Below, in pieces: positions 1 through 46,348 of a stretch of DNA of 46,348 bases (position 1 is the first letter of the stretch; each line of letters opens with the position of its first letter). Origin of the DNA: a virus; the IMG/VR virus record IMGVR_UViG_3300025085_002003, positions 1 through 46,348 of that record. One strand, given 5' to 3'. The notes beneath the pieces were generated by a model. It saw nothing but the letters and a program-made list of their open reading frames with translations, had not been told where the DNA came from and searched no databases. A program made the position numbers and the translations under genes.

Positions 1-2
1 CA

Positions 3-674
3 TTGTTACAAAATCCCGAAGCCGAAGCAGATGATATGATTGCATTATTCATCGAGGCACATCCAAATGATAATCATATTATTGTGTCAAGTGATAGTGA
101 TTACTTTCAACTTATCACCGACAATGTAACTATGTATGATGGTGTACAAAATCGTATTATTACTAAAGATGGTTTCTTTAAAGATGATAAGAATATGACT
201 CCTATCAAAGAGAAGAAGACTGGCGAAATCAAAGAGAAAGTAGACCCGAAGTGGGCATTGTTTGAGAAATGTGTCCGTGGCGATACATCAGATAATATCT
301 TTTCAGCATATCCTGGCTGTCGTAAGAAAGGTACCAAGAACAAAGTAGGTATGTTAGAAGCATTTGCTGATAAAGATATTGGTGGTTTCAATTGGAATAA
401 CTTTATGTTACAACGTTGGACTGACCACAATGGCGAAGAGCATACTGTCCGTGATGACTATGAACGCAATGTTAAACTGGTAGACTTAACTGCTCAACCT
501 ATGGACTTAAAAGTTAAGTTTGTAGAAACAATCGCAGAAAGAAGTGTGCCAAAAAGTAATGTTGGTGTTGGTATGAACTTTCTAAAGTTCTGCGGCATAC
601 ATGATTTACAAAATCTTGCTAAATCACCAGATGAACTCGCATCAATTCTTAATCAGCCATATCCGGCAAGATGA
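3..674 (+). CDS. 5'-3' exonuclease / flap endonuclease (T4 RNase H-like), 5' truncated
   Basis: This is the C-terminal part of a phage FEN/PIN-type nuclease that would remove RNA primers and flaps during phage replication. The acidic motif EADDMIAL near the left edge and SSDSDYFQLI match the metal-binding motifs of the family. They are followed by GDTSDNIFSAYPGC and a basic GTKNKVG segment, which fit the H3TH DNA-binding region. The N-terminal part, with the first acidic residues, lies outside the window, so the TTG at position 3 is not the true start. The stop codon overlaps the start of a 31-codon membrane ORF by 4 nt. The family call is firm; equivalence to T4 rnh is an inference. Confidence 0.85.
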   Translation: MLQNPEAEADDMIALFIEAHPNDNHIIVSSDSDYFQLITDNVTMYDGVQNRIITKDGFFKDDKNMTPIKEKKTGEIKEKVDPKWALFEKCVRGDTSDNIFSAYPGCRKKGTKNKVGMLEAFADKDIGGFNWNNFMLQRWTDHNGEEHTVRDDYERNVKLVDLTAQPMDLKVKFVETIAERSVPKSNVGVGMNFLKFCGIHDLQNLAKSPDELASILNQPYPAR

Positions 675-766
675 GAAAAAGAAAACCAACTTCATTGGTT
701 GAATCCTTATTAGTGTTTGCAGTCATAACATTCGTTTATGGATTAGTTATATTGTTTTGGAAGTAA
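671..766 (+). CDS. Small single-pass membrane protein (31 aa)
   Basis: This short ORF starts at an ATG that overlaps the nuclease stop (ATGA) and ends directly before the ATG of the HAD gene. It encodes a basic N-terminus (MRKRKPTSL) followed by one hydrophobic stretch of about 20 residues (SLLVFAVITFVYGLVILFW) ending in Lys, as expected for a one-pass membrane peptide with the N-terminus in the cytoplasm. The exact fit between two genes, with overlapping start and stop codons, supports real translation. I do not recognise a family. A role at the host membrane is possible but not shown. Confidence 0.55.
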   Translation: MRKRKPTSLVESLLVFAVITFVYGLVILFWK

Positions 767-1495
767 ATGAAAAATTATATTTTTGATGTAGATGGTACTT
801 TAACTCCAAGTAGAGATAGAATAAACGAAAACTTTAGACTATGGTTCTTAGAGTTCATCAAGTGGAATAATGTTTATCTGGTCACAGGAAGTGATAGAAC
901 CAAAACAGAAGAACAAGTTGGTGAAGAACTATTCAAAAAGGTAGAATGTGTATACAATTCATCTGGTAATACAAAGTACAAAAATGGTATATGTGTAATG
1001 AACACTAAAGATTTTGAGTTACCTGAGGTAGCATACAAGTTCTTAGTAAAGAAAATGATTAGTAGTAAGTGGGAACCAAAAACTGGATTACATTTTGACT
1101 CTAGACCAGGATTATTAAACTTTAGTATACTTGGTAGAAATGCATCAAGGGCCCAAAGAAAGAAGTATGTTACACATGATACATCAACTAATGAAAGACA
1201 AAAGATTTCTGATGAATTTAATAAGAAGTTCTCAGAGAAATTTAATATTACGTCACAAGTAGCAGGTGAAACTGGACTAGATATCATTGAGATAGGGAAA
1301 GACAAAGCCCAGATACTTAAAGATTTCACATTCCAAGATGAACTGGTATTCTTCGGTGACAATATACAACCTGGCGGAAATGATTATGGAATCGCACAAG
1401 CAATTGAATATGGACCATATGCATTTTCTAAATGCCATAATGTAAAGAACTGGAAAGGGACATGGAAGATACTTAAAAAATATGATATACAGTAA
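767..1495 (+). CDS. HAD-superfamily phosphatase/phosphomutase, eukaryotic-type phosphomannomutase-like
   Basis: The protein begins with the HAD nucleophile motif FDVDGTLTPSRD (Asp7, Asp9). Near the C-terminus it has FFGDNIQPGGNDYG, which resembles the FFGD..PGGND motif of the PMM (phosphomannomutase) branch of HAD enzymes. The middle LNFSILGRNASRAQRKKY resembles the PMM cap segment that contacts the sugar phosphate. At 242 residues it is close to the size of PMM proteins. It may interconvert or dephosphorylate hexose phosphates, perhaps for the nucleotide sugars implied by glycosyltransferase-like genes elsewhere in the window. The substrate is inferred. GGAAG precedes the ATG. It overlaps the next gene by 14 nt. 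Confidence 0.75.
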   Translation: MKNYIFDVDGTLTPSRDRINENFRLWFLEFIKWNNVYLVTGSDRTKTEEQVGEELFKKVECVYNSSGNTKYKNGICVMNTKDFELPEVAYKFLVKKMISSKWEPKTGLHFDSRPGLLNFSILGRNASRAQRKKYVTHDTSTNERQKISDEFNKKFSEKFNITSQVAGETGLDIIEIGKDKAQILKDFTFQDELVFFGDNIQPGGNDYGIAQAIEYGPYAFSKCHNVKNWKGTWKILKKYDIQ

Positions 1496-2018
1496 AGAAA
1501 TAGTTAAAGATAAGTTTTGGATTATAGAAAACTCAGGTATTAAAATAGGAACAATACGTTTCTGCTCATCTGATGATTTTGTAGTCAATGTAAGAAATAC
1601 AGATATATCTTCTGGAATCAATAACGAACACGTTACGCATTCAGAACTCATACAATGTTTTGGTGAGAATATATTAGAAGCAAAAGAAAGTCCTGTAATT
1701 GAATCGAATCCGTTATCTGAAAGAAAAGCCTTGAAGACTTCATTAGGAATTGTAGAAGACTATCCTTCTAAACATGTGCCATATAACACAGAAACAATAG
1801 AGTTAAAAGGAAAACAAATTCCAACCTATACTAAAACAGAAACAAGTAAAGTACGATATGCCGCTGGTTATTACGGAGTAAGATTTGCAGTTGACTGGCG
1901 ATGGTTTTATGGTGGGAAACTTGATACACTAAATACTTATGAGTTTATAGGACCATTCAAAACTAAATCTGAAATGCAAAACGAAACAAAATTAGCGATT
2001 AAACGAGATGGATTATAA
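1482..2018 (+). CDS. Hypothetical phage protein (178 aa)
   Basis: I do not recognise the family. The start overlaps the end of the HAD gene by 14 nt and the stop overlaps the next ORF by 11 nt, as in a compact phage operon. A GGAAGA stretch lies about 13 nt upstream of the ATG. The protein is soluble and mixed alpha/beta in appearance, with an aromatic-rich C-terminal half (YAAGYYGVRFAVDWRWFYGG) and no signal peptide or transmembrane segment. No catalytic motif is apparent. Confidence 0.6.
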   Translation: MIYSKEIVKDKFWIIENSGIKIGTIRFCSSDDFVVNVRNTDISSGINNEHVTHSELIQCFGENILEAKESPVIESNPLSERKALKTSLGIVEDYPSKHVPYNTETIELKGKQIPTYTKTETSKVRYAAGYYGVRFAVDWRWFYGGKLDTLNTYEFIGPFKTKSEMQNETKLAIKRDGL

Positions 2019-2202
2019 AAGTTTAAAAGATTTTCTAGCGGCAATCAAACGAGCAAATCTTAGAGGTGACCACAAGATAACACTTCCTATGGATGAAGCA
2101 GTCAATATACAAAATGATATTGCTTTATTGCTATTAGAACTAAAAAAAGACAATACCAACGTTGGAAGCACACTGGATGGTGGTGGTTTCAATGAGGAAT
2201 AA
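2008..2202 (+). CDS. Hypothetical small protein (64 aa)
   Basis: A 64-residue ORF overlapping the previous gene by 11 nt in another frame. The sequence looks helical (MDYKSLKDFLAAIKRANLR, then DEAVNIQNDIALLLLELKK) and ends in a Gly/Asn-rich acidic tail. There is no strong ribosome binding site, so it would depend on translational coupling. Family unknown. A late-promoter-like box follows it, so it is probably the last gene of its transcript segment. Confidence 0.5.
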   Translation: MDYKSLKDFLAAIKRANLRGDHKITLPMDEAVNIQNDIALLLLELKKDNTNVGSTLDGGGFNEE

Positions 2203-2230
2203 CCATTATATACGTCTATTATTCTAATAA

Positions 2231-2241
2231 TTAGATAAATA
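2231..2241 (+). promoter_or_regulatory. T4-late-type promoter box TTAGATAAATA
   Basis: The 11-mer TTAGATAAATA lies about 30 nt upstream of the ATG at 2271. It resembles the T4 late promoter core TATAAATA. The identical 11-mer occurs in two other intergenic positions on this strand (13610 and 16142), and a 10-nt version occurs on the minus strand before the gene starting at 37220. Recurrence just upstream of gene starts supports a promoter role. Confidence 0.6.
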
Positions 2242-2270
2242 AGAGTAGAACCATTAATAAGGATACTCTT

Positions 2271-2558
2271 ATGGCAAGACCAAAACCTACAATAATCTTG
2301 GAACACACGGATAATCAAACATACCGTAGTGAGCAAGTACTAAAAGCAACGGCAGTATATTCCGTATTTTATAAAGGAGTTGCGATAAATCTTCGTAGCC
2401 TCAACTCGTTGGTAAACTTTCCTGGTCCAAAATACAAGAAAGTATCTTTTAGTAATCCTGGACATGCAATCAACCTAGCACAACGTTTGAATAAGTTATT
2501 TAGATGTGAAGATTTCGAAGTATACGTCTTAACTAAAGGTGACAAATTAGAGTTGTAA
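2271..2558 (+). CDS. Hypothetical phage protein (95 aa)
   Basis: A compact, slightly basic protein beginning MARPKPTIILEHTDNQTYRS, with a PGPKYKKVSFSNPGHAINLA segment and no transmembrane segment. I cannot assign a family; it resembles the short conserved hypotheticals common in T4-like marine phages, but that is an impression and not a search result. AAGGATA lies upstream of the ATG, and a late-type promoter box lies 30 nt upstream, suggesting it heads a transcript. The next gene starts 1 nt after its stop codon. Confidence 0.65.
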   Translation: MARPKPTIILEHTDNQTYRSEQVLKATAVYSVFYKGVAINLRSLNSLVNFPGPKYKKVSFSNPGHAINLAQRLNKLFRCEDFEVYVLTKGDKLEL

Positions 2559-2559
2559 A

Positions 2560-2928
2560 GTGAAAAAGATTGAGTTAATAAATTATATTAACAAACACAC
2601 AACTGGAAAAATAGCAGGTAGAAAAGAACTCACTCAAAGTGATATCTTTATAAGTACTCTATCTAATCAATTTAGAGTTTCTGCACTTGGTCGAGATATT
2701 CTCAAAAAACATTTCAAAACATACAATATAGAGATAAAATCAAAAATTGCTACTGGTACAGGTAATCAAATACTTGCACTTGATAAGTATCTCAAAACTC
2801 CCTATTATCTAAGAAAGTCTAAATTAGTCTTATTTGAAGAGATTCCAGCGGCAGAATTGCTGATGATTGATGGTGATATCGATTTATGGGTAGAAAATAA
2901 GACTTTTTTTAATACCTCAAAAACTTGA
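2560..2928 (+). CDS. Hypothetical phage protein (122 aa), GTG start
   Basis: This ORF starts with GTG one nucleotide after the previous stop, so translational coupling is likely. The protein is basic in its N-terminal two thirds (helical, Lys-rich, KKHFKTYNIEIKSK) and acidic near the C-terminus (AAELLMIDGDIDLW). No catalytic motif is recognised. Its TGA stop lies inside the TTGACA -35 box of the following promoter, so the end of the gene is also regulatory DNA. Confidence 0.6.
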   Translation: MKKIELINYINKHTTGKIAGRKELTQSDIFISTLSNQFRVSALGRDILKKHFKTYNIEIKSKIATGTGNQILALDKYLKTPYYLRKSKLVLFEEIPAAELLMIDGDIDLWVENKTFFNTSKT

Positions 2929-2952
2929 CAGATACCGCTTTTGTGCTATAAT
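2925..2952 (+). promoter_or_regulatory. Sigma70-type promoter P1 (TTGACA-16-TATAAT, extended -10)
   Basis: TTGACA (2925-2930) and TATAAT (2947-2952) are separated by 16 nt, and the -10 box is preceded by TGC, giving an extended -10. The -35 box contains the TGA stop of the preceding gene. It shares AAAACTTGACA and GTGyTATAAT blocks with promoters at 3194, 9382 and 10243. It would drive the small gene at 2985, which has an AGAGAGGT ribosome binding site. Confidence 0.85.
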
Positions 2953-2984
2953 ACTAGTATAGTTAATTAAAAGAGAGGTTAAAT

Positions 2985-3188
2985 ATGTCAGTAAATTTCA
3001 AAAAGTTCGAAAGAGCATTCAACGAATCAGCAAATTCCGAAGAAAATCTACTAGATGATGGTAGTGTTAATTGGAACTTTGTAGATGCAGACCTAAACTT
3101 AGATGGTTGGGCTGATGCAATAGGTGAAGATTTCTATGCCATCTTCGATGATATGGCAAACAAGTTTGATGCGAACAAGAAAATATGA
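2985..3188 (+). CDS. Small acidic protein (67 aa)
   Basis: A 67-residue, strongly acidic protein expressed from its own consensus promoter with a strong AGAGAGGT ribosome binding site. It contains repeated Asp/aromatic segments (NWNFVDADLNLDGWADAIG). The promoter strength and small size fit an early host-takeover or regulatory protein, but I recognise no family. Another consensus promoter begins 6 nt after its stop. Confidence 0.6.
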   Translation: MSVNFKKFERAFNESANSEENLLDDGSVNWNFVDADLNLDGWADAIGEDFYAIFDDMANKFDANKKI

Positions 3189-3193
3189 AAAAC

Positions 3194-3221
3194 TTGACAG
3201 ATTTCGGTTTCGTGTTACAAT
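3194..3221 (+). promoter_or_regulatory. Sigma70-type promoter P2 (TTGACA-16-TACAAT, extended -10)
   Basis: TTGACA (3194-3199), a 16-nt spacer, and TACAAT (3216-3221) preceded by TGT. It belongs to the same promoter family as 2925, 9382 and 10243, with the shared AAAACTTGACA block. It would drive the MoxR-like ATPase at 3251, whose ribosome binding site is AGAGAGGT. Confidence 0.85.
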
Positions 3222-3250
3222 AATAATATATTAAATAGAGAGGTTATGTT

Positions 3251-4378
3251 ATGAATAAAGTATCAACAAACGATTTAGATGTAAGAGTAGTCAGACCTAG
3301 TGATGTTAGGGCTGAAATCAACTATGCATTTAACAGAAAAAGACCAGTGTTTATTTGGGGTCCTCCCGGTGTTGGTAAATCAGAAATTGTAGATAGTATT
3401 ACACAAGAAAGGTCAGGTTTTATGATTGACCTTAGACTTGCTCTGATGGAACCAACTGACTTAAGAGGTATTCCATATTTCAATGAGAAGTCCGGTCAAA
3501 TGGAATGGGCTACTCCTTCAGATTTACCAAGTCAAGAATTAGCAGACCAATACGAGTCTGTTATCTTATTCCTTGACGAAATGAACCAAGCACCACAATC
3601 AGTTCAAGCCGCGGCTTATCAGTTAATTCTGAATAGACGATTGGGTTCTTATGTTCTACCAGATAACGTATTAATCGTTGCGGCTGGTAACAGAGAGAGT
3701 GATAGAGGTGTTGCTTATAGAATGCCTTCACCACTTGCTAACAGATTTGTTCACTTAGAAATGGGTGTTGACTTTGAAGATTGGCAGACTTGGGCATTAG
3801 AGAATAAAATCAATGCCGATGTTGTTGGTTTCTTAACATCTAACAAGATGGACTTATTTAACTTTGACCCTAGAACGGCTTCAAGAGCCTTTGCTACTCC
3901 AAGAAGTTGGACTTTTGTTTCAGAAATGTTACCAAAAGAAGGCGAAGAAATTAGCGATAGTAGACTACACGACTTGATTGCTGGTACAGTTGGTGACGGA
4001 GTTGCTACTAAGTTTATGGCTCACAGAGCCATTTCTGGGAAGTTACCTGTTCCTTCTGATATCCTAGACGGTACAGTTACTACACTTTCACAAGAAGCCA
4101 GAGAGATTTCAGCAATGTTTTCATTGACTACTTCACTATGTTATGAGTTGAAAGACTTTGTAGATAGAAATGGTAAAGATAAAATGGATGATTTGTACAA
4201 AATGGCTGACAACTTCTTCAATTTTATGATGGAAAACTTCGATACTGAAATGACAGTATTGGGTGGAAGAACTGCTCTTAAAGTTTACAAGTTACCTCTA
4301 GAACCTAGAAAAGTGCCTTGTATTGAGAAGTTCTTCAAAAAACACGGTAAGTTAATTATCGAGGCACATAACGCCTAA
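3251..4378 (+). CDS. MoxR-type AAA+ ATPase
   Basis: An AAA+ ATPase of the MoxR/CbbQ kind. Walker A is GPPGVGKS (residues 37-44), Walker B is VILFLDEMNQAP around residues 103-114, and the sensor region is NVLIVAAGNRESDRG. MoxR-type ATPases usually act as chaperones that activate partners carrying a von Willebrand A domain through its MIDAS metal site. Such a partner (HExxH plus VWA) is encoded at 10521 on the same strand, 6 kb downstream. The two are separated by the halogenase cassette and small genes. It has its own sigma70 promoter and a terminator beyond its stop. The family is clear; the cellular target is unknown. Confidence 0.9.
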   Translation: MNKVSTNDLDVRVVRPSDVRAEINYAFNRKRPVFIWGPPGVGKSEIVDSITQERSGFMIDLRLALMEPTDLRGIPYFNEKSGQMEWATPSDLPSQELADQYESVILFLDEMNQAPQSVQAAAYQLILNRRLGSYVLPDNVLIVAAGNRESDRGVAYRMPSPLANRFVHLEMGVDFEDWQTWALENKINADVVGFLTSNKMDLFNFDPRTASRAFATPRSWTFVSEMLPKEGEEISDSRLHDLIAGTVGDGVATKFMAHRAISGKLPVPSDILDGTVTTLSQEAREISAMFSLTTSLCYELKDFVDRNGKDKMDDLYKMADNFFNFMMENFDTEMTVLGGRTALKVYKLPLEPRKVPCIEKFFKKHGKLIIEAHNA

Positions 4379-4384
4379 AAGAAT

Positions 4385-4420
4385 AGCCCACTAGGGGGCT
4401 GCCGGGATACGTAGGGTATC
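4385..4420 (+). other. Two short hairpins in the 3' region of the ATPase gene
   Basis: AGCCC (4385-4389) can pair with GGGCT (4396-4400) around a 6-nt loop, and GATAC (4406-4410) with GTATC (4416-4420) around a 5-nt loop. With the terminator that follows, they form a GC-richer non-coding stretch of about 100 nt. I find no tRNA T-loop or known riboswitch signature. It could be a small structured RNA or an mRNA 3'-end element. Confidence 0.35.
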
Positions 4421-4452
4421 AGGTAATCCTAGACTACATAACCTAGAAGATG

Positions 4453-4486
4453 AAAGAGGGATGTCTATTGACTTCCCTCTTTTTTT
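4453..4486 (+). terminator. Rho-independent terminator with a promoter -35 box in its loop
   Basis: AAAGAGGGA (4453-4461) pairs perfectly with TCCCTCTTT (4474-4482) around a 12-nt loop, followed by a run of T to 4486. It would terminate transcripts of the ATPase gene. The last six loop bases, TTGACT, are also a -35 box for the next promoter. Confidence 0.85.
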
Positions 4487-4496
4487 ATGGTACAAT
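4468..4496 (+). promoter_or_regulatory. Promoter of the halogenase cassette (TTGACT-17-TACAAT)
   Basis: TTGACT (4468-4473) and TACAAT (4491-4496) are 17 nt apart, with TGG before the -10 (extended -10). The ATG of the AMP ligase is at 4503, only 6 nt beyond the -10 box. Transcription should therefore begin at or next to the start codon, which predicts a leaderless mRNA. The element overlaps the upstream terminator. Confidence 0.7.
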
Positions 4497-4502
4497 AGTA
4501 CT

Positions 4503-5891
4503 ATGATATTTGAAACTATAAAGCATTCCGCTCGTGAACACGGGTCTAAGACCGCACTTATTTGTAAAGATAAGCAATATACCTATTCTGAACTCATAGA
4601 GAGTGTAGAGACACTGGCTGCCGTCTTATCAACTGCTATAAAACCAGGTGAAAAAATCTTGTTTGCAAGTGAAAAAGAATATCATTATGTGAGAATGATA
4701 CTTGCTTGTGATATCCTAGGAGTAACATTCATTCCAACTCATCCTAATTTACCAGAAGATTACTTATTTGATATTGTCGATGCTTGTAAACCCGACCATG
4801 TTATAATGAGTGAGCAAGATGCCTTAGAACTAAAACCACATAATAAAGGTCTAGTGTATGTCAAAGAAGACAATGCTACCTATACTATTTTATTTACAAG
4901 TGGCACAAATGGTAGTCCATCTGCGGTCGTTCATTCAGCCGCTGGATGTATGCTAGGATGTCTACATAGTATTTCAATACACAAGTTAACATCTGATGAT
5001 GTAATATTATCTCAACTTCCGCCATCAACGATTGCTGGCATGTACTTGTATACTTTGCCGGGATTAATAAAAGGTGCTACTGTAATTATTGAATCGTTTG
5101 AACCGAGAAGGTATATAGAATTATGTAACAAATGGAAGCCTACTATCGGCACGATGGTACCAGCAATGTTACTTGCTTTGCAAAAAGTTCGTAAATGGAA
5201 AGATTATAGTATGTCCCATTATCGACAGTTGAGTATTGGCAGTACCGCAATCACTGACGAAGTGATAGACATATTATTTGATAAGGGAGTTCCACTTGTT
5301 AGGCATCTTTATGGATGCACAGAAACACATGTACCTGCACTCACCCATCTTATTGAACCCAATACTGAACACAAATTACAACTCTCAGTAACAGAATTTT
5401 ATGAGCATAAATTAGATAGATTTGGTGTGTTGTGGTTGAAAGGTCCAACAATAACAAAACAATACTTAAATAGTGAAGAAATGATTATTGATGATGAGGG
5501 ATATTGGTGTACTGGTGATGTATTTGAGAGGGAACATAACGAGTTGGTATTTAAGACACGAGCAAAGGACTTGATTAAGGTGAATAGTTTTAATGTGTCA
5601 CCTGTAGCAGTAGAGACTGCCATCCTTGCATGTGAGGGCGTAGATGAAGTATGTGTAACATATAGAGAACGAGGTCTCGGAGAAAAAGAACTAGTAGCCG
5701 TTATAAGAAGTACTGATAAAAGAATGAATAAATACTACGTAACAGAGCAAATAAAGACAAAGTTAATGTATTATGAGTTGCCCAAAGATATCATTGTCGT
5801 GACAGATGAATTGCCACGAAATGCAATGGGAAAGATTAGAAGACACATCGTAAAAGACATTTTACGAAAAGGAGAGAAGAATGAAATCTAA
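4503..5891 (+). CDS. Acyl/aryl-AMP ligase (ANL superfamily adenylate-forming enzyme)
   Basis: The enzyme should activate a carboxylic acid as its adenylate and pass it to CoA or a carrier protein. With the start at 4503 it is 462 residues. The ANL motifs are in order: A3 LFTSGTNGSPSAVVHSA (residues 130-146), A5 YGCTETH (270-276), A7 GYWCTGD (333-339), A8 IKVNSFNVSP (358-367) and the catalytic C-terminal lysine in NAMGKIRR (Lys444). An in-frame ATG at 4461 is rejected because it lies within the terminator and promoter. It overlaps the halogenase gene by 11 nt. No carrier protein is encoded nearby, so host ACP or CoA is the likely acceptor. Substrate is unknown. Confidence 0.88.
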   Translation: MIFETIKHSAREHGSKTALICKDKQYTYSELIESVETLAAVLSTAIKPGEKILFASEKEYHYVRMILACDILGVTFIPTHPNLPEDYLFDIVDACKPDHVIMSEQDALELKPHNKGLVYVKEDNATYTILFTSGTNGSPSAVVHSAAGCMLGCLHSISIHKLTSDDVILSQLPPSTIAGMYLYTLPGLIKGATVIIESFEPRRYIELCNKWKPTIGTMVPAMLLALQKVRKWKDYSMSHYRQLSIGSTAITDEVIDILFDKGVPLVRHLYGCTETHVPALTHLIEPNTEHKLQLSVTEFYEHKLDRFGVLWLKGPTITKQYLNSEEMIIDDEGYWCTGDVFEREHNELVFKTRAKDLIKVNSFNVSPVAVETAILACEGVDEVCVTYRERGLGEKELVAVIRSTDKRMNKYYVTEQIKTKLMYYELPKDIIVVTDELPRNAMGKIRRHIVKDILRKGEKNEI

Positions 5892-7626
5892 AATTAAAAG
5901 TATTGTTGTAGTTGGTGGCGGTGTAGGTGGCTGGTTCTCAGCGGCCTGGATGGCAGTCAAACATCCGAATATCAAAGTAACTATCATTGAAAGTGATAAA
6001 ATTCCACCTATTGGAGTAGGCGAAAGTACTTTGCCTCAACTGGGTACAATGATGAAAGAGATTGGATTAGAAGAGAGAGATTGGATGACCCACACAAATT
6101 CTATTTACAAACTAGGTAATAAATTTGTTGGTTGGAACATAGAAGGCAAACGTGACCATAACACTAATCATTTTTGGTGTTCACGATGGGACGAACAATA
6201 TTATGGTTTCTCTTATGCACTACCTGAAAAGAATATTACATCAGGTCTATATCATCCATTAGAAAAGAAAGACCTATTTAGAAATTCTAAAGGACAACCT
6301 GGTGTTGATGATAAGTGGAACGATTATTGGTTACAGTTATTACGTGATGGTCGTAAAAATCATTGGGAAATGGCACAAGATATGCAAGAGGCAACATACC
6401 TTATGGATTACAACAAGTCACCATATGATTGGAATGATAATCTATTAGTTGGTACTTGGCAAGGTGTTACATATCATGTTGATGCAAATAGATTTCCAGA
6501 AATAATCAGAGATAAGATTGCAATTCCTAAGGGTGTTAATCATCTACATGGTCATATCACTGATATTAATAAAGATGATGATGGTTATATTACTTCAATT
6601 GTTACCGAAGATGGTGAAGAAATCACAGGTGATTTGTTCCTTGACTGTACTGGATTCCATAGAGTATTGACAAAAACAATGGATATAGAATGGATTCCGA
6701 TGCCGGAGATAACAACCACAGACATAGTTGTTGCTCCAATAAAATATAAAGATGTCAAAAAAGAATTTCGTCCATACACTATGAGTAATGCGATGGATGA
6801 AGGATGGTTATTTGTTATTCCATTATACAATAGAATGGGTTCTGGATATGTGTTTGACAAGACAGAGATATCTGTTGAAGATGCAATGAAGAAATATAAA
6901 AAGTATTGGGAAGGTCATGAATTTATTCAAGAGCCACAACATATGTCTTGGGAAGCAGGCAAATATAAAACTCAATGGAATAAAAATGTCGTATCAATTG
7001 GTATGACAGGTTCGATGATTGAACCGATGGAAGCAAACATTCTTGGCATCGCTCAAGCAGGATTTCAATTATGTAGTTCATTGATTGCTCGTGCAGAAGA
7101 AAATGATGAAGTCATTGGCAGAGGGTCACTCCATGCATACAACAAGAACATAGATTGGTTAGTTGAAACAATTAAAAGATTTATTTTATTTCATTATACA
7201 TTAACAGACAGAGAAGATACTCCATTCTGGAAGAAAAAGAAACAACTTGGTATTGATGAAAATCATAAAGAGAAATGTTGGAGAGAATACAGAGTACCTG
7301 GAAATAATGCCGAATCAGGAGTTCCAGATTTTATGTGGGCGATGATGGCGGTTGCTATGGGTAAGTTTGATGATGATATTAAGTTGAATACAAAACCAGA
7401 ACTAATGGAACAAGCGAATGAAAAGTTCTCTTGGCTTCGAACATCAGCAAAACGAAATGGAGTGAATGCACCTAATGCCTATGAATGGCACAAGAAGGTA
7501 CTCTTTAGTGATAAGTCACACGATGAAGTACTACAGGAAAACCTAGAAAAATATTCAAAGATTGTTAAAATTAAGGAAAAGGTAAAGTCGTCTTCCAGCG
7601 GAACAATTGCCTCACCTGGAAATTAA
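5881..7626 (+). CDS. Flavin-dependent halogenase (tryptophan halogenase family)
   Basis: A 581-residue FADH2-dependent halogenase-type protein. The FAD-binding GGGVGG is at residues 12-17 and the family motif GVGESTLP at 45-52. Lys77 and Lys81 in YKLGNKFVGW lie where the catalytic lysine of PrnA-type enzymes sits. The WxWxIP motif is present as W309-L-F311-V-I-P, so the second Trp is Phe. Halogenases of this family are known in marine viruses: VirX1 from cyanophage Syn10 has been reported to iodinate diverse substrates. It has a GGAGAGAAG ribosome binding site and shares one nucleotide with the next gene (TAATG). Halogen and substrate cannot be read from the sequence, and a flavin monooxygenase role without halogenation is possible. 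Confidence 0.88.
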   Translation: MKSKIKSIVVVGGGVGGWFSAAWMAVKHPNIKVTIIESDKIPPIGVGESTLPQLGTMMKEIGLEERDWMTHTNSIYKLGNKFVGWNIEGKRDHNTNHFWCSRWDEQYYGFSYALPEKNITSGLYHPLEKKDLFRNSKGQPGVDDKWNDYWLQLLRDGRKNHWEMAQDMQEATYLMDYNKSPYDWNDNLLVGTWQGVTYHVDANRFPEIIRDKIAIPKGVNHLHGHITDINKDDDGYITSIVTEDGEEITGDLFLDCTGFHRVLTKTMDIEWIPMPEITTTDIVVAPIKYKDVKKEFRPYTMSNAMDEGWLFVIPLYNRMGSGYVFDKTEISVEDAMKKYKKYWEGHEFIQEPQHMSWEAGKYKTQWNKNVVSIGMTGSMIEPMEANILGIAQAGFQLCSSLIARAEENDEVIGRGSLHAYNKNIDWLVETIKRFILFHYTLTDREDTPFWKKKKQLGIDENHKEKCWREYRVPGNNAESGVPDFMWAMMAVAMGKFDDDIKLNTKPELMEQANEKFSWLRTSAKRNGVNAPNAYEWHKKVLFSDKSHDEVLQENLEKYSKIVKIKEKVKSSSSGTIASPGN

Positions 7627-8237
7627 TGAACGTTTTAGAAACGTGGATAGGTGCTGATAATTTAGAATTCAAGTTAGTTGAATATACTCCTAGTATTCTG
7701 AATGATGTTCTAGCATTTTGTGAAGACTGTGCGGCAGAAGGTATCGATAACAACTCTAGTCTAAAAGCAATGAAGTTTGGCAAATGGGGTGACTTAGAAC
7801 AATGGCACATGGTGTATCATGGTGATAAAATCATTGCTATTAGCGGCTCGCATTACTATCCGCATTTTCACAAAGATTGTTATCGAATAATGTATAGAAT
7901 GGCCACATTGAAAGCATATCGTGGAATGGCAAGTGCAAAGATATCTCTTAGAAAAATGCAACACAACTTTTGCTTTAGAGCAATTATGCCAGCACAAGTA
8001 GACTGGGCAGTATCAAAAGGAGCAACTGAAATTATCGCAACTACCAATTCAGATGTCACCGAAGGTGAAACAATGAATAAAGTACACTCACATGGACGTA
8101 ATCGTAGAGAAAATGGCAAGTCTGGATGGATGACATTAATTCATAAAGATGCATCTGTTTATAATACAAAGCAAGATATCTTCCGAGTAAATGTTAGAGA
8201 TTTTGTATCACTTGAAAAGATTAAATTTAAAAAATGA
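7626..8237 (+). CDS. GNAT-like acyltransferase (putative)
   Basis: A 203-residue protein whose central part (YRIMYRMATLKAYRGMASAK, then a helix and AVSKGATEIIATTNSD) follows the beta4-alpha3-beta5 pattern of GNAT acyltransferases, where the acyl-CoA pyrophosphate binds. The usual Q/RxxGxG/A loop is present only as a degenerate YRGMASAK. It is coupled to the halogenase by TAATG and to the ketosynthase by a 4-nt overlap, so it belongs to the cassette. It could transfer the acyl group activated by the AMP ligase to an amine. The fold call is moderate; the substrate is unknown. Confidence 0.55.
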   Translation: MNVLETWIGADNLEFKLVEYTPSILNDVLAFCEDCAAEGIDNNSSLKAMKFGKWGDLEQWHMVYHGDKIIAISGSHYYPHFHKDCYRIMYRMATLKAYRGMASAKISLRKMQHNFCFRAIMPAQVDWAVSKGATEIIATTNSDVTEGETMNKVHSHGRNRRENGKSGWMTLIHKDASVYNTKQDIFRVNVRDFVSLEKIKFKK

Positions 8238-9385
8238 CCGTATACATTAACGCAATCAGTGGATTAACTCCTTTTGGTAATTTAGACCAAACATGGAAAG
8301 GCATAACAGATAACAAAGTGTGTTATGGTGAACTAAGTAAGTTTCCGTGGGATAGATATACTAGGTCTAAAGTTGCAGGTGAAGTGAAATTCAATGCCGA
8401 AGAGTATGATAGCATATCTGAAAGAGACCGTGAAAAGATGCCACAATATATGCAATGGGCATTAGCATCAGCACAGGAACTATTAGAGGGTAAAGAGTTA
8501 GACAAAGAAAGAACTGGTGTAATAGTTTCATCAGCACTAAGTATGTACCTTGAAACTATAAGAGCCAATGCTAATGATGTGGATAACACTTTCACTTTTA
8601 CACCAAACATGATATCTAATAATATTAACATTCAATATGGATTCACTGGTCCTAGTACCATGACTTCTAGTGCTTGTTCTACAGGAATGTATAGTGTTAT
8701 TATGGGATGTATGTTGATAGAAACTGGACAAGCAGATAATATAATTGCAGGGTCTTTTGATGATTCTGTATCACCTGAATCCTATAAACAGTTCGGAAAA
8801 CTTAGAGCATTATCTACAAAATATAACAATACTCCAGAAAAGGCATCTCGACCTTGGGATACAAAACGTGACGGATTAGTACTTAGTGAGGGTGGTGCAT
8901 TGTTCTTATTATCTAATAAAAAGACACCAGAGACATTGGCAGAGATATCTGGTTATTCCATGACGAATGATGCTTATCAAGTCGTGGCACCGCATCCAGA
9001 GGGGGTTATGATAGAGAAATGCATGAAAGATGCATTGAATGGGCGTATTCCAGACTTAATCAATGCCCATGCCACATCTACTCCTATGGGCGATTATATT
9101 GAAATAGACGCACTTAATCGACTTGGACTACAAGATGTATGGGTAACTGCAAATAAGTCGCAAATAGGGCATCTCATGGGTGCTGCCGGGTCTATGGAGT
9201 TAGCATTAAGTGTGTTATCACTAAAACATGGGGTAATAACACCCTCATTGAATATAGATTACTTAGAAAACGGGTACAATATAAAGTATACTTCAACCAC
9301 CAAGAATTATATGGTAGATTCAGTTCTATGTAATAGTTTTGGATTTGGTGGTGCAAATGCAAGTATTTTTCTGACAAAAACTTGA
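8234..9385 (+). CDS. Beta-ketoacyl-ACP synthase (FabF/KAS II-like)
   Basis: A complete thiolase-fold condensing enzyme of 383 residues. The catalytic triad is Cys148 (SSACSTG), His279 (NAHATSTP) and His313 (IGHLMGAAG), with the conserved Lys308 and a terminal NSFGFGGANAS. This Cys-His-His arrangement is that of elongating decarboxylating ketosynthases. It would condense an acyl group with malonyl-ACP. It is the last gene of the cassette, and its TGA stop lies inside the -35 box of promoter 9382. The phage encodes no visible ACP or malonyltransferase, so it must borrow host fatty-acid machinery or use another acceptor. Confidence 0.92.
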   Translation: MTVYINAISGLTPFGNLDQTWKGITDNKVCYGELSKFPWDRYTRSKVAGEVKFNAEEYDSISERDREKMPQYMQWALASAQELLEGKELDKERTGVIVSSALSMYLETIRANANDVDNTFTFTPNMISNNINIQYGFTGPSTMTSSACSTGMYSVIMGCMLIETGQADNIIAGSFDDSVSPESYKQFGKLRALSTKYNNTPEKASRPWDTKRDGLVLSEGGALFLLSNKKTPETLAEISGYSMTNDAYQVVAPHPEGVMIEKCMKDALNGRIPDLINAHATSTPMGDYIEIDALNRLGLQDVWVTANKSQIGHLMGAAGSMELALSVLSLKHGVITPSLNIDYLENGYNIKYTSTTKNYMVDSVLCNSFGFGGANASIFLTKT

Positions 9386-9409
9386 CAGGAATGACTTTCG
9401 TGTTATAAT
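9382..9409 (+). promoter_or_regulatory. Sigma70-type promoter P3 (TTGACA-16-TATAAT, extended -10)
   Basis: TTGACA (9382-9387) and TATAAT (9404-9409) with a 16-nt spacer and a TGT extended -10. The -35 includes the stop codon of the ketosynthase gene. It drives the gene at 9439 and belongs to the family at 2925, 3194 and 10243. Confidence 0.85.
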
Positions 9410-9438
9410 TATATCATAATTCAATAAAAGTAGCGGAT

Positions 9439-10239
9439 ATGATAGACACTTCACAAAAAAACACATATATAGATTTTAATGACTCTAAAGTAGTCTTATA
9501 CTTTGGTAAATATAATTTTACTGAATCAGAAAAAACACTAAAAGATATGCAAGATAAAGATTCTGTGTATTCTTTTACTAAAACTGAGATATTATCGGCA
9601 TCAATTGTTGCTAATAAATTCAATGATAAGTATGTGAAATCTTCTGGTTCATTTGATGTTGTAGATGGTGAATTTAAAAAGATTGCCTTCAGTAATAAAG
9701 AAATACTGATAGGGATTCTTACTAATTATCGCCATTTGATTACAAATAAAGATTATCAAAAAGCAAAAAAAGTTATGGCATACCTAGAAGATGCATTTGC
9801 ATATAAAATTCTTGCTGATAATTTAACTGAATTTGAAGATGGTATTGCTAAGTTCCTGGCTGATGATAGTTCACTGAGCAGTCATGTAATGGGAATCGCC
9901 GCATATATTCCTACGTATTACGAAACCCATACAAAAAATGATGAACTTAAAGAAAGAAGTAATCAATCTGGACATCTAGCAAAGGTAGGTGAAAAGGTTG
10001 ATACTGAAATTGAAATACTTTCATCAAAATATATAGCAACAACTCAATATGGTGGTGCTGGTTATATGGTTAATGCTATTACAACTGACAACCATAGACT
10101 ATCTTTCTTCACTTCAAATGAAGATATTGCAAATAGCAGAAACAATATTAAAGTTTCTTGTAAAGTAAAAGCACTTGGAACTGCTTGGAAAGATGATTCT
10201 ATCAATGAAACTAAGGTAAATTATGTCAAATTTGTCTAA
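9439..10239 (+). CDS. Hypothetical protein with possible C-terminal OB-fold (266 aa)
   Basis: The N-terminal 170 residues are helical and Lys/Asp-rich with no known motif. The C-terminal 90 residues (GHLAKVGEKVDTEIEILSSK, a YGGAGYMVNAI strand, then NIKVSCKVKALG) alternate beta strands in a pattern that looks like an OB-fold. A nucleic-acid-binding role is possible. It has its own consensus promoter and a weak ribosome binding site. I do not recognise the family, and the domain guess is tentative. Confidence 0.55.
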   Translation: MIDTSQKNTYIDFNDSKVVLYFGKYNFTESEKTLKDMQDKDSVYSFTKTEILSASIVANKFNDKYVKSSGSFDVVDGEFKKIAFSNKEILIGILTNYRHLITNKDYQKAKKVMAYLEDAFAYKILADNLTEFEDGIAKFLADDSSLSSHVMGIAAYIPTYYETHTKNDELKERSNQSGHLAKVGEKVDTEIEILSSKYIATTQYGGAGYMVNAITTDNHRLSFFTSNEDIANSRNNIKVSCKVKALGTAWKDDSINETKVNYVKFV

Positions 10240-10242
10240 AAC

Positions 10243-10270
10243 TTGACAAATCCCATATCCGTGCTATAAT
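10243..10270 (+). promoter_or_regulatory. Sigma70-type promoter P4 (TTGACA-16-TATAAT, extended -10)
   Basis: TTGACA (10243-10248) and TATAAT (10265-10270) with a 16-nt spacer and a TGC extended -10. It is the fourth member of the promoter family sharing AAAACTTGACA, and starts 3 nt after the preceding stop codon. It drives 10304 and probably the VWA gene at 10521. Confidence 0.85.
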
Positions 10271-10303
10271 ATAAGTATATTAAATAATTAGAGAGGTAAA
10301 AAT

Positions 10304-10504
10304 ATGATAAAATTTAACGAAGTAACAAACATTGAACTAGGTGGCGTTGATATGAATGACTACCCAGACTTTTGTGATGCATACGTAGAGAGTGCAGAAA
10401 AGTTAGATGGTACACCACTAACTGATGTTGAACTAGAAGCATTTAGCGAACTAGATGAAACAGTATCGTATATTAATGAGAATGCATACGAAAGTTTATT
10501 TTAA
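10304..10504 (+). CDS. Small acidic protein (66 aa)
   Basis: A 66-residue acidic protein with a strong AGAGAGGT ribosome binding site behind promoter 10265. It resembles the small acidic protein at 2985 in size, charge and expression signals, although I see no clear alignment between them. It is not an acyl carrier protein: the GxDS phosphopantetheine motif is absent. Function is unknown. It probably shares a transcript with the VWA gene that follows 16 nt later. Confidence 0.6.
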   Translation: MIKFNEVTNIELGGVDMNDYPDFCDAYVESAEKLDGTPLTDVELEAFSELDETVSYINENAYESLF

Positions 10505-10520
10505 TAGATAAGGATAAAAT

Positions 10521-11837
10521 ATGCCTACAGTTACAAATGAACAAGAATTAGACAAAGCATTAGATGATGTTTTGTCTGCTAATGGCGTTGAGATAGATGA
10601 TACTCTTCCTGCTCCAGTAGTATTCGATTATACTGACGAACAAGTTAAAGAGATGATTGTAAGTAGTCGAGTTAGACTTCTTATAAGACATCCATTTTTT
10701 GGCACACTTGCTACTAGACTTAAAATGGTCGAGGCAGAATGGTGTCCTACTGCCGCAACCGATGGCAGACATTTATATTATAATTCAGATTTCTTTAGAA
10801 CGTTAACTCCAGAAGAAATTGATTTTGTTGTTGGTCACGAAGTTATGCATTGTGTTTATGAACATTGTGGTGAGTTCGGTAGATTGATGGACAAAAAAGA
10901 AGAAGACCGAGATATGAAACTTTGGAATATTGCGGCTGACTATAAAGTTAACCAAGCATTAGTTGAATCCGGTGTCGGTAATATGCCGAAACAAGCATTG
11001 CACGATAGAAAATATTACAGAAGTTATACAGAAGAAATTTATGAACACCTAAAAGAAACTGGTGAAGGTGATGATAAACAAACACTAGACCAACACATGT
11101 TTGGCGATGGTGACGGAAACGGTGATGCTGAGGGCAATGACCCAACTGGAAGAAAATCACCTATTAAAGTTTCACCTCAAGAAGCCCAAGCAATTAAAGA
11201 CCAGATGAAACAGGCAGTATTACAAGCGGCTCAATCAACTGATGCAGGAACTCTTCCTGGTGATATCAAAAGAATTATAAATGGTATGACTAATCCTAAA
11301 ATGGATTGGAGAGAACTTCTTAACATTTCAATTCAAAGTCTTTTGAAAAGTGATTTCACATTTATGAGACAATCTAGGAAATCTAGGTCAATGGGAGTTT
11401 ATCTTCCTGGTCAAAAGAATGAAGACAAGATTGATGTTTCAATCGCACTTGATGTTTCTGGTTCTATTTCATCTTCGATGATTGAAGAATTTCTTGGTGA
11501 AGTTCATGGTATTATGCAACAGTTCCAAGACTTTAAAATTAGAATTTGGACATTTGATACCGAAGTAAACAAAGAAGGTTATAAAGAGTTTGACCCATAT
11601 AATGCTGACGAACTTAAGAACTACGAGATTGTCGGTGGCGGTGGTACTGACTTCGATTGTAACTATAACTTTATGAAGGAAAACGATATTACTCCTGATA
11701 AGTTTATTATGTTTACAGATGGTATGCCTTGGGATTCCTGGGGTGATGAAAGTTATTGTGATAGTTTGTTTGTCATTCACGGCACTGACCAAATTGTTCC
11801 ACCATTTGGCGAACACGCCTACTATAGTCAATCATAA
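10521..11837 (+). CDS. VWA-domain protein with HExxH metallopeptidase-like N-domain (MoxR partner)
   Basis: The N-terminal domain has HEVMH (His106-Glu107-His110), typical of the DUF2201-type metallopeptidase-like proteins. The C-terminal VWA-like domain has the MIDAS sequence D311-V-S-G-S, followed by GGGGTDF and MFTDGMPW. Such proteins are commonly encoded with MoxR ATPases, as at 3251 here. Together they could form a metal-dependent chaperone or activation module acting on phage or host complexes. AAGGATA precedes the ATG. Peptidase activity is not established for this family. The Asp/Gly-rich linker around residues 190-215 looks disordered. Confidence 0.85.
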   Translation: MPTVTNEQELDKALDDVLSANGVEIDDTLPAPVVFDYTDEQVKEMIVSSRVRLLIRHPFFGTLATRLKMVEAEWCPTAATDGRHLYYNSDFFRTLTPEEIDFVVGHEVMHCVYEHCGEFGRLMDKKEEDRDMKLWNIAADYKVNQALVESGVGNMPKQALHDRKYYRSYTEEIYEHLKETGEGDDKQTLDQHMFGDGDGNGDAEGNDPTGRKSPIKVSPQEAQAIKDQMKQAVLQAAQSTDAGTLPGDIKRIINGMTNPKMDWRELLNISIQSLLKSDFTFMRQSRKSRSMGVYLPGQKNEDKIDVSIALDVSGSISSSMIEEFLGEVHGIMQQFQDFKIRIWTFDTEVNKEGYKEFDPYNADELKNYEIVGGGGTDFDCNYNFMKENDITPDKFIMFTDGMPWDSWGDESYCDSLFVIHGTDQIVPPFGEHAYYSQS

Positions 11838-11872
11838 AGAAATAATTTTAAACTAGCAAAGGGAGTATAGAA

Positions 11873-12649
11873 ATGAATAAAGATAGATTTTTAAATTATA
11901 TTGGTGTTCAGTTTCATTCGGACCCAAACATAAACCTACAGATGGTAGATGCAACTACTGGTGAAATTCTTGACCCAGAAATTAAATGTGGTATCACAGT
12001 AATCAACAAAGATAGTACAGATATTGGAAGAGTTGCAGAACTTGGTAGAACTAAAGCACCAATTGGCTGGCTAATACTCAAAGTTTACGAATCAAAAAAT
12101 CGTAAGCAACAAATGAGAGTTGAGAATGCCTTCAAAATTCTGTGTGATAACGTTAGATGTAAAACAAATGGTCTTACAGAGTATTATAGATTACCTGTTG
12201 ATACAGCCGTGAAGTTTTATGAAGACCAAGGTTTGATAGACGTATCTGCTGAGTTGATTGACGAGTACCAAGATGATGCTGGTGCTAAACAAGTTCGTAG
12301 AGATGAGAAAGCCTGCAAAGGAATGGAAGAGAAATGGGGTCCTACTGGACTATTCACTAACTACGGTAGTAAGTATTGTTCATATAATAATATTGATAGT
12401 ATCAAAGGACTTAATAACGTATCATTTCATCCATTAAGAAAAACTTGTTATATCAATTATTATCATGCTGGAAAACTTGATGGTGATGAAGATTTTGAGA
12501 CTATGATTACCGCTCTTGCTAAAGAGAAAGGCATGGAAGACCCCACATTCAATAAGTTTGCCTGTAGACTGAATCAAAAGTCTTTAGAAGATGGTCTTGA
12601 GATGTTCAAAGCATTAAAAGAACAAGATTTTATACCTTTAGATGCTTAA
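11873..12649 (+). CDS. Hypothetical phage protein (258 aa)
   Basis: A soluble protein with a strong GGGAG ribosome binding site, 35 nt after the VWA gene and probably co-transcribed with it. It has scattered cysteines (Cys at about 39, 111, 115) that do not make a clear zinc ribbon, and a GPTGLFTNYGSKYCSYN segment. No catalytic motif is recognised. A terminator follows at 12699. The position next to the VWA gene is the only functional hint. Confidence 0.6.
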   Translation: MNKDRFLNYIGVQFHSDPNINLQMVDATTGEILDPEIKCGITVINKDSTDIGRVAELGRTKAPIGWLILKVYESKNRKQQMRVENAFKILCDNVRCKTNGLTEYYRLPVDTAVKFYEDQGLIDVSAELIDEYQDDAGAKQVRRDEKACKGMEEKWGPTGLFTNYGSKYCSYNNIDSIKGLNNVSFHPLRKTCYINYYHAGKLDGDEDFETMITALAKEKGMEDPTFNKFACRLNQKSLEDGLEMFKALKEQDFIPLDA

Positions 12650-12667
12650 ATTTAATCAAATAACCTA

Positions 12668-12696
12668 TTGACTTTCAAGGTCACATATGTTAATAT
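12668..12696 (+). promoter_or_regulatory. Promoter upstream of the FkbM gene (TTGACT-17-TAATAT)
   Basis: TTGACT (12668-12673) and TAATAT (12691-12696) with a 17-nt spacer and a TGT before the -10. The expected start near 12703 falls inside the 5' arm of the terminator at 12699, so transcripts from this promoter would lack a complete hairpin while read-through from upstream would be terminated. Confidence 0.55.
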
Positions 12697-12698
12697 AT

Positions 12699-12723
12699 AA
12701 AGAGTGTGAAAGCACTCTTTTTT
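12699..12723 (+). terminator. Rho-independent terminator
   Basis: AAAGAGTG (12699-12706) pairs with CACTCTTT (12713-12720) around a 6-nt loop, with a T run to 12723. It ends transcripts of the 11873 gene. It is interleaved with a promoter whose -10 lies just upstream of the stem. Confidence 0.8.
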
Positions 12724-12748
12724 ATTATCCAACTTATAGGAGATTTAT

Positions 12749-13564
12749 ATGTCATTTGACGTAATTGATGAAGAAGACGAAATAATGAACCAGATTGGTA
12801 CACAGACTATTATTAAAGAAATAGAAGTAAAGGATGTTAAAGCAAAAGTCCGAGAGGGTACAAGTGACGAGTTCGTTGTCAATGAAGTTATTGGTGGCAA
12901 TGAATACAGAAAACTCAAGTTACAGCCAAGTGATGTAGTATTAGATTTTGGTCTGAACATAGGAATGTTTACTATTCAAACATTCAAAAGAGGAGTGAAA
13001 GAGATACATTCGTTTGAGCCTGACCTTGAGAATTTTAATTTAGCAACAGATAATTGTAAATTAAACAATGTAGATGGTAGTGTTCAGTTGAATAATGCCG
13101 CGGTTGTTGGTAATCACGATACCACAAGAAATTTCAGTATCAACACAAAGAAAAATAAAGGCGCTCACTCACTTGTAGCAAAACGAGGACGTGATACCAT
13201 AACAGTTAATGCTCAAAATATCAATGATATTATGAAACGAGTTAATCCAACTGTTATCAAAATGGATATTGAGGGCGGAGAATACGAAGTATTACCTGCT
13301 ATTACAGATTGGTCTAATGTTAGGGAATTGATTATGGAATATCATCACGCCCATTTATTAGACTCTGATTTGAAAAAGTTCCACGAAATAGTATCTTTAC
13401 TTCAAGTTCACTTTTCGCACGTTGAATATCGTAAAGAACCTAAGGGAGCATGGGTTAGTATTATTTACTGTTCACAAGAATCAGATAATGATTTAGAAAA
13501 GTACCCAATTATAGAATATGTAGAGCCAAAGCCAGAAGTATTTGACGATTTATTCGATTCATAG
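12749..13564 (+). CDS. FkbM-family SAM-dependent methyltransferase
   Basis: A class I methyltransferase of the FkbM type, 271 residues. The SAM-binding motif is VVLDFGLNIGMFT (about residues 68-80), followed by the acidic end of beta2 in IHSFEPDLEN. The family signature VIKMDIEGGEYEVLP comes later. FkbM enzymes O-methylate sugars or small metabolites. In a phage the target could be a glycan or a product of the local biosynthetic genes, but nothing in the sequence decides this. An AGGAGA ribosome binding site lies 7 nt before the ATG. It is followed by a strong terminator. Confidence 0.85.
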   Translation: MSFDVIDEEDEIMNQIGTQTIIKEIEVKDVKAKVREGTSDEFVVNEVIGGNEYRKLKLQPSDVVLDFGLNIGMFTIQTFKRGVKEIHSFEPDLENFNLATDNCKLNNVDGSVQLNNAAVVGNHDTTRNFSINTKKNKGAHSLVAKRGRDTITVNAQNINDIMKRVNPTVIKMDIEGGEYEVLPAITDWSNVRELIMEYHHAHLLDSDLKKFHEIVSLLQVHFSHVEYRKEPKGAWVSIIYCSQESDNDLEKYPIIEYVEPKPEVFDDLFDS

Positions 13565-13569
13565 TTCTC

Positions 13570-13597
13570 AAACCCCACTCTAAACGGTGGGGTTTTT
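13570..13597 (+). terminator. Rho-independent terminator
   Basis: AAACCCCAC (13570-13578) pairs perfectly with GTGGGGTTT (13587-13595) around an 8-nt loop and runs into five T. It ends the FkbM transcript. The end of its T tract is the start of a TTGACA box (13596-13601). Confidence 0.88.
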
Positions 13598-13620
13598 GAC
13601 ATTTGTATATTAGATAAATA
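13596..13620 (+). promoter_or_regulatory. Composite regulatory site: TTGACA box plus late-type TTAGATAAATA
   Basis: A TTGACA (13596-13601) directly follows the terminator and is followed by the late-type 11-mer TTAGATAAATA (13610-13620). With a 17-nt spacer the -10 would be the weak TATCTT at 13619-13624. The late-type box, identical to copies at 2231 and 16142, is the more convincing element and would drive the HNH gene at 13648. Confidence 0.55.
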
Positions 13621-13647
13621 TCTTTAAATAAGATATTGATATGATAT

Positions 13648-14178
13648 ATGAGAGATACCCTCCTTTTGAACGCAGACGGCAATCCTTTAAGTGTCGCACC
13701 CCTTTCAACACTCACTTGGCAAGAGAGCATAAAACTCGTTTGGCTTGATAGAATTAATGTCCTAGAATGGCACGAAGATTGGCAAGTACATAGTCCTAAC
13801 ATAACAATGACAGTTCCCAGTGTTATAATGACTAGAGAATTTGTTAAGCAACGTGTTAACACTTCGTTTAATAGAAGTAATGTTTATTTACGAGATAACT
13901 ATATTTGTCAGTATTGTAAACAGATGTTCAGTTATAAAGATTTGACTCTAGACCATGTTATTCCGAAATCTAAAGGTGGTAAAACTGAATGGACAAACAT
14001 TGTTTCAGCCTGTAGGAAGTGCAATAATGACAAAGCAAGTCACACTCATATCAAACCATATAAGCAACCTAGGAAGCCAGATTTTCTTCAATTAGTCAAT
14101 GGAGTCAACACTGTACATATAGACCATGAGATTTGGTTGAAGTATATTGACCCAAATTCAGAGAAAAAAAGAGCATAA
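13648..14178 (+). CDS. HNH endonuclease
   Basis: A 176-residue HNH nuclease. The C-terminal half has the two zinc-binding CxxC pairs (Cys87/Cys90 in CQYC and Cys122/Cys125 in CRKC) flanking the catalytic DH (Asp102-His103, LDHVIPKSKGG), with NNDKAS after the second pair. The N-terminal half (LLLNADGNPLSVAPLSTLTW, then AVxLDR-like IKLVWLDRINVLEW) is the extra domain found in a stand-alone bacterial HNH family. There is no good ribosome binding site, but the conserved N-terminus supports this start. It could be a homing-type nuclease or act in host DNA breakdown or packaging. Confidence 0.85.
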   Translation: MRDTLLLNADGNPLSVAPLSTLTWQESIKLVWLDRINVLEWHEDWQVHSPNITMTVPSVIMTREFVKQRVNTSFNRSNVYLRDNYICQYCKQMFSYKDLTLDHVIPKSKGGKTEWTNIVSACRKCNNDKASHTHIKPYKQPRKPDFLQLVNGVNTVHIDHEIWLKYIDPNSEKKRA

Positions 14179-14193
14179 ATTGGTTAAAAATGC

Positions 14194-14222
14194 TTGACTT
14201 TGACATTTTAACCATGTAGAAT
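14194..14222 (+). promoter_or_regulatory. Sigma70-type promoter (TTGACT-17-TAGAAT)
   Basis: TTGACT (14194-14199) and TAGAAT (14217-14222) with a 17-nt spacer lie about 70 nt upstream of the gene at 14290. A perfect AT-only palindrome (14246-14259) lies between promoter and gene. The match is weaker than the P1-P4 family. Confidence 0.5.
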
Positions 14223-14289
14223 AGTATAGTGAATTGTAAAAATTCATATTATATAATATCAATTTAACAAATGACAAAGGAGTAATTTT

Positions 14290-14541
14290 ATGTCAGAACA
14301 AGAAACAACAGCGGCACCAGAGCAAACTGCTCCTAGTGTGACCGTAAATGACCTAGTTAATATCTATAATATTATTGACCTAGCGTCAAAACGTGGTGCC
14401 TTTCAAGCGAATGAACTTTCGTCTGTGGGTGCTGTAGCAAACAAAGTCAAAGAATTTGTAGACCATGTCCAAGCGGCGCAAAAAGCGGCAGCCGAAGCGG
14501 CAGAAGGTAAAGATGCAGACGTGACTGAAGGCGGTGAGTAA
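14290..14541 (+). CDS. Small conserved-looking phage protein (83 aa)
   Basis: An 83-residue protein with an Ala/Glu/Pro-rich N-terminus, a helical centre (VTVNDLVNIYNIIDLASKRG) and an Ala-rich helix followed by an acidic tail. AGGAG lies upstream of the ATG, and the stop is joined to the next start as TAATG. Small proteins with this layout are common in T4-like marine phages, but the function is not known. No membrane segment or enzyme motif is present. Confidence 0.65.
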   Translation: MSEQETTAAPEQTAPSVTVNDLVNIYNIIDLASKRGAFQANELSSVGAVANKVKEFVDHVQAAQKAAAEAAEGKDADVTEGGE

Positions 14542-15191
14542 TGGCAGCCTTTATTAAACATGTAGGCACACATAAAGGCACTAACACTCGTCTGAGTGTA
14601 GCGTTTTTGCGCCTACCTGATGAACCAGAAAGTGCTTTAGCAGTATACAGTGATTCATTGCCAGATAAGTACCATGAAGATTTCATGAAGGCAGTTGAAT
14701 CTAAAGAAGGACAAGCCGCAAAAGAGTTGTATGAAGTTCTTTCTCGTAAAGTATTCTGGAATGGTAATAATATGCTAGAAACTTTGCATAAAGAGGGTCT
14801 TCTGGTCAAACTACCAGTCGATTCAATTATTATGACGCCTAATTCTAATACTTCATTGCCTCTGTCTGATTTATTGAAGCAGATGGATGAAATTACTGGC
14901 GGCCAAGCATCAAGACCACCTGAAGCAAAAGGGCAAACTGTACAAGAAAACATCGTTGAGCAGGTAGATATGGCTGCCGAAGGTGATAACAAAAAGATTG
15001 CACAGAACTTGTTAATTCAGGCAGTCATGTTAGAAGAAGAAGCAGTTAAAAAACGTGCAGAAGCGGTTAAGTATGACCCGTCTCTTACAGAGAAGGCAGA
15101 AAAACCAGCGAAACGTGGCAGAGGTAGACCTGCAGGAACTACCGCAAAAGCCATGAAGGCGAGAGCAGAAGCCGCCGCACCAACGGAATAA
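14541..15191 (+). CDS. Phage protein with C-terminal AT-hook-like motif (216 aa)
   Basis: The N-terminal 110 residues form a soluble domain (FIKHVGTHKGTNTRLSVAFL...) of unknown fold. A predicted helical region rich in Glu/Lys/Ala follows. The tail has KRGRGRPAG (about residues 193-201), which matches the GRP core of an AT-hook, a motif that binds the minor groove of AT-rich DNA. In an AT-rich phage genome this suggests DNA or nucleoid association. Translation is coupled to the upstream gene through TAATG. Function is otherwise unknown. Confidence 0.65.
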   Translation: MAAFIKHVGTHKGTNTRLSVAFLRLPDEPESALAVYSDSLPDKYHEDFMKAVESKEGQAAKELYEVLSRKVFWNGNNMLETLHKEGLLVKLPVDSIIMTPNSNTSLPLSDLLKQMDEITGGQASRPPEAKGQTVQENIVEQVDMAAEGDNKKIAQNLLIQAVMLEEEAVKKRAEAVKYDPSLTEKAEKPAKRGRGRPAGTTAKAMKARAEAAAPTE

Positions 15192-15227
15192 GTCTGCTAG
15201 TATATTAACTTTTAAGAGGAATCTGAA

Positions 15228-15584
15228 ATGATGAACGACCCAGACTTTGATAAGTTAATGGATGAAATATTTCCGATGAGTATTCCAACAGAATACGTAG
15301 AAAAAATACTAGTAACGTTAGCAAGTGGTCAAGAGATTGAAATGTCAGGTGATGAATTATTACATCCTCTGCCACTTGCTGATGACTTAAACTGGGAAAA
15401 ACTTGTACATAGATTCGACAAGATTGCTGATGTTCAAGTAAAGATAAATGTTTCAAAGATTAAAGATGATGTTGCTACTAATGTAAAGTCCATTTTAGGC
15501 GCCCATTTTGAGAGTGACGACATAGATACTGGAACAATTGATGGCGAAATAGAAGGCAAGGATACATTGACTGGCAATGATTAA
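15228..15584 (+). CDS. Hypothetical acidic phage protein (118 aa)
   Basis: An acidic protein beginning MMNDPDFDKLMDEIFPM, with a central ASGQEIEMSGDELLHPLPLA segment and an acidic C-terminus. AGAGGAA precedes two adjacent ATG codons; the first is used here. It overlaps DHFR by 8 nt and so is probably co-translated with it. No enzyme motif is visible. Its place between the AT-hook-like protein and DHFR suggests a role in replication or virion assembly, which is a guess. Confidence 0.6.
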   Translation: MMNDPDFDKLMDEIFPMSIPTEYVEKILVTLASGQEIEMSGDELLHPLPLADDLNWEKLVHRFDKIADVQVKINVSKIKDDVATNVKSILGAHFESDDIDTGTIDGEIEGKDTLTGND

Positions 15585-16140
15585 CATGATACTGGCTGCC
15601 GATGAGATTGGCGGTATCGGATTCAAAAACGGCCTACCCTGGCCAAAACTCAAAGAAGATTTAAACTGGTTTAGACAATTGACTGAAGAAAATGTAATAG
15701 TCATGGGTTCTACAACTTGGAAAAGTCTTGGTGTTCATGCACCATTAAAGCATAGACATAACTATGTAATCAGTTCTGCTCACAACAAAGACGATTTTCC
15801 TGGTTGTTTTGCTACTCGAAATCCAAAGATAGATTCGATAGAAGTAATTCTCAAAGCATTAGATTTTGCATATCCAGAACAAGATATATTTGTTATTGGT
15901 GGTAAAACTTTGTATGATGAAGCATATCAATATTGTGATGCTATATTTTTAACTAGAGTACACGACAAATATCTCTCAGATACTAAAGTTAATATAGAAA
16001 AATACACTGATGATTTTGTATTACTCAATCAAATGTATAGTCAAGGCAATCAGCATACTCCAGATATAACGTTTGAAACTTATTTAAGAGCGGGTGGAGA
16101 AAGTGATGAAAACGAATGGGATGATGACATACCATTCTAA
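15577..16140 (+). CDS. folA: Dihydrofolate reductase
   Basis: DHFR reduces dihydrofolate to tetrahydrofolate with NADPH for thymidylate synthesis. The family features are present: MINMILAADEIGGIGFKNGLP at the N-terminus, the proton-donor acid in LKEDLNWFR (Asp28), the cofactor-binding VIVMGSTTWKSLG, and IFVIGGKTLYDEA near the C-terminus. At 187 residues it is slightly longer than the bacterial norm because of an acidic tail. The start at 15577 is preferred over an internal ATG at 15586, as it restores the first beta strand. The partner ThyX is on the other strand at 34998. Confidence 0.93.
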   Translation: MINMILAADEIGGIGFKNGLPWPKLKEDLNWFRQLTEENVIVMGSTTWKSLGVHAPLKHRHNYVISSAHNKDDFPGCFATRNPKIDSIEVILKALDFAYPEQDIFVIGGKTLYDEAYQYCDAIFLTRVHDKYLSDTKVNIEKYTDDFVLLNQMYSQGNQHTPDITFETYLRAGGESDENEWDDDIPF

Positions 16141-16141
16141 A

Positions 16142-16152
16142 TTAGATAAATA
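16142..16152 (+). promoter_or_regulatory. T4-late-type promoter box TTAGATAAATA
   Basis: An exact copy of the 11-mer seen at 2231 and 13610. It lies 45 nt upstream of the ATG at 16197, two nucleotides after the DHFR stop codon. Confidence 0.6.
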
Positions 16153-16196
16153 AGTATAGTAATTACTATAAACTTAAAACACCGGAGTTAAATATT

Positions 16197-16508
16197 ATGA
16201 TAAAAGAAACTACTATTCTTACTGGAACAGCGAATATGGCCATGGAATATGATTCAGTAGACCACTTCTTTACTGAAAATGGACTTGCTGATTGGAGAGC
16301 GGCTGAACTAAAGTTGTTTACAGATGCTGGCTTTGATGTCAATGACCCTGCTAAACAGCAATGTCAACTAAGTGAAGATAAAACAAAAGTAATCATTACA
16401 GTTGCTTATGAAGACCAAGCAGAGAAAGATGCTATTATGGCTAATGCTTCTACTGGAGATGCTCCAGCAAGCCTTCATCACGAATTAAGTGAAACTCACT
16501 TATTCTAA
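16197..16508 (+). CDS. Hypothetical phage protein (103 aa)
   Basis: The last plus-strand gene. The protein has a helical centre (DHFFTENGLADWRAAELKLF) followed by a strand pattern with SEDKTKVIITVAYEDQAEKD. A CGGAG ribosome binding site and a late-type promoter box precede it. Its stop overlaps the 3' end of the convergent minus-strand gene by 9 nt. Family and function are unknown; late expression would suit a virion component. Confidence 0.65.
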   Translation: MIKETTILTGTANMAMEYDSVDHFFTENGLADWRAAELKLFTDAGFDVNDPAKQQCQLSEDKTKVIITVAYEDQAEKDAIMANASTGDAPASLHHELSETHLF

Positions 16509-17108
16509 ATCGAATTCTAATTGATTTTCAGTTCTACCGTCTTCTATAGGCGGTAGACAAAACACCATATGAAATCTTAAATGTCTACCGGCATTAATTG
16601 CGGTATGCATTTTCGTTGTGTCAACATGATACGTAATTCCCTCACGTAACCTTTCTACCTTCTCATCTATTATCATAAAACAATTTTCATTTGCTACTAA
16701 TGGTAGATGAATTCTAGGTGTTTGGTCATAATGATATGTCAGACATGTTTTCCAGTTCATCATCATATATCTACCACGAACTGCACCATATTTTTCATTA
16801 AAGATATTGATAACTTCTTCTGTATATGTTCCTTTTAGAAAATCACAAACTTCTGTAAAGTCTTTTTCTTCTAAAATAACATCACGTTTCTTTGGTTTTG
16901 AATTAGGGTCACTAGCATCGTGATTGTCCCAGTCAACCTGAAGACTAAGTGTGCCTGATAAAGGTTGCTTATCTACAGGAGTTCCAGGAATAGTTTGAAT
17001 TGACATCTGACCATTGTTAGAAATAAGAAACTGGTCAACGTTCAAATCATACATCTCCTTTCGAAGTCTATCGTAATCAATGTCTATGTTTATTTCAGTA
17101 ACGTTCAT
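16500..17108 (-). CDS. Aspartyl/asparaginyl beta-hydroxylase-like 2OG-Fe(II) oxygenase
   Basis: The C-terminal half matches the Asp/Asn beta-hydroxylase fold. It has PRIHLPLVANENC (Arg132, His134) and, 40 residues on, INAGRHLRFHMVFC (Arg175, His180), which supply the iron and 2-oxoglutarate ligands of this double-stranded beta-helix family. At 202 residues it is a single-domain protein. Such enzymes hydroxylate protein side chains or small molecules. It is the last gene of the minus-strand block, 4 nt after the PLP enzyme, with an AAGGA ribosome binding site. It ends by overlapping the convergent plus-strand gene by 9 nt. Target unknown. Confidence 0.75.
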   Translation of the reverse strand: MNVTEINIDIDYDRLRKEMYDLNVDQFLISNNGQMSIQTIPGTPVDKQPLSGTLSLQVDWDNHDASDPNSKPKKRDVILEEKDFTEVCDFLKGTYTEEVINIFNEKYGAVRGRYMMMNWKTCLTYHYDQTPRIHLPLVANENCFMIIDEKVERLREGITYHVDTTKMHTAINAGRHLRFHMVFCLPPIEDGRTENQLEFDLE

Positions 17109-17112
17109 ATCT

Positions 17113-17961
17113 TTATTCCTTATCTAACTCTGCTTGTATGCCAGATTGTATTTCATCTGTTATACAAATCTTGTTTCCATTCTCATTAAGGACCCACATC
17201 CATATTTCTAATGCTGTATATCCTGGATGGTTATTTACATATTGTTCTTGTATCATCTTTGCTGGTGCAGTCACATATAATGGTCCAAACTTTGGTAAGA
17301 TTGCATTTGCAACTGTTACTGCATTGATATTATAGTAGTTGTAGTTCATTAGTTTACTTATAGGAATAGTTAAACTTGGTGCTAAATCATTACCAAAAAT
17401 TATTCCCGCTCTTATTCCACCTAGTAGAAAAGTTTTACTAAGACTGAAAGCAACACAATCAATCTCTGGTTCGTAGACTGACATCGTTTCTAAAGACGTT
17501 CCATAGAACGCACAGTCTAAGAATATCTTACTATTTGTTTGTTCGCACTTCGTTTTTAGTTCTGAAAACCAAGTTGAAATACTACCAGAATGATTGGGTT
17601 GACTGACGATGATGTAACTATTTTCTTCTATCGTGTCTAGGTCCGTATGGTGGATACACTCAGAGGTATATGGAGACAATAATGTATTATAAAACTTATA
17701 ATCATCTTCAAAGTAATAAAACTTATTAACAGTCTTTGACCTATAAGCAACTTGATTGACTATTGCATCGTGTATTCCATTTGATACAGCCCATTGAGAG
17801 AACTCATTTGTTCCACGGAAACGAGATGTCCAGTTAATCCAATTAGAATAGTAATCATCTAATTCATCTGCTGAACCTTTGTTCTTTATGTGTAAACTGT
17901 CCAATACTTTTCGAACTTGTGTTGGACAAAAACTATGAACTGCTTCTTCTGGTGATTTCAT
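17113..17961 (-). CDS. Divergent PLP-dependent (fold type I) aminotransferase-like protein
   Basis: The core PLP motifs are visible: the cofactor-binding Asp149 in FLDCAFYGTS and the Schiff-base Lys166 in FSLSKTFLLGGIRAG. The protein is 282 residues from the chosen start, shorter than the 350-400 of typical aminotransferases, so it is a reduced or divergent member. A longer ORF reaches 18027, but the ATG at 17961 overlaps the stop of a small upstream ORF as ATGA, which favours this start. A second PLP protein of similar size lies at 31126. Possible roles are transamination of a sugar or amino acid precursor. Substrate unknown. Confidence 0.7.
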   Translation of the reverse strand: MKSPEEAVHSFCPTQVRKVLDSLHIKNKGSADELDDYYSNWINWTSRFRGTNEFSQWAVSNGIHDAIVNQVAYRSKTVNKFYYFEDDYKFYNTLLSPYTSECIHHTDLDTIEENSYIIVSQPNHSGSISTWFSELKTKCEQTNSKIFLDCAFYGTSLETMSVYEPEIDCVAFSLSKTFLLGGIRAGIIFGNDLAPSLTIPISKLMNYNYYNINAVTVANAILPKFGPLYVTAPAKMIQEQYVNNHPGYTALEIWMWVLNENGNKICITDEIQSGIQAELDKE

Positions 17962-18062
17962 TTCTTTTCTTTCAATACTAGCATTGTTAATAATATACCT
18001 ACGGACAATCCTACTGCAAACCCACAAAGAGTGTACATCATAATGAACAACTTAATAGTCAC
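17958..18062 (-). CDS. Small membrane protein (34 aa), GTG start
   Basis: A short ORF linked at both ends: its GTG overlaps the bL33 stop (GTGA) and its TGA overlaps the ATG of the PLP gene (ATGA). It encodes one hydrophobic span ([20 protein letters not shown]...) followed by a basic KEKK tail, like a one-pass membrane peptide. The double overlap in a compact operon supports translation. No family is recognised. Confidence 0.5.
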
Positions 18063-18214
18063 TTCTTAATTTTCTGTTCAGTATACTTACAATGTTTACG
18101 AATATATGGGTCATACATATTCAACGTCATCTTTTCTGGATGTAGTCTTTTATTTTTATGTCTTGTATAAAAATGTGCTGACTCTGTTGATTGCATTCTT
18201 ATTTTTTCTCGCAT
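18059..18214 (-). CDS. rpmG: Ribosomal protein bL33 (phage-encoded)
   Basis: A 51-residue ORF beginning [10 protein letters not shown] and containing [16 protein letters not shown], then [19 protein letters not shown]. This follows the whole length of bacterial bL33 (REKI, HFYTT.KNKR..PEK, K.DP..R.H..Y.E.KIK), so it is a complete homologue and not a fragment. The CxxC zinc pairs of some bL33 forms are absent. An AGAAGGA ribosome binding site lies 5-10 nt before the ATG. Phage-encoded ribosomal proteins are known (bS21 and bL12 are the common ones), and they are thought to enter host ribosomes. The HFYT/KNKR form is closer to beta/gammaproteobacterial than alphaproteobacterial bL33 as I recall them. 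Confidence 0.88.
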
Positions 18215-18223
18215 AGTTTCCTT

Positions 18224-18598
18224 CTATTTCAATTTTCCACTTTCACGTAGTTCGGAGCGAATATTAGTTGCACTGATATTGTGTATCTTTTCGCCTAGAT
18301 TGTGTTCTGTGAACGTATATCCCACATCTCTGCCATAACTAATGTCTATGATGTTTGGTACTTCTACAACTACATAATCGTACTTATTTTTAAATCCTTG
18401 CTCATGTAAGTGACTGACAATACTACTTTTGACACTTTCTATATCAAATGGATTGTCATCTATACCACTTACGTCACGTATCATAATACATACTTGTCTT
18501 GTCTTTCTGTATGCTTTTTTAAACAACTCTGTGTGTCCGTCATGCCAAGGTTGCCATCTACCCAACAATTGTACTGTTGGTTTTTTCCAATCGAACAT
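18224..18598 (-). CDS. Cytidylyltransferase-like nucleotidyltransferase (HxGH superfamily)
   Basis: A 124-residue single-domain nucleotidyltransferase. The nucleotide-binding motif appears as LGRWQPWHDGHTELFKKA (WHDGH replacing HxGH), and the second motif as NISATNIRSEL (ISxTxxR type). This superfamily includes NMN adenylyltransferase, glycerol-phosphate and sugar-phosphate nucleotidyltransferases. Here it could make a nucleotide-activated precursor or act in NAD salvage. It lies upstream of bL33 and downstream of a coiled-coil peptide. The superfamily is clear; the substrate is not. Confidence 0.8.
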   Translation of the reverse strand: MFDWKKPTVQLLGRWQPWHDGHTELFKKAYRKTRQVCIMIRDVSGIDDNPFDIESVKSSIVSHLHEQGFKNKYDYVVVEVPNIIDISYGRDVGYTFTEHNLGEKIHNISATNIRSELRESGKLK

Positions 18599-18615
18599 TT
18601 TTCTTTCTTTCTCTC

Positions 18616-18729
18616 TTATCTTCTACGAATAGCATCATGGAATTTAACCATTTTTTCTAATGCTTCTATTCGTTTGGTTAATTGTTTAATTTCCTCTAAC
18701 AATTCTTCAATAGTTCTCTCAACATTCAT
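18616..18729 (-). CDS. Small coiled-coil protein (37 aa)
   Basis: A short ORF between the Lys-rich protein and the nucleotidyltransferase. It encodes heptad-patterned sequence (ERTIEELLEEIKQLTKRIEA, then LEKMVKFHD) ending in RRR, as expected for a short coiled coil. It fills an otherwise empty 134-nt gap, and its stop is 17 nt before the next ATG. Function unknown; it may be an oligomerisation partner for a neighbouring protein. Confidence 0.5.
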   Translation of the reverse strand: MNVERTIEELLEEIKQLTKRIEALEKMVKFHDAIRRR

Positions 18730-18732
18730 ATT

Positions 18733-18987
18733 TTATTTTTTAGTTGTCAATTTCTTCTTCTTTTCAGTCTTTGCATTCTTAGGAGCCTTGGGTTGCACCT
18801 CCTTAATAGGCTTCTTTTTAACTGGCTTCTCAGCCGTGATTGCTTTTTCTATACTCTTATTTATTTTTTTACCTTTACCGCTTAGGTATTTCGGCGCTTC
18901 TTTATCACCTTTATATGTAGCCGGGTCTACTCCTTTGCCAAAGAATAGTTCTGTTAAAGTTGGCCACTCACTTATTGGTTTCCACAT
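18733..18987 (-). CDS. Lys-rich small protein (84 aa)
   Basis: The N-terminal half (MWKPISEWPTLTELFFGKG) looks folded; the C-terminal half is Lys/Pro/Ala-rich with KPVKKKP and KTEKKKK runs and is probably disordered and nucleic-acid-binding. An AGGAG ribosome binding site precedes the ATG, 11 nt after the radical SAM stop. It could be a DNA/RNA-binding accessory protein. I considered a modified-peptide precursor for the local radical SAM enzymes, but there is no recognisable leader/core layout. Confidence 0.6.
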   Translation of the reverse strand: MWKPISEWPTLTELFFGKGVDPATYKGDKEAPKYLSGKGKKINKSIEKAITAEKPVKKKPIKEVQPKAPKNAKTEKKKKLTTKK

Positions 18988-18998
18988 TTCATTTCTCC

Positions 18999-20162
18999 TT
19001 ATTTAAATGATATATCACCTGGATAAATTGGAACTGTTGCTCCAGGTTTTCGTTTTGGTATTTTACTATCTGCACTACTAACGCAACTCTCACTAATACA
19101 AACTTTAGGGGCATCAAATAACTTGAACCCACTCTCTACATACCCAAGTGGCTCATCCGCACAACTGTACGAACGTTTGATACTACCATCTGGCTCTCTA
19201 ATAATGATACCTTTGAACCCACTCGTACATTCCCATCCTTTAAACTTATTAAAGTTAAAAGCATTGAAACGTTCTGCCTGGTCCATGTACCATTTCTTTC
19301 CTTTACTGTCTTGAAATTCTACTTGCATTTGGTGTGGCACTGACTTGTCATCACCATTTATCGCATCCATTTTCCACATACTACCTGATTTAGGTTTTGG
19401 TCTTACTACTTTTATGCCAGTTTCTTTCTGTAATTCTCTGGTATAATCACGTTGTGGCATGCCATTACGCATTGTCTTTAATTGTTCATCTGTATAACCA
19501 TGTACTACGAAAGATGCAGTTGGGTCACTCTGAGGTTTTAATGTAACATTTATGCCACGATTGTGAAAGTATAATGCTCTTTCCCAGTCCCGGTCAAACC
19601 ATTCAGGAACAAGAACCATGTTGATTGTTACATGTACATCATGTTCCATACAGTACAATAACTTATCAGCAAACTCCTCTTCTTTCGCATACTCGCTGTG
19701 AAAAGATGCTGTAATACTTGCACGGTGCATTTTTGCAACAGTTTCGCAGTATGTTTTATGCCACTTCATATTACGTGACATATTAGTTGTCATATGAACA
19801 GAAGTATAATTAGTATTATCCACATCTCCAGCGAGGTGATTGAGGATGTCCAAATAGCCAGGATGAAAAGTAGGTTCACCGCCAGATAAAGAAAAGTGAA
19901 AAGAGTTAAATCCATTTTGTCTTGCTTGCCTTTTTATTTCGTCTATCGTTGCTAGACATAGTTCAGTTGGTCTGTGGTCTTTACGGTCACTTCTAGCATA
20001 CGGCCAACAATAAGAACACTTATAGTTACAGAATCTTCCCAGTAACCAACTCACTGAGAACAAATCTCTGTATAAAAGAGTTCGTTGTCCTACACTAACG
20101 AGGTCATCAAAGGGTATCTTTGTGAAGTCGTATTGTGACCAATATAAATCGTCTTTATTCAT
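18999..20162 (-). CDS. Radical SAM protein with C-terminal Cys cluster (387 aa)
   Basis: The radical SAM CxxxCxxC is Cys45-Cys49-Cys52 (GRFCNYKCSYCWPYARS), and the SAM-binding GGEP follows in FSLSGGEPTFHPGY. The C-terminal part has further cysteines (GWECTSGF, SYSCADEP, VCISESC) that could hold an auxiliary Fe-S cluster, as in SPASM/twitch enzymes. Its closest relatives in the window by architecture are the proteins at 29203 and 32079. It overlaps the upstream zinc-finger-like gene by 4 nt (ATGA). Substrate unknown. Confidence 0.85.
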   Translation of the reverse strand: MNKDDLYWSQYDFTKIPFDDLVSVGQRTLLYRDLFSVSWLLGRFCNYKCSYCWPYARSDRKDHRPTELCLATIDEIKRQARQNGFNSFHFSLSGGEPTFHPGYLDILNHLAGDVDNTNYTSVHMTTNMSRNMKWHKTYCETVAKMHRASITASFHSEYAKEEEFADKLLYCMEHDVHVTINMVLVPEWFDRDWERALYFHNRGINVTLKPQSDPTASFVVHGYTDEQLKTMRNGMPQRDYTRELQKETGIKVVRPKPKSGSMWKMDAINGDDKSVPHQMQVEFQDSKGKKWYMDQAERFNAFNFNKFKGWECTSGFKGIIIREPDGSIKRSYSCADEPLGYVESGFKLFDAPKVCISESCVSSADSKIPKRKPGATVPIYPGDISFK

Positions 20163-20515
20163 TTATGGCTCATCCCACATGGCTCATCAAATGTAAAATT
20201 AAAGAACCGTTGTTTTTTATTATACTTGTTTATAACTGTTTCGTAATCTATGCCGACTGCATCAAGGATAGTTTTGATATCTTCTGATTCATCTTCATTT
20301 AAGTCTTCTCTTATTTGGTCTTTGACATCTTGTGAAATCATATCGTAGATACTACCGTAACACCATTCACAGAACGTAACTGGTGTAACACCAAAGTGTC
20401 CTTGTACTCCGCCACATGATTCATCGTATTCATTACCACAGATACTACAACTATCTGACGGGTTAAATATTAAAGTATCATTGTCCTGTATAGTCTTTAA
20501 CTTCATCTTTTTCAT
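20159..20515 (-). CDS. Zinc-ribbon-like small protein (118 aa)
   Basis: The N-terminal 60 residues contain four CxxC-type cysteines (CSICGNEYDESC and FCEWCYGS) with a conserved-looking GGVQGHFGVTPV between them, as in a treble-clef or zinc-ribbon domain. The C-terminal half is acidic and helical. It is translationally coupled to the radical SAM gene at 18999 and may bind its substrate or RNA. No named family is recognised. Confidence 0.65.
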   Translation of the reverse strand: MKKMKLKTIQDNDTLIFNPSDSCSICGNEYDESCGGVQGHFGVTPVTFCEWCYGSIYDMISQDVKDQIREDLNEDESEDIKTILDAVGIDYETVINKYNKKQRFFNFTFDEPCGMSHK

Positions 20516-20651
20516 TTTGTCTCCTGTTGCGTTCTACAATATATCTATACCATTTCATTAACCACATTACTCTTTGAGGATAATGGTCTGGATTAGGTAT
20601 GTTATCTTCACCAAAATAATCTATAAATCCTTGTATTTCTTCGTCACTCAT
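20478..20651 (-). CDS. Small hypothetical protein (57 aa)
   Basis: A 57-residue ORF whose start overlaps the end of the upstream gene by 8 nt and whose 3' end overlaps the zinc-ribbon gene by 38 nt. The N-terminus is acidic (MSDEEIQGFIDYFGEDNIPN) and the centre is aromatic and basic (RVMWLMKWYRYIVERNRR). It fills an otherwise empty gap of about 130 nt. It looks like the short conserved peptides of T4-like phages; function unknown. Confidence 0.5.
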   Translation of the reverse strand: MSDEEIQGFIDYFGEDNIPNPDHYPQRVMWLMKWYRYIVERNRRQNEKDEVKDYTGQ

Positions 20652-21768
20652 AATGGAATCCTATTTGTTTATAAAATTCAATATTATTATTACACCAATC
20701 TTTCGTACTATTTGTAAACATAGATTTAGTTATATCTAAGTTGACATTTTTACTAAATGATTCTAGAATCTTTCCATTTATAACATCATCCATGGTATAG
20801 GTGTTTTCTCCGAATCCGTATGTTTGAAATTGATTATTGAATTCACTGTGCCACTCATAGTCATATTTGTGTTCTTTATAAAAATTGTTAGCATTATTTT
20901 TCATATTCATTTCGTGCGTGGTATACCGTATCTCATATTTATTATAATATTGTTCTAACAACAATAGAGTTATAGTGTGAGAAAATAACATCACACCATC
21001 ATCTAATTTATTATGATTATCCAATATTTTGATTACTAAATCGTTAGCCCCATTGTTTGTTATAGCATTGTTCTCTGCACTTATCTCCAGTTTTTCAAAG
21101 AGACTTTTGAAAAGAAACCACCGATAATCTTCAATTCCATCATCTCTTATTCTACCAAATTCTTCATTAATATAAGATATCTTATCTTCTCTAGTATATA
21201 GTGGTAACATGTTTGTCTTTAATATTTGAGCAATGTAAGTATACTCACACCATTGCTGTGACCCAGGTATTAGTGATATTTTAACTGAATCTTCAAACAA
21301 TGCCAAGCATTTATCCACCAGATGCATCCGCACGATAGCATGTTCTTTTATCATATCAAAATGATATATGTTCGATAAGCAATAGTGTATAGTGCCTCCA
21401 TAATTTGTGCTAGAAAAATACTTTAATAATTCTCTTGCTAGGTCATTAAAATTTTCTATATCGAGGTCTTCATAACCTGATGTGAAGAAATTATTAAATA
21501 AATGGTCTATTGAGAAGTGCCTATTATTTATTGCATTGTGTCCTCCCCATTTTTCAGGTTCTAAAGACGTAGAATAAAAAGATTCTTGCATAGTGTTAAC
21601 TATATATTCTCCACCACATCCACCCACATATGAAAAGAATACAAGTCGTTTAGAAACCCGTTTCAACCAATCTTCTAACCAATCAACTGTAATAATTATT
21701 TTGAGTTCTTGTTCAGATGGTATTTCTATAATTTTTTCACTGTCTTTTACTAACCTTCTACGACTCAT
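20644..21768 (-). CDS. Hypothetical protein, possible P-loop/sulfotransferase-like (374 aa)
   Basis: A large soluble protein with no firm family. Near residue 45 a beta-strand followed by a Gly-rich loop (LVFFSYVGGCGGEYIVNTM) resembles the phosphate-binding loop of sulfotransferase-like proteins, though the canonical GxxGxGK is absent. The rest is helical, rich in Asn, Tyr and acidic residues. The gene overlaps the radical SAM gene at 21765 by 4 nt (ATGA). It takes the position where a SPASM-coding gene occurs in the sister module at 24470, but it is not related to SPASM. A sulfotransferase role is a guess. Confidence 0.5.
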   Translation of the reverse strand: MSRRRLVKDSEKIIEIPSEQELKIIITVDWLEDWLKRVSKRLVFFSYVGGCGGEYIVNTMQESFYSTSLEPEKWGGHNAINNRHFSIDHLFNNFFTSGYEDLDIENFNDLARELLKYFSSTNYGGTIHYCLSNIYHFDMIKEHAIVRMHLVDKCLALFEDSVKISLIPGSQQWCEYTYIAQILKTNMLPLYTREDKISYINEEFGRIRDDGIEDYRWFLFKSLFEKLEISAENNAITNNGANDLVIKILDNHNKLDDGVMLFSHTITLLLLEQYYNKYEIRYTTHEMNMKNNANNFYKEHKYDYEWHSEFNNQFQTYGFGENTYTMDDVINGKILESFSKNVNLDITKSMFTNSTKDWCNNNIEFYKQIGFHYE

Positions 21769-22493
21769 AGTGGTTTATCTCTTTCTTTTACTGTTTTATA
21801 TCCTTCTGGCAATACAATCTCATCTATTTCATTATCGACATCTCTATTTCTAGTGGATTTAATAATACCAAATCTTTCAAACCCCTCACTTTCAGATAAT
21901 TTTTTAATATCATCTATCTGATGTTGATTCCATTTGAATACAATAAATTGCCAACCTGCTTTACCACCTGCTGAGATGTATGCTCTCCAATTCTTCTGTA
22001 AAGTTTTCCAATCAACGTTCTTTCTATAGAGATGATTAGTTTCTTCATCTCCATCTATTCCAAAAATAACTGTCAAACGATTATTCAATTCTTTAGATAA
22101 TTCTCCTAACTCACTCCAAAAACTTTCATTTCTAGACCCACCATTTACATGAACCCAAATGTCTTTATCTTTATTGTCCAGATGATAGAAGTACTTTATA
22201 ATCTCTATCACATCTGGATTTATTACAGGTTCATCAACATTACCACATAAAACTATTTCATCTAAGTGTTTCCATCTATCAGGTAGAAATGTTTTCTTTA
22301 TATCTTCTATTGATAGATATGAATTGTTAAGTTCGACATCATAGTCTATCGTAAATTCTTTTCGTTCTTTAGGTGTTTCATTCTGAAGTTCAATCATATA
22401 GTTTCTTTCACATTGTGAACAGAATGCATTGCAGTAGTTCGTTATTTCTAACTGCAATCGTCCTATATTACCTTCATTTAATCCTAAAGTCAT
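21765..22493 (-). CDS. Radical SAM core protein without SPASM domain (242 aa)
   Basis: CxxxCxxC is Cys21-Cys25-Cys28 (NYCNAFCSQCERN). In place of GGE it has LCGNVDEPVINPD, the CGN variant shared with the proteins at 24783 and 37256. It is a close paralogue of 24783: both have RWKHLD, NHLYRKNV, NWRAYISAGG and FNQHQ-like segments in the same order. Unlike 24783 it has no separate SPASM ORF behind it. It follows the PP-loop ATPase at 22497 by 3 nt, forming one PP-loop/radical SAM pair. Substrate unknown. Confidence 0.85.
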   Translation of the reverse strand: MTLGLNEGNIGRLQLEITNYCNAFCSQCERNYMIELQNETPKERKEFTIDYDVELNNSYLSIEDIKKTFLPDRWKHLDEIVLCGNVDEPVINPDVIEIIKYFYHLDNKDKDIWVHVNGGSRNESFWSELGELSKELNNRLTVIFGIDGDEETNHLYRKNVDWKTLQKNWRAYISAGGKAGWQFIVFKWNQHQIDDIKKLSESEGFERFGIIKSTRNRDVDNEIDEIVLPEGYKTVKERDKPL

Positions 22494-22496
22494 GTA

Positions 22497-23270
22497 TTAA
22501 TCTTTTGGCCAATCACTCATTGAATCAATTGCGTCATAGTTAAATATTTCTGCTGTTGCCCATTCTTTTTCAACACACCACCAACACTTCTTACATGTGA
22601 TTGTAAACTTTTCTGTATCTTCTATCCAGCCTTCACAAGACCTTGTTAATGGAGCCAAAGTGGCAAGTAATCCATATTTCTTATAAAATGCTAAAACGAT
22701 TCTTTTGTCTGTATGAATAAATGGTCGATACTCATGATATCTATCGTTGTCTTGTACTTGTTTTTTAAGCCATTTATCTCTATGTACCCAATCTCTTGCT
22801 GGCGCTCTATACTCCCATATATTCCCCCAAACTGGTTTACCTATTTCTTCATCTGGATTAAGAGTGACGCCATTAAACATTCCGGTGATTTTGTGCTTGG
22901 CGATTAATTCCCATTGTAATTTAGAACCATTATCAATGTAATCTTTTCCTTCTGTCATTTTAATCATATGTTCGCCAAACTTTACATTCGGGAATGCTTC
23001 TTTAACAAAAGCAACTGCTTTTTTAGAACCAATGTGCTGAGTAGGTTTTTCTTCGTGAATACATGTCCATTGATGTATAGTAATGTCTAGGTCATTCTTG
23101 TCGATATGATATGCTAATAGGTACAACAACATTGACGAGTCCATGCCGCCAGACATACCAATTGCTATGTCTTTATGATTTAGATTTAGTTGTATTTCAT
23201 AGTTTTCAGGATGTATTTCATCGAATTTATCTTCACGACCATATATTATTGCTTTGTCATTTATTATCAT
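22497..23270 (-). CDS. PP-loop ATP pyrophosphatase with QueC-like C-terminal Cys cluster (module A)
   Basis: An N-type ATP-PPase. The PP-loop is MSGGMDSS (SGGMDS at residues 40-45), and an ATP-adenine-binding region follows. The C-terminus carries TRSCEGW, 13 residues, then CKKCWWCVEKEWA, that is C-x13-C-x2-C-x2-C, like the zinc site of QueC (7-cyano-7-deazaguanine synthase). QueC adenylates a carboxylate and converts it to a nitrile with ammonia. Here the substrate may differ, because no QueD, QueE or FolE is visible. It overlaps the upstream radical SAM/SPASM gene by 4 nt and is followed by another radical SAM gene. Confidence 0.82.
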   Translation of the reverse strand: MIINDKAIIYGREDKFDEIHPENYEIQLNLNHKDIAIGMSGGMDSSMLLYLLAYHIDKNDLDITIHQWTCIHEEKPTQHIGSKKAVAFVKEAFPNVKFGEHMIKMTEGKDYIDNGSKLQWELIAKHKITGMFNGVTLNPDEEIGKPVWGNIWEYRAPARDWVHRDKWLKKQVQDNDRYHEYRPFIHTDKRIVLAFYKKYGLLATLAPLTRSCEGWIEDTEKFTITCKKCWWCVEKEWATAEIFNYDAIDSMSDWPKD

Positions 23271-24457
23271 CTGTCATTCCTATCTGTAGTTTTCAAGTTC
23301 AATTTAGAACATTTTTCAGTACATACTTTTAATTTTGGGTTAACATTGTCATCATACTTATTAGAGAAACTTTCTTCTAAATCTTTTATAAAAAACACAT
23401 GGTTTATTATATCACTAAATGAATGTGAATGCAAGTTATTCCAATCATTATCATACTTAGATACAAATTTCTCCCAATTCTCTCTGTTGCCTATGTTTTG
23501 TCTTGTTTTATATTGATATGCCGAGTTAATCCAACAACATCTCCATACAGAACCATCATGAGATATTTGATAATTATTCTCTTTTTTCCATTTACAAACA
23601 ATACCAGCACTTTCTCTCGCATTTTCTAAATTATCGAACATATCTAAATTTTTATCTATTTTAATATCTTTGATAATTGATTCTGCTTTGCTTATTTGAG
23701 CATCAATGTCTTTATTACTAATCACTGATAATTCATTGTCTTTGCTTACTTCTTCGTCAAGTTTGCCTGCCTTTTTGCTTAACGCCAAAAAGACTGCTTT
23801 TGATTCTACTCGCTGTATTCTATTTCTTTGAAAGTATTTAAAGCCATGTTGTTCTGATAGTTTCTTTGCTCTTTCCTCGAGTTCTTCATTGAAATCAAAA
23901 GGTATCATTTTCCATACAGCACATCCACCACCACTAATAAATGCTTTTGCATTTTCTATTATCTTAGAATAGTTAGTATCAATTCTATACATATTCTGTG
24001 TTTTGTTATCTACACCATCTAAGTCAAACATTACATGATGTCTTCCTGGTAGATGTTCGTGTAGTATTTCACCTAGTTTCTTCCAAAACTCTGGTGTTTT
24101 ATATGAGCCGTTAGTAGAGATAATAAAATCGTGTATTCCCTTATACTCTGGACTTATAATTCCTAATTCCTCATCACCAAATGGTTCAGTATCGCCTTTT
24201 AGTTTTGATGCTGAATATTCTATCAGTTCTAAGAAGTCAGGATGAAAAGGACTATCGCCAAAACTTCCATCATATGTCAATTGTTTTACATTACCAACAA
24301 TCTCATCAATAAGTCTGTTATGGACATCAACTGACAAGTTTAAGTTCTTGGGTGGACTTGAAAATGTGCCTGTGTCAGTATTCAATACATCATGTCTAAT
24401 ACATCCTGGACATTTTGCTTGACAGTTAGAAGAAACTTCAATAGTTATATTCATCAT
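23267..24457 (-). CDS. Radical SAM/SPASM protein (396 aa)
   Basis: CxxxCxxC is Cys12-Cys16-Cys19 (SSNCQAKCPGCIRHD). Instead of GGE it has a DGSFGDSPFHPD segment, placing it near the CGN-type proteins at 21765, 24783 and 37256. The C-terminal SPASM-like domain has IVCKWKK, then ISHDGSVWRCCWINS, then LKVCTEKC, matching the layout of 24470 and 37256 (C ... G.V..CCW ... CxxKC). The linker around residues 225-290 is Lys/Asp-rich and helical. It precedes the PP-loop ATPase of module A with a 4-nt overlap. Confidence 0.85.
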   Translation of the reverse strand: MMNITIEVSSNCQAKCPGCIRHDVLNTDTGTFSSPPKNLNLSVDVHNRLIDEIVGNVKQLTYDGSFGDSPFHPDFLELIEYSASKLKGDTEPFGDEELGIISPEYKGIHDFIISTNGSYKTPEFWKKLGEILHEHLPGRHHVMFDLDGVDNKTQNMYRIDTNYSKIIENAKAFISGGGCAVWKMIPFDFNEELEERAKKLSEQHGFKYFQRNRIQRVESKAVFLALSKKAGKLDEEVSKDNELSVISNKDIDAQISKAESIIKDIKIDKNLDMFDNLENARESAGIVCKWKKENNYQISHDGSVWRCCWINSAYQYKTRQNIGNRENWEKFVSKYDNDWNNLHSHSFSDIINHVFFIKDLEESFSNKYDDNVNPKLKVCTEKCSKLNLKTTDRNDR

Positions 24458-24469
24458 AGTGGGTTTCTC

Positions 24470-24805
24470 TTATATGTGAACGTCATAATTTTCTTTGACG
24501 CATTTTTCTTTACATACATCTATTTTATGCATGTTATCTTCTATCCATTTAAATATAGGACCATTAATTATTTCTTCCATAGAATAATATTTGATATTGT
24601 GATATTTTTTATCTATACCTGAATCTTTCCACAATCTAATCGTGTGTTTTTGAATACCATACCAACAACACGGATATACATATCCTTTTGCAGAGATATA
24701 TATGTTACCCATAGTCTTGTGAAATTGGTCGCCACCATTTCCTACCTGTGCTTTACACTTAGGCTCTATTGTAATTGTTTTTTTAATTTCTGTCTTTTGT
24801 TGCAT
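24470..24805 (-). CDS. Stand-alone SPASM-like domain protein (111 aa)
   Basis: This ORF carries only the auxiliary-cluster part of a radical SAM/SPASM enzyme: PKCKAQV (Cys17), SAKGYVYPCCWYG (Cys46, Cys47) and DVCKEKCVKEN (Cys98, Cys102). Its start lies inside the end of the radical SAM core gene at 24783, with a 23-nt overlap in another frame and a GGAA before its ATG. In the paralogues at 23267 and 37256 the same domain is fused to the core. It may be a split two-subunit enzyme, a frameshifted gene, or a sequencing error. Fusion would need a +1 shift (or -2) before the TAA of the core gene. Confidence 0.7.
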   Translation of the reverse strand: MQQKTEIKKTITIEPKCKAQVGNGGDQFHKTMGNIYISAKGYVYPCCWYGIQKHTIRLWKDSGIDKKYHNIKYYSMEEIINGPIFKWIEDNMHKIDVCKEKCVKENYDVHI

Positions 24806-25574
24806 TTAAAATTTCCAAATAATTCTTACGAGTTGGTTCCACTCCCGCCTCTTTACACGCCTTTTTAATATGTGGCGGTACATATCGTCCATAATTTTCT
24901 GGTATTTCTATATTTTCTATTTTTTCGTCTTCGCCTCTAACGCTTTGTACAATATGAAATCTGTCGAAGTTTTCACTTTCGGAATAACTTTTAACTTCAT
25001 TCAGTTGATGTTGATTCCAACTGAACACTATAAACTGCCATTTCGCTCTGCCACCAGCAGATATATAAGCACGCCAGTTTTCTCGTAGCCTACTCCACTC
25101 AACATTCTTTCTATATAAATGGTTTGTATCTTCTAATCCATCAATACCCCACACAACCATCAATCGTTCGTTCATACTTGCTGACAACTCTCCAAGTTCT
25201 TTCCAAAATTCGATTGAGCGAATCCCGCCGTTGGTTGCAATATGCATTTTTATATTCGGTGCTAGTGTGTCCATATATTTTATAATTTCTATTATATCTG
25301 GATTAATAACAGGTTCATCAACATTGCCACAATAATGTATATCATCTAAATGTTTCCAACGACCCTTTACAAACGTTTCTTTAATTTCTTTTAAAGATAT
25401 GTAAGTATCATTAAGAGATAAATCAAAAGATGTATTACCTTCCCATCTATCTTTGGGCTTAGTGTCACTTAACTCTTTTAGATGGTGTCTTTCACATTGA
25501 GGACATGCGGCATTACAATAGTTTGTAAGTTCTATTTGTATTCTGCCAATGTCTGATTCCTGTGCCCAAGTCAT
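24783..25574 (-). CDS. Radical SAM core protein (263 aa), split from its SPASM domain
   Basis: CxxxCxxC is Cys20-Cys24-Cys27 (NYCNAACPQCERH). The GGE position is YCGNVDEPVINPD, as in its close paralogue at 21765. The ORF ends in ILNATKDRN just before the region where the fused homologues continue into SPASM; that domain is encoded by the overlapping ORF at 24470. It starts at the last nucleotide of the PP-loop ATPase stop (1-nt overlap), forming module B. The first 20 residues (DIGRIQIELTNYC) match the strand before the cluster in 21765 and 37256. Confidence 0.85.
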   Translation of the reverse strand: MTWAQESDIGRIQIELTNYCNAACPQCERHHLKELSDTKPKDRWEGNTSFDLSLNDTYISLKEIKETFVKGRWKHLDDIHYCGNVDEPVINPDIIEIIKYMDTLAPNIKMHIATNGGIRSIEFWKELGELSASMNERLMVVWGIDGLEDTNHLYRKNVEWSRLRENWRAYISAGGRAKWQFIVFSWNQHQLNEVKSYSESENFDRFHIVQSVRGEDEKIENIEIPENYGRYVPPHIKKACKEAGVEPTRKNYLEILNATKDRN

Positions 25575-26209
25575 TAGATAATCCTACCAAACCCATACCA
25601 ACGTTCTAAACAAAAAAAGCACGTTTCACAATGAATAGGATATCCATCTTCATCTTCTCCACTGGGAGATTCGCACGAACAAGTATTAGGATATAGTTCA
25701 TCTAGTACGTTTTCTTCTTTATAAACCATAGCCACATCTCTTTTAGACAATAGGGCAAATGGAGCACCCTTTCTAGCAGATGATACAGGCAATAAGTCTC
25801 GTTCTTTATCTCTTTTATCTATATGAAACTTGACTTCTTCCAAATTTAAATTATGATTATGTTCAAAATATTCTAACATATCATCTATAGGTGGATTGGA
25901 TGATATTCCCGAATATATATCTTCTACTTTATATTCGTTACGAAGAATGTCAGCCATATCTTCCTGACCAGTGACATAGCCTTCATCGCTATGTTCAATA
26001 AAATTAGTTATATGTTTGACTGGTCTAACTCCTGTCAATTCGTATACTATTTCTACAACACGTTTTGCTAACATTGGATAATATGGTTTTTCATCAGTTC
26101 CCAATGTAAGAATGTATATCTCTGCATCGGGAAATTCCTTACACAATTTATAATAGACAATTGCCGAATCAGCACCGCCTGATAACTTCATTCCTATTTT
26201 CTTTTTCAT
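25574..26209 (-). CDS. PP-loop ATP pyrophosphatase with QueC-like Cys cluster (module B)
   Basis: PP-loop SGGADS is at residues 10-15, right at the N-terminus, so this is the shortest of the four (211 residues). The C-terminal cluster is NTCSCESPSG..., then HCETCFFCLERWYGFGR, with CxxCxxC as in QueC. The central region keeps SSNPPIDD, which lines up with the NPP/NPD segment of the other three. It overlaps the upstream radical SAM gene by 4 nt (ATGA) and the downstream one by 1 nt. It probably activates a carboxylate or carbonyl with ATP; the substrate is unknown. Confidence 0.82.
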   Translation of the reverse strand: MKKKIGMKLSGGADSAIVYYKLCKEFPDAEIYILTLGTDEKPYYPMLAKRVVEIVYELTGVRPVKHITNFIEHSDEGYVTGQEDMADILRNEYKVEDIYSGISSNPPIDDMLEYFEHNHNLNLEEVKFHIDKRDKERDLLPVSSARKGAPFALLSKRDVAMVYKEENVLDELYPNTCSCESPSGEDEDGYPIHCETCFFCLERWYGFGRII

Positions 26210-27375
26210 ATGTTCTCCTTTATGATTTGTAGTGCTTCTTTATTGACTTCTTCAAATTTGGTATCTGTATGTGTATCAAGTAATTCTATATGTTTTAATG
26301 TTCGGTCTAATTCAGGTGCTATATCGATATCAGCCATCAATATATCATCTATCTTTTTATTGCCAGTCAAATGTTTCATACGAACATCTTTCGGTAATTG
26401 GTAAATGCTAAGATAATCTGGAGTAGTTAGTAGATGATATCCCGTTTCTATTCCTATATCACTAAAATACGTTGTTAATTCTTTCATTTTATTAAAGTTT
26501 AATATACTTATAACAGAATTTGTCATAAGATGGCGTATTTCTCCTGCATCCTTGTGTTTCTTATATTGGCGCATATTACTATCAATAGTTTTCCAATCAA
26601 CTCCCCAACGAATACATTCTGCTAGTTCTTCTATTGCATCAATACTAAATGTTATCACAAGATTTGGAAATTTTAATAACTTATCTAGTATTGCTTTCTT
26701 CGGGTATACACTTCCATTTGTTACTATCATCAGTTCAAACTTATCAGGTTCTATAACTTCTCGGTCAAGTTTATCCAAAAACCACTCGAAGTGTTTAGAA
26801 TAAAATGGTTCGCCACCTTCTATTTTGATAAATCTAAGATGACTCAAATCAGTGTTATCTAATACATGCTTCATTTGTTCTTGGTAATTACGATACTTAG
26901 TGTTCGTCATGTCTGCATCACTTACCATATTATACAGATTAAGTTCTTTAACTAATTCTTTTTTAGAACCCCATTTACTACTTTGTCCAGGATTACACAT
27001 TCTGCACATCATATTACAGGTAAAATCTAATGCTATTTCTAAATCTTGTATTGCACCTTTAACATGTAAATCTCTTCGTGAAAAGAGGTCGTTTGTTTCT
27101 ACTCGTCTGCTACGAAAACCTTCCCTTTCTTCTACTTTGCATTCTACACATATTTTAGGAAACTCACCCGATGCCAATTCATTCTGTAACTCTATGTATG
27201 GTTTTTTCTTATGTAATTCATCTAATGTTTCTACATCAAAAATTGTTGGAAGTTTACTCCATTCATCATCTTGTGGATTATTTTGCCAACTTTCAGTACG
27301 GGCACGACAGCACGGTCTCAAATTTCCATTAGTATCAACTAAGGCGACTCCACTGTGTGTATGAGTACAAAACAT
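26206..27375 (-). CDS. Radical SAM protein with N-terminal permuted auxiliary Cys motif (389 aa)
   Basis: Auxiliary cysteines precede the radical SAM core: Cys3, Cys22-Cys23 in GNLRPCCRAR, and Cys76/Cys79 in CVECKVEEREGFRSRR. The core CxxxCxxC is Cys120-Cys124-Cys127 (FTCNMMCRMCNPGQSS), followed by IEGGEPFYSKHF. Three other proteins here (27375, 32966, 35685) have the same order, though this one lacks the PW after the first Cys. NCBI names similar proteins twitch-domain radical SAM, as I recall. It shares a TAATG junction with the upstream gene and an ATGA with the PP-loop gene downstream. Confidence 0.85.
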   Translation of the reverse strand: MFCTHTHSGVALVDTNGNLRPCCRARTESWQNNPQDDEWSKLPTIFDVETLDELHKKKPYIELQNELASGEFPKICVECKVEEREGFRSRRVETNDLFSRRDLHVKGAIQDLEIALDFTCNMMCRMCNPGQSSKWGSKKELVKELNLYNMVSDADMTNTKYRNYQEQMKHVLDNTDLSHLRFIKIEGGEPFYSKHFEWFLDKLDREVIEPDKFELMIVTNGSVYPKKAILDKLLKFPNLVITFSIDAIEELAECIRWGVDWKTIDSNMRQYKKHKDAGEIRHLMTNSVISILNFNKMKELTTYFSDIGIETGYHLLTTPDYLSIYQLPKDVRMKHLTGNKKIDDILMADIDIAPELDRTLKHIELLDTHTDTKFEEVNKEALQIIKENI

Positions 27376-28427
27376 TATTTACTATCCTTCATTATATCTT
27401 TAAATCGTGGATGAATATCTTCTATATTCGTATTTCTTAACTTATCGTAGTATCTAGTAGTCTTTTTAAATTCTCTAAATACCATCTCATCATACTCGTG
27501 AGTATTTATAATCGCAATTGCTTGGTCACATTTGCTATCATTTTTCTTATCAAGCCACTCACAAACTATTTCCCGATACTTAGGTTTCAATGCTCTTAGT
27601 GAAAATCCTACTGGATTATCTAACAAATATTGTTCTAATTCAATATCACTATCAATAAAATAATCAAACCATGAGTCTATTATAGCATAATTATACATCT
27701 GTGCAGTCATATGTAATGACATTCTATCACCAAATTCTCTTTCATAGATATCTAAATTGTTTGATATCTCTTCCCATTTACTTAACGTTCGTATATAATC
27801 TTGGGTGATTCCTGCGCCGTCAACAGACAGTTGAAGATAAATGTTGTCAAATTTTTTCAATAAATCAAACCATTTCTTTGATACGTTCGTTGCATTGGTT
27901 GTTACATCAATCTCAACATCGCTATTAATCTTAGATAGTTTGTCTAAAAATTCCCTACACTTCACATCAACTGATGGTTCACCACCTAGAATTTTTATTC
28001 GCACCAGTTTATCCAACTCAAGTTTATTGACATCTTCTGTGTCTAAAACATTTATTATTATGTTTTGTTCTTTTGCTATCAACGATGATGATTCAGCGTT
28101 ACACATTCTACACATTAAGTTACAAGAATTACTTGGTCTATAATCTAATAATTGTACTCCGGCAGACATATCATATTCTTCGTACGATTGTCTAGAGGAC
28201 CGTACTCCCGATTCTTCAACACCAATACATTCAGAACATGTTTTACTAACGTCACCGCCATACATTCTTTTTTTAATATCTTCCAATGTTTTAGATGAAT
28301 TGAACGCATCTATATTACCATAAAAATAATCTCCTCTCCACTCACAGCACGGTGCTATTCCCAGTGTTCCATGGTAATGTAGATTGACCCAAGGGGCTTT
28401 ACAAAATGGTTTAGCAGTGGTCGACAT
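27375..28427 (-). CDS. Radical SAM protein with N-terminal permuted auxiliary Cys motif (350 aa)
   Basis: With the start at 28427 (MSTTAKPFCKAPW) the layout is Cys9-Ala-Pro-Trp, Cys27-Cys28 in LGIAPCCEW, Cys64/Cys67 in CSECIGVEESGVRSSRQ, then the radical SAM Cys102-Cys106-Cys109 (NSCNLMCRMCNAESSS) and IKILGGEPSVD. Longer in-frame extensions to 28499 lie within the PP-loop gene and are unlikely to be used. The ATG lies inside the end of the PP-loop gene at 28411 (17-nt overlap), forming module C. Substrate unknown. Confidence 0.85.
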   Translation of the reverse strand: MSTTAKPFCKAPWVNLHYHGTLGIAPCCEWRGDYFYGNIDAFNSSKTLEDIKKRMYGGDVSKTCSECIGVEESGVRSSRQSYEEYDMSAGVQLLDYRPSNSCNLMCRMCNAESSSLIAKEQNIIINVLDTEDVNKLELDKLVRIKILGGEPSVDVKCREFLDKLSKINSDVEIDVTTNATNVSKKWFDLLKKFDNIYLQLSVDGAGITQDYIRTLSKWEEISNNLDIYEREFGDRMSLHMTAQMYNYAIIDSWFDYFIDSDIELEQYLLDNPVGFSLRALKPKYREIVCEWLDKKNDSKCDQAIAIINTHEYDEMVFREFKKTTRYYDKLRNTNIEDIHPRFKDIMKDSK

Positions 28428-29202
28428 TATTTTCATCCATTGCCCAATGACGTTCTTGGCACCAAAAACAATAACCACAATCATCTGGACGTTCACCATT
28501 CCAATAAGCAGGTGATTTTACATCACCGCCTTCACAAGACCTAGTAGTATACAATAAATCTAATATGTTATTATCTTTGTATTGTTTTATAACCCATGAT
28601 TTGTCTATATAGAAGAAAGGATTAGTTTCTTTTTCCATAGGGTCTAACAAATCAAGTTTAATAATTTCTGTTCTATCTCTAACGGACATTCCGCCTTCTA
28701 CTTTTGCTGACCGTGGTGGGTTCAATGTTGTTGCATTGTATCTCATATCAATATTATAATCAGACATTATCATATCTCTAAACCCATCAACACATATACA
28801 CTCGCCAGTTCTATGTCCATAGTATTCTATGATTTTTGGGTCTACATCTTTTAGTTCAGCCATCTCTAATAGTGGTGGTATAAAATTTGTATGTCTTACT
28901 ACTGTTGTTGGATTACTCATACTACGTAGCCACTCAAAGACATTTTCTGCTATCATTTTTTGCCATGGTCTAGTATTCCAAAGTCGTCTATGTGTTATTA
29001 AATGAACAGTACACTTTTGTTTTCTTCTATTCAATTCACTAATAAGTAGATATGATAGGAGTGCCGAATCAGCACCACCCGATAGGTCAACTGAAATGTT
29101 ACTATGTGAATAATCTAAATGAATGGGTAGACCATCTACAACAAACATATTATCAGTAGTGTCGTATTGTTTTACTATATCTTTCATATCAAAATAACTC
29201 AT
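28411..29202 (-). CDS. PP-loop ATP pyrophosphatase with QueC-like Cys cluster (module C)
   Basis: PP-loop SGGADS at residues 41-46 (ISVDLSGGADSALLSY). The C-terminal cluster is TTRSCEGGDV, then DDCGYCFWCQERHWA, again C ... CxxCxxC with the ER.WA end shared by the set. The central YNATTLNPPRSAKVEGG lines up with the NPP segments of its paralogues. At 263 residues it has the same N-terminal extension as the module A copy. It starts immediately after the stop of the radical SAM gene at 29203 and overlaps the following radical SAM gene by 17 nt. Confidence 0.83.
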   Translation of the reverse strand: MSYFDMKDIVKQYDTTDNMFVVDGLPIHLDYSHSNISVDLSGGADSALLSYLLISELNRRKQKCTVHLITHRRLWNTRPWQKMIAENVFEWLRSMSNPTTVVRHTNFIPPLLEMAELKDVDPKIIEYYGHRTGECICVDGFRDMIMSDYNIDMRYNATTLNPPRSAKVEGGMSVRDRTEIIKLDLLDPMEKETNPFFYIDKSWVIKQYKDNNILDLLYTTRSCEGGDVKSPAYWNGERPDDCGYCFWCQERHWAMDENNVDHC

Positions 29203-30405
29203 TTAAATCTCCTTAAACAATCTAATTACAGTTTTATCTTTACTAATATCCTTTACGCCATCTTGAAATACTGGCTCAAGATACTGAGTACGACTATCGA
29301 AAATCTCTTTAGCATCTTCGTCATTTAATGCTTTAGGACTACATAGTCCACATCCGCAGTGTGTCTTTGGACATCTAATCACAGGCATTTTTCCGCTACG
29401 CAATGTTGTACGCAACTTATCAATTATTGGAGCAAAGTCACTTGCTTTACCAATCGGACCAATTTGTCCATCCATGTTAACTTGGCAAGTCTGATGATGC
29501 CACACACCATCTAGTTCGCTATTAATAAAAAGAAAATCCCAGTTAACCATACAGTTCCATCCTTTAAAATTAGTTGATGGTACTCTAAAACTTTTAGTCC
29601 ATTCATCATCAACTTTGACACTTAAACATTTGCCATTGCAACAAGGTCTGCCAATAGTCTCAAGTGATGTTTTTGCTTTGGGTTTTTCTGTGGTTATCAT
29701 ATGCACCACACCAGAAGGTGCTTTTGGTTTTGGTTTAGGTTTCGGCTTCTGTGTCCATTGGTTTTTAAAATACTCTAATTGTTTTTCTGTATACTCGTGT
29801 GCTGTTCCATCTAACAAATCAGATTTGTTGGTGCTATCACCAATAGGTCTACTAGTGTATGTTATGCCTAACTCGTCAAACCATTCTGCTAACTCAATAC
29901 ATTCGTCAAAGTAATCTTTATGGAACATATGATTGATTCTAAAATTATAACCACTCTCATGCATTAATTTTATATTTGCTATTACTAATTTCTTTTGTTC
30001 TGGTGTACCTTCTGCGTGATAACTTAATGTAGTACTGTTTACACAGTCCATTATTTCTCTGCATTTTTTCTCTGAATAACATCCATTTGTTGTAATGTTA
30101 GACCTTATAAATGGATATGTTTCTTTAGCATATCTCACAAACTCAAAGAACGCAGGATGTATTGTTGGTTCGCCACCTGTGTATGCAATGTCTAATTTAA
30201 GAGGCTCTTTTCTATATAAGTCCATTAACTGTGAATATTTGACAATACCATCTAAAGTGTGTTTAAGTTTATCAATCTCAACTAGAGGACTAGTTTTATT
30301 ACTATGATGTGGACCGCAATAACTACACGCATAAGTGCATCTGCGACCTAAGTCCCATACTACACTAAAATCTTCTTTGCGTGTGTGATTAATTCCGGTG
30401 AACAT
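29203..30405 (-). CDS. Radical SAM protein with C-terminal Cys-rich tail (400 aa)
   Basis: CxxxCxxC is Cys23-Cys27-Cys30 (LGRRCTYACSYCGPHHS), with IAYTGGEPTIHPAFF after it. The C-terminal half holds GRPCCNGKCLSV, NCMVNW, and a dense RCPKTHCGCGLCSP cluster that could bind an auxiliary Fe-S cluster. A Lys-Pro repeat (KPKPKPKPKAP) lies near residue 225. I chose the ATG at 30405, which has an AGGAAG ribosome binding site after the upstream stop; a longer ORF to 30462 overlaps that gene. Architecture is like 18999. Substrate unknown. Confidence 0.85.
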   Translation of the reverse strand: MFTGINHTRKEDFSVVWDLGRRCTYACSYCGPHHSNKTSPLVEIDKLKHTLDGIVKYSQLMDLYRKEPLKLDIAYTGGEPTIHPAFFEFVRYAKETYPFIRSNITTNGCYSEKKCREIMDCVNSTTLSYHAEGTPEQKKLVIANIKLMHESGYNFRINHMFHKDYFDECIELAEWFDELGITYTSRPIGDSTNKSDLLDGTAHEYTEKQLEYFKNQWTQKPKPKPKPKAPSGVVHMITTEKPKAKTSLETIGRPCCNGKCLSVKVDDEWTKSFRVPSTNFKGWNCMVNWDFLFINSELDGVWHHQTCQVNMDGQIGPIGKASDFAPIIDKLRTTLRSGKMPVIRCPKTHCGCGLCSPKALNDEDAKEIFDSRTQYLEPVFQDGVKDISKDKTVIRLFKEI

Positions 30406-30421
30406 TATTTTCTTCCTAACT

Positions 30422-31141
30422 CTAAGTTGAATTCCTCGGGACATCAATACTTCCAAAACCAACTATTGATTCTTTATATTCCCCTTTGTTTTCTTTAATT
30501 GTTTTTGCTTTAGTGAACCAGTTTGATGAATGCCATCTTCTTGTATCAAAAACTAACATTGTACTCTTGTCCCATTTATAATCTGAATGCCATCTTAAAT
30601 CTCCATAGGTATCAAAGTATTCTGTGCCACGTGGGTGATGGTCCATAACTCTTTTGTCCCACATAGGAAACTCTTGTTTGTATTCAAAAATTTCTTTATT
30701 ATCTTGATAAACCATATTGCCTTTATGAAACATCATTTTTCGTGGAATATCTGTTATTTTATCATAATTCACAGTGTATGGATGTCGATAGCAATCCCAA
30801 GCCAATGGAATTATACATCCCACAATAACTTGACAATCACTAATGTCATCCCATGGTACAGTTGCGTAATCAGTATGTAAGTTAGCAGGTTCACCTGAAT
30901 GATGAAACTCAAACAACCAGTCAAAGTGATGACCCATTAGTGTATTCAATTCATCCATTAATAATTTATTGTCTGCATCAGTCATTGGTGCAAAATAATT
31001 ATTCTTTTTTAATCCTGACTTCTTTTTTACATCCGAATTTCTAAAATCGTTAATCTTATTTTTAAAAATATCTATACTCGATATTGTAGGATGAGTTCCA
31101 TATGGTATGTTATATGAATCTATGTTTACTCCACTTTCCAT
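30422..31141 (-). CDS. 2OG-Fe(II) oxygenase-like protein (239 aa)
   Basis: A likely double-stranded beta-helix oxygenase. An HxD metal motif is seen in NLHTDYATVPWD (His89, Asp91), and a distal His204 in LVFDTRRWHSSNWF fits the third ligand. The Arg residues beside the distal His could bind 2-oxoglutarate. The central region is rich in His and Trp. The gene overlaps the PLP gene upstream by 16 nt. It may hydroxylate the product of the neighbouring PLP and radical SAM enzymes. The family call rests on motif spacing only. Confidence 0.65.
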   Translation of the reverse strand: MESGVNIDSYNIPYGTHPTISSIDIFKNKINDFRNSDVKKKSGLKKNNYFAPMTDADNKLLMDELNTLMGHHFDWLFEFHHSGEPANLHTDYATVPWDDISDCQVIVGCIIPLAWDCYRHPYTVNYDKITDIPRKMMFHKGNMVYQDNKEIFEYKQEFPMWDKRVMDHHPRGTEYFDTYGDLRWHSDYKWDKSTMLVFDTRRWHSSNWFTKAKTIKENKGEYKESIVGFGSIDVPRNST

Positions 31142-32088
31142 GAGCCCTCCGTTATTTTAATATCTTCAATTTCTGCTTTGTTCAGACCTTTGTCTGTTCC
31201 TCTCTCGTCATACATTCCATCAATTAACATTCGTAATGCTGTTCTTACTCCTGCTTGGTCACCCTCTTCGTCCCATCCAACATGAAATGAATCCGTCTCT
31301 CCTAAATTAAAATCTTTACATACTTTTGTATAATAATCTTCATATCTACTCCACCAAACGTCTGGTCCAAAGTGTTCCATCATATTAACACCTATCCACA
31401 TATCAGATACATTAGCATAATTAAAGTCGTTCATTATTTGTATCGGTCCTGGTGGATTTGGCAACTCATCACTTCTATAATATCTAATACCAATTCGTTG
31501 AGAACCCATTCCTAATGCTTTAGATAATGAGACTGATATAGACCTAACAGCAGGATGAGTAACATCAAACTCGAAATTTCTACATTGACCGAACCATGCA
31601 CCATCTATATGAACCGGAACTCCTATAGAGTGACAGTGGTCTAGCAACTTATCAAAATCTTTATGATAGCCAGTTGTTATACAAGAAGGATATGATACTA
31701 CAAATACATCTCCTTCTTTAATCTGAGTGTAGTCTGTAATCTGATTAACTTTGTAGTCTGTCAATCGGCGATGATACTTATACTCGCCTTTATATACTGT
31801 TATTTTTTTACCATTTAGCATATGCAATTCATCTAATTGATGTGTTGTTCCTAAAATAGCATCACGTCTATCAAATGTATCTAATCCTATATACTTTACT
31901 CGTTCATGTGACGTAATCCATTTATCAATGGCAGTCAAAAATGTCTGCGTATATTCGTGTGGGTCCCACGGATATTCTTCTGTTCCCATATTCTTTCTAA
32001 ATTTATGAAAGGCAGACATATACATTGGTCGTTGCCTTCTCGTTCCTAAATCATTTATTGTTAAATCTTCGTATTTCATTAGTTCCAT
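31126..32088 (-). CDS. PLP-dependent (fold type I) decarboxylase/aminotransferase-like protein
   Basis: PLP motifs are PVHIDGAWFGQ (Asp162, with the HxDxAW-like pattern common in group II decarboxylases and related aminotransferases) and ISVSLSKALGMGSQRIG (Lys190 as Schiff base). The 320 residues are short for fold type I, as for its counterpart at 17113. The start at 32088 overlaps the upstream gene by 10 nt; an alternative ATG at 32079 would make a TAATG junction and is equally plausible. It could supply an amine or amino-sugar intermediate. Substrate unknown. Confidence 0.7.
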   Translation of the reverse strand: MELMKYEDLTINDLGTRRQRPMYMSAFHKFRKNMGTEEYPWDPHEYTQTFLTAIDKWITSHERVKYIGLDTFDRRDAILGTTHQLDELHMLNGKKITVYKGEYKYHRRLTDYKVNQITDYTQIKEGDVFVVSYPSCITTGYHKDFDKLLDHCHSIGVPVHIDGAWFGQCRNFEFDVTHPAVRSISVSLSKALGMGSQRIGIRYYRSDELPNPPGPIQIMNDFNYANVSDMWIGVNMMEHFGPDVWWSRYEDYYTKVCKDFNLGETDSFHVGWDEEGDQAGVRTALRMLIDGMYDERGTDKGLNKAEIEDIKITEGSWKVE

Positions 32089-32975
32089 TTCTCCACAATT
32101 GCGTCTAATTTACAAGGACATGCAGTATAATCACACACAATGGGCTTGTCTGGTAAAGTATAATCACCAGTTAGTATATTGCCAAGTGAACCGCCAACTC
32201 TCTTAGTACATCTTAATATATTGCCATCAGGTTCTACCATTATTCGTTTCATGCCAGCAGTACAAGTATAGCCTTCAAATCGATGCAACTCTTTATCTAA
32301 CACTTTCATAAATTTCATCGGCTCACCATCAAAATGTAAATTTCTAGGGAATGTCCAATCTAGTCCAAAATCTTTCATATTATAATAATTATTACTTGTA
32401 ATCCATTCTCTTTGTTCATCAGTGTATTGAAAGTATTCAGTTCCATGAATGGATTTTCGTACGAACTTAGGTGTAATTTCAACCTTTAATCCTTTTAATC
32501 TTTCAAACAACGTTACTGCTCTCTCAAAGTTATTTGGTAGAATCATAAGAGGAATAGATACACTTGCTTTGTGTTGCATTATCTCTGCAACTTTATAAAA
32601 ATGGTCATCATCTGCTTCTTCATAATGCCACGATAGGAATACAAATGCTCGTTGGGCTCTAAATTTCTCCCAATATCTTAAAGTTCTTGACGCATTTGTA
32701 GAATACTCTACGAACACATTGTCAGAAGAAATAGTGTCAACAAAATCTTGGAACTTCGGCCACACTGTTGGTTCACCACCTAATACTTCTACATATAAAT
32801 ATTTGTTTCGTTCTTTCAACTCATCAATTAATTTTATATATGGTGCCCAATCTGTGGGCCATCGTTGCGACCCATCTCTATGAAAATCTGAACAATACGA
32901 ACAACTGTAATTGCAAACATTGTGAATAAACAATGTTACAATACAACAGTCTAAGTTTTCTGATGTTATGTGCAA
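32079..32975 (-). CDS. Radical SAM protein with SPASM-like tail (298 aa), TTG start
   Basis: CxxxCxxC is Cys21-Cys25-Cys28 (HNVCNYSCSYCSDFHRDG), with VEVLGGEPTVWPKF for SAM binding. The C-terminus has GYTCTAGMKR, EPDGNILRCTKR and IVCDYTACPCKLD (Cys281, Cys286, Cys288), a compact SPASM-like auxiliary cluster. The start is TTG, supported by an AAGGAG sequence 6 nt upstream and by the conserved N-terminal strand; it overlaps the upstream gene by 10 nt. Architecture is close to 18999 and 29203. Confidence 0.86.
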   Translation of the reverse strand: MHITSENLDCCIVTLFIHNVCNYSCSYCSDFHRDGSQRWPTDWAPYIKLIDELKERNKYLYVEVLGGEPTVWPKFQDFVDTISSDNVFVEYSTNASRTLRYWEKFRAQRAFVFLSWHYEEADDDHFYKVAEIMQHKASVSIPLMILPNNFERAVTLFERLKGLKVEITPKFVRKSIHGTEYFQYTDEQREWITSNNYYNMKDFGLDWTFPRNLHFDGEPMKFMKVLDKELHRFEGYTCTAGMKRIMVEPDGNILRCTKRVGGSLGNILTGDYTLPDKPIVCDYTACPCKLDAIVEKWN

Positions 32976-34330
32976 AACAACTCCTTATATTGTGGAACGA
33001 TATCTATTATATTTTGGTCTCGTGCTTCGTCAAGTTTGTTTGTAATCTTAATGAACTCTGGTAACCATTCCTCAGAATAATCTTCACTCAACATAAATCT
33101 AACTGTTGAATCTAAAACTGTACAGAAATGTTTCTTCGTTTTCTCTGGATGGTCACTAGCCTTTACCCAGTCTTTATATTCTTCATACAATGTAACTATT
33201 TCTTGTTTGTTCTTTTCTGGTAACACTTTAATGTTATAGTATTTTGGTGAGTGACACATGTGCTGTGTTATTGTTGGTCGTGGACTGTGATGAGGATTAT
33301 ACTTATCTAATCCAGACTCTTCTAATTTCCATTTCATAAACTCTGGCATATGATAAACATTGTAAGGCGTAACTGTAAAGGCAAACCATGCTTTCAAGTT
33401 TATACGTTCATTGTCATTTAATGTTTTCATATGTTTATAGACTGCTGGAAACTTTGCTGGTGTTCTTTGATAATCAAAGACTTCATTACATCCATCAATA
33501 CTAACACCGATACGAATCTGCTTAAACTGTTCCCATAGATATACTAGTCTGGTTGGTACCATAGTTAGATTAGAATTATATTCAATCTCTATGTTATGAG
33601 CATTACCACTCGCAACTAACTTCTCTAAACTTTCTTGGTGTTCTTTGATGATTAATGGTTCACCGCCAACGATGTATAATTTCTTAGCAGTAGTACAGTA
33701 TTTCTCAAACTGTTTCCAGTAATGGTCAGCATTCTTAAACCAATCATATTGGTCTGTTGCCCATTTGCCTTTATTGTTTTGTGTTAATTTAATTACATCA
33801 TGTGTATCTTTGTATTGAGTTCTTCCTGTTATCTTTACAAAGTCATCATACCACATATGAGAATCAGTAGGACCACACATTCTACATTTTAGATTACAGA
33901 AATTACCATAACGAATATCAAAGAAGTCAATGTTCTGTTTCTCAACATCAAGTGTGCCATCTGCCTCTGTGACTTCATGTATTCGTGCTTCAGAAAGTTC
34001 CCAATCTTCAGTTTCATATTCTCGTCTTGACCTAATACCGTTGACTTCTTCTTGTCTGCAACGTTCACATTCTGGATGCCATTCACCTTCCATCATCGTC
34101 TTGCGAACATCTTTCAATAGAATCGCATTTCTGGCTTCATTAAAATCATCACGTCCAGCGTTATAAGGAGTTCCATCTTCTTTCTTCATTATGCCACGCT
34201 GAGGTGAATACGAATTCGTATTACAACATATTCTCAAGTCACCATTATTTCTAAGATTGATTGAGTTCCATGGCATTGGACAAAGTGTGTTCCCTTTTGA
34301 TTTTGGTACGTTGTCAAAGTCTTTGCTCAT
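32966..34330 (-). CDS. Radical SAM protein with N-terminal permuted auxiliary Cys motif (454 aa)
   Basis: N-terminal Cys17-Pro-Met-Pro-Trp, Cys35-Cys36 in GDLRICCNTN, and Cys88/Cys91 in CERCRQEEVNGIRSRRE. The radical SAM motif is Cys145-Cys149-Cys152 (NFCNLKCRMCGPTDS), then YIVGGEPLIIKEHQ. It resembles the protein at 35685 most: both share the HMWYDDF/SLWVPDW-like segment and an NSNLT/NSNGV region. It follows the PP-loop gene at 34342 by 11 nt and so forms module D. Substrate unknown. Confidence 0.87.
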   Translation of the reverse strand: MSKDFDNVPKSKGNTLCPMPWNSINLRNNGDLRICCNTNSYSPQRGIMKKEDGTPYNAGRDDFNEARNAILLKDVRKTMMEGEWHPECERCRQEEVNGIRSRREYETEDWELSEARIHEVTEADGTLDVEKQNIDFFDIRYGNFCNLKCRMCGPTDSHMWYDDFVKITGRTQYKDTHDVIKLTQNNKGKWATDQYDWFKNADHYWKQFEKYCTTAKKLYIVGGEPLIIKEHQESLEKLVASGNAHNIEIEYNSNLTMVPTRLVYLWEQFKQIRIGVSIDGCNEVFDYQRTPAKFPAVYKHMKTLNDNERINLKAWFAFTVTPYNVYHMPEFMKWKLEESGLDKYNPHHSPRPTITQHMCHSPKYYNIKVLPEKNKQEIVTLYEEYKDWVKASDHPEKTKKHFCTVLDSTVRFMLSEDYSEEWLPEFIKITNKLDEARDQNIIDIVPQYKELFCT

Positions 34331-34341
34331 AATATTATCCT

Positions 34342-34998
34342 TTACTTAAATCCCCATTCCCTTTCTTTACACCACCAACATTCGCCACAATGTTCTAGTC
34401 CAGGGTCTTTTATGTTGTTAAAATAATCACAAGTAGGGTCATACTCACAACTTCTTGTTATTGGTAATAAACTATCTATTAAGTTTTCTTTTCTATACAA
34501 CTGTGCTATACCTTTCTTATTTGTATTTGCCCACGGCATATAAAATTTATTGTCTCTGTATGTCATCACATTGTCTGCTGAATCTTTTCTCGTGTAATCG
34601 AAGTCAAATACAGGCGTGAATTTACTTGCAATGTCATCTGGTGGATTCATCGTTGTTCCGTCATACACTATATTTATTTCTCGTTTATCTATGTCTTTCT
34701 GTGGTGCATCTATCATTGAACTGTCAGTTGCGGCTTCATCATAATGTATGTGATGTACTACATTATTATTTCCTGTTAATTCTATACATTTCTCTACCAC
34801 TCTTGGTGCAATGATTGAATTTCTTCTATACTTTAAATTACTTCCAGTTGTATAGATATGAATAGTGTCTTTGGTGTGTTTCATTAGATAGTACAATAAT
34901 ATAGCACTATCAACACCACCACTGACCATTATTCCTACTGGTCCAGGATACATTTTGATACTAATATTATCTAGTTGAATAATTCCTGAAGGTGACAC
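34342..34998 (-). CDS. PP-loop ATP pyrophosphatase with QueC-like Cys cluster (module D), GTG start
   Basis: PP-loop SGGVDS at residues 26-31 (GIMVSGGVDSAILLYY). The C-terminal cluster is TRSCEYDPTCDYFN, then EHCGECWWCKEREWGFK, matching the other three. The central YDGTTMNPPDDIA segment also aligns. It starts with GTG at a TAGTG junction with ThyX and is 218 residues long. Being next to ThyX raises the possibility of a nucleotide substrate, but the other three copies have no such neighbour. Confidence 0.83.
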   Translation of the reverse strand: MSPSGIIQLDNISIKMYPGPVGIMVSGGVDSAILLYYLMKHTKDTIHIYTTGSNLKYRRNSIIAPRVVEKCIELTGNNNVVHHIHYDEAATDSSMIDAPQKDIDKREINIVYDGTTMNPPDDIASKFTPVFDFDYTRKDSADNVMTYRDNKFYMPWANTNKKGIAQLYRKENLIDSLLPITRSCEYDPTCDYFNNIKDPGLEHCGECWWCKEREWGFK

Positions 34999-35684
34999 TA
35001 AACTAATTCTCCTGCAAGTGGAAATATCTCAGAAATAACTTTTGCACAAGCGTGAGCAATTTCCATATGCTCCTTTTGTGTGCCATTAGCACCACGCAAT
35101 TCAATATAATGTACCCAACTACGAATTGACCCATTCATATACAAACGTGTCTTAGTTAATCCTTCTGGTAATACTACCCTTGCTTGTTCTTTTGCTATGC
35201 CATTTTCTATTGCCCATTCATAAACTTCTCTTGCTTGTTTGATTATGCCATGTTGTTTTCTTTGCCAATCTGTAATTAATTCTACAGTCTTTGCGTCTGC
35301 TTGAGTTGCCGGGTCTTTTTCAATATCAATAGAATTTTGCCTATTCTTGTGGTCTTGTAAACGGCATTCACGGGTAGTGAATGCATCACCCATTTCGCCT
35401 GGCTCTGCGTAACGTTGGCTGAACTCCTGAAATGAAAAACTTCTATGTCTTACAATTTGATGTGCAATGTCACGTGTTGTTTCAATTTCTAAACACGCAC
35501 TAACCATTTCAAGTGGACTCCAATGTTGATGTTTAATCAAATACTTAATTAGTTTCTCACTAGTTTTTTTATTGATTTGATTATTTGGATTACTTACTTT
35601 GGCACAATAAGCAATTAGGTCTTGTACGTTATCTAACTCCGAATTGTCCGGTGCCGTGCTGTGTGATATTAATTTAACTTTCAT
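34998..35684 (-). CDS. thyX: Flavin-dependent thymidylate synthase ThyX
   Basis: ThyX converts dUMP to dTMP using FAD, NADPH and methylene-tetrahydrofolate. The signature RHRx7S is present as RHRSFSFQEFSQRY (Arg79 to Ser89), and the protein is 228 residues, normal for the family. It begins 1 nt after the stop of the radical SAM gene at 35685 and shares a nucleotide with the PP-loop gene (TAGTG), so it sits within the radical SAM array. The phage also encodes DHFR on the other strand, although ThyX does not produce dihydrofolate. Confidence 0.95.
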   Translation of the reverse strand: MKVKLISHSTAPDNSELDNVQDLIAYCAKVSNPNNQINKKTSEKLIKYLIKHQHWSPLEMVSACLEIETTRDIAHQIVRHRSFSFQEFSQRYAEPGEMGDAFTTRECRLQDHKNRQNSIDIEKDPATQADAKTVELITDWQRKQHGIIKQAREVYEWAIENGIAKEQARVVLPEGLTKTRLYMNGSIRSWVHYIELRGANGTQKEHMEIAHACAKVISEIFPLAGELV

Positions 35685-37220
35685 TTATTCTCCATCTCTG
35701 TATAATTCTGCTTGATTAACATGAAATCCATCATCTTCTAGTTCTCTTAATAGTCTGTCATCAAACTCACCATCCCAATCATCACCATCTTCTGGTGTCC
35801 AATCTAGTAATGGTGCCATCTCTGGAAATACATCTCTAAAGTTTGTATCTCGTATTCCATCCATCTTGTTAATATACTCAATAAACTCTGGCATACGTTC
35901 TCTACTCCAATCTCCGCTCTCTGAGAATGATAACATACCTTTTAATCTTTTGACACCGTAGTTTGCTTCTTTCCATTCTTCAAAAGTTGCATCAGAGCCT
36001 CGGGTACTTAATTCCCAGTTTGCTTCTAACCATTCGATAAACTTATCAAACTTAGCACGAGTCATTTCTTTAAACCAATTTGGCAATACTTTAACATTTA
36101 GATGTGGCGGATGATAAACGAAGTGATAGTTAATCATACCTGCGCCTAACGGCCACATGTTAATTTTCTTAAACTTCATTTCTAATTTCCACTTAATGAA
36201 ATCAGGAAGATAATAAATGTTCAAGGCTTGAACTGCACAAGCAACTGTAACTTCTACATTAGGTCCTGTGTTATCTAATAAATGAAACATCTTAACTGTG
36301 TGGTCCCACTTACTAGGAAAACGAATATAGTCATTCATTTCGCCGATACTATCTACACTATAATGAAAACGCACATTCTTAAACTCATCCCACAAGTCAA
36401 ATAATCTCTGTGGCATTTCAACACCATTTGAGTTGTATCTCAATTCAATACCTTTGGCATATCCTGCTTTAACAACCTCTTCAAGTAGAGTATAATGTTC
36501 TTCAATGATAGTTGCTTCGCCACCAGCAAAGTATAACTGTTTCATATGAGGTATTTGTTCATACAACTGTTCCCAGAAAGCAGTATTCTTTTTATGCCAG
36601 TTATAACTAGCACCATCAATCTGTCCTTTGTTACCCCATTGCATAGTTTCTTTAAGGGATTCATTCTCAATACTTGGATGTAATTTAATCCAATCAGGAA
36701 CCCATAGCGAACTGTCGTGTGGTGAACACATAATACATTTCAGATTACACTTAGAACCCAGTCTTAAATCTAAGTAACGAATCTTTGGTGGTATTTCGCC
36801 TTCTACTGAAGTTTCTTCGAGTATCTCTTTTAAGTCTACACGTCTTGCCCAATATTCTGTTTCCCAGAAACGCTTAGACATATGACCTGCATCTTCTTCA
36901 GCATAACACTTCAGACATGACGCTGGTTTTTCTCCATTGAGCATTTGCTTTCTGACATTTTTCATGTAGTCATTATTCCAACTACTCATCAAGTCAGTTA
37001 CATTTAGATTTGCTGGTTTACCATCTGCTTGTTTAAGAACACCTACTTCACCGCCATGCTCTTTGTCGTTAGTTGCACCAACGCTTGATGCGTTTGCTGT
37101 ACAACACACTCGCATATGCCCGTTTGGTCGTGTACTTAAATGTATCCAAGGCAATAAACAAAAGGTATCGGTTGGTGCTTTCGTTCTCTTTCGCCATTCT
37201 TCAACGTTTTTATCTGTCAT
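35685..37220 (-). CDS. Radical SAM protein with N-terminal permuted auxiliary Cys motif (511 aa)
   Basis: The largest radical SAM protein here. N-terminal Cys21-Leu-Leu-Pro-Trp, Cys39-Cys40 in GHMRVCCTAN and Cys102/Cys105 in CLKCYAEEDAGHMSKR precede the core Cys158-Cys162-Cys165 (SKCNLKCIMCSPHDSS). SAM binding is YFAGGEATIIEEHY. The C-terminal 60 residues are acidic (EDGDDWDGEFDDRLLRELED). A late-type promoter box (minus strand, 37249-37258) lies about 30 nt upstream, which suggests separate late expression from this point. Substrate unknown. Confidence 0.87.
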   Translation of the reverse strand: MTDKNVEEWRKRTKAPTDTFCLLPWIHLSTRPNGHMRVCCTANASSVGATNDKEHGGEVGVLKQADGKPANLNVTDLMSSWNNDYMKNVRKQMLNGEKPASCLKCYAEEDAGHMSKRFWETEYWARRVDLKEILEETSVEGEIPPKIRYLDLRLGSKCNLKCIMCSPHDSSLWVPDWIKLHPSIENESLKETMQWGNKGQIDGASYNWHKKNTAFWEQLYEQIPHMKQLYFAGGEATIIEEHYTLLEEVVKAGYAKGIELRYNSNGVEMPQRLFDLWDEFKNVRFHYSVDSIGEMNDYIRFPSKWDHTVKMFHLLDNTGPNVEVTVACAVQALNIYYLPDFIKWKLEMKFKKINMWPLGAGMINYHFVYHPPHLNVKVLPNWFKEMTRAKFDKFIEWLEANWELSTRGSDATFEEWKEANYGVKRLKGMLSFSESGDWSRERMPEFIEYINKMDGIRDTNFRDVFPEMAPLLDWTPEDGDDWDGEFDDRLLRELEDDGFHVNQAELYRDGE

Positions 37221-37248
37221 CTTTGCCTTCTATTAATTTTATATACTG

Positions 37249-37258
37249 TATTTATCTA
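37249..37258 (-). promoter_or_regulatory. T4-late-type promoter box TAGATAAATA (minus strand)
   Basis: The minus strand reads TAGATAAATA here, identical to the last ten bases of the plus-strand late-type boxes. It is about 30 nt upstream of the ATG at 37220 and contains the TAG stop of the preceding gene. It is the only exact TAGATAAATA box I found in the minus-strand block. Confidence 0.5.
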
Positions 37259-38368
37259 CGTAGTTTTTTCGTACTGTGCCTTGAAGGCATCAAATTCCTC
37301 TCCGCATTTCTGGGCACATACCATTGGTTTACCTAAGTGAGTATTTGGTTTGTCCCATGATTCAACCAATCTACCAGTAAAATATTCATTATTAAGTACT
37401 GATTTTACTCCGTGTCTTTTAGCGTCAAACACATCTTTACCGCCAGATTGTTGTAGTAATTCCCAGACTTGATTCTCGCCTGGCTTTTGCCAGAACTTGT
37501 ACATACTTCCTGCAACCCAACAGCACGGCAAGATTAATCCTTCTGCACTTAGATACATACTCTTTTCGGCTGCCACTTTACATTTGATTTTTACATTGTC
37601 AAAGTATTTTTCTAATGAGCCATGCTTCTCTTCTAATTTTATAATATCTTTAATAGCCTTGTTTTGGAATTTCACTTCTTTTGGTTTTTGTAGAAGTTGC
37701 TGTTCTTCGCCCTTTCGATTCATTGCTTGGTGTTCTTCTTTACCAGTCTTTTTTATAGTAGAATAAAATCTACCAGTTTTCTTTGGTATGAATTTAAAAA
37801 AGCCTGTTTCTTTTGCAATTGCTTCTGCTTCTTCTACTTGATGTTCATTGTGTGCAAAGATGAGAAAATCCCAATGGGCTCTACCTCCCGCTCCTATGAA
37901 CGCTAGTGCGTTTCTCCATGCTATATCCCAATTAACACCTTGACGATATAAATGATTTGTATCTGCTAATCCATCAAAAGAGAATGTAACATGTCCTTTG
38001 TTGCCTAATGTCTTTGCTAATTCTATCCACCAATCTTCTTTCTTTGCACCAGCATTTGTATTCATGTTTAACCACATGTTTGGATTTTGTTCTCTTAAAT
38101 ATTTGAATACTTCTAATGTATCATTTGCGATAATTGGGTCACCAAAATTGCCACACATGTAAAGTCTATCTAATTGTTTTACGAATTCTGGTGTTAGAAT
38201 TTTCTGAACATCTCCTACTGTCAATTCATGTAGTCCATTTTTGTCACCTAGATTAGGATTATCACGTCCGCCCTTAATATTTCTGTCACACATTGGACAA
38301 GATGCTTGGCACTTCTCTGTGATTTCTAAGTGAACTGCTCTGATATCTTCGTAGTTATATAGATTCAC
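37256..38368 (-). CDS. Radical SAM/SPASM protein (370 aa), GTG start
   Basis: CxxxCxxC is Cys20-Cys24-Cys27 (EKCQASCPMCDRNIKGG), with MCGNFGDPIIAND in place of GGE (CGN type). The fused SPASM domain has VKIKCKVA, LSAEGLILPCCWVAG and MVCAQKCGEEF. It is the fused counterpart of the split pair 24783/24470: NHLYRQGVNW, AFIGAGGRAHWDFLIFAHNE and HQVEEAE all have parallels in 24783. It starts with GTG at a TAGTG junction with the upstream gene. Substrate unknown; SPASM enzymes often modify peptides, but other targets are known. Confidence 0.88.
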   Translation of the reverse strand: MNLYNYEDIRAVHLEITEKCQASCPMCDRNIKGGRDNPNLGDKNGLHELTVGDVQKILTPEFVKQLDRLYMCGNFGDPIIANDTLEVFKYLREQNPNMWLNMNTNAGAKKEDWWIELAKTLGNKGHVTFSFDGLADTNHLYRQGVNWDIAWRNALAFIGAGGRAHWDFLIFAHNEHQVEEAEAIAKETGFFKFIPKKTGRFYSTIKKTGKEEHQAMNRKGEEQQLLQKPKEVKFQNKAIKDIIKLEEKHGSLEKYFDNVKIKCKVAAEKSMYLSAEGLILPCCWVAGSMYKFWQKPGENQVWELLQQSGGKDVFDAKRHGVKSVLNNEYFTGRLVESWDKPNTHLGKPMVCAQKCGEEFDAFKAQYEKTT

Positions 38369-39642
38369 TATTTTCTACCTACAATCATATAACGATTATA
38401 TTCTTCTAGTGCTAGTGTTCCCTCGTATAATGTTTCAGATACATTTAATCTCTTAGAGAATTCTTCTAAACTAGATACTGTATCATCTGCGTGTTCGTGT
38501 TCTTCGTCATCAAAATCATTGTTCTGCATTATAACTAACATGCCTTTTGGAATACCAGCCCACCATTTATCAAAGTCTACTATATGTTCGCAACTTGTAT
38601 TGATTACACATGTTGGCGCACCATCAGTTATCATTTCTTTATCGCCATTGTACTTCAATGTTTCGTACATAAACTCACCAGTATATATCAAGTTGTTTAC
38701 ATCCATTGCACTTGCTTTGAACTGCCAATCATTTTGCGTATAACTTCTATTCAATGTCTCTGCTGGTAATGAACAACTCTCATCTATATCAAAACTTCGA
38801 ATATTTACAACCTTGTTTCTTTCAAATAATATTGCTGGCAATACTCCATACCATCCTGCACAGACATAAACCATATCACCCAAATCAATGTCTAAGTCTT
38901 TAATTGTATCACTTACCCATATCTTACTTCTTAATTGTCCTCTACTAAATGCGTCTGTAAGTACTTTGCCTTCAAAATTCTTAATCATATTTTTTAGATT
39001 TAACGGAATAGTATATTTTTCTTCAGTCAATCTATGTGCTAACTTCAGTATATTAGTTTTATATATTGTTACACTCTTTAGTGTTCCAATCCATTCATTC
39101 TTAGTATCAATTGCTTGTAATACTTTAAACAACAAAAACATATCTGGTTCAGTCTTTGATGATATCATGTTCTTTATCGCACTCAATACCTCTTCACTTT
39201 TATCATTTAAATTGATTATCAACTTAAACAATAGTTCGGTTTGCAACTGTACAAAGTCTCCATCACTATCAACTACATTCTGTAAGGCATTCAACGCAAT
39301 GTGATTTCCTTCTAAACAATGAATTACTCTAAACAATACAGGTATGTTTATTATGTCCGAACAACTACAAACGTTACGCAACGCATGTAATGCCTCATCA
39401 TCTTCACGTATTGCTTCGATAACTTTAAATAATACAAATATATTTTCTTCAGGCTTTCGTTCATATATAAGGTTCTTTAATGCACTGACTGTTTCTCTGT
39501 GTTCTTTGCCTAATAGATATGATGATAGAACAAATATATCACTTAATACTTCTGTGTTTGCCACACGTTCAAGGCTATTCAATACGGGATGTTTATTACC
39601 GTATAGTATTGTTAGTCTATCTACTATTTCATGTGGTTGCAT
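38368..39642 (-). CDS. Helical-repeat protein fused to a methyltransferase-like domain (424 aa)
   Basis: Residues 25-215 hold five helical repeats of about 40 residues with an LFKVI....ALxNxx pattern (IFVLFKVIEAI...ALHALRNV, IPVLFRVIHCL...ALNALQNV, and so on), like an alpha-solenoid of HEAT type. The C-terminal 190 residues resemble a class I methyltransferase (DMVYVCAGWYGVLPAILFER, SFDIDESC, CVINTSCEHI). That domain aligns by eye with the protein at 39642 (INTN/INTS, DWKFKAS/DWQFKAS). It starts at a TAATG junction with that gene, so the two probably work together. Target unknown. Confidence 0.6.
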   Translation of the reverse strand: MQPHEIVDRLTILYGNKHPVLNSLERVANTEVLSDIFVLSSYLLGKEHRETVSALKNLIYERKPEENIFVLFKVIEAIREDDEALHALRNVCSCSDIINIPVLFRVIHCLEGNHIALNALQNVVDSDGDFVQLQTELLFKLIINLNDKSEEVLSAIKNMISSKTEPDMFLLFKVLQAIDTKNEWIGTLKSVTIYKTNILKLAHRLTEEKYTIPLNLKNMIKNFEGKVLTDAFSRGQLRSKIWVSDTIKDLDIDLGDMVYVCAGWYGVLPAILFERNKVVNIRSFDIDESCSLPAETLNRSYTQNDWQFKASAMDVNNLIYTGEFMYETLKYNGDKEMITDGAPTCVINTSCEHIVDFDKWWAGIPKGMLVIMQNNDFDDEEHEHADDTVSSLEEFSKRLNVSETLYEGTLALEEYNRYMIVGRK

Positions 39643-40586
39643 TATTTCAATCCTATCTTCATAAAGTATTGTTTCTTGCCAACTGTTATAACGCCAGTGT
39701 ATGAATCAAACGTCATAGGGAACGCATTGTTAAATGCCTGTGAACTACTGAACGGGCGATGAAGGTCAATATCACCTGCTTCGCCTATTAAGACAATCTT
39801 TCTTGTGTCTGGTATCATATCATACCAATCATCTTGGTTTTGTAGTAAACTTACATTAGTATTAATAACTACTCCGGGAACTTCTTTGAATGCTTTAGAT
39901 GTTGAACCATTTGGTAATGTAATCTCTAAATTGTTCTCTATATAATCAACAGCAAACATATCTTGTGTAGATGCTTTGAATTTCCAATCATCTAACACTT
40001 CTTCTTTCATCATTTCGTCTGCTAAAAACTTACATGTTCCATTTATATCTAAGTTTCTTATATTCTCTATTCGCAATTTAGTGTCAAGTAACATTGCTCC
40101 AACTAATCCAATTCCACCGCCCAAAGTGTACACAGTTCCTAAGTACTTTTCACCAAATACTCTAACCATGTTTTGAATCATCCACGAATACACAATAGCA
40201 TGGTCTTTATTAACAAATGAACTGATATCTACATTGGGATAACTATAAATCAACTCTTTGAGTCTGTCAACTATTCTATCATTATCAGCATTTGCTGGAA
40301 GAGTTGCATGAGCAAGAAATTCCATTGCTTGTCTATAGTTTCCTAATTGCTGTGCTACATTTCTTTCAGAATACTTTTCTGCCATTTGAGTGTAATCATA
40401 TTCGGCACCAATAAGTGGTCTAAATCTTTTTCTTTCAACAGTTTTTACTTGTATCTGCTCAACATACTCTGGAGTTTCATCCATCTCAAATATTTCATCA
40501 GAAGAAGTATACAACTCATCATTTGAAGTTATTTTTGATTTGTTTCTTCTCTGTCTTCTCTTTTCTTTTATTGTTGATTTAGTCAT
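39642..40586 (-). CDS. Methyltransferase-like protein (314 aa)
   Basis: The N-terminal 45 residues are Lys/Arg-rich and then acidic, probably disordered. The rest resembles a class I SAM-dependent methyltransferase: TVYTLGGGIGLVGAMLL (Gly-rich motif I), NIRNLDINGTCKFLAD (acidic end of beta2), DWKFKAST and GVVINTNVSLLQ. The start at 40586 overlaps the stop of the 920-residue gene by 8 nt; a longer in-frame ORF to 40628 is less likely. Its C-terminal half is paralogous by eye to the protein encoded at 38368. Substrate unknown. Confidence 0.6.
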   Translation of the reverse strand: MTKSTIKEKRRQRRNKSKITSNDELYTSSDEIFEMDETPEYVEQIQVKTVERKRFRPLIGAEYDYTQMAEKYSERNVAQQLGNYRQAMEFLAHATLPANADNDRIVDRLKELIYSYPNVDISSFVNKDHAIVYSWMIQNMVRVFGEKYLGTVYTLGGGIGLVGAMLLDTKLRIENIRNLDINGTCKFLADEMMKEEVLDDWKFKASTQDMFAVDYIENNLEITLPNGSTSKAFKEVPGVVINTNVSLLQNQDDWYDMIPDTRKIVLIGEAGDIDLHRPFSSSQAFNNAFPMTFDSYTGVITVGKKQYFMKIGLK

Positions 40587-43341
40587 TAGTATCTTCCTCG
40601 AACTTCTTATGCAACCAGTCATAGTCATTAATTTTACTTAATGCATCTTCATCGCCTGCATGTTTAGTCCCGTAATCTCTTCCTGCATTTGCACCTTTGA
40701 TTGAATATTCTCCGTACTTCGCACCATTATTTATAGTACACCAAATTTCTAGTCGTTCATCTGTTTCATCTTTCTTAGACTTTTGAATAATACTTGATGA
40801 TAGTTTAGTACATTCTCTGAATGCTGACTTCCACGTGTCGTACGGATTAGTATTAAATGCTGTATAGTTTGCTGTACCTGGCATTGCCTTAAACTTATCA
40901 GAGATTGATGTTGTAAAGTCAACTTTCCATTCTTTTGCATCACGCACTAACTGTGTAGGAAATAGTTTCAGTCCACCAAAACCATACACTAATCCGTTAA
41001 TTGGATTTTTAGATTTCCATACGTGAACTGTATCTTCGTCCCATACGGTTGGAAAATAGTCAAACTTAAAGTCTTCAAGTAGAATAGCATCAGCATCAAT
41101 CACATAAAACATTTTACTGTCTGCTATTTGTGATGCTTTTTGGTGAGCATTAAAGATACCCTTGACTCCGTGAACTCTCTTAGCATTAGGAACTCTCTCT
41201 AATAACTTGGCATAGTTTGCATCTGCTTCTGGTTCTTTATAACTTAACATAACAACATCATATGGAATGTCTTGCGTTCTAACTAATTCAGATTTGATTG
41301 GCTTCTTATTCTTAAAAGACATCTTTCTTAGTTTGGCAGTATTTGGTTTAAGATGTTTTATTGCCTCTGATGGGATGAGTTTTAGTCCACCATATTGATG
41401 AATATATCCAGTAGATGGATTTACTTTTGGCCAAACATGAAAGTGTGATGCGTGATGTCTATCAACATAGAAACGCCTATCAAATTCATCCAAAACTGTT
41501 ACATCATTATCAATTGCCCAGAAATAACCAGTATTTGTGAGTTTAGCGGCTTTCATATAACATTCTTCAAGTGTTCCAGATAAAACCTCAACAGTCTTAT
41601 CTTTTTTATATTTCTCAGTATTAGATGAATACATGCCCTCATCAAAATAGAATACAGGATGTCCAGTAACTTTTGATACCACTTCATCAACTCTAATAAT
41701 ATTCTTAAATCTGTCAAACGAGAAGTCATCTTTGGATGGTTTAAAACTAGCAAGATGTGGACGATGAACTAGATATACACCAGCGCCAGCATCTCCCTCA
41801 GATTTAAATGCGAATACATTTTCAATTGAGAATATATCTGGATAAAAATCGAAGTCAAATGTATCTAGCAACTCTACAACAGTATCAACTACCCAATAGA
41901 AAATATGTTTCTTTGCTTTTTGATATGCACTGTATGGGTCACGAGTATAATATGTAGGAAAGTTATGTTTGTCTGGAACACGTGATGCATATTCATCATG
42001 GAATATTATATTATCTGGATGATAATCTATATTACTAAATGCAATACCACCATATCCTAAATCTTTCTCACCAGTTCTTGTGCTGAACTTCCAAAGATGT
42101 GTGGGTCCAGTTTCATATAAGTCTGGATAAAAAGAATTAGAAATAGTTGATGTTTCAGTCAAGTCGGGATTAATCATCCAAAAATTATATCCAGTTGCTT
42201 TTGGTATTGCCTCTTCAATTGTTCTTGCACTTATCTTTTCTATCTCTGGAATTCTACCAAGCACAGTATCTACATCTTTCATTTTTTCTTTGGTAGCGTT
42301 TACTGTAGGAACTAAGCGTACGCCATTACGTACGACTTTGCCACTAGCAAGTCTCACATTAAAATTATGAATGAATCCACGGTCATAACTCATTGGATAA
42401 AAACTTGTTCTAAAGTCCTCAACATCTTCGTGTACAAGCCAATACATATCACTATCAACCTTATGGTCAAACGTATGAAGGTCTTTAGTTCTTATAACTT
42501 CAAATTCTAAATCACTACATGCAGGGTCTTTTTCATAGACTGCTTTTCTTTTAAAGTTGAATATATCATATTCTTTTTCAGTAAACATAGGGGCATTCTT
42601 TGGAAACAATCCAACTCCATGATACTCACGTGATAATTTCGTTATTGGATTCTCTTTTTGCCAGACTACCACTTTTTGTTTTTCTTTATCCAAACCAAAT
42701 GCGAATGAATAATCAAACTTAAATGAATCGTATATACTGGTGTTTGGCATGATTAGATAGTAAAAGTCAGTCCTTGCTTTTTCTCTGCACTTTTTATGAA
42801 CTTCTAAACTAGATTCACCTTCTACTAAATTGATTGTGTAGTTTTCTTGTAGTTTCTTCAACTCTTTATATCCATATCCTTTATCCCAAAAGAATATATC
42901 ATATGTTTCTGTTGTTGGTTTATAAATTATTTTTGAATCATGGTCTTTATATTCGCCTGTTAGAAAATATGCATCTCTTATATAACCATTATCATTTTTT
43001 AGAACTTCTTTTGTTTTAAATAACTTGACACCGACAACACGCCGAAATACATTTCGTTCATCACAGTTCCAGACATGCGTGATATTATCATCATAACTAT
43101 CAGTTTCAAAAGAAAAATCGAAGTCGTCATCAACCTTAACATCTGGGTCAACTACCCAAAAATGTTTAGTATTGGCCACGGAAGCAATCTTATTAATCGC
43201 TTCTTCCATCTTAGGATTCTCAAAATCCTCTAGATTTATCTTAACCATACGAAAAGACGGATACTTTTTCTGTATCTGGTCGAATCTTTCATTCGTTTCT
43301 TTGTCTGTTTTATAGGTTAAGTAATATCCGTCATATGCCAT
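40579..43341 (-). CDS. 920-residue protein with seven glycosyltransferase-like repeats
   Basis: The protein is built of seven divergent repeats. Each has a hydrophobic strand ending in a D-x-D-like motif, for example HFWVVDPDVKV (residue 60), YNFWMINPDLT (385), GYFWAIDNDVTV (605) and KMFYVIDADAIL (743). Further copies are near 193, 299 and 480. Most are followed by an HVW....NP..G....GG.KLFP segment. D-x-D after a strand is typical of GT-A glycosyltransferases, which bind a metal-nucleotide sugar. The seventh repeat is best preserved. The gene has its own sigma70 promoter at 43378. It may glycosylate a surface or virion component; the repeats could also be binding modules. Confidence 0.65.
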   Translation of the reverse strand: MAYDGYYLTYKTDKETNERFDQIQKKYPSFRMVKINLEDFENPKMEEAINKIASVANTKHFWVVDPDVKVDDDFDFSFETDSYDDNITHVWNCDERNVFRRVVGVKLFKTKEVLKNDNGYIRDAYFLTGEYKDHDSKIIYKPTTETYDIFFWDKGYGYKELKKLQENYTINLVEGESSLEVHKKCREKARTDFYYLIMPNTSIYDSFKFDYSFAFGLDKEKQKVVVWQKENPITKLSREYHGVGLFPKNAPMFTEKEYDIFNFKRKAVYEKDPACSDLEFEVIRTKDLHTFDHKVDSDMYWLVHEDVEDFRTSFYPMSYDRGFIHNFNVRLASGKVVRNGVRLVPTVNATKEKMKDVDTVLGRIPEIEKISARTIEEAIPKATGYNFWMINPDLTETSTISNSFYPDLYETGPTHLWKFSTRTGEKDLGYGGIAFSNIDYHPDNIIFHDEYASRVPDKHNFPTYYTRDPYSAYQKAKKHIFYWVVDTVVELLDTFDFDFYPDIFSIENVFAFKSEGDAGAGVYLVHRPHLASFKPSKDDFSFDRFKNIIRVDEVVSKVTGHPVFYFDEGMYSSNTEKYKKDKTVEVLSGTLEECYMKAAKLTNTGYFWAIDNDVTVLDEFDRRFYVDRHHASHFHVWPKVNPSTGYIHQYGGLKLIPSEAIKHLKPNTAKLRKMSFKNKKPIKSELVRTQDIPYDVVMLSYKEPEADANYAKLLERVPNAKRVHGVKGIFNAHQKASQIADSKMFYVIDADAILLEDFKFDYFPTVWDEDTVHVWKSKNPINGLVYGFGGLKLFPTQLVRDAKEWKVDFTTSISDKFKAMPGTANYTAFNTNPYDTWKSAFRECTKLSSSIIQKSKKDETDERLEIWCTINNGAKYGEYSIKGANAGRDYGTKHAGDEDALSKINDYDWLHKKFEEDTND

Positions 43342-43377
43342 TGAATATCAGTCCAAAATTAGTTGTAATCATCCCTT

Positions 43378-43406
43378 ATTATAACACTTTTTTAGTCGGA
43401 TGTAAA
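43378..43406 (-). promoter_or_regulatory. Minus-strand sigma70-type promoter (TTTACA-17-TATAAT, extended -10)
   Basis: On the minus strand TTTACA (43406-43401) and TATAAT (43383-43378) are 17 nt apart, and GTGT precedes the -10, as in promoter 9382. It lies about 40 nt upstream of the ATG at 43341 and partly within the end of the carbamoyltransferase gene. It gives the downstream minus-strand block a second entry point. Confidence 0.7.
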
Positions 43407-44948
43407 GACTTTTACACCATAATGTTTAGAGAAATCAATAGCATCTTGCTCATCATTTACGATTGGTTTCCCTTTTATATTTAGTGAGGTGTTAACTAGA
43501 ATTGGACAGCCAGTTTCTTCCTTGAATCTGGACAATAATTGGTATAGTTCTGGATGTTGTAGTTGGTTGACAGTCTGTACTCTACTAGTATTATCTACAT
43601 GTATAATAGCAGGAAACTCTTTAGGAAACTTGCATTTTGCTACAAATTGCATGTATGGAGACTGAGTTACATTCTCAGGCATTTCGAAGTATTCGTGTGC
43701 ATCTTCTTCTAAAATCATTGGTGCGAATGGTCTAAACTTCTGTCTACGTTTAATCTCATTCATCTTGTCTTTAATTAGTGGTCCTCGTGGGTCTGCCGTC
43801 AGCGTACGATTACCTAACGCTCTTGGTCCAAATTCTGCACGACCATTTGCAATTCCTACTATCTCACCCTTTAGTAATGTTTTTAGTGCTTTTTCAACTG
43901 GATAATCACCCTCAATATTGTAGCCAAGATATGGTGTTTTCCAGTGCAAATTCCAGTCTGCTCTATTGAACATTTGTGCTACTCCTATGCAACTTCCTGC
44001 GTCACCAGGATTTGGCATAATCCAAACATCTTTGAAGCCATAGTTTGCTGTTATCATGCTGTTTGCTTTACAATTTAACGCACATCCACCCATCAGAACT
44101 AAGTTTTCAGTAAATGATACTGTTCGATTTGCTAACTTTATTACTCTATCGAACATTATCTCATATATCTCTTGTGTTGCGGCAGCCAAATCAAACAAGT
44201 CTTGTTCTGAAGTTAAGTCTGGAAAAATCCAGTTACATCCTCTGTGTAGATTTTGTTTAAATGTATGTAGTTTATGAGCGTGTGTTGTTATACCCAACTC
44301 GTTCATAAGTTGATGTTTTAATGATGTGCCCTTGTATTTTCTATCTGCATTCCCATAGGCAGCCATTCCCATAAGAATGTATTCATCTTCATTTGCTTTT
44401 AATCCAAGTCGTTGTGTCATTGCACTATAAAACAATCCAAAACTATGTGGATATCTTTGTGAATACACTTTAGACAATTTACCACCAGAACCCTGCCAGA
44501 TTGTTAATGTCTCCCATTCACCAATACTGTCTATCACAACAACTGCGGCATTAACAAATCCACTCGTGTGATATCCACTTGCGGCATGAGTATAATGATG
44601 GTCTTGATAAACTATCGGTAAATCTTTTAGTTCTGAAAACTGTTGTAAGTATCTCTTGGGTAATTCTTCTTTATCAAATGCTGTTTCATATTGTCCAGCC
44701 CATAGTTGTCTTGCTTTCTTCTTCCAAGGATTTTCATACCAAGCAATAACATCTGGCGTACCATATTCAAGTGCGTTTGTAATTATCTCAGAGTTGAGAA
44801 GTGGGTCGTTTTTGATTTTAGAGTAACGCTCTGAATGGGCCGCAAATAGAATTTCATTGCCCTTAATCAGACTAACAGATGCATCGTGATTTAATGCGCC
44901 ACCTATTCCTAAAACTGTTTTGTGATTATTTGTATATGAACGGGTCAC
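43392..44948 (-). CDS. Carbamoyltransferase (NodU/CmcH/TobZ family)
   Basis: These enzymes make carbamoyl-adenylate from carbamoyl phosphate and ATP, then O-carbamoylate a sugar or antibiotic-like acceptor. The N-terminal Kae1-like domain shows GIGGALNHDASVSLI and the metal-binding HHYTHAASG. The C-terminal YrdC-like part has GRAEFGPRALGNRTLTADPRG and PILVNTSLNIKG. At 518 residues it is slightly short for the family but complete. It overlaps a 38-residue ORF by 23 nt at its start. Homologues occur in other marine T4-like phages as I recall. A glycan or nucleotide-sugar acceptor would fit the GT-like protein next door; this is inference. Confidence 0.92.
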   Translation of the reverse strand: MTRSYTNNHKTVLGIGGALNHDASVSLIKGNEILFAAHSERYSKIKNDPLLNSEIITNALEYGTPDVIAWYENPWKKKARQLWAGQYETAFDKEELPKRYLQQFSELKDLPIVYQDHHYTHAASGYHTSGFVNAAVVVIDSIGEWETLTIWQGSGGKLSKVYSQRYPHSFGLFYSAMTQRLGLKANEDEYILMGMAAYGNADRKYKGTSLKHQLMNELGITTHAHKLHTFKQNLHRGCNWIFPDLTSEQDLFDLAAATQEIYEIMFDRVIKLANRTVSFTENLVLMGGCALNCKANSMITANYGFKDVWIMPNPGDAGSCIGVAQMFNRADWNLHWKTPYLGYNIEGDYPVEKALKTLLKGEIVGIANGRAEFGPRALGNRTLTADPRGPLIKDKMNEIKRRQKFRPFAPMILEEDAHEYFEMPENVTQSPYMQFVAKCKFPKEFPAIIHVDNTSRVQTVNQLQHPELYQLLSRFKEETGCPILVNTSLNIKGKPIVNDEQDAIDFSKHYGVKVFTSD

Positions 44949-45042
44949 GCTTCTTTAATTCCGCTAAACGTTTCTTCATTGCACGTTCTTGTTTGAACCA
45001 TGTCCATGGATATATTAGAGTACGCCATATCTTTTTTATCAT
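44926..45042 (-). CDS. Small basic protein (38 aa)
   Basis: A 38-residue ORF whose ATG overlaps the stop of the SGNH-like gene (ATGA) and whose end overlaps the carbamoyltransferase start by 23 nt. It is basic and aromatic (MIKKIWRTLIYPWTWFKQER) and ends KKRDPFIYK. It fills the only gap between two genes and is translationally coupled. The N-terminus could be amphipathic and membrane-associated. Function unknown. Confidence 0.5.
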   Translation of the reverse strand: MIKKIWRTLIYPWTWFKQERAMKKRLAELKKRDPFIYK

Positions 45043-45764
45043 TTTTTCATTCCTCGTGTGTTTTCAATATCAGCAAATAATATATCTGCCCAGCCATTAT
45101 GTGCTTCTTCGTTCGGATGCATATACCTTTCGTCACCTTCAGTTGGAAAGAACAATTCTTTATCGTACATATAAGTAAAGAATGTTTGGTCTTCATATAT
45201 ACAATCCATATCTAATTGAGCAAAGACATCTTTCATATCTGCCTGCATACATAACTCTGTAAAGTTTGTTGGCTCAAGCAAGTTTGGTGTTAAGTTGAGA
45301 CTATTGAATATAACATATTCTAAATTATTAGAAACACAAAAGTTTTGTAGTGTTAATACTTGAATAAGATAATTGTGAAAGTCATATACTGGTGACCAGA
45401 AATGTTTCATATACAATTGATTGAATTTGTCTAAGTCAGTATTTGTTTCTTCGTCTAATCTAATATTGCCATGATATTCGTGCGATGGTATATTATGAAT
45501 TAGTACATTTTTATTTTCAATGAAGTGTTCTCTACGATTAGGTGCAGTTAATCCCACAGCAACGAATGGTTTCTTTCCACTTGCGATATGCTCTGAAACT
45601 TTTGTGATTGTTTGCCTAACAATATATTGATTACTAATTCCTCGTTCTGCATCAGTTTCTATATCTTTTATTCCAAGTTTCTCAGCCAACATAAAAGGCC
45701 ATGCTTTATCCTTATGTGCTAGTCCAGTACCATATGTGAAACTACATCCGTTCGCATACAACAT
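45039..45764 (-). CDS. SGNH/GDSL hydrolase-like protein (241 aa)
   Basis: With the start at 45764 the protein begins MLYANGCSFTYGTG, which fits block I of SGNH hydrolases (G-x-S-x-T, Ser8 as nucleophile). Near the C-terminus MHPNEEAHNGWADIL fits block V, with the catalytic His and an expected HPN.xAH pattern. SGNH enzymes are esterases or deacetylases, often acting on glycans. The AGAGGT ribosome binding site overlaps the end of iscA, and the longer ORF to 45812 is rejected because it would overlap iscA. It may edit acyl groups on the glycan handled by the neighbouring genes. Confidence 0.75.
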   Translation of the reverse strand: MLYANGCSFTYGTGLAHKDKAWPFMLAEKLGIKDIETDAERGISNQYIVRQTITKVSEHIASGKKPFVAVGLTAPNRREHFIENKNVLIHNIPSHEYHGNIRLDEETNTDLDKFNQLYMKHFWSPVYDFHNYLIQVLTLQNFCVSNNLEYVIFNSLNLTPNLLEPTNFTELCMQADMKDVFAQLDMDCIYEDQTFFTYMYDKELFFPTEGDERYMHPNEEAHNGWADILFADIENTRGMKK

Positions 45765-45766
45765 AA

Positions 45767-46102
45767 TTATACCTCTTCTTTTTTCATAGTGAATGATTCT
45801 CCACACCCACACGTTTCGCCTTCGAGCGGATTATTAAATGTAAATCCACTATTCATGCCTTCTGTTTGATAGTCTAATTGTGTGCCGTCAACCATTATTA
45901 ATGATTTGGCATCAACGAGAATTTTTATTCCTTTGTCTTCAAAAACTGTGTCATCTTCATTCACTTCGTCAGCAAATTCGATTCCGTATGCAAATCCTGA
46001 GCATCCTGTAGTTGTTACTTTGAGTCTAACTCCTATTCCAGCATCTCTATTTTCTAAGAAACTAGATACTCTTTTCGCACCCTCTTCGGTTATTGTTATC
46101 AT
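45767..46102 (-). CDS. iscA: IscA/HesB-type iron-sulfur cluster carrier
   Basis: An A-type Fe-S carrier of 111 residues. The three conserved cysteines are Cys34 (TTGCSGFAYG) and Cys98/Cys100 (GETCGCGESF). It would receive clusters from the IscU scaffold and pass them to apo-enzymes. It starts one base before the end of the iscU stop region (iscU TAA at 46103-46105), so the two are one transcript. In a phage with eleven radical SAM proteins downstream on the same strand, this gives a plausible supply of [4Fe-4S] clusters. Confidence 0.93.
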   Translation of the reverse strand: MITITEEGAKRVSSFLENRDAGIGVRLKVTTTGCSGFAYGIEFADEVNEDDTVFEDKGIKILVDAKSLIMVDGTQLDYQTEGMNSGFTFNNPLEGETCGCGESFTMKKEEV

Positions 46103-46348
46103 TTAGTTTTTCTTTCTATAATCAGCGATTGCCGATTTGATTGCGTCTTCAGCCAAAACAGAACAGTGTATTTTTACTGGTGGTAATTCTAACTCTTCTA
46201 CTATGTCCATGTTTTTAACTTCTTCGGCTTCGTCTAGTGTCATGCCCTTAATCATTTCAGTAACCATACTAGAACTAGCAATTGCAGAACCACAACCGTA
46301 TGTTTTAAATACAACATCTGTGATTATATTATCTTCTACTTTAATTTG
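46103..46348 (-). CDS. iscU: IscU Fe-S cluster scaffold, 5' part outside window
   Basis: An open frame of 81 codons enters from the right edge and ends at 46103. It reads FKTYGCGSAIASSSMVTEMI, then TLDEAEEVKN, ELELPPVKIHCSVLAEDAIK and SAIADYRKKN. This is the C-terminal two thirds of IscU, with two of its three cluster-ligand cysteines (YGCGSAIASSS and HCSVLAEDA). The N-terminal part with the first cysteine lies beyond the window. It is adjacent to iscA on the same strand. A cysteine desulfurase (IscS) is not visible here; the host enzyme could serve. Confidence 0.93.
   Translation of the reverse strand, partial: QIKVEDNIITDVVFKTYGCGSAIASSSMVTEMIKGMTLDEAEEVKNMDIVEELELPPVKIHCSVLAEDAIKSAIADYRKKN

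Follow-up and report, generated by a model that had tools for sequence, protein, structure and literature searches.

What could a virus make with a run of radical SAM (rSAM) enzymes and PP-loop ATPases? This question is raised by IMG/VR record IMGVR_UViG_3300025085_002003, of which the whole stretch of 46,348 nucleotides, called the window here, was analysed. An earlier note had described eleven rSAM and four PP-loop ORFs on one strand with overlapping or touching ends. All are present on the minus strand, the former with CxxxCxxC in 11/11 and Pfam Radical_SAM matches of E<=0.0023, the latter with SGGxDS, TxSC and CxxCxxC in 4/4. Neighbouring genes overlap or lie at most about 35 bp apart, with a gap of 128 bp (20515-20644) as the only exception. 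The catalogued genes from 16500 through 46348 are all on the minus strand:

16500..17108 (-), Asp/Asn beta-hydroxylase-like, end of the run (Pfam PF05118 3e-9)
17113..18027 (-), PLP-type aminotransferase-like, weakly assigned (Aminotran_1_2 E 0.0015, below cut-off)
18999..20162 (-), core rSAM C*, group C (Pfam 3.5e-14; tree)
20159..20515 (-), small protein rich in Cys, C-terminus conserved (alignment A9)
20644..21768 (-), protein of no assigned family within the run (no Pfam match)
21765..22493 (-), rSAM group A, SPASM domain lacking (PHROG 21308 7e-19)
22497..23270 (-), PP-loop enzyme 4 (SGGMDS, CKKCWWC)
23267..24457 (-), rSAM group A (Pfam 2e-6, just below cut-off)
24470..24805 (-), detached SPASM domain (Pfam SPASM 4e-7)
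24783..25574 (-), rSAM group A, SPASM domain lacking (Pfam 1e-5, below cut-off; PHROG 21308 5e-22)
25574..26209 (-), PP-loop enzyme 3 (SGGADS, CETCFFC; Pfam QueC 1e-4)
26206..27375 (-), rSAM group B (NF033640 201 bits)
27375..28499 (-), rSAM group B (NF033640 199 bits)
28411..29202 (-), PP-loop enzyme 2 (SGGADS, CGYCFWC; dN/dS 0.585)
29203..30462 (-), rSAM group C (Pfam 3e-9)
30422..31141 (-), 2OG-oxygenase-like by motif only (no Pfam match; dN/dS 0.41)
31126..32088 (-), PLP-type enzyme, weakly assigned (Pyridoxal_deC E 0.023, below cut-off)
32079..32975 (-), rSAM group C (Pfam 9e-10; CNYSCSYC)
32966..34330 (-), rSAM group B (NF033640 345 bits)
34342..34998 (-), PP-loop enzyme 1 (SGGVDS, CGECWWCKER; predicted QueC fold)
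34998..35684 (-), ThyX thymidylate synthase, within the array (Pfam Thy1 4e-43)
35685..37220 (-), core rSAM B*, group B, twitch (NF033640 429 bits, cut-off 170)
37256..38368 (-), core rSAM A*, group A (CQASCPMC; Pfam 2e-4, below cut-off)
38368..39642 (-), core MT38368, methyltransferase-like solely by motif, adjoining A* in viruses and Bdellovibrionota
39642..40628 (-), MT39642, paralogue of MT38368 (alignment A5; no family match)
40579..43341 (-), core GT40579, a tandem series of several GT-A-like units ending in a canonical one (unit scan; dN/dS 0.08)
43392..44948 (-), NodU-related carbamoyltransferase (Pfam PF16861 2e-55, PF02543 7e-41)
45039..45812 (-), DUF6071 protein (Pfam PF19547 4e-11), possibly SGNH-like by motif
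45767..46102 (-), IscA-type Fe-S carrier (Pfam Fe-S_biosyn 3e-18; TIGR02011 4e-42)
46103..46348 (-), IscU-like Fe-S scaffold, truncated at the window edge (NCBIfam TIGR01999 E 2e-39, partial)

On the opposite strand is another small set of biosynthetic genes (AMP ligase, tryptophan-halogenase family, GNAT, ketosynthase), and a DHFR gene is found close to the array.

The profile search proposed in the earlier note placed the ORFs in rSAM and PP-loop families, not in unrelated ones. Seven of the eleven rSAM ORFs passed the Radical_SAM Pfam cut-off; the four below it, all of group A, were recognised as well by rSAM profiles of PHROG or NCBIfam. Groups A, B and C comprise four, four and three ORFs, respectively. 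All group B proteins (201, 199, 345 and 429 bits; curated cut-off 170) belong to NF033640, a twitch subfamily not tied to a reaction, whereas groups A and C score below its cut-off (A*, 3e-14). The two group A proteins at 21765 and 24783 are 57% identical, and the SPASM domain is likewise a separate ORF in three related contigs (L005, L007 and L070). Since the rSAM gene at 27375 overlaps a PP-loop gene by 89 bp, its true start probably lies downstream of 28499. For the genes labelled 2OG (30422) and PLP (31126, 17113), sub-threshold matches or motifs are the sole basis. A scan for promoters and terminators inside the array gave background levels.

The array was found again in dozens of viral contigs, and the association of PP-loop and rSAM genes is kept there, in support of the dense biosynthetic locus proposed before. 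Around a one-rSAM anchor, 8.8 rSAM matches were present on average per ~20 kb compared to 1.1 in ThyX-anchored controls, and up to 25 occurred on one contig of 184 kb. A DHFR control scan yielded only five close relatives and was therefore used for synteny alone. Because these types of gene reappear in matching order across many viral contigs and the rSAM genes show dN/dS values of 0.05-0.25, indicating purifying selection, the array is not a product of chance; profiles, motifs, selection and related loci together rule out chance or an annotation artefact.

Comparison of these loci revealed a constant frame consisting, in order, of a GT-A-fold protein, a methyltransferase-like protein, A*, B*, a variable interior and C*. 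According to a mosaic comparison, interior genes are swapped as cassettes between phages, and the rSAM at 32966 is common to exchanged blocks. The PLP-type enzyme at 31126 is recurrent inside arrays, the aminotransferase-like gene at 17113 is kept next to C* in L312 and L313, and the carbamoyltransferase often adjoins viral arrays upstream. ThyX is inside some arrays only, in identical position in L005, L007 and L010. Cultured phages gave zero matches to the PP-loop, to GT or to C*; Vibrio phage K566, also cultured, harbors group-B rSAMs interleaved with GT8/GT4 genes. RNaseH of the window virus points to PA5oct-type jumbo phages and lends no support to a T4-like or pelagiphage identity; the virus is a marine phage, probably of the jumbo type. 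Array contigs in MAGs of other phyla (L154-L156) were nested in the viral clade of the tree and are probably viruses that were mis-binned, as are L137 and L152.

The locus had been taken for a phage one, which holds for the window but not as an exclusive property. Bdellovibrionota chromosomes carry the same core and, at other loci, arrays pairing PP-loops with rSAMs. C* is present in 17/291 Bdellovibrionota genomes, A* has orthologues there, and B* (dN/dS 0.05) shares 61-70% identity with its bacterial counterparts. At least ten GT2 genes were located within 10 kb of C* in 5/12 genomes, where about one genome was expected (P 0.002), while in 7/12 none was found within that distance among the matches listed. 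In a neighbour census of the bacterial core loci, GT2 accounted for 12/67, and no common nucleic-acid genes were detected. A PP-loop family confined to viruses had been suggested by zero matches to CWWC[KL]ERE in a scan of genomes, but is rejected because PP-loops with CGxCWWCxER adjoin rSAMs on two Bdellovibrionota contigs (L164, L165).

The four PP-loop proteins of the window match one another (E 1e-21 to 6e-9). In 21/21 PP-loop sequences, the SGGxDS ATP pyrophosphate loop, TxSC and CxxCxxC are conserved; the exact zinc-site spacing of QueC, C(x)8CxxCxxC, was found in 0/21. Structure prediction gives the family the fold of QueC, and fold, SGGxDS loop and Cys triad are shared with QueC, Cap9 and QatC. 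The substrate-recognition motifs of QueC and Cap9 are absent, however. With the criteria of PMC13329287, YxQxHxxE and YPDC were each found in 0/21 and VPxRN in 1/21, and YxDC for CDG binding by Cap9 was found in 0/21; an NPP motif takes the place of YPDC. As the QueC substrate signatures are missing, the proteins are probably not preQ0 synthases, so that 'QueC-like' stands for the fold and probably not for the function. The QatC model gave 17 bits against a cut-off of 280. No scanned window protein reached the cut-off for QueE, and Pfam scans of the window revealed no QueD, CD-NTase, QatA or QatD. The partners here are rSAMs rather than queD/queE (QueC), a CD-NTase (Cap9) or qatB (QatC). A canonical queuosine/7-deazaguanine pathway is ruled out by motifs and absent partners. 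The PP-loops evolve faster than the adjoining rSAMs by dN/dS, for which relaxed constraint could be a cause.

For the GT40579 family, a GT-A fold was predicted (AF2 and Foldseek, single-unit relative) with distant matches (TM below 0.5), the best of which include polypeptide GalNAc transferase and SunS. For the MT family, neither Pfam nor the PDB offers a clear relative, and PDB sequence relatives of either family were not convincing. The predicted GT-A fold in the core, the abundance of GT2 genes in the bacterial neighbourhoods and the carbamoyltransferase speak for synthesis of a glycan or glycoconjugate, and the gene mixture of phage K566 and the published pelagimyophage island (see below) fit this reading. 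Polymorphic surface-polysaccharide loci have conserved flanks, an exchangeable interior, a glycosyltransferase, and carbamoyl and methyl decoration. The window locus resembles them in its layout of flanks and interior and in its predicted glycosyltransferase, carbamoyl and methyl functions, a working likeness only, and differs in that rSAMs predominate and no flippase, polymerase or nucleotide-sugar pathway genes were recognised among the scanned window proteins; the host could supply these functions.

Our leading, still tentative, interpretation is thus a polymorphic biosynthetic island with a conserved core (GT-A glycosyltransferase, methyltransferase-like protein, A*, B* and C*) and swappable tailoring genes, the product being a variable and unusual decoration, most likely of sugar type. 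Chemical steps, sugar substrate, acceptor and benefit are proposed as follows. The interior would provide further rSAMs, QueC-fold PP-loops, a PLP enzyme and an oxygenase for tailoring, with the carbamoyltransferase at the edge. The rSAMs, whose Fe-S clusters may come in part from the phage's own IscU/IscA, would act by radical C-H chemistry, their substrate being a sugar or an intermediate linked to one, and the PP-loop enzymes may activate a carboxylate with ATP to give an amide, a nitrile or an amide-linked adduct. Methyl and carbamoyl groups would cap the product, which the GT-A protein would pass to an acceptor. At a guess, this might be a glycan on the surface of the infected cell, so that rival phages are blocked, or else the phage particle itself. 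Swapping a cassette would alter the product.

Of the product classes named in the earlier note, glycan appears best supported by the sequence analysis and peptide or protein next, with nucleobase and cofactor seeming less likely. Modification of polypeptides is an unlikely but serious candidate: rSAM, SPASM and twitch maturases would act on one or more of them, the PP-loops would cap a terminus like Cap9, and the GT would glycosylate. SPASM and twitch rSAMs are typically peptide maturases, Cap9, a modifier of protein N-termini, is the third fold match of the PP-loop, and the best Foldseek matches of the core GT fit as well. A small protein with a near-invariant C-terminus adjoins C* in four sister phages, but a conservation search revealed no conserved precursor-like small ORF in the window; one common to 46 other loci is missing here and in the bacterial core loci, where GT2 genes are abundant. 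A variable precursor, or one encoded at a distance, may still exist for a RiPP-type system.

We consider it rather improbable that the product is a small molecule free of any polymer, be it a cofactor, a signal or an inhibitor. In its mixture of genes, from rSAM and PP-loop to PLP, oxygenase and carbamoyl, the locus is reminiscent of natural-product clusters, and the biosynthetic set on the opposite strand would fit, but the core includes a GT-A protein in phages and bacteria alike, and no transporter or resistance gene was recognised among the scanned window genes. A nucleobase of phage DNA or host tRNA modified in QueC/QueE style is very unlikely. Besides the QueC fold, ThyX within the array, DHFR nearby, and a lone PP-loop of the same family beside ribonucleotide reductase genes in some T4-like loci would speak for it; the missing QueC signatures and QueE, the presence of ThyX in only some arrays and the bacterial core loci without shared nucleic-acid genes argue against it. 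That immunity-type enzymes were assembled for defence or counter-defence is scarcely credible. Group C rSAMs resemble viperin weakly (34-39 bits; best window match to NF038283 39 bits, cut-off 180), and so do PP-loops the QatC/QueC models, with marginal PADLOC scores for the PP-loops; in Pfam scans of the window, no CBASS or Qat partner genes were recognised. Cut-offs and partners rule out CBASS, Qat and viperin identities.

The earlier note knew of no phage pathway with such content. Marine phages rich in rSAMs were in fact reported in 2017 and 2020, without an explanation (PMC5332604, PMC7029224). The T4-like environmental virus TARA_ERS488813_N000010 has 12 rSAM genes and an A-type Fe-S carrier (PMC5332604); the part available gives the rSAMs as a count and does not describe PP-loop pairing, core or exchangeable interior. 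The window locus, in contrast, packs 11 rSAMs into 19 kb, and the RNaseH of its virus suggests a link to jumbo phages. Pelagimyophages differ by rSAM cassettes in a hypervariable host-recognition island, whose glycosyltransferases are presumed to change the surface of the host (PMC7029224). That island lies among tail-fibre genes, and PP-loops are unmentioned as far as the accessible text goes, whereas the window array has four PP-loops and no tail-fibre gene was recognised among its scanned genes. No description of the core/cassette architecture, the PP-loop pairing or the Bdellovibrionota link was found in the literature searched.

With some reserve, these loci may be regarded as a modular biosynthetic class not described before, with a constant GT-A protein, methyltransferase-like protein and three rSAMs and with swappable cassettes of rSAMs and QueC-fold PP-loops, which occurs in jumbo phages and the predatory Bdellovibrionota and makes a new kind of molecule that varies between strains. 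Long biosynthetic pathways are seldom credited to phages, and this array spans about 20-30 kb and recurs in many aquatic viruses. Recurrence, purifying selection and the swapping of parts between phages indicate that its product probably matters for infection. The PP-loops would be another branch of the QueC superfamily, in which the repurposing seen in QatC and Cap9 is a current topic, and the core common to Bdellovibrionota is a minimal expressible set of five genes for finding the chemistry.

The window spans an IMG/VR virus record in full; at 46,348 bases, this record is probably a fragment. All 15 ORFs designated in the earlier note as radical SAM (eleven) or PP-loop proteins (four) were found, all on the minus strand. 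The CxxxCxxC motif and a match to Pfam PF04055 are present in each of the eleven; four of these (group A below) stay under the curated PF04055 cut-off and are matched by PHROG or NCBIfam radical SAM profiles. SGGxDS, TxSC, and CxxCxxC are common to the four PP-loop proteins, three of which show 30-34% identity to the fourth. Blastp comparisons among the radical SAM proteins revealed three groups.

Radical SAM genes of the window, named by start coordinate
21765, 23267, 24783, 37256, minus strand: group A
26206, 27375, 32966, 35685, minus strand: group B, all exceeding the cut-off of NF033640, the 'twitch domain-containing radical SAM' profile
18999, 29203, 32079, minus strand: group C
24470-24805, minus strand: detached SPASM domain ORF, by profile match

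The last entry is part of a split radical SAM (24470-25574, minus strand), in which the radical SAM and SPASM domains are encoded by separate overlapping genes, an arrangement recurring in the related loci L005, L007, and L070. Genes for IscA and IscU are located at the head of the run; the PLP, 2OG, and methyltransferase labels of window genes are tentative. A small Cys-rich protein (20159-20515, minus strand), whose gene overlaps 18999 by 4 bp, has a C-terminus, QRFFNxxFxEPCGMSxK, that is almost invariant across four sister phages; it is possibly a substrate or partner. On the plus strand (4461-9385), consecutive genes for an AMP-binding ligase, a tryptophan-halogenase-family flavoprotein, a GNAT-like protein, and a ketosynthase form a second small biosynthetic set, partly kept in sister phages L312 and L313.

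Scanning viral contigs with one window PP-loop as query yielded 70 loci, and the PP-loop family alignment 222 relatives. With loci grouped by PP-loop identity, at least three radical SAMs were present within about 10 kb in 27 of 64 groups. Anchoring on radical SAM B35685 gave 80 viral loci, 35 of them with a PP-loop, and a mean of 8.8 radical SAMs among full-flank loci, counts affected, like the other locus counts, by where fragments end and by the use of HMMs made from the window's own proteins. In contrast, 30 full-flank control loci anchored on ThyX had 1.1 radical SAMs on average; at least three occurred in four loci, and PP-loops in those four only (Fisher P 3.6e-5, which is optimistic because some ThyX-anchored loci look closely related). 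The association on which the earlier note staked its reading is thus conserved in related phages. In T4-like loci (among L031-L074), a lone PP-loop of the same family adjoins ribonucleotide reductase genes, with no or one radical SAM.

Viral arrays have a common order: in many cases a carbamoyltransferase, then the glycosyltransferase GT40579, the methyltransferase-like MT38368, and the radical SAMs A* (37256) and B* (35685), a variable interior, C* (18999), and often an Asp/Asn hydroxylase. Of 46 full-flank loci, 17 had all five core elements, GT to C*, in recognisable form, a count limited by locus ends. The interior may hold extra radical SAMs, PP-loops, PLP enzymes, nitroreductase-like, methyltransferase, SGNH-like, and B12-radical SAM genes, and it swaps as cassettes between phages. 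While 32,982-46,341 is 87-90% identical at the DNA level to phage L209, most of 25.4-33.0 kb has no match there; 28,338-34,393 is 90% identical to phage L015, whose other neighbours differ. The exchanged block consists of PP28411, C29203, OG30422, PLP31126, and C32079, with B32966 common to both. A conserved protein of about 74 aa, usually encoded between the MT gene and A*, was detected in 46 other loci (e.g. L258:6234-6455), but neither in the window nor in Bdellovibrionota core loci.

Relative to close relatives, dN/dS of the radical SAMs was 0.05-0.14 (0.25 for A23267), indicating that they are functional. PP-loop values were higher, 0.16-0.59. In the L015 block, 0.585 for PP28411 and 0.41 for the 2OG-like gene compare with 0.07-0.10 for the flanking radical SAM and PLP genes at broadly similar dS, which fits specificity-determining roles and is also compatible with relaxed constraint.

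The designation of the PP-loop proteins as QueC-like holds in part. An AF2 model of 34342 (pLDDT 87.6) matched QueC (3bl5) first, E 9e-6, and Cap9 third. Among the QueC signatures (PMC13329287), SGGxDS is present in all 21 family sequences compared. TxSC and CxxCxxC of the Cys triad also occur in all 21, the exact (x)8 spacing of the QueC zinc site C(x)8CxxCxxC in none. YxQxHxxE and YPDC are absent from all 21 and VPxRN occurs in one. With the last three signatures missing or nearly so, the substrate is probably not 7-carboxy-7-deazaguanine. PP-loop enzymes of such families activate a carboxylate or similar group with ATP for attack by ammonia or an amine, and by analogy comparable chemistry would be expected here.

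The window GT contains several tandem units, the last being canonical in a unit scan. A single-unit relative (AF2 pLDDT 90.4) matched GT-A folds in Foldseek, among them ppGalNAcT2, SunS, and RmlT (E 1e-4 to 1e-3, TM <0.5). The MT label rests on motifs, because no convincing PDB relative was found by sequence and one of 22 family members had a weak Pfam methyltransferase match.

Among credible chromosomal relatives in GTDB genomes, those nearest to B35685 belong to Bdellovibrionota (61-70% identity, several on long contigs). There, A*, B*, and C* are clustered, in most cases along with genes resembling GT40579 or MT38368 and at times with few others, in orders such as GT-B*-C*-A* (L148) or C*-A*-B*-MT (L145). 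C* is patchy, being present in 17 of 291 sampled genomes of this phylum. In a maximum-likelihood C* tree, with midpoint rooting only, the virus sequences all fall into a single clade (100/99), separate from every Bdellovibrionota sequence; the simplest reading would be one exchange between the two, in either direction. MAG contigs L137, L152, and L154-L156 carry the labels Planctomycetota, Rickettsiales, Gammaproteobacteria, Acidimicrobiaceae, and Chloroflexi but appear to be viral contigs binned in error; L154-L156 nest inside the viral clade. PP-loops with CGxCWWCxER adjoin radical SAM arrays on Bdellovibrionota contigs as well (three in L164, one in L165, on a 937-kb contig), so the pairing is not phage-specific. 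A different PP-loop protein of about 369 aa with a weak QueC match adjoins the core in two Bdellovibrionota loci (L140:7645-8751, L310:14218-15327).

Of the products considered in the earlier note, a glycan or glycoconjugate is tentatively favoured. GT2 genes are enriched near the bacterial core: among the matches listed, at least ten lay within 10 kb of C* in five of 12 Bdellovibrionota genomes, about one genome being expected from 180 GT2 in 41.7 Mb (P 0.002; genomes were the test unit, as GT genes cluster together). Glycos_transf_2 was found in 12 of 67 core neighbours in a census of bacterial loci. The cultured Vibrio phage K566 has four group B radical SAMs interleaved with GT8/GT4 proteins, and the core GT and the carbamoyltransferase point the same way. 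Peptide or protein modification ranks next, as the main rival; SPASM/twitch radical SAMs, the peptide-GT matches of the core GT, and Cap9 chemistry fit it, but a search for conserved small ORFs revealed no precursor in the window. A free metabolite is less likely, and a nucleobase improbable.

RNaseH of the window phage is 54% identical to those of PA5oct and MIJ3, which, with the large size of related contigs, suggests probable jumbo-phage kinship. Whole contigs carry 25 (L279, 184 kb), 23 (L224, 243 kb), and 22 (L226, 328 kb) radical SAM matches, more than the 12 in one genome in a 2017 report on radical SAM-rich marine viruses (PMC5332604); a 2020 report describes radical SAM cassettes in pelagimyophage islands (PMC7029224). 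For the PP-loop/radical SAM pairing, the core with exchangeable cassettes, and the Bdellovibrionota link, no description was found in the open-access collection searched. The locus is best read as a polymorphic phage biosynthetic island, and it may represent a categorically new pathway.
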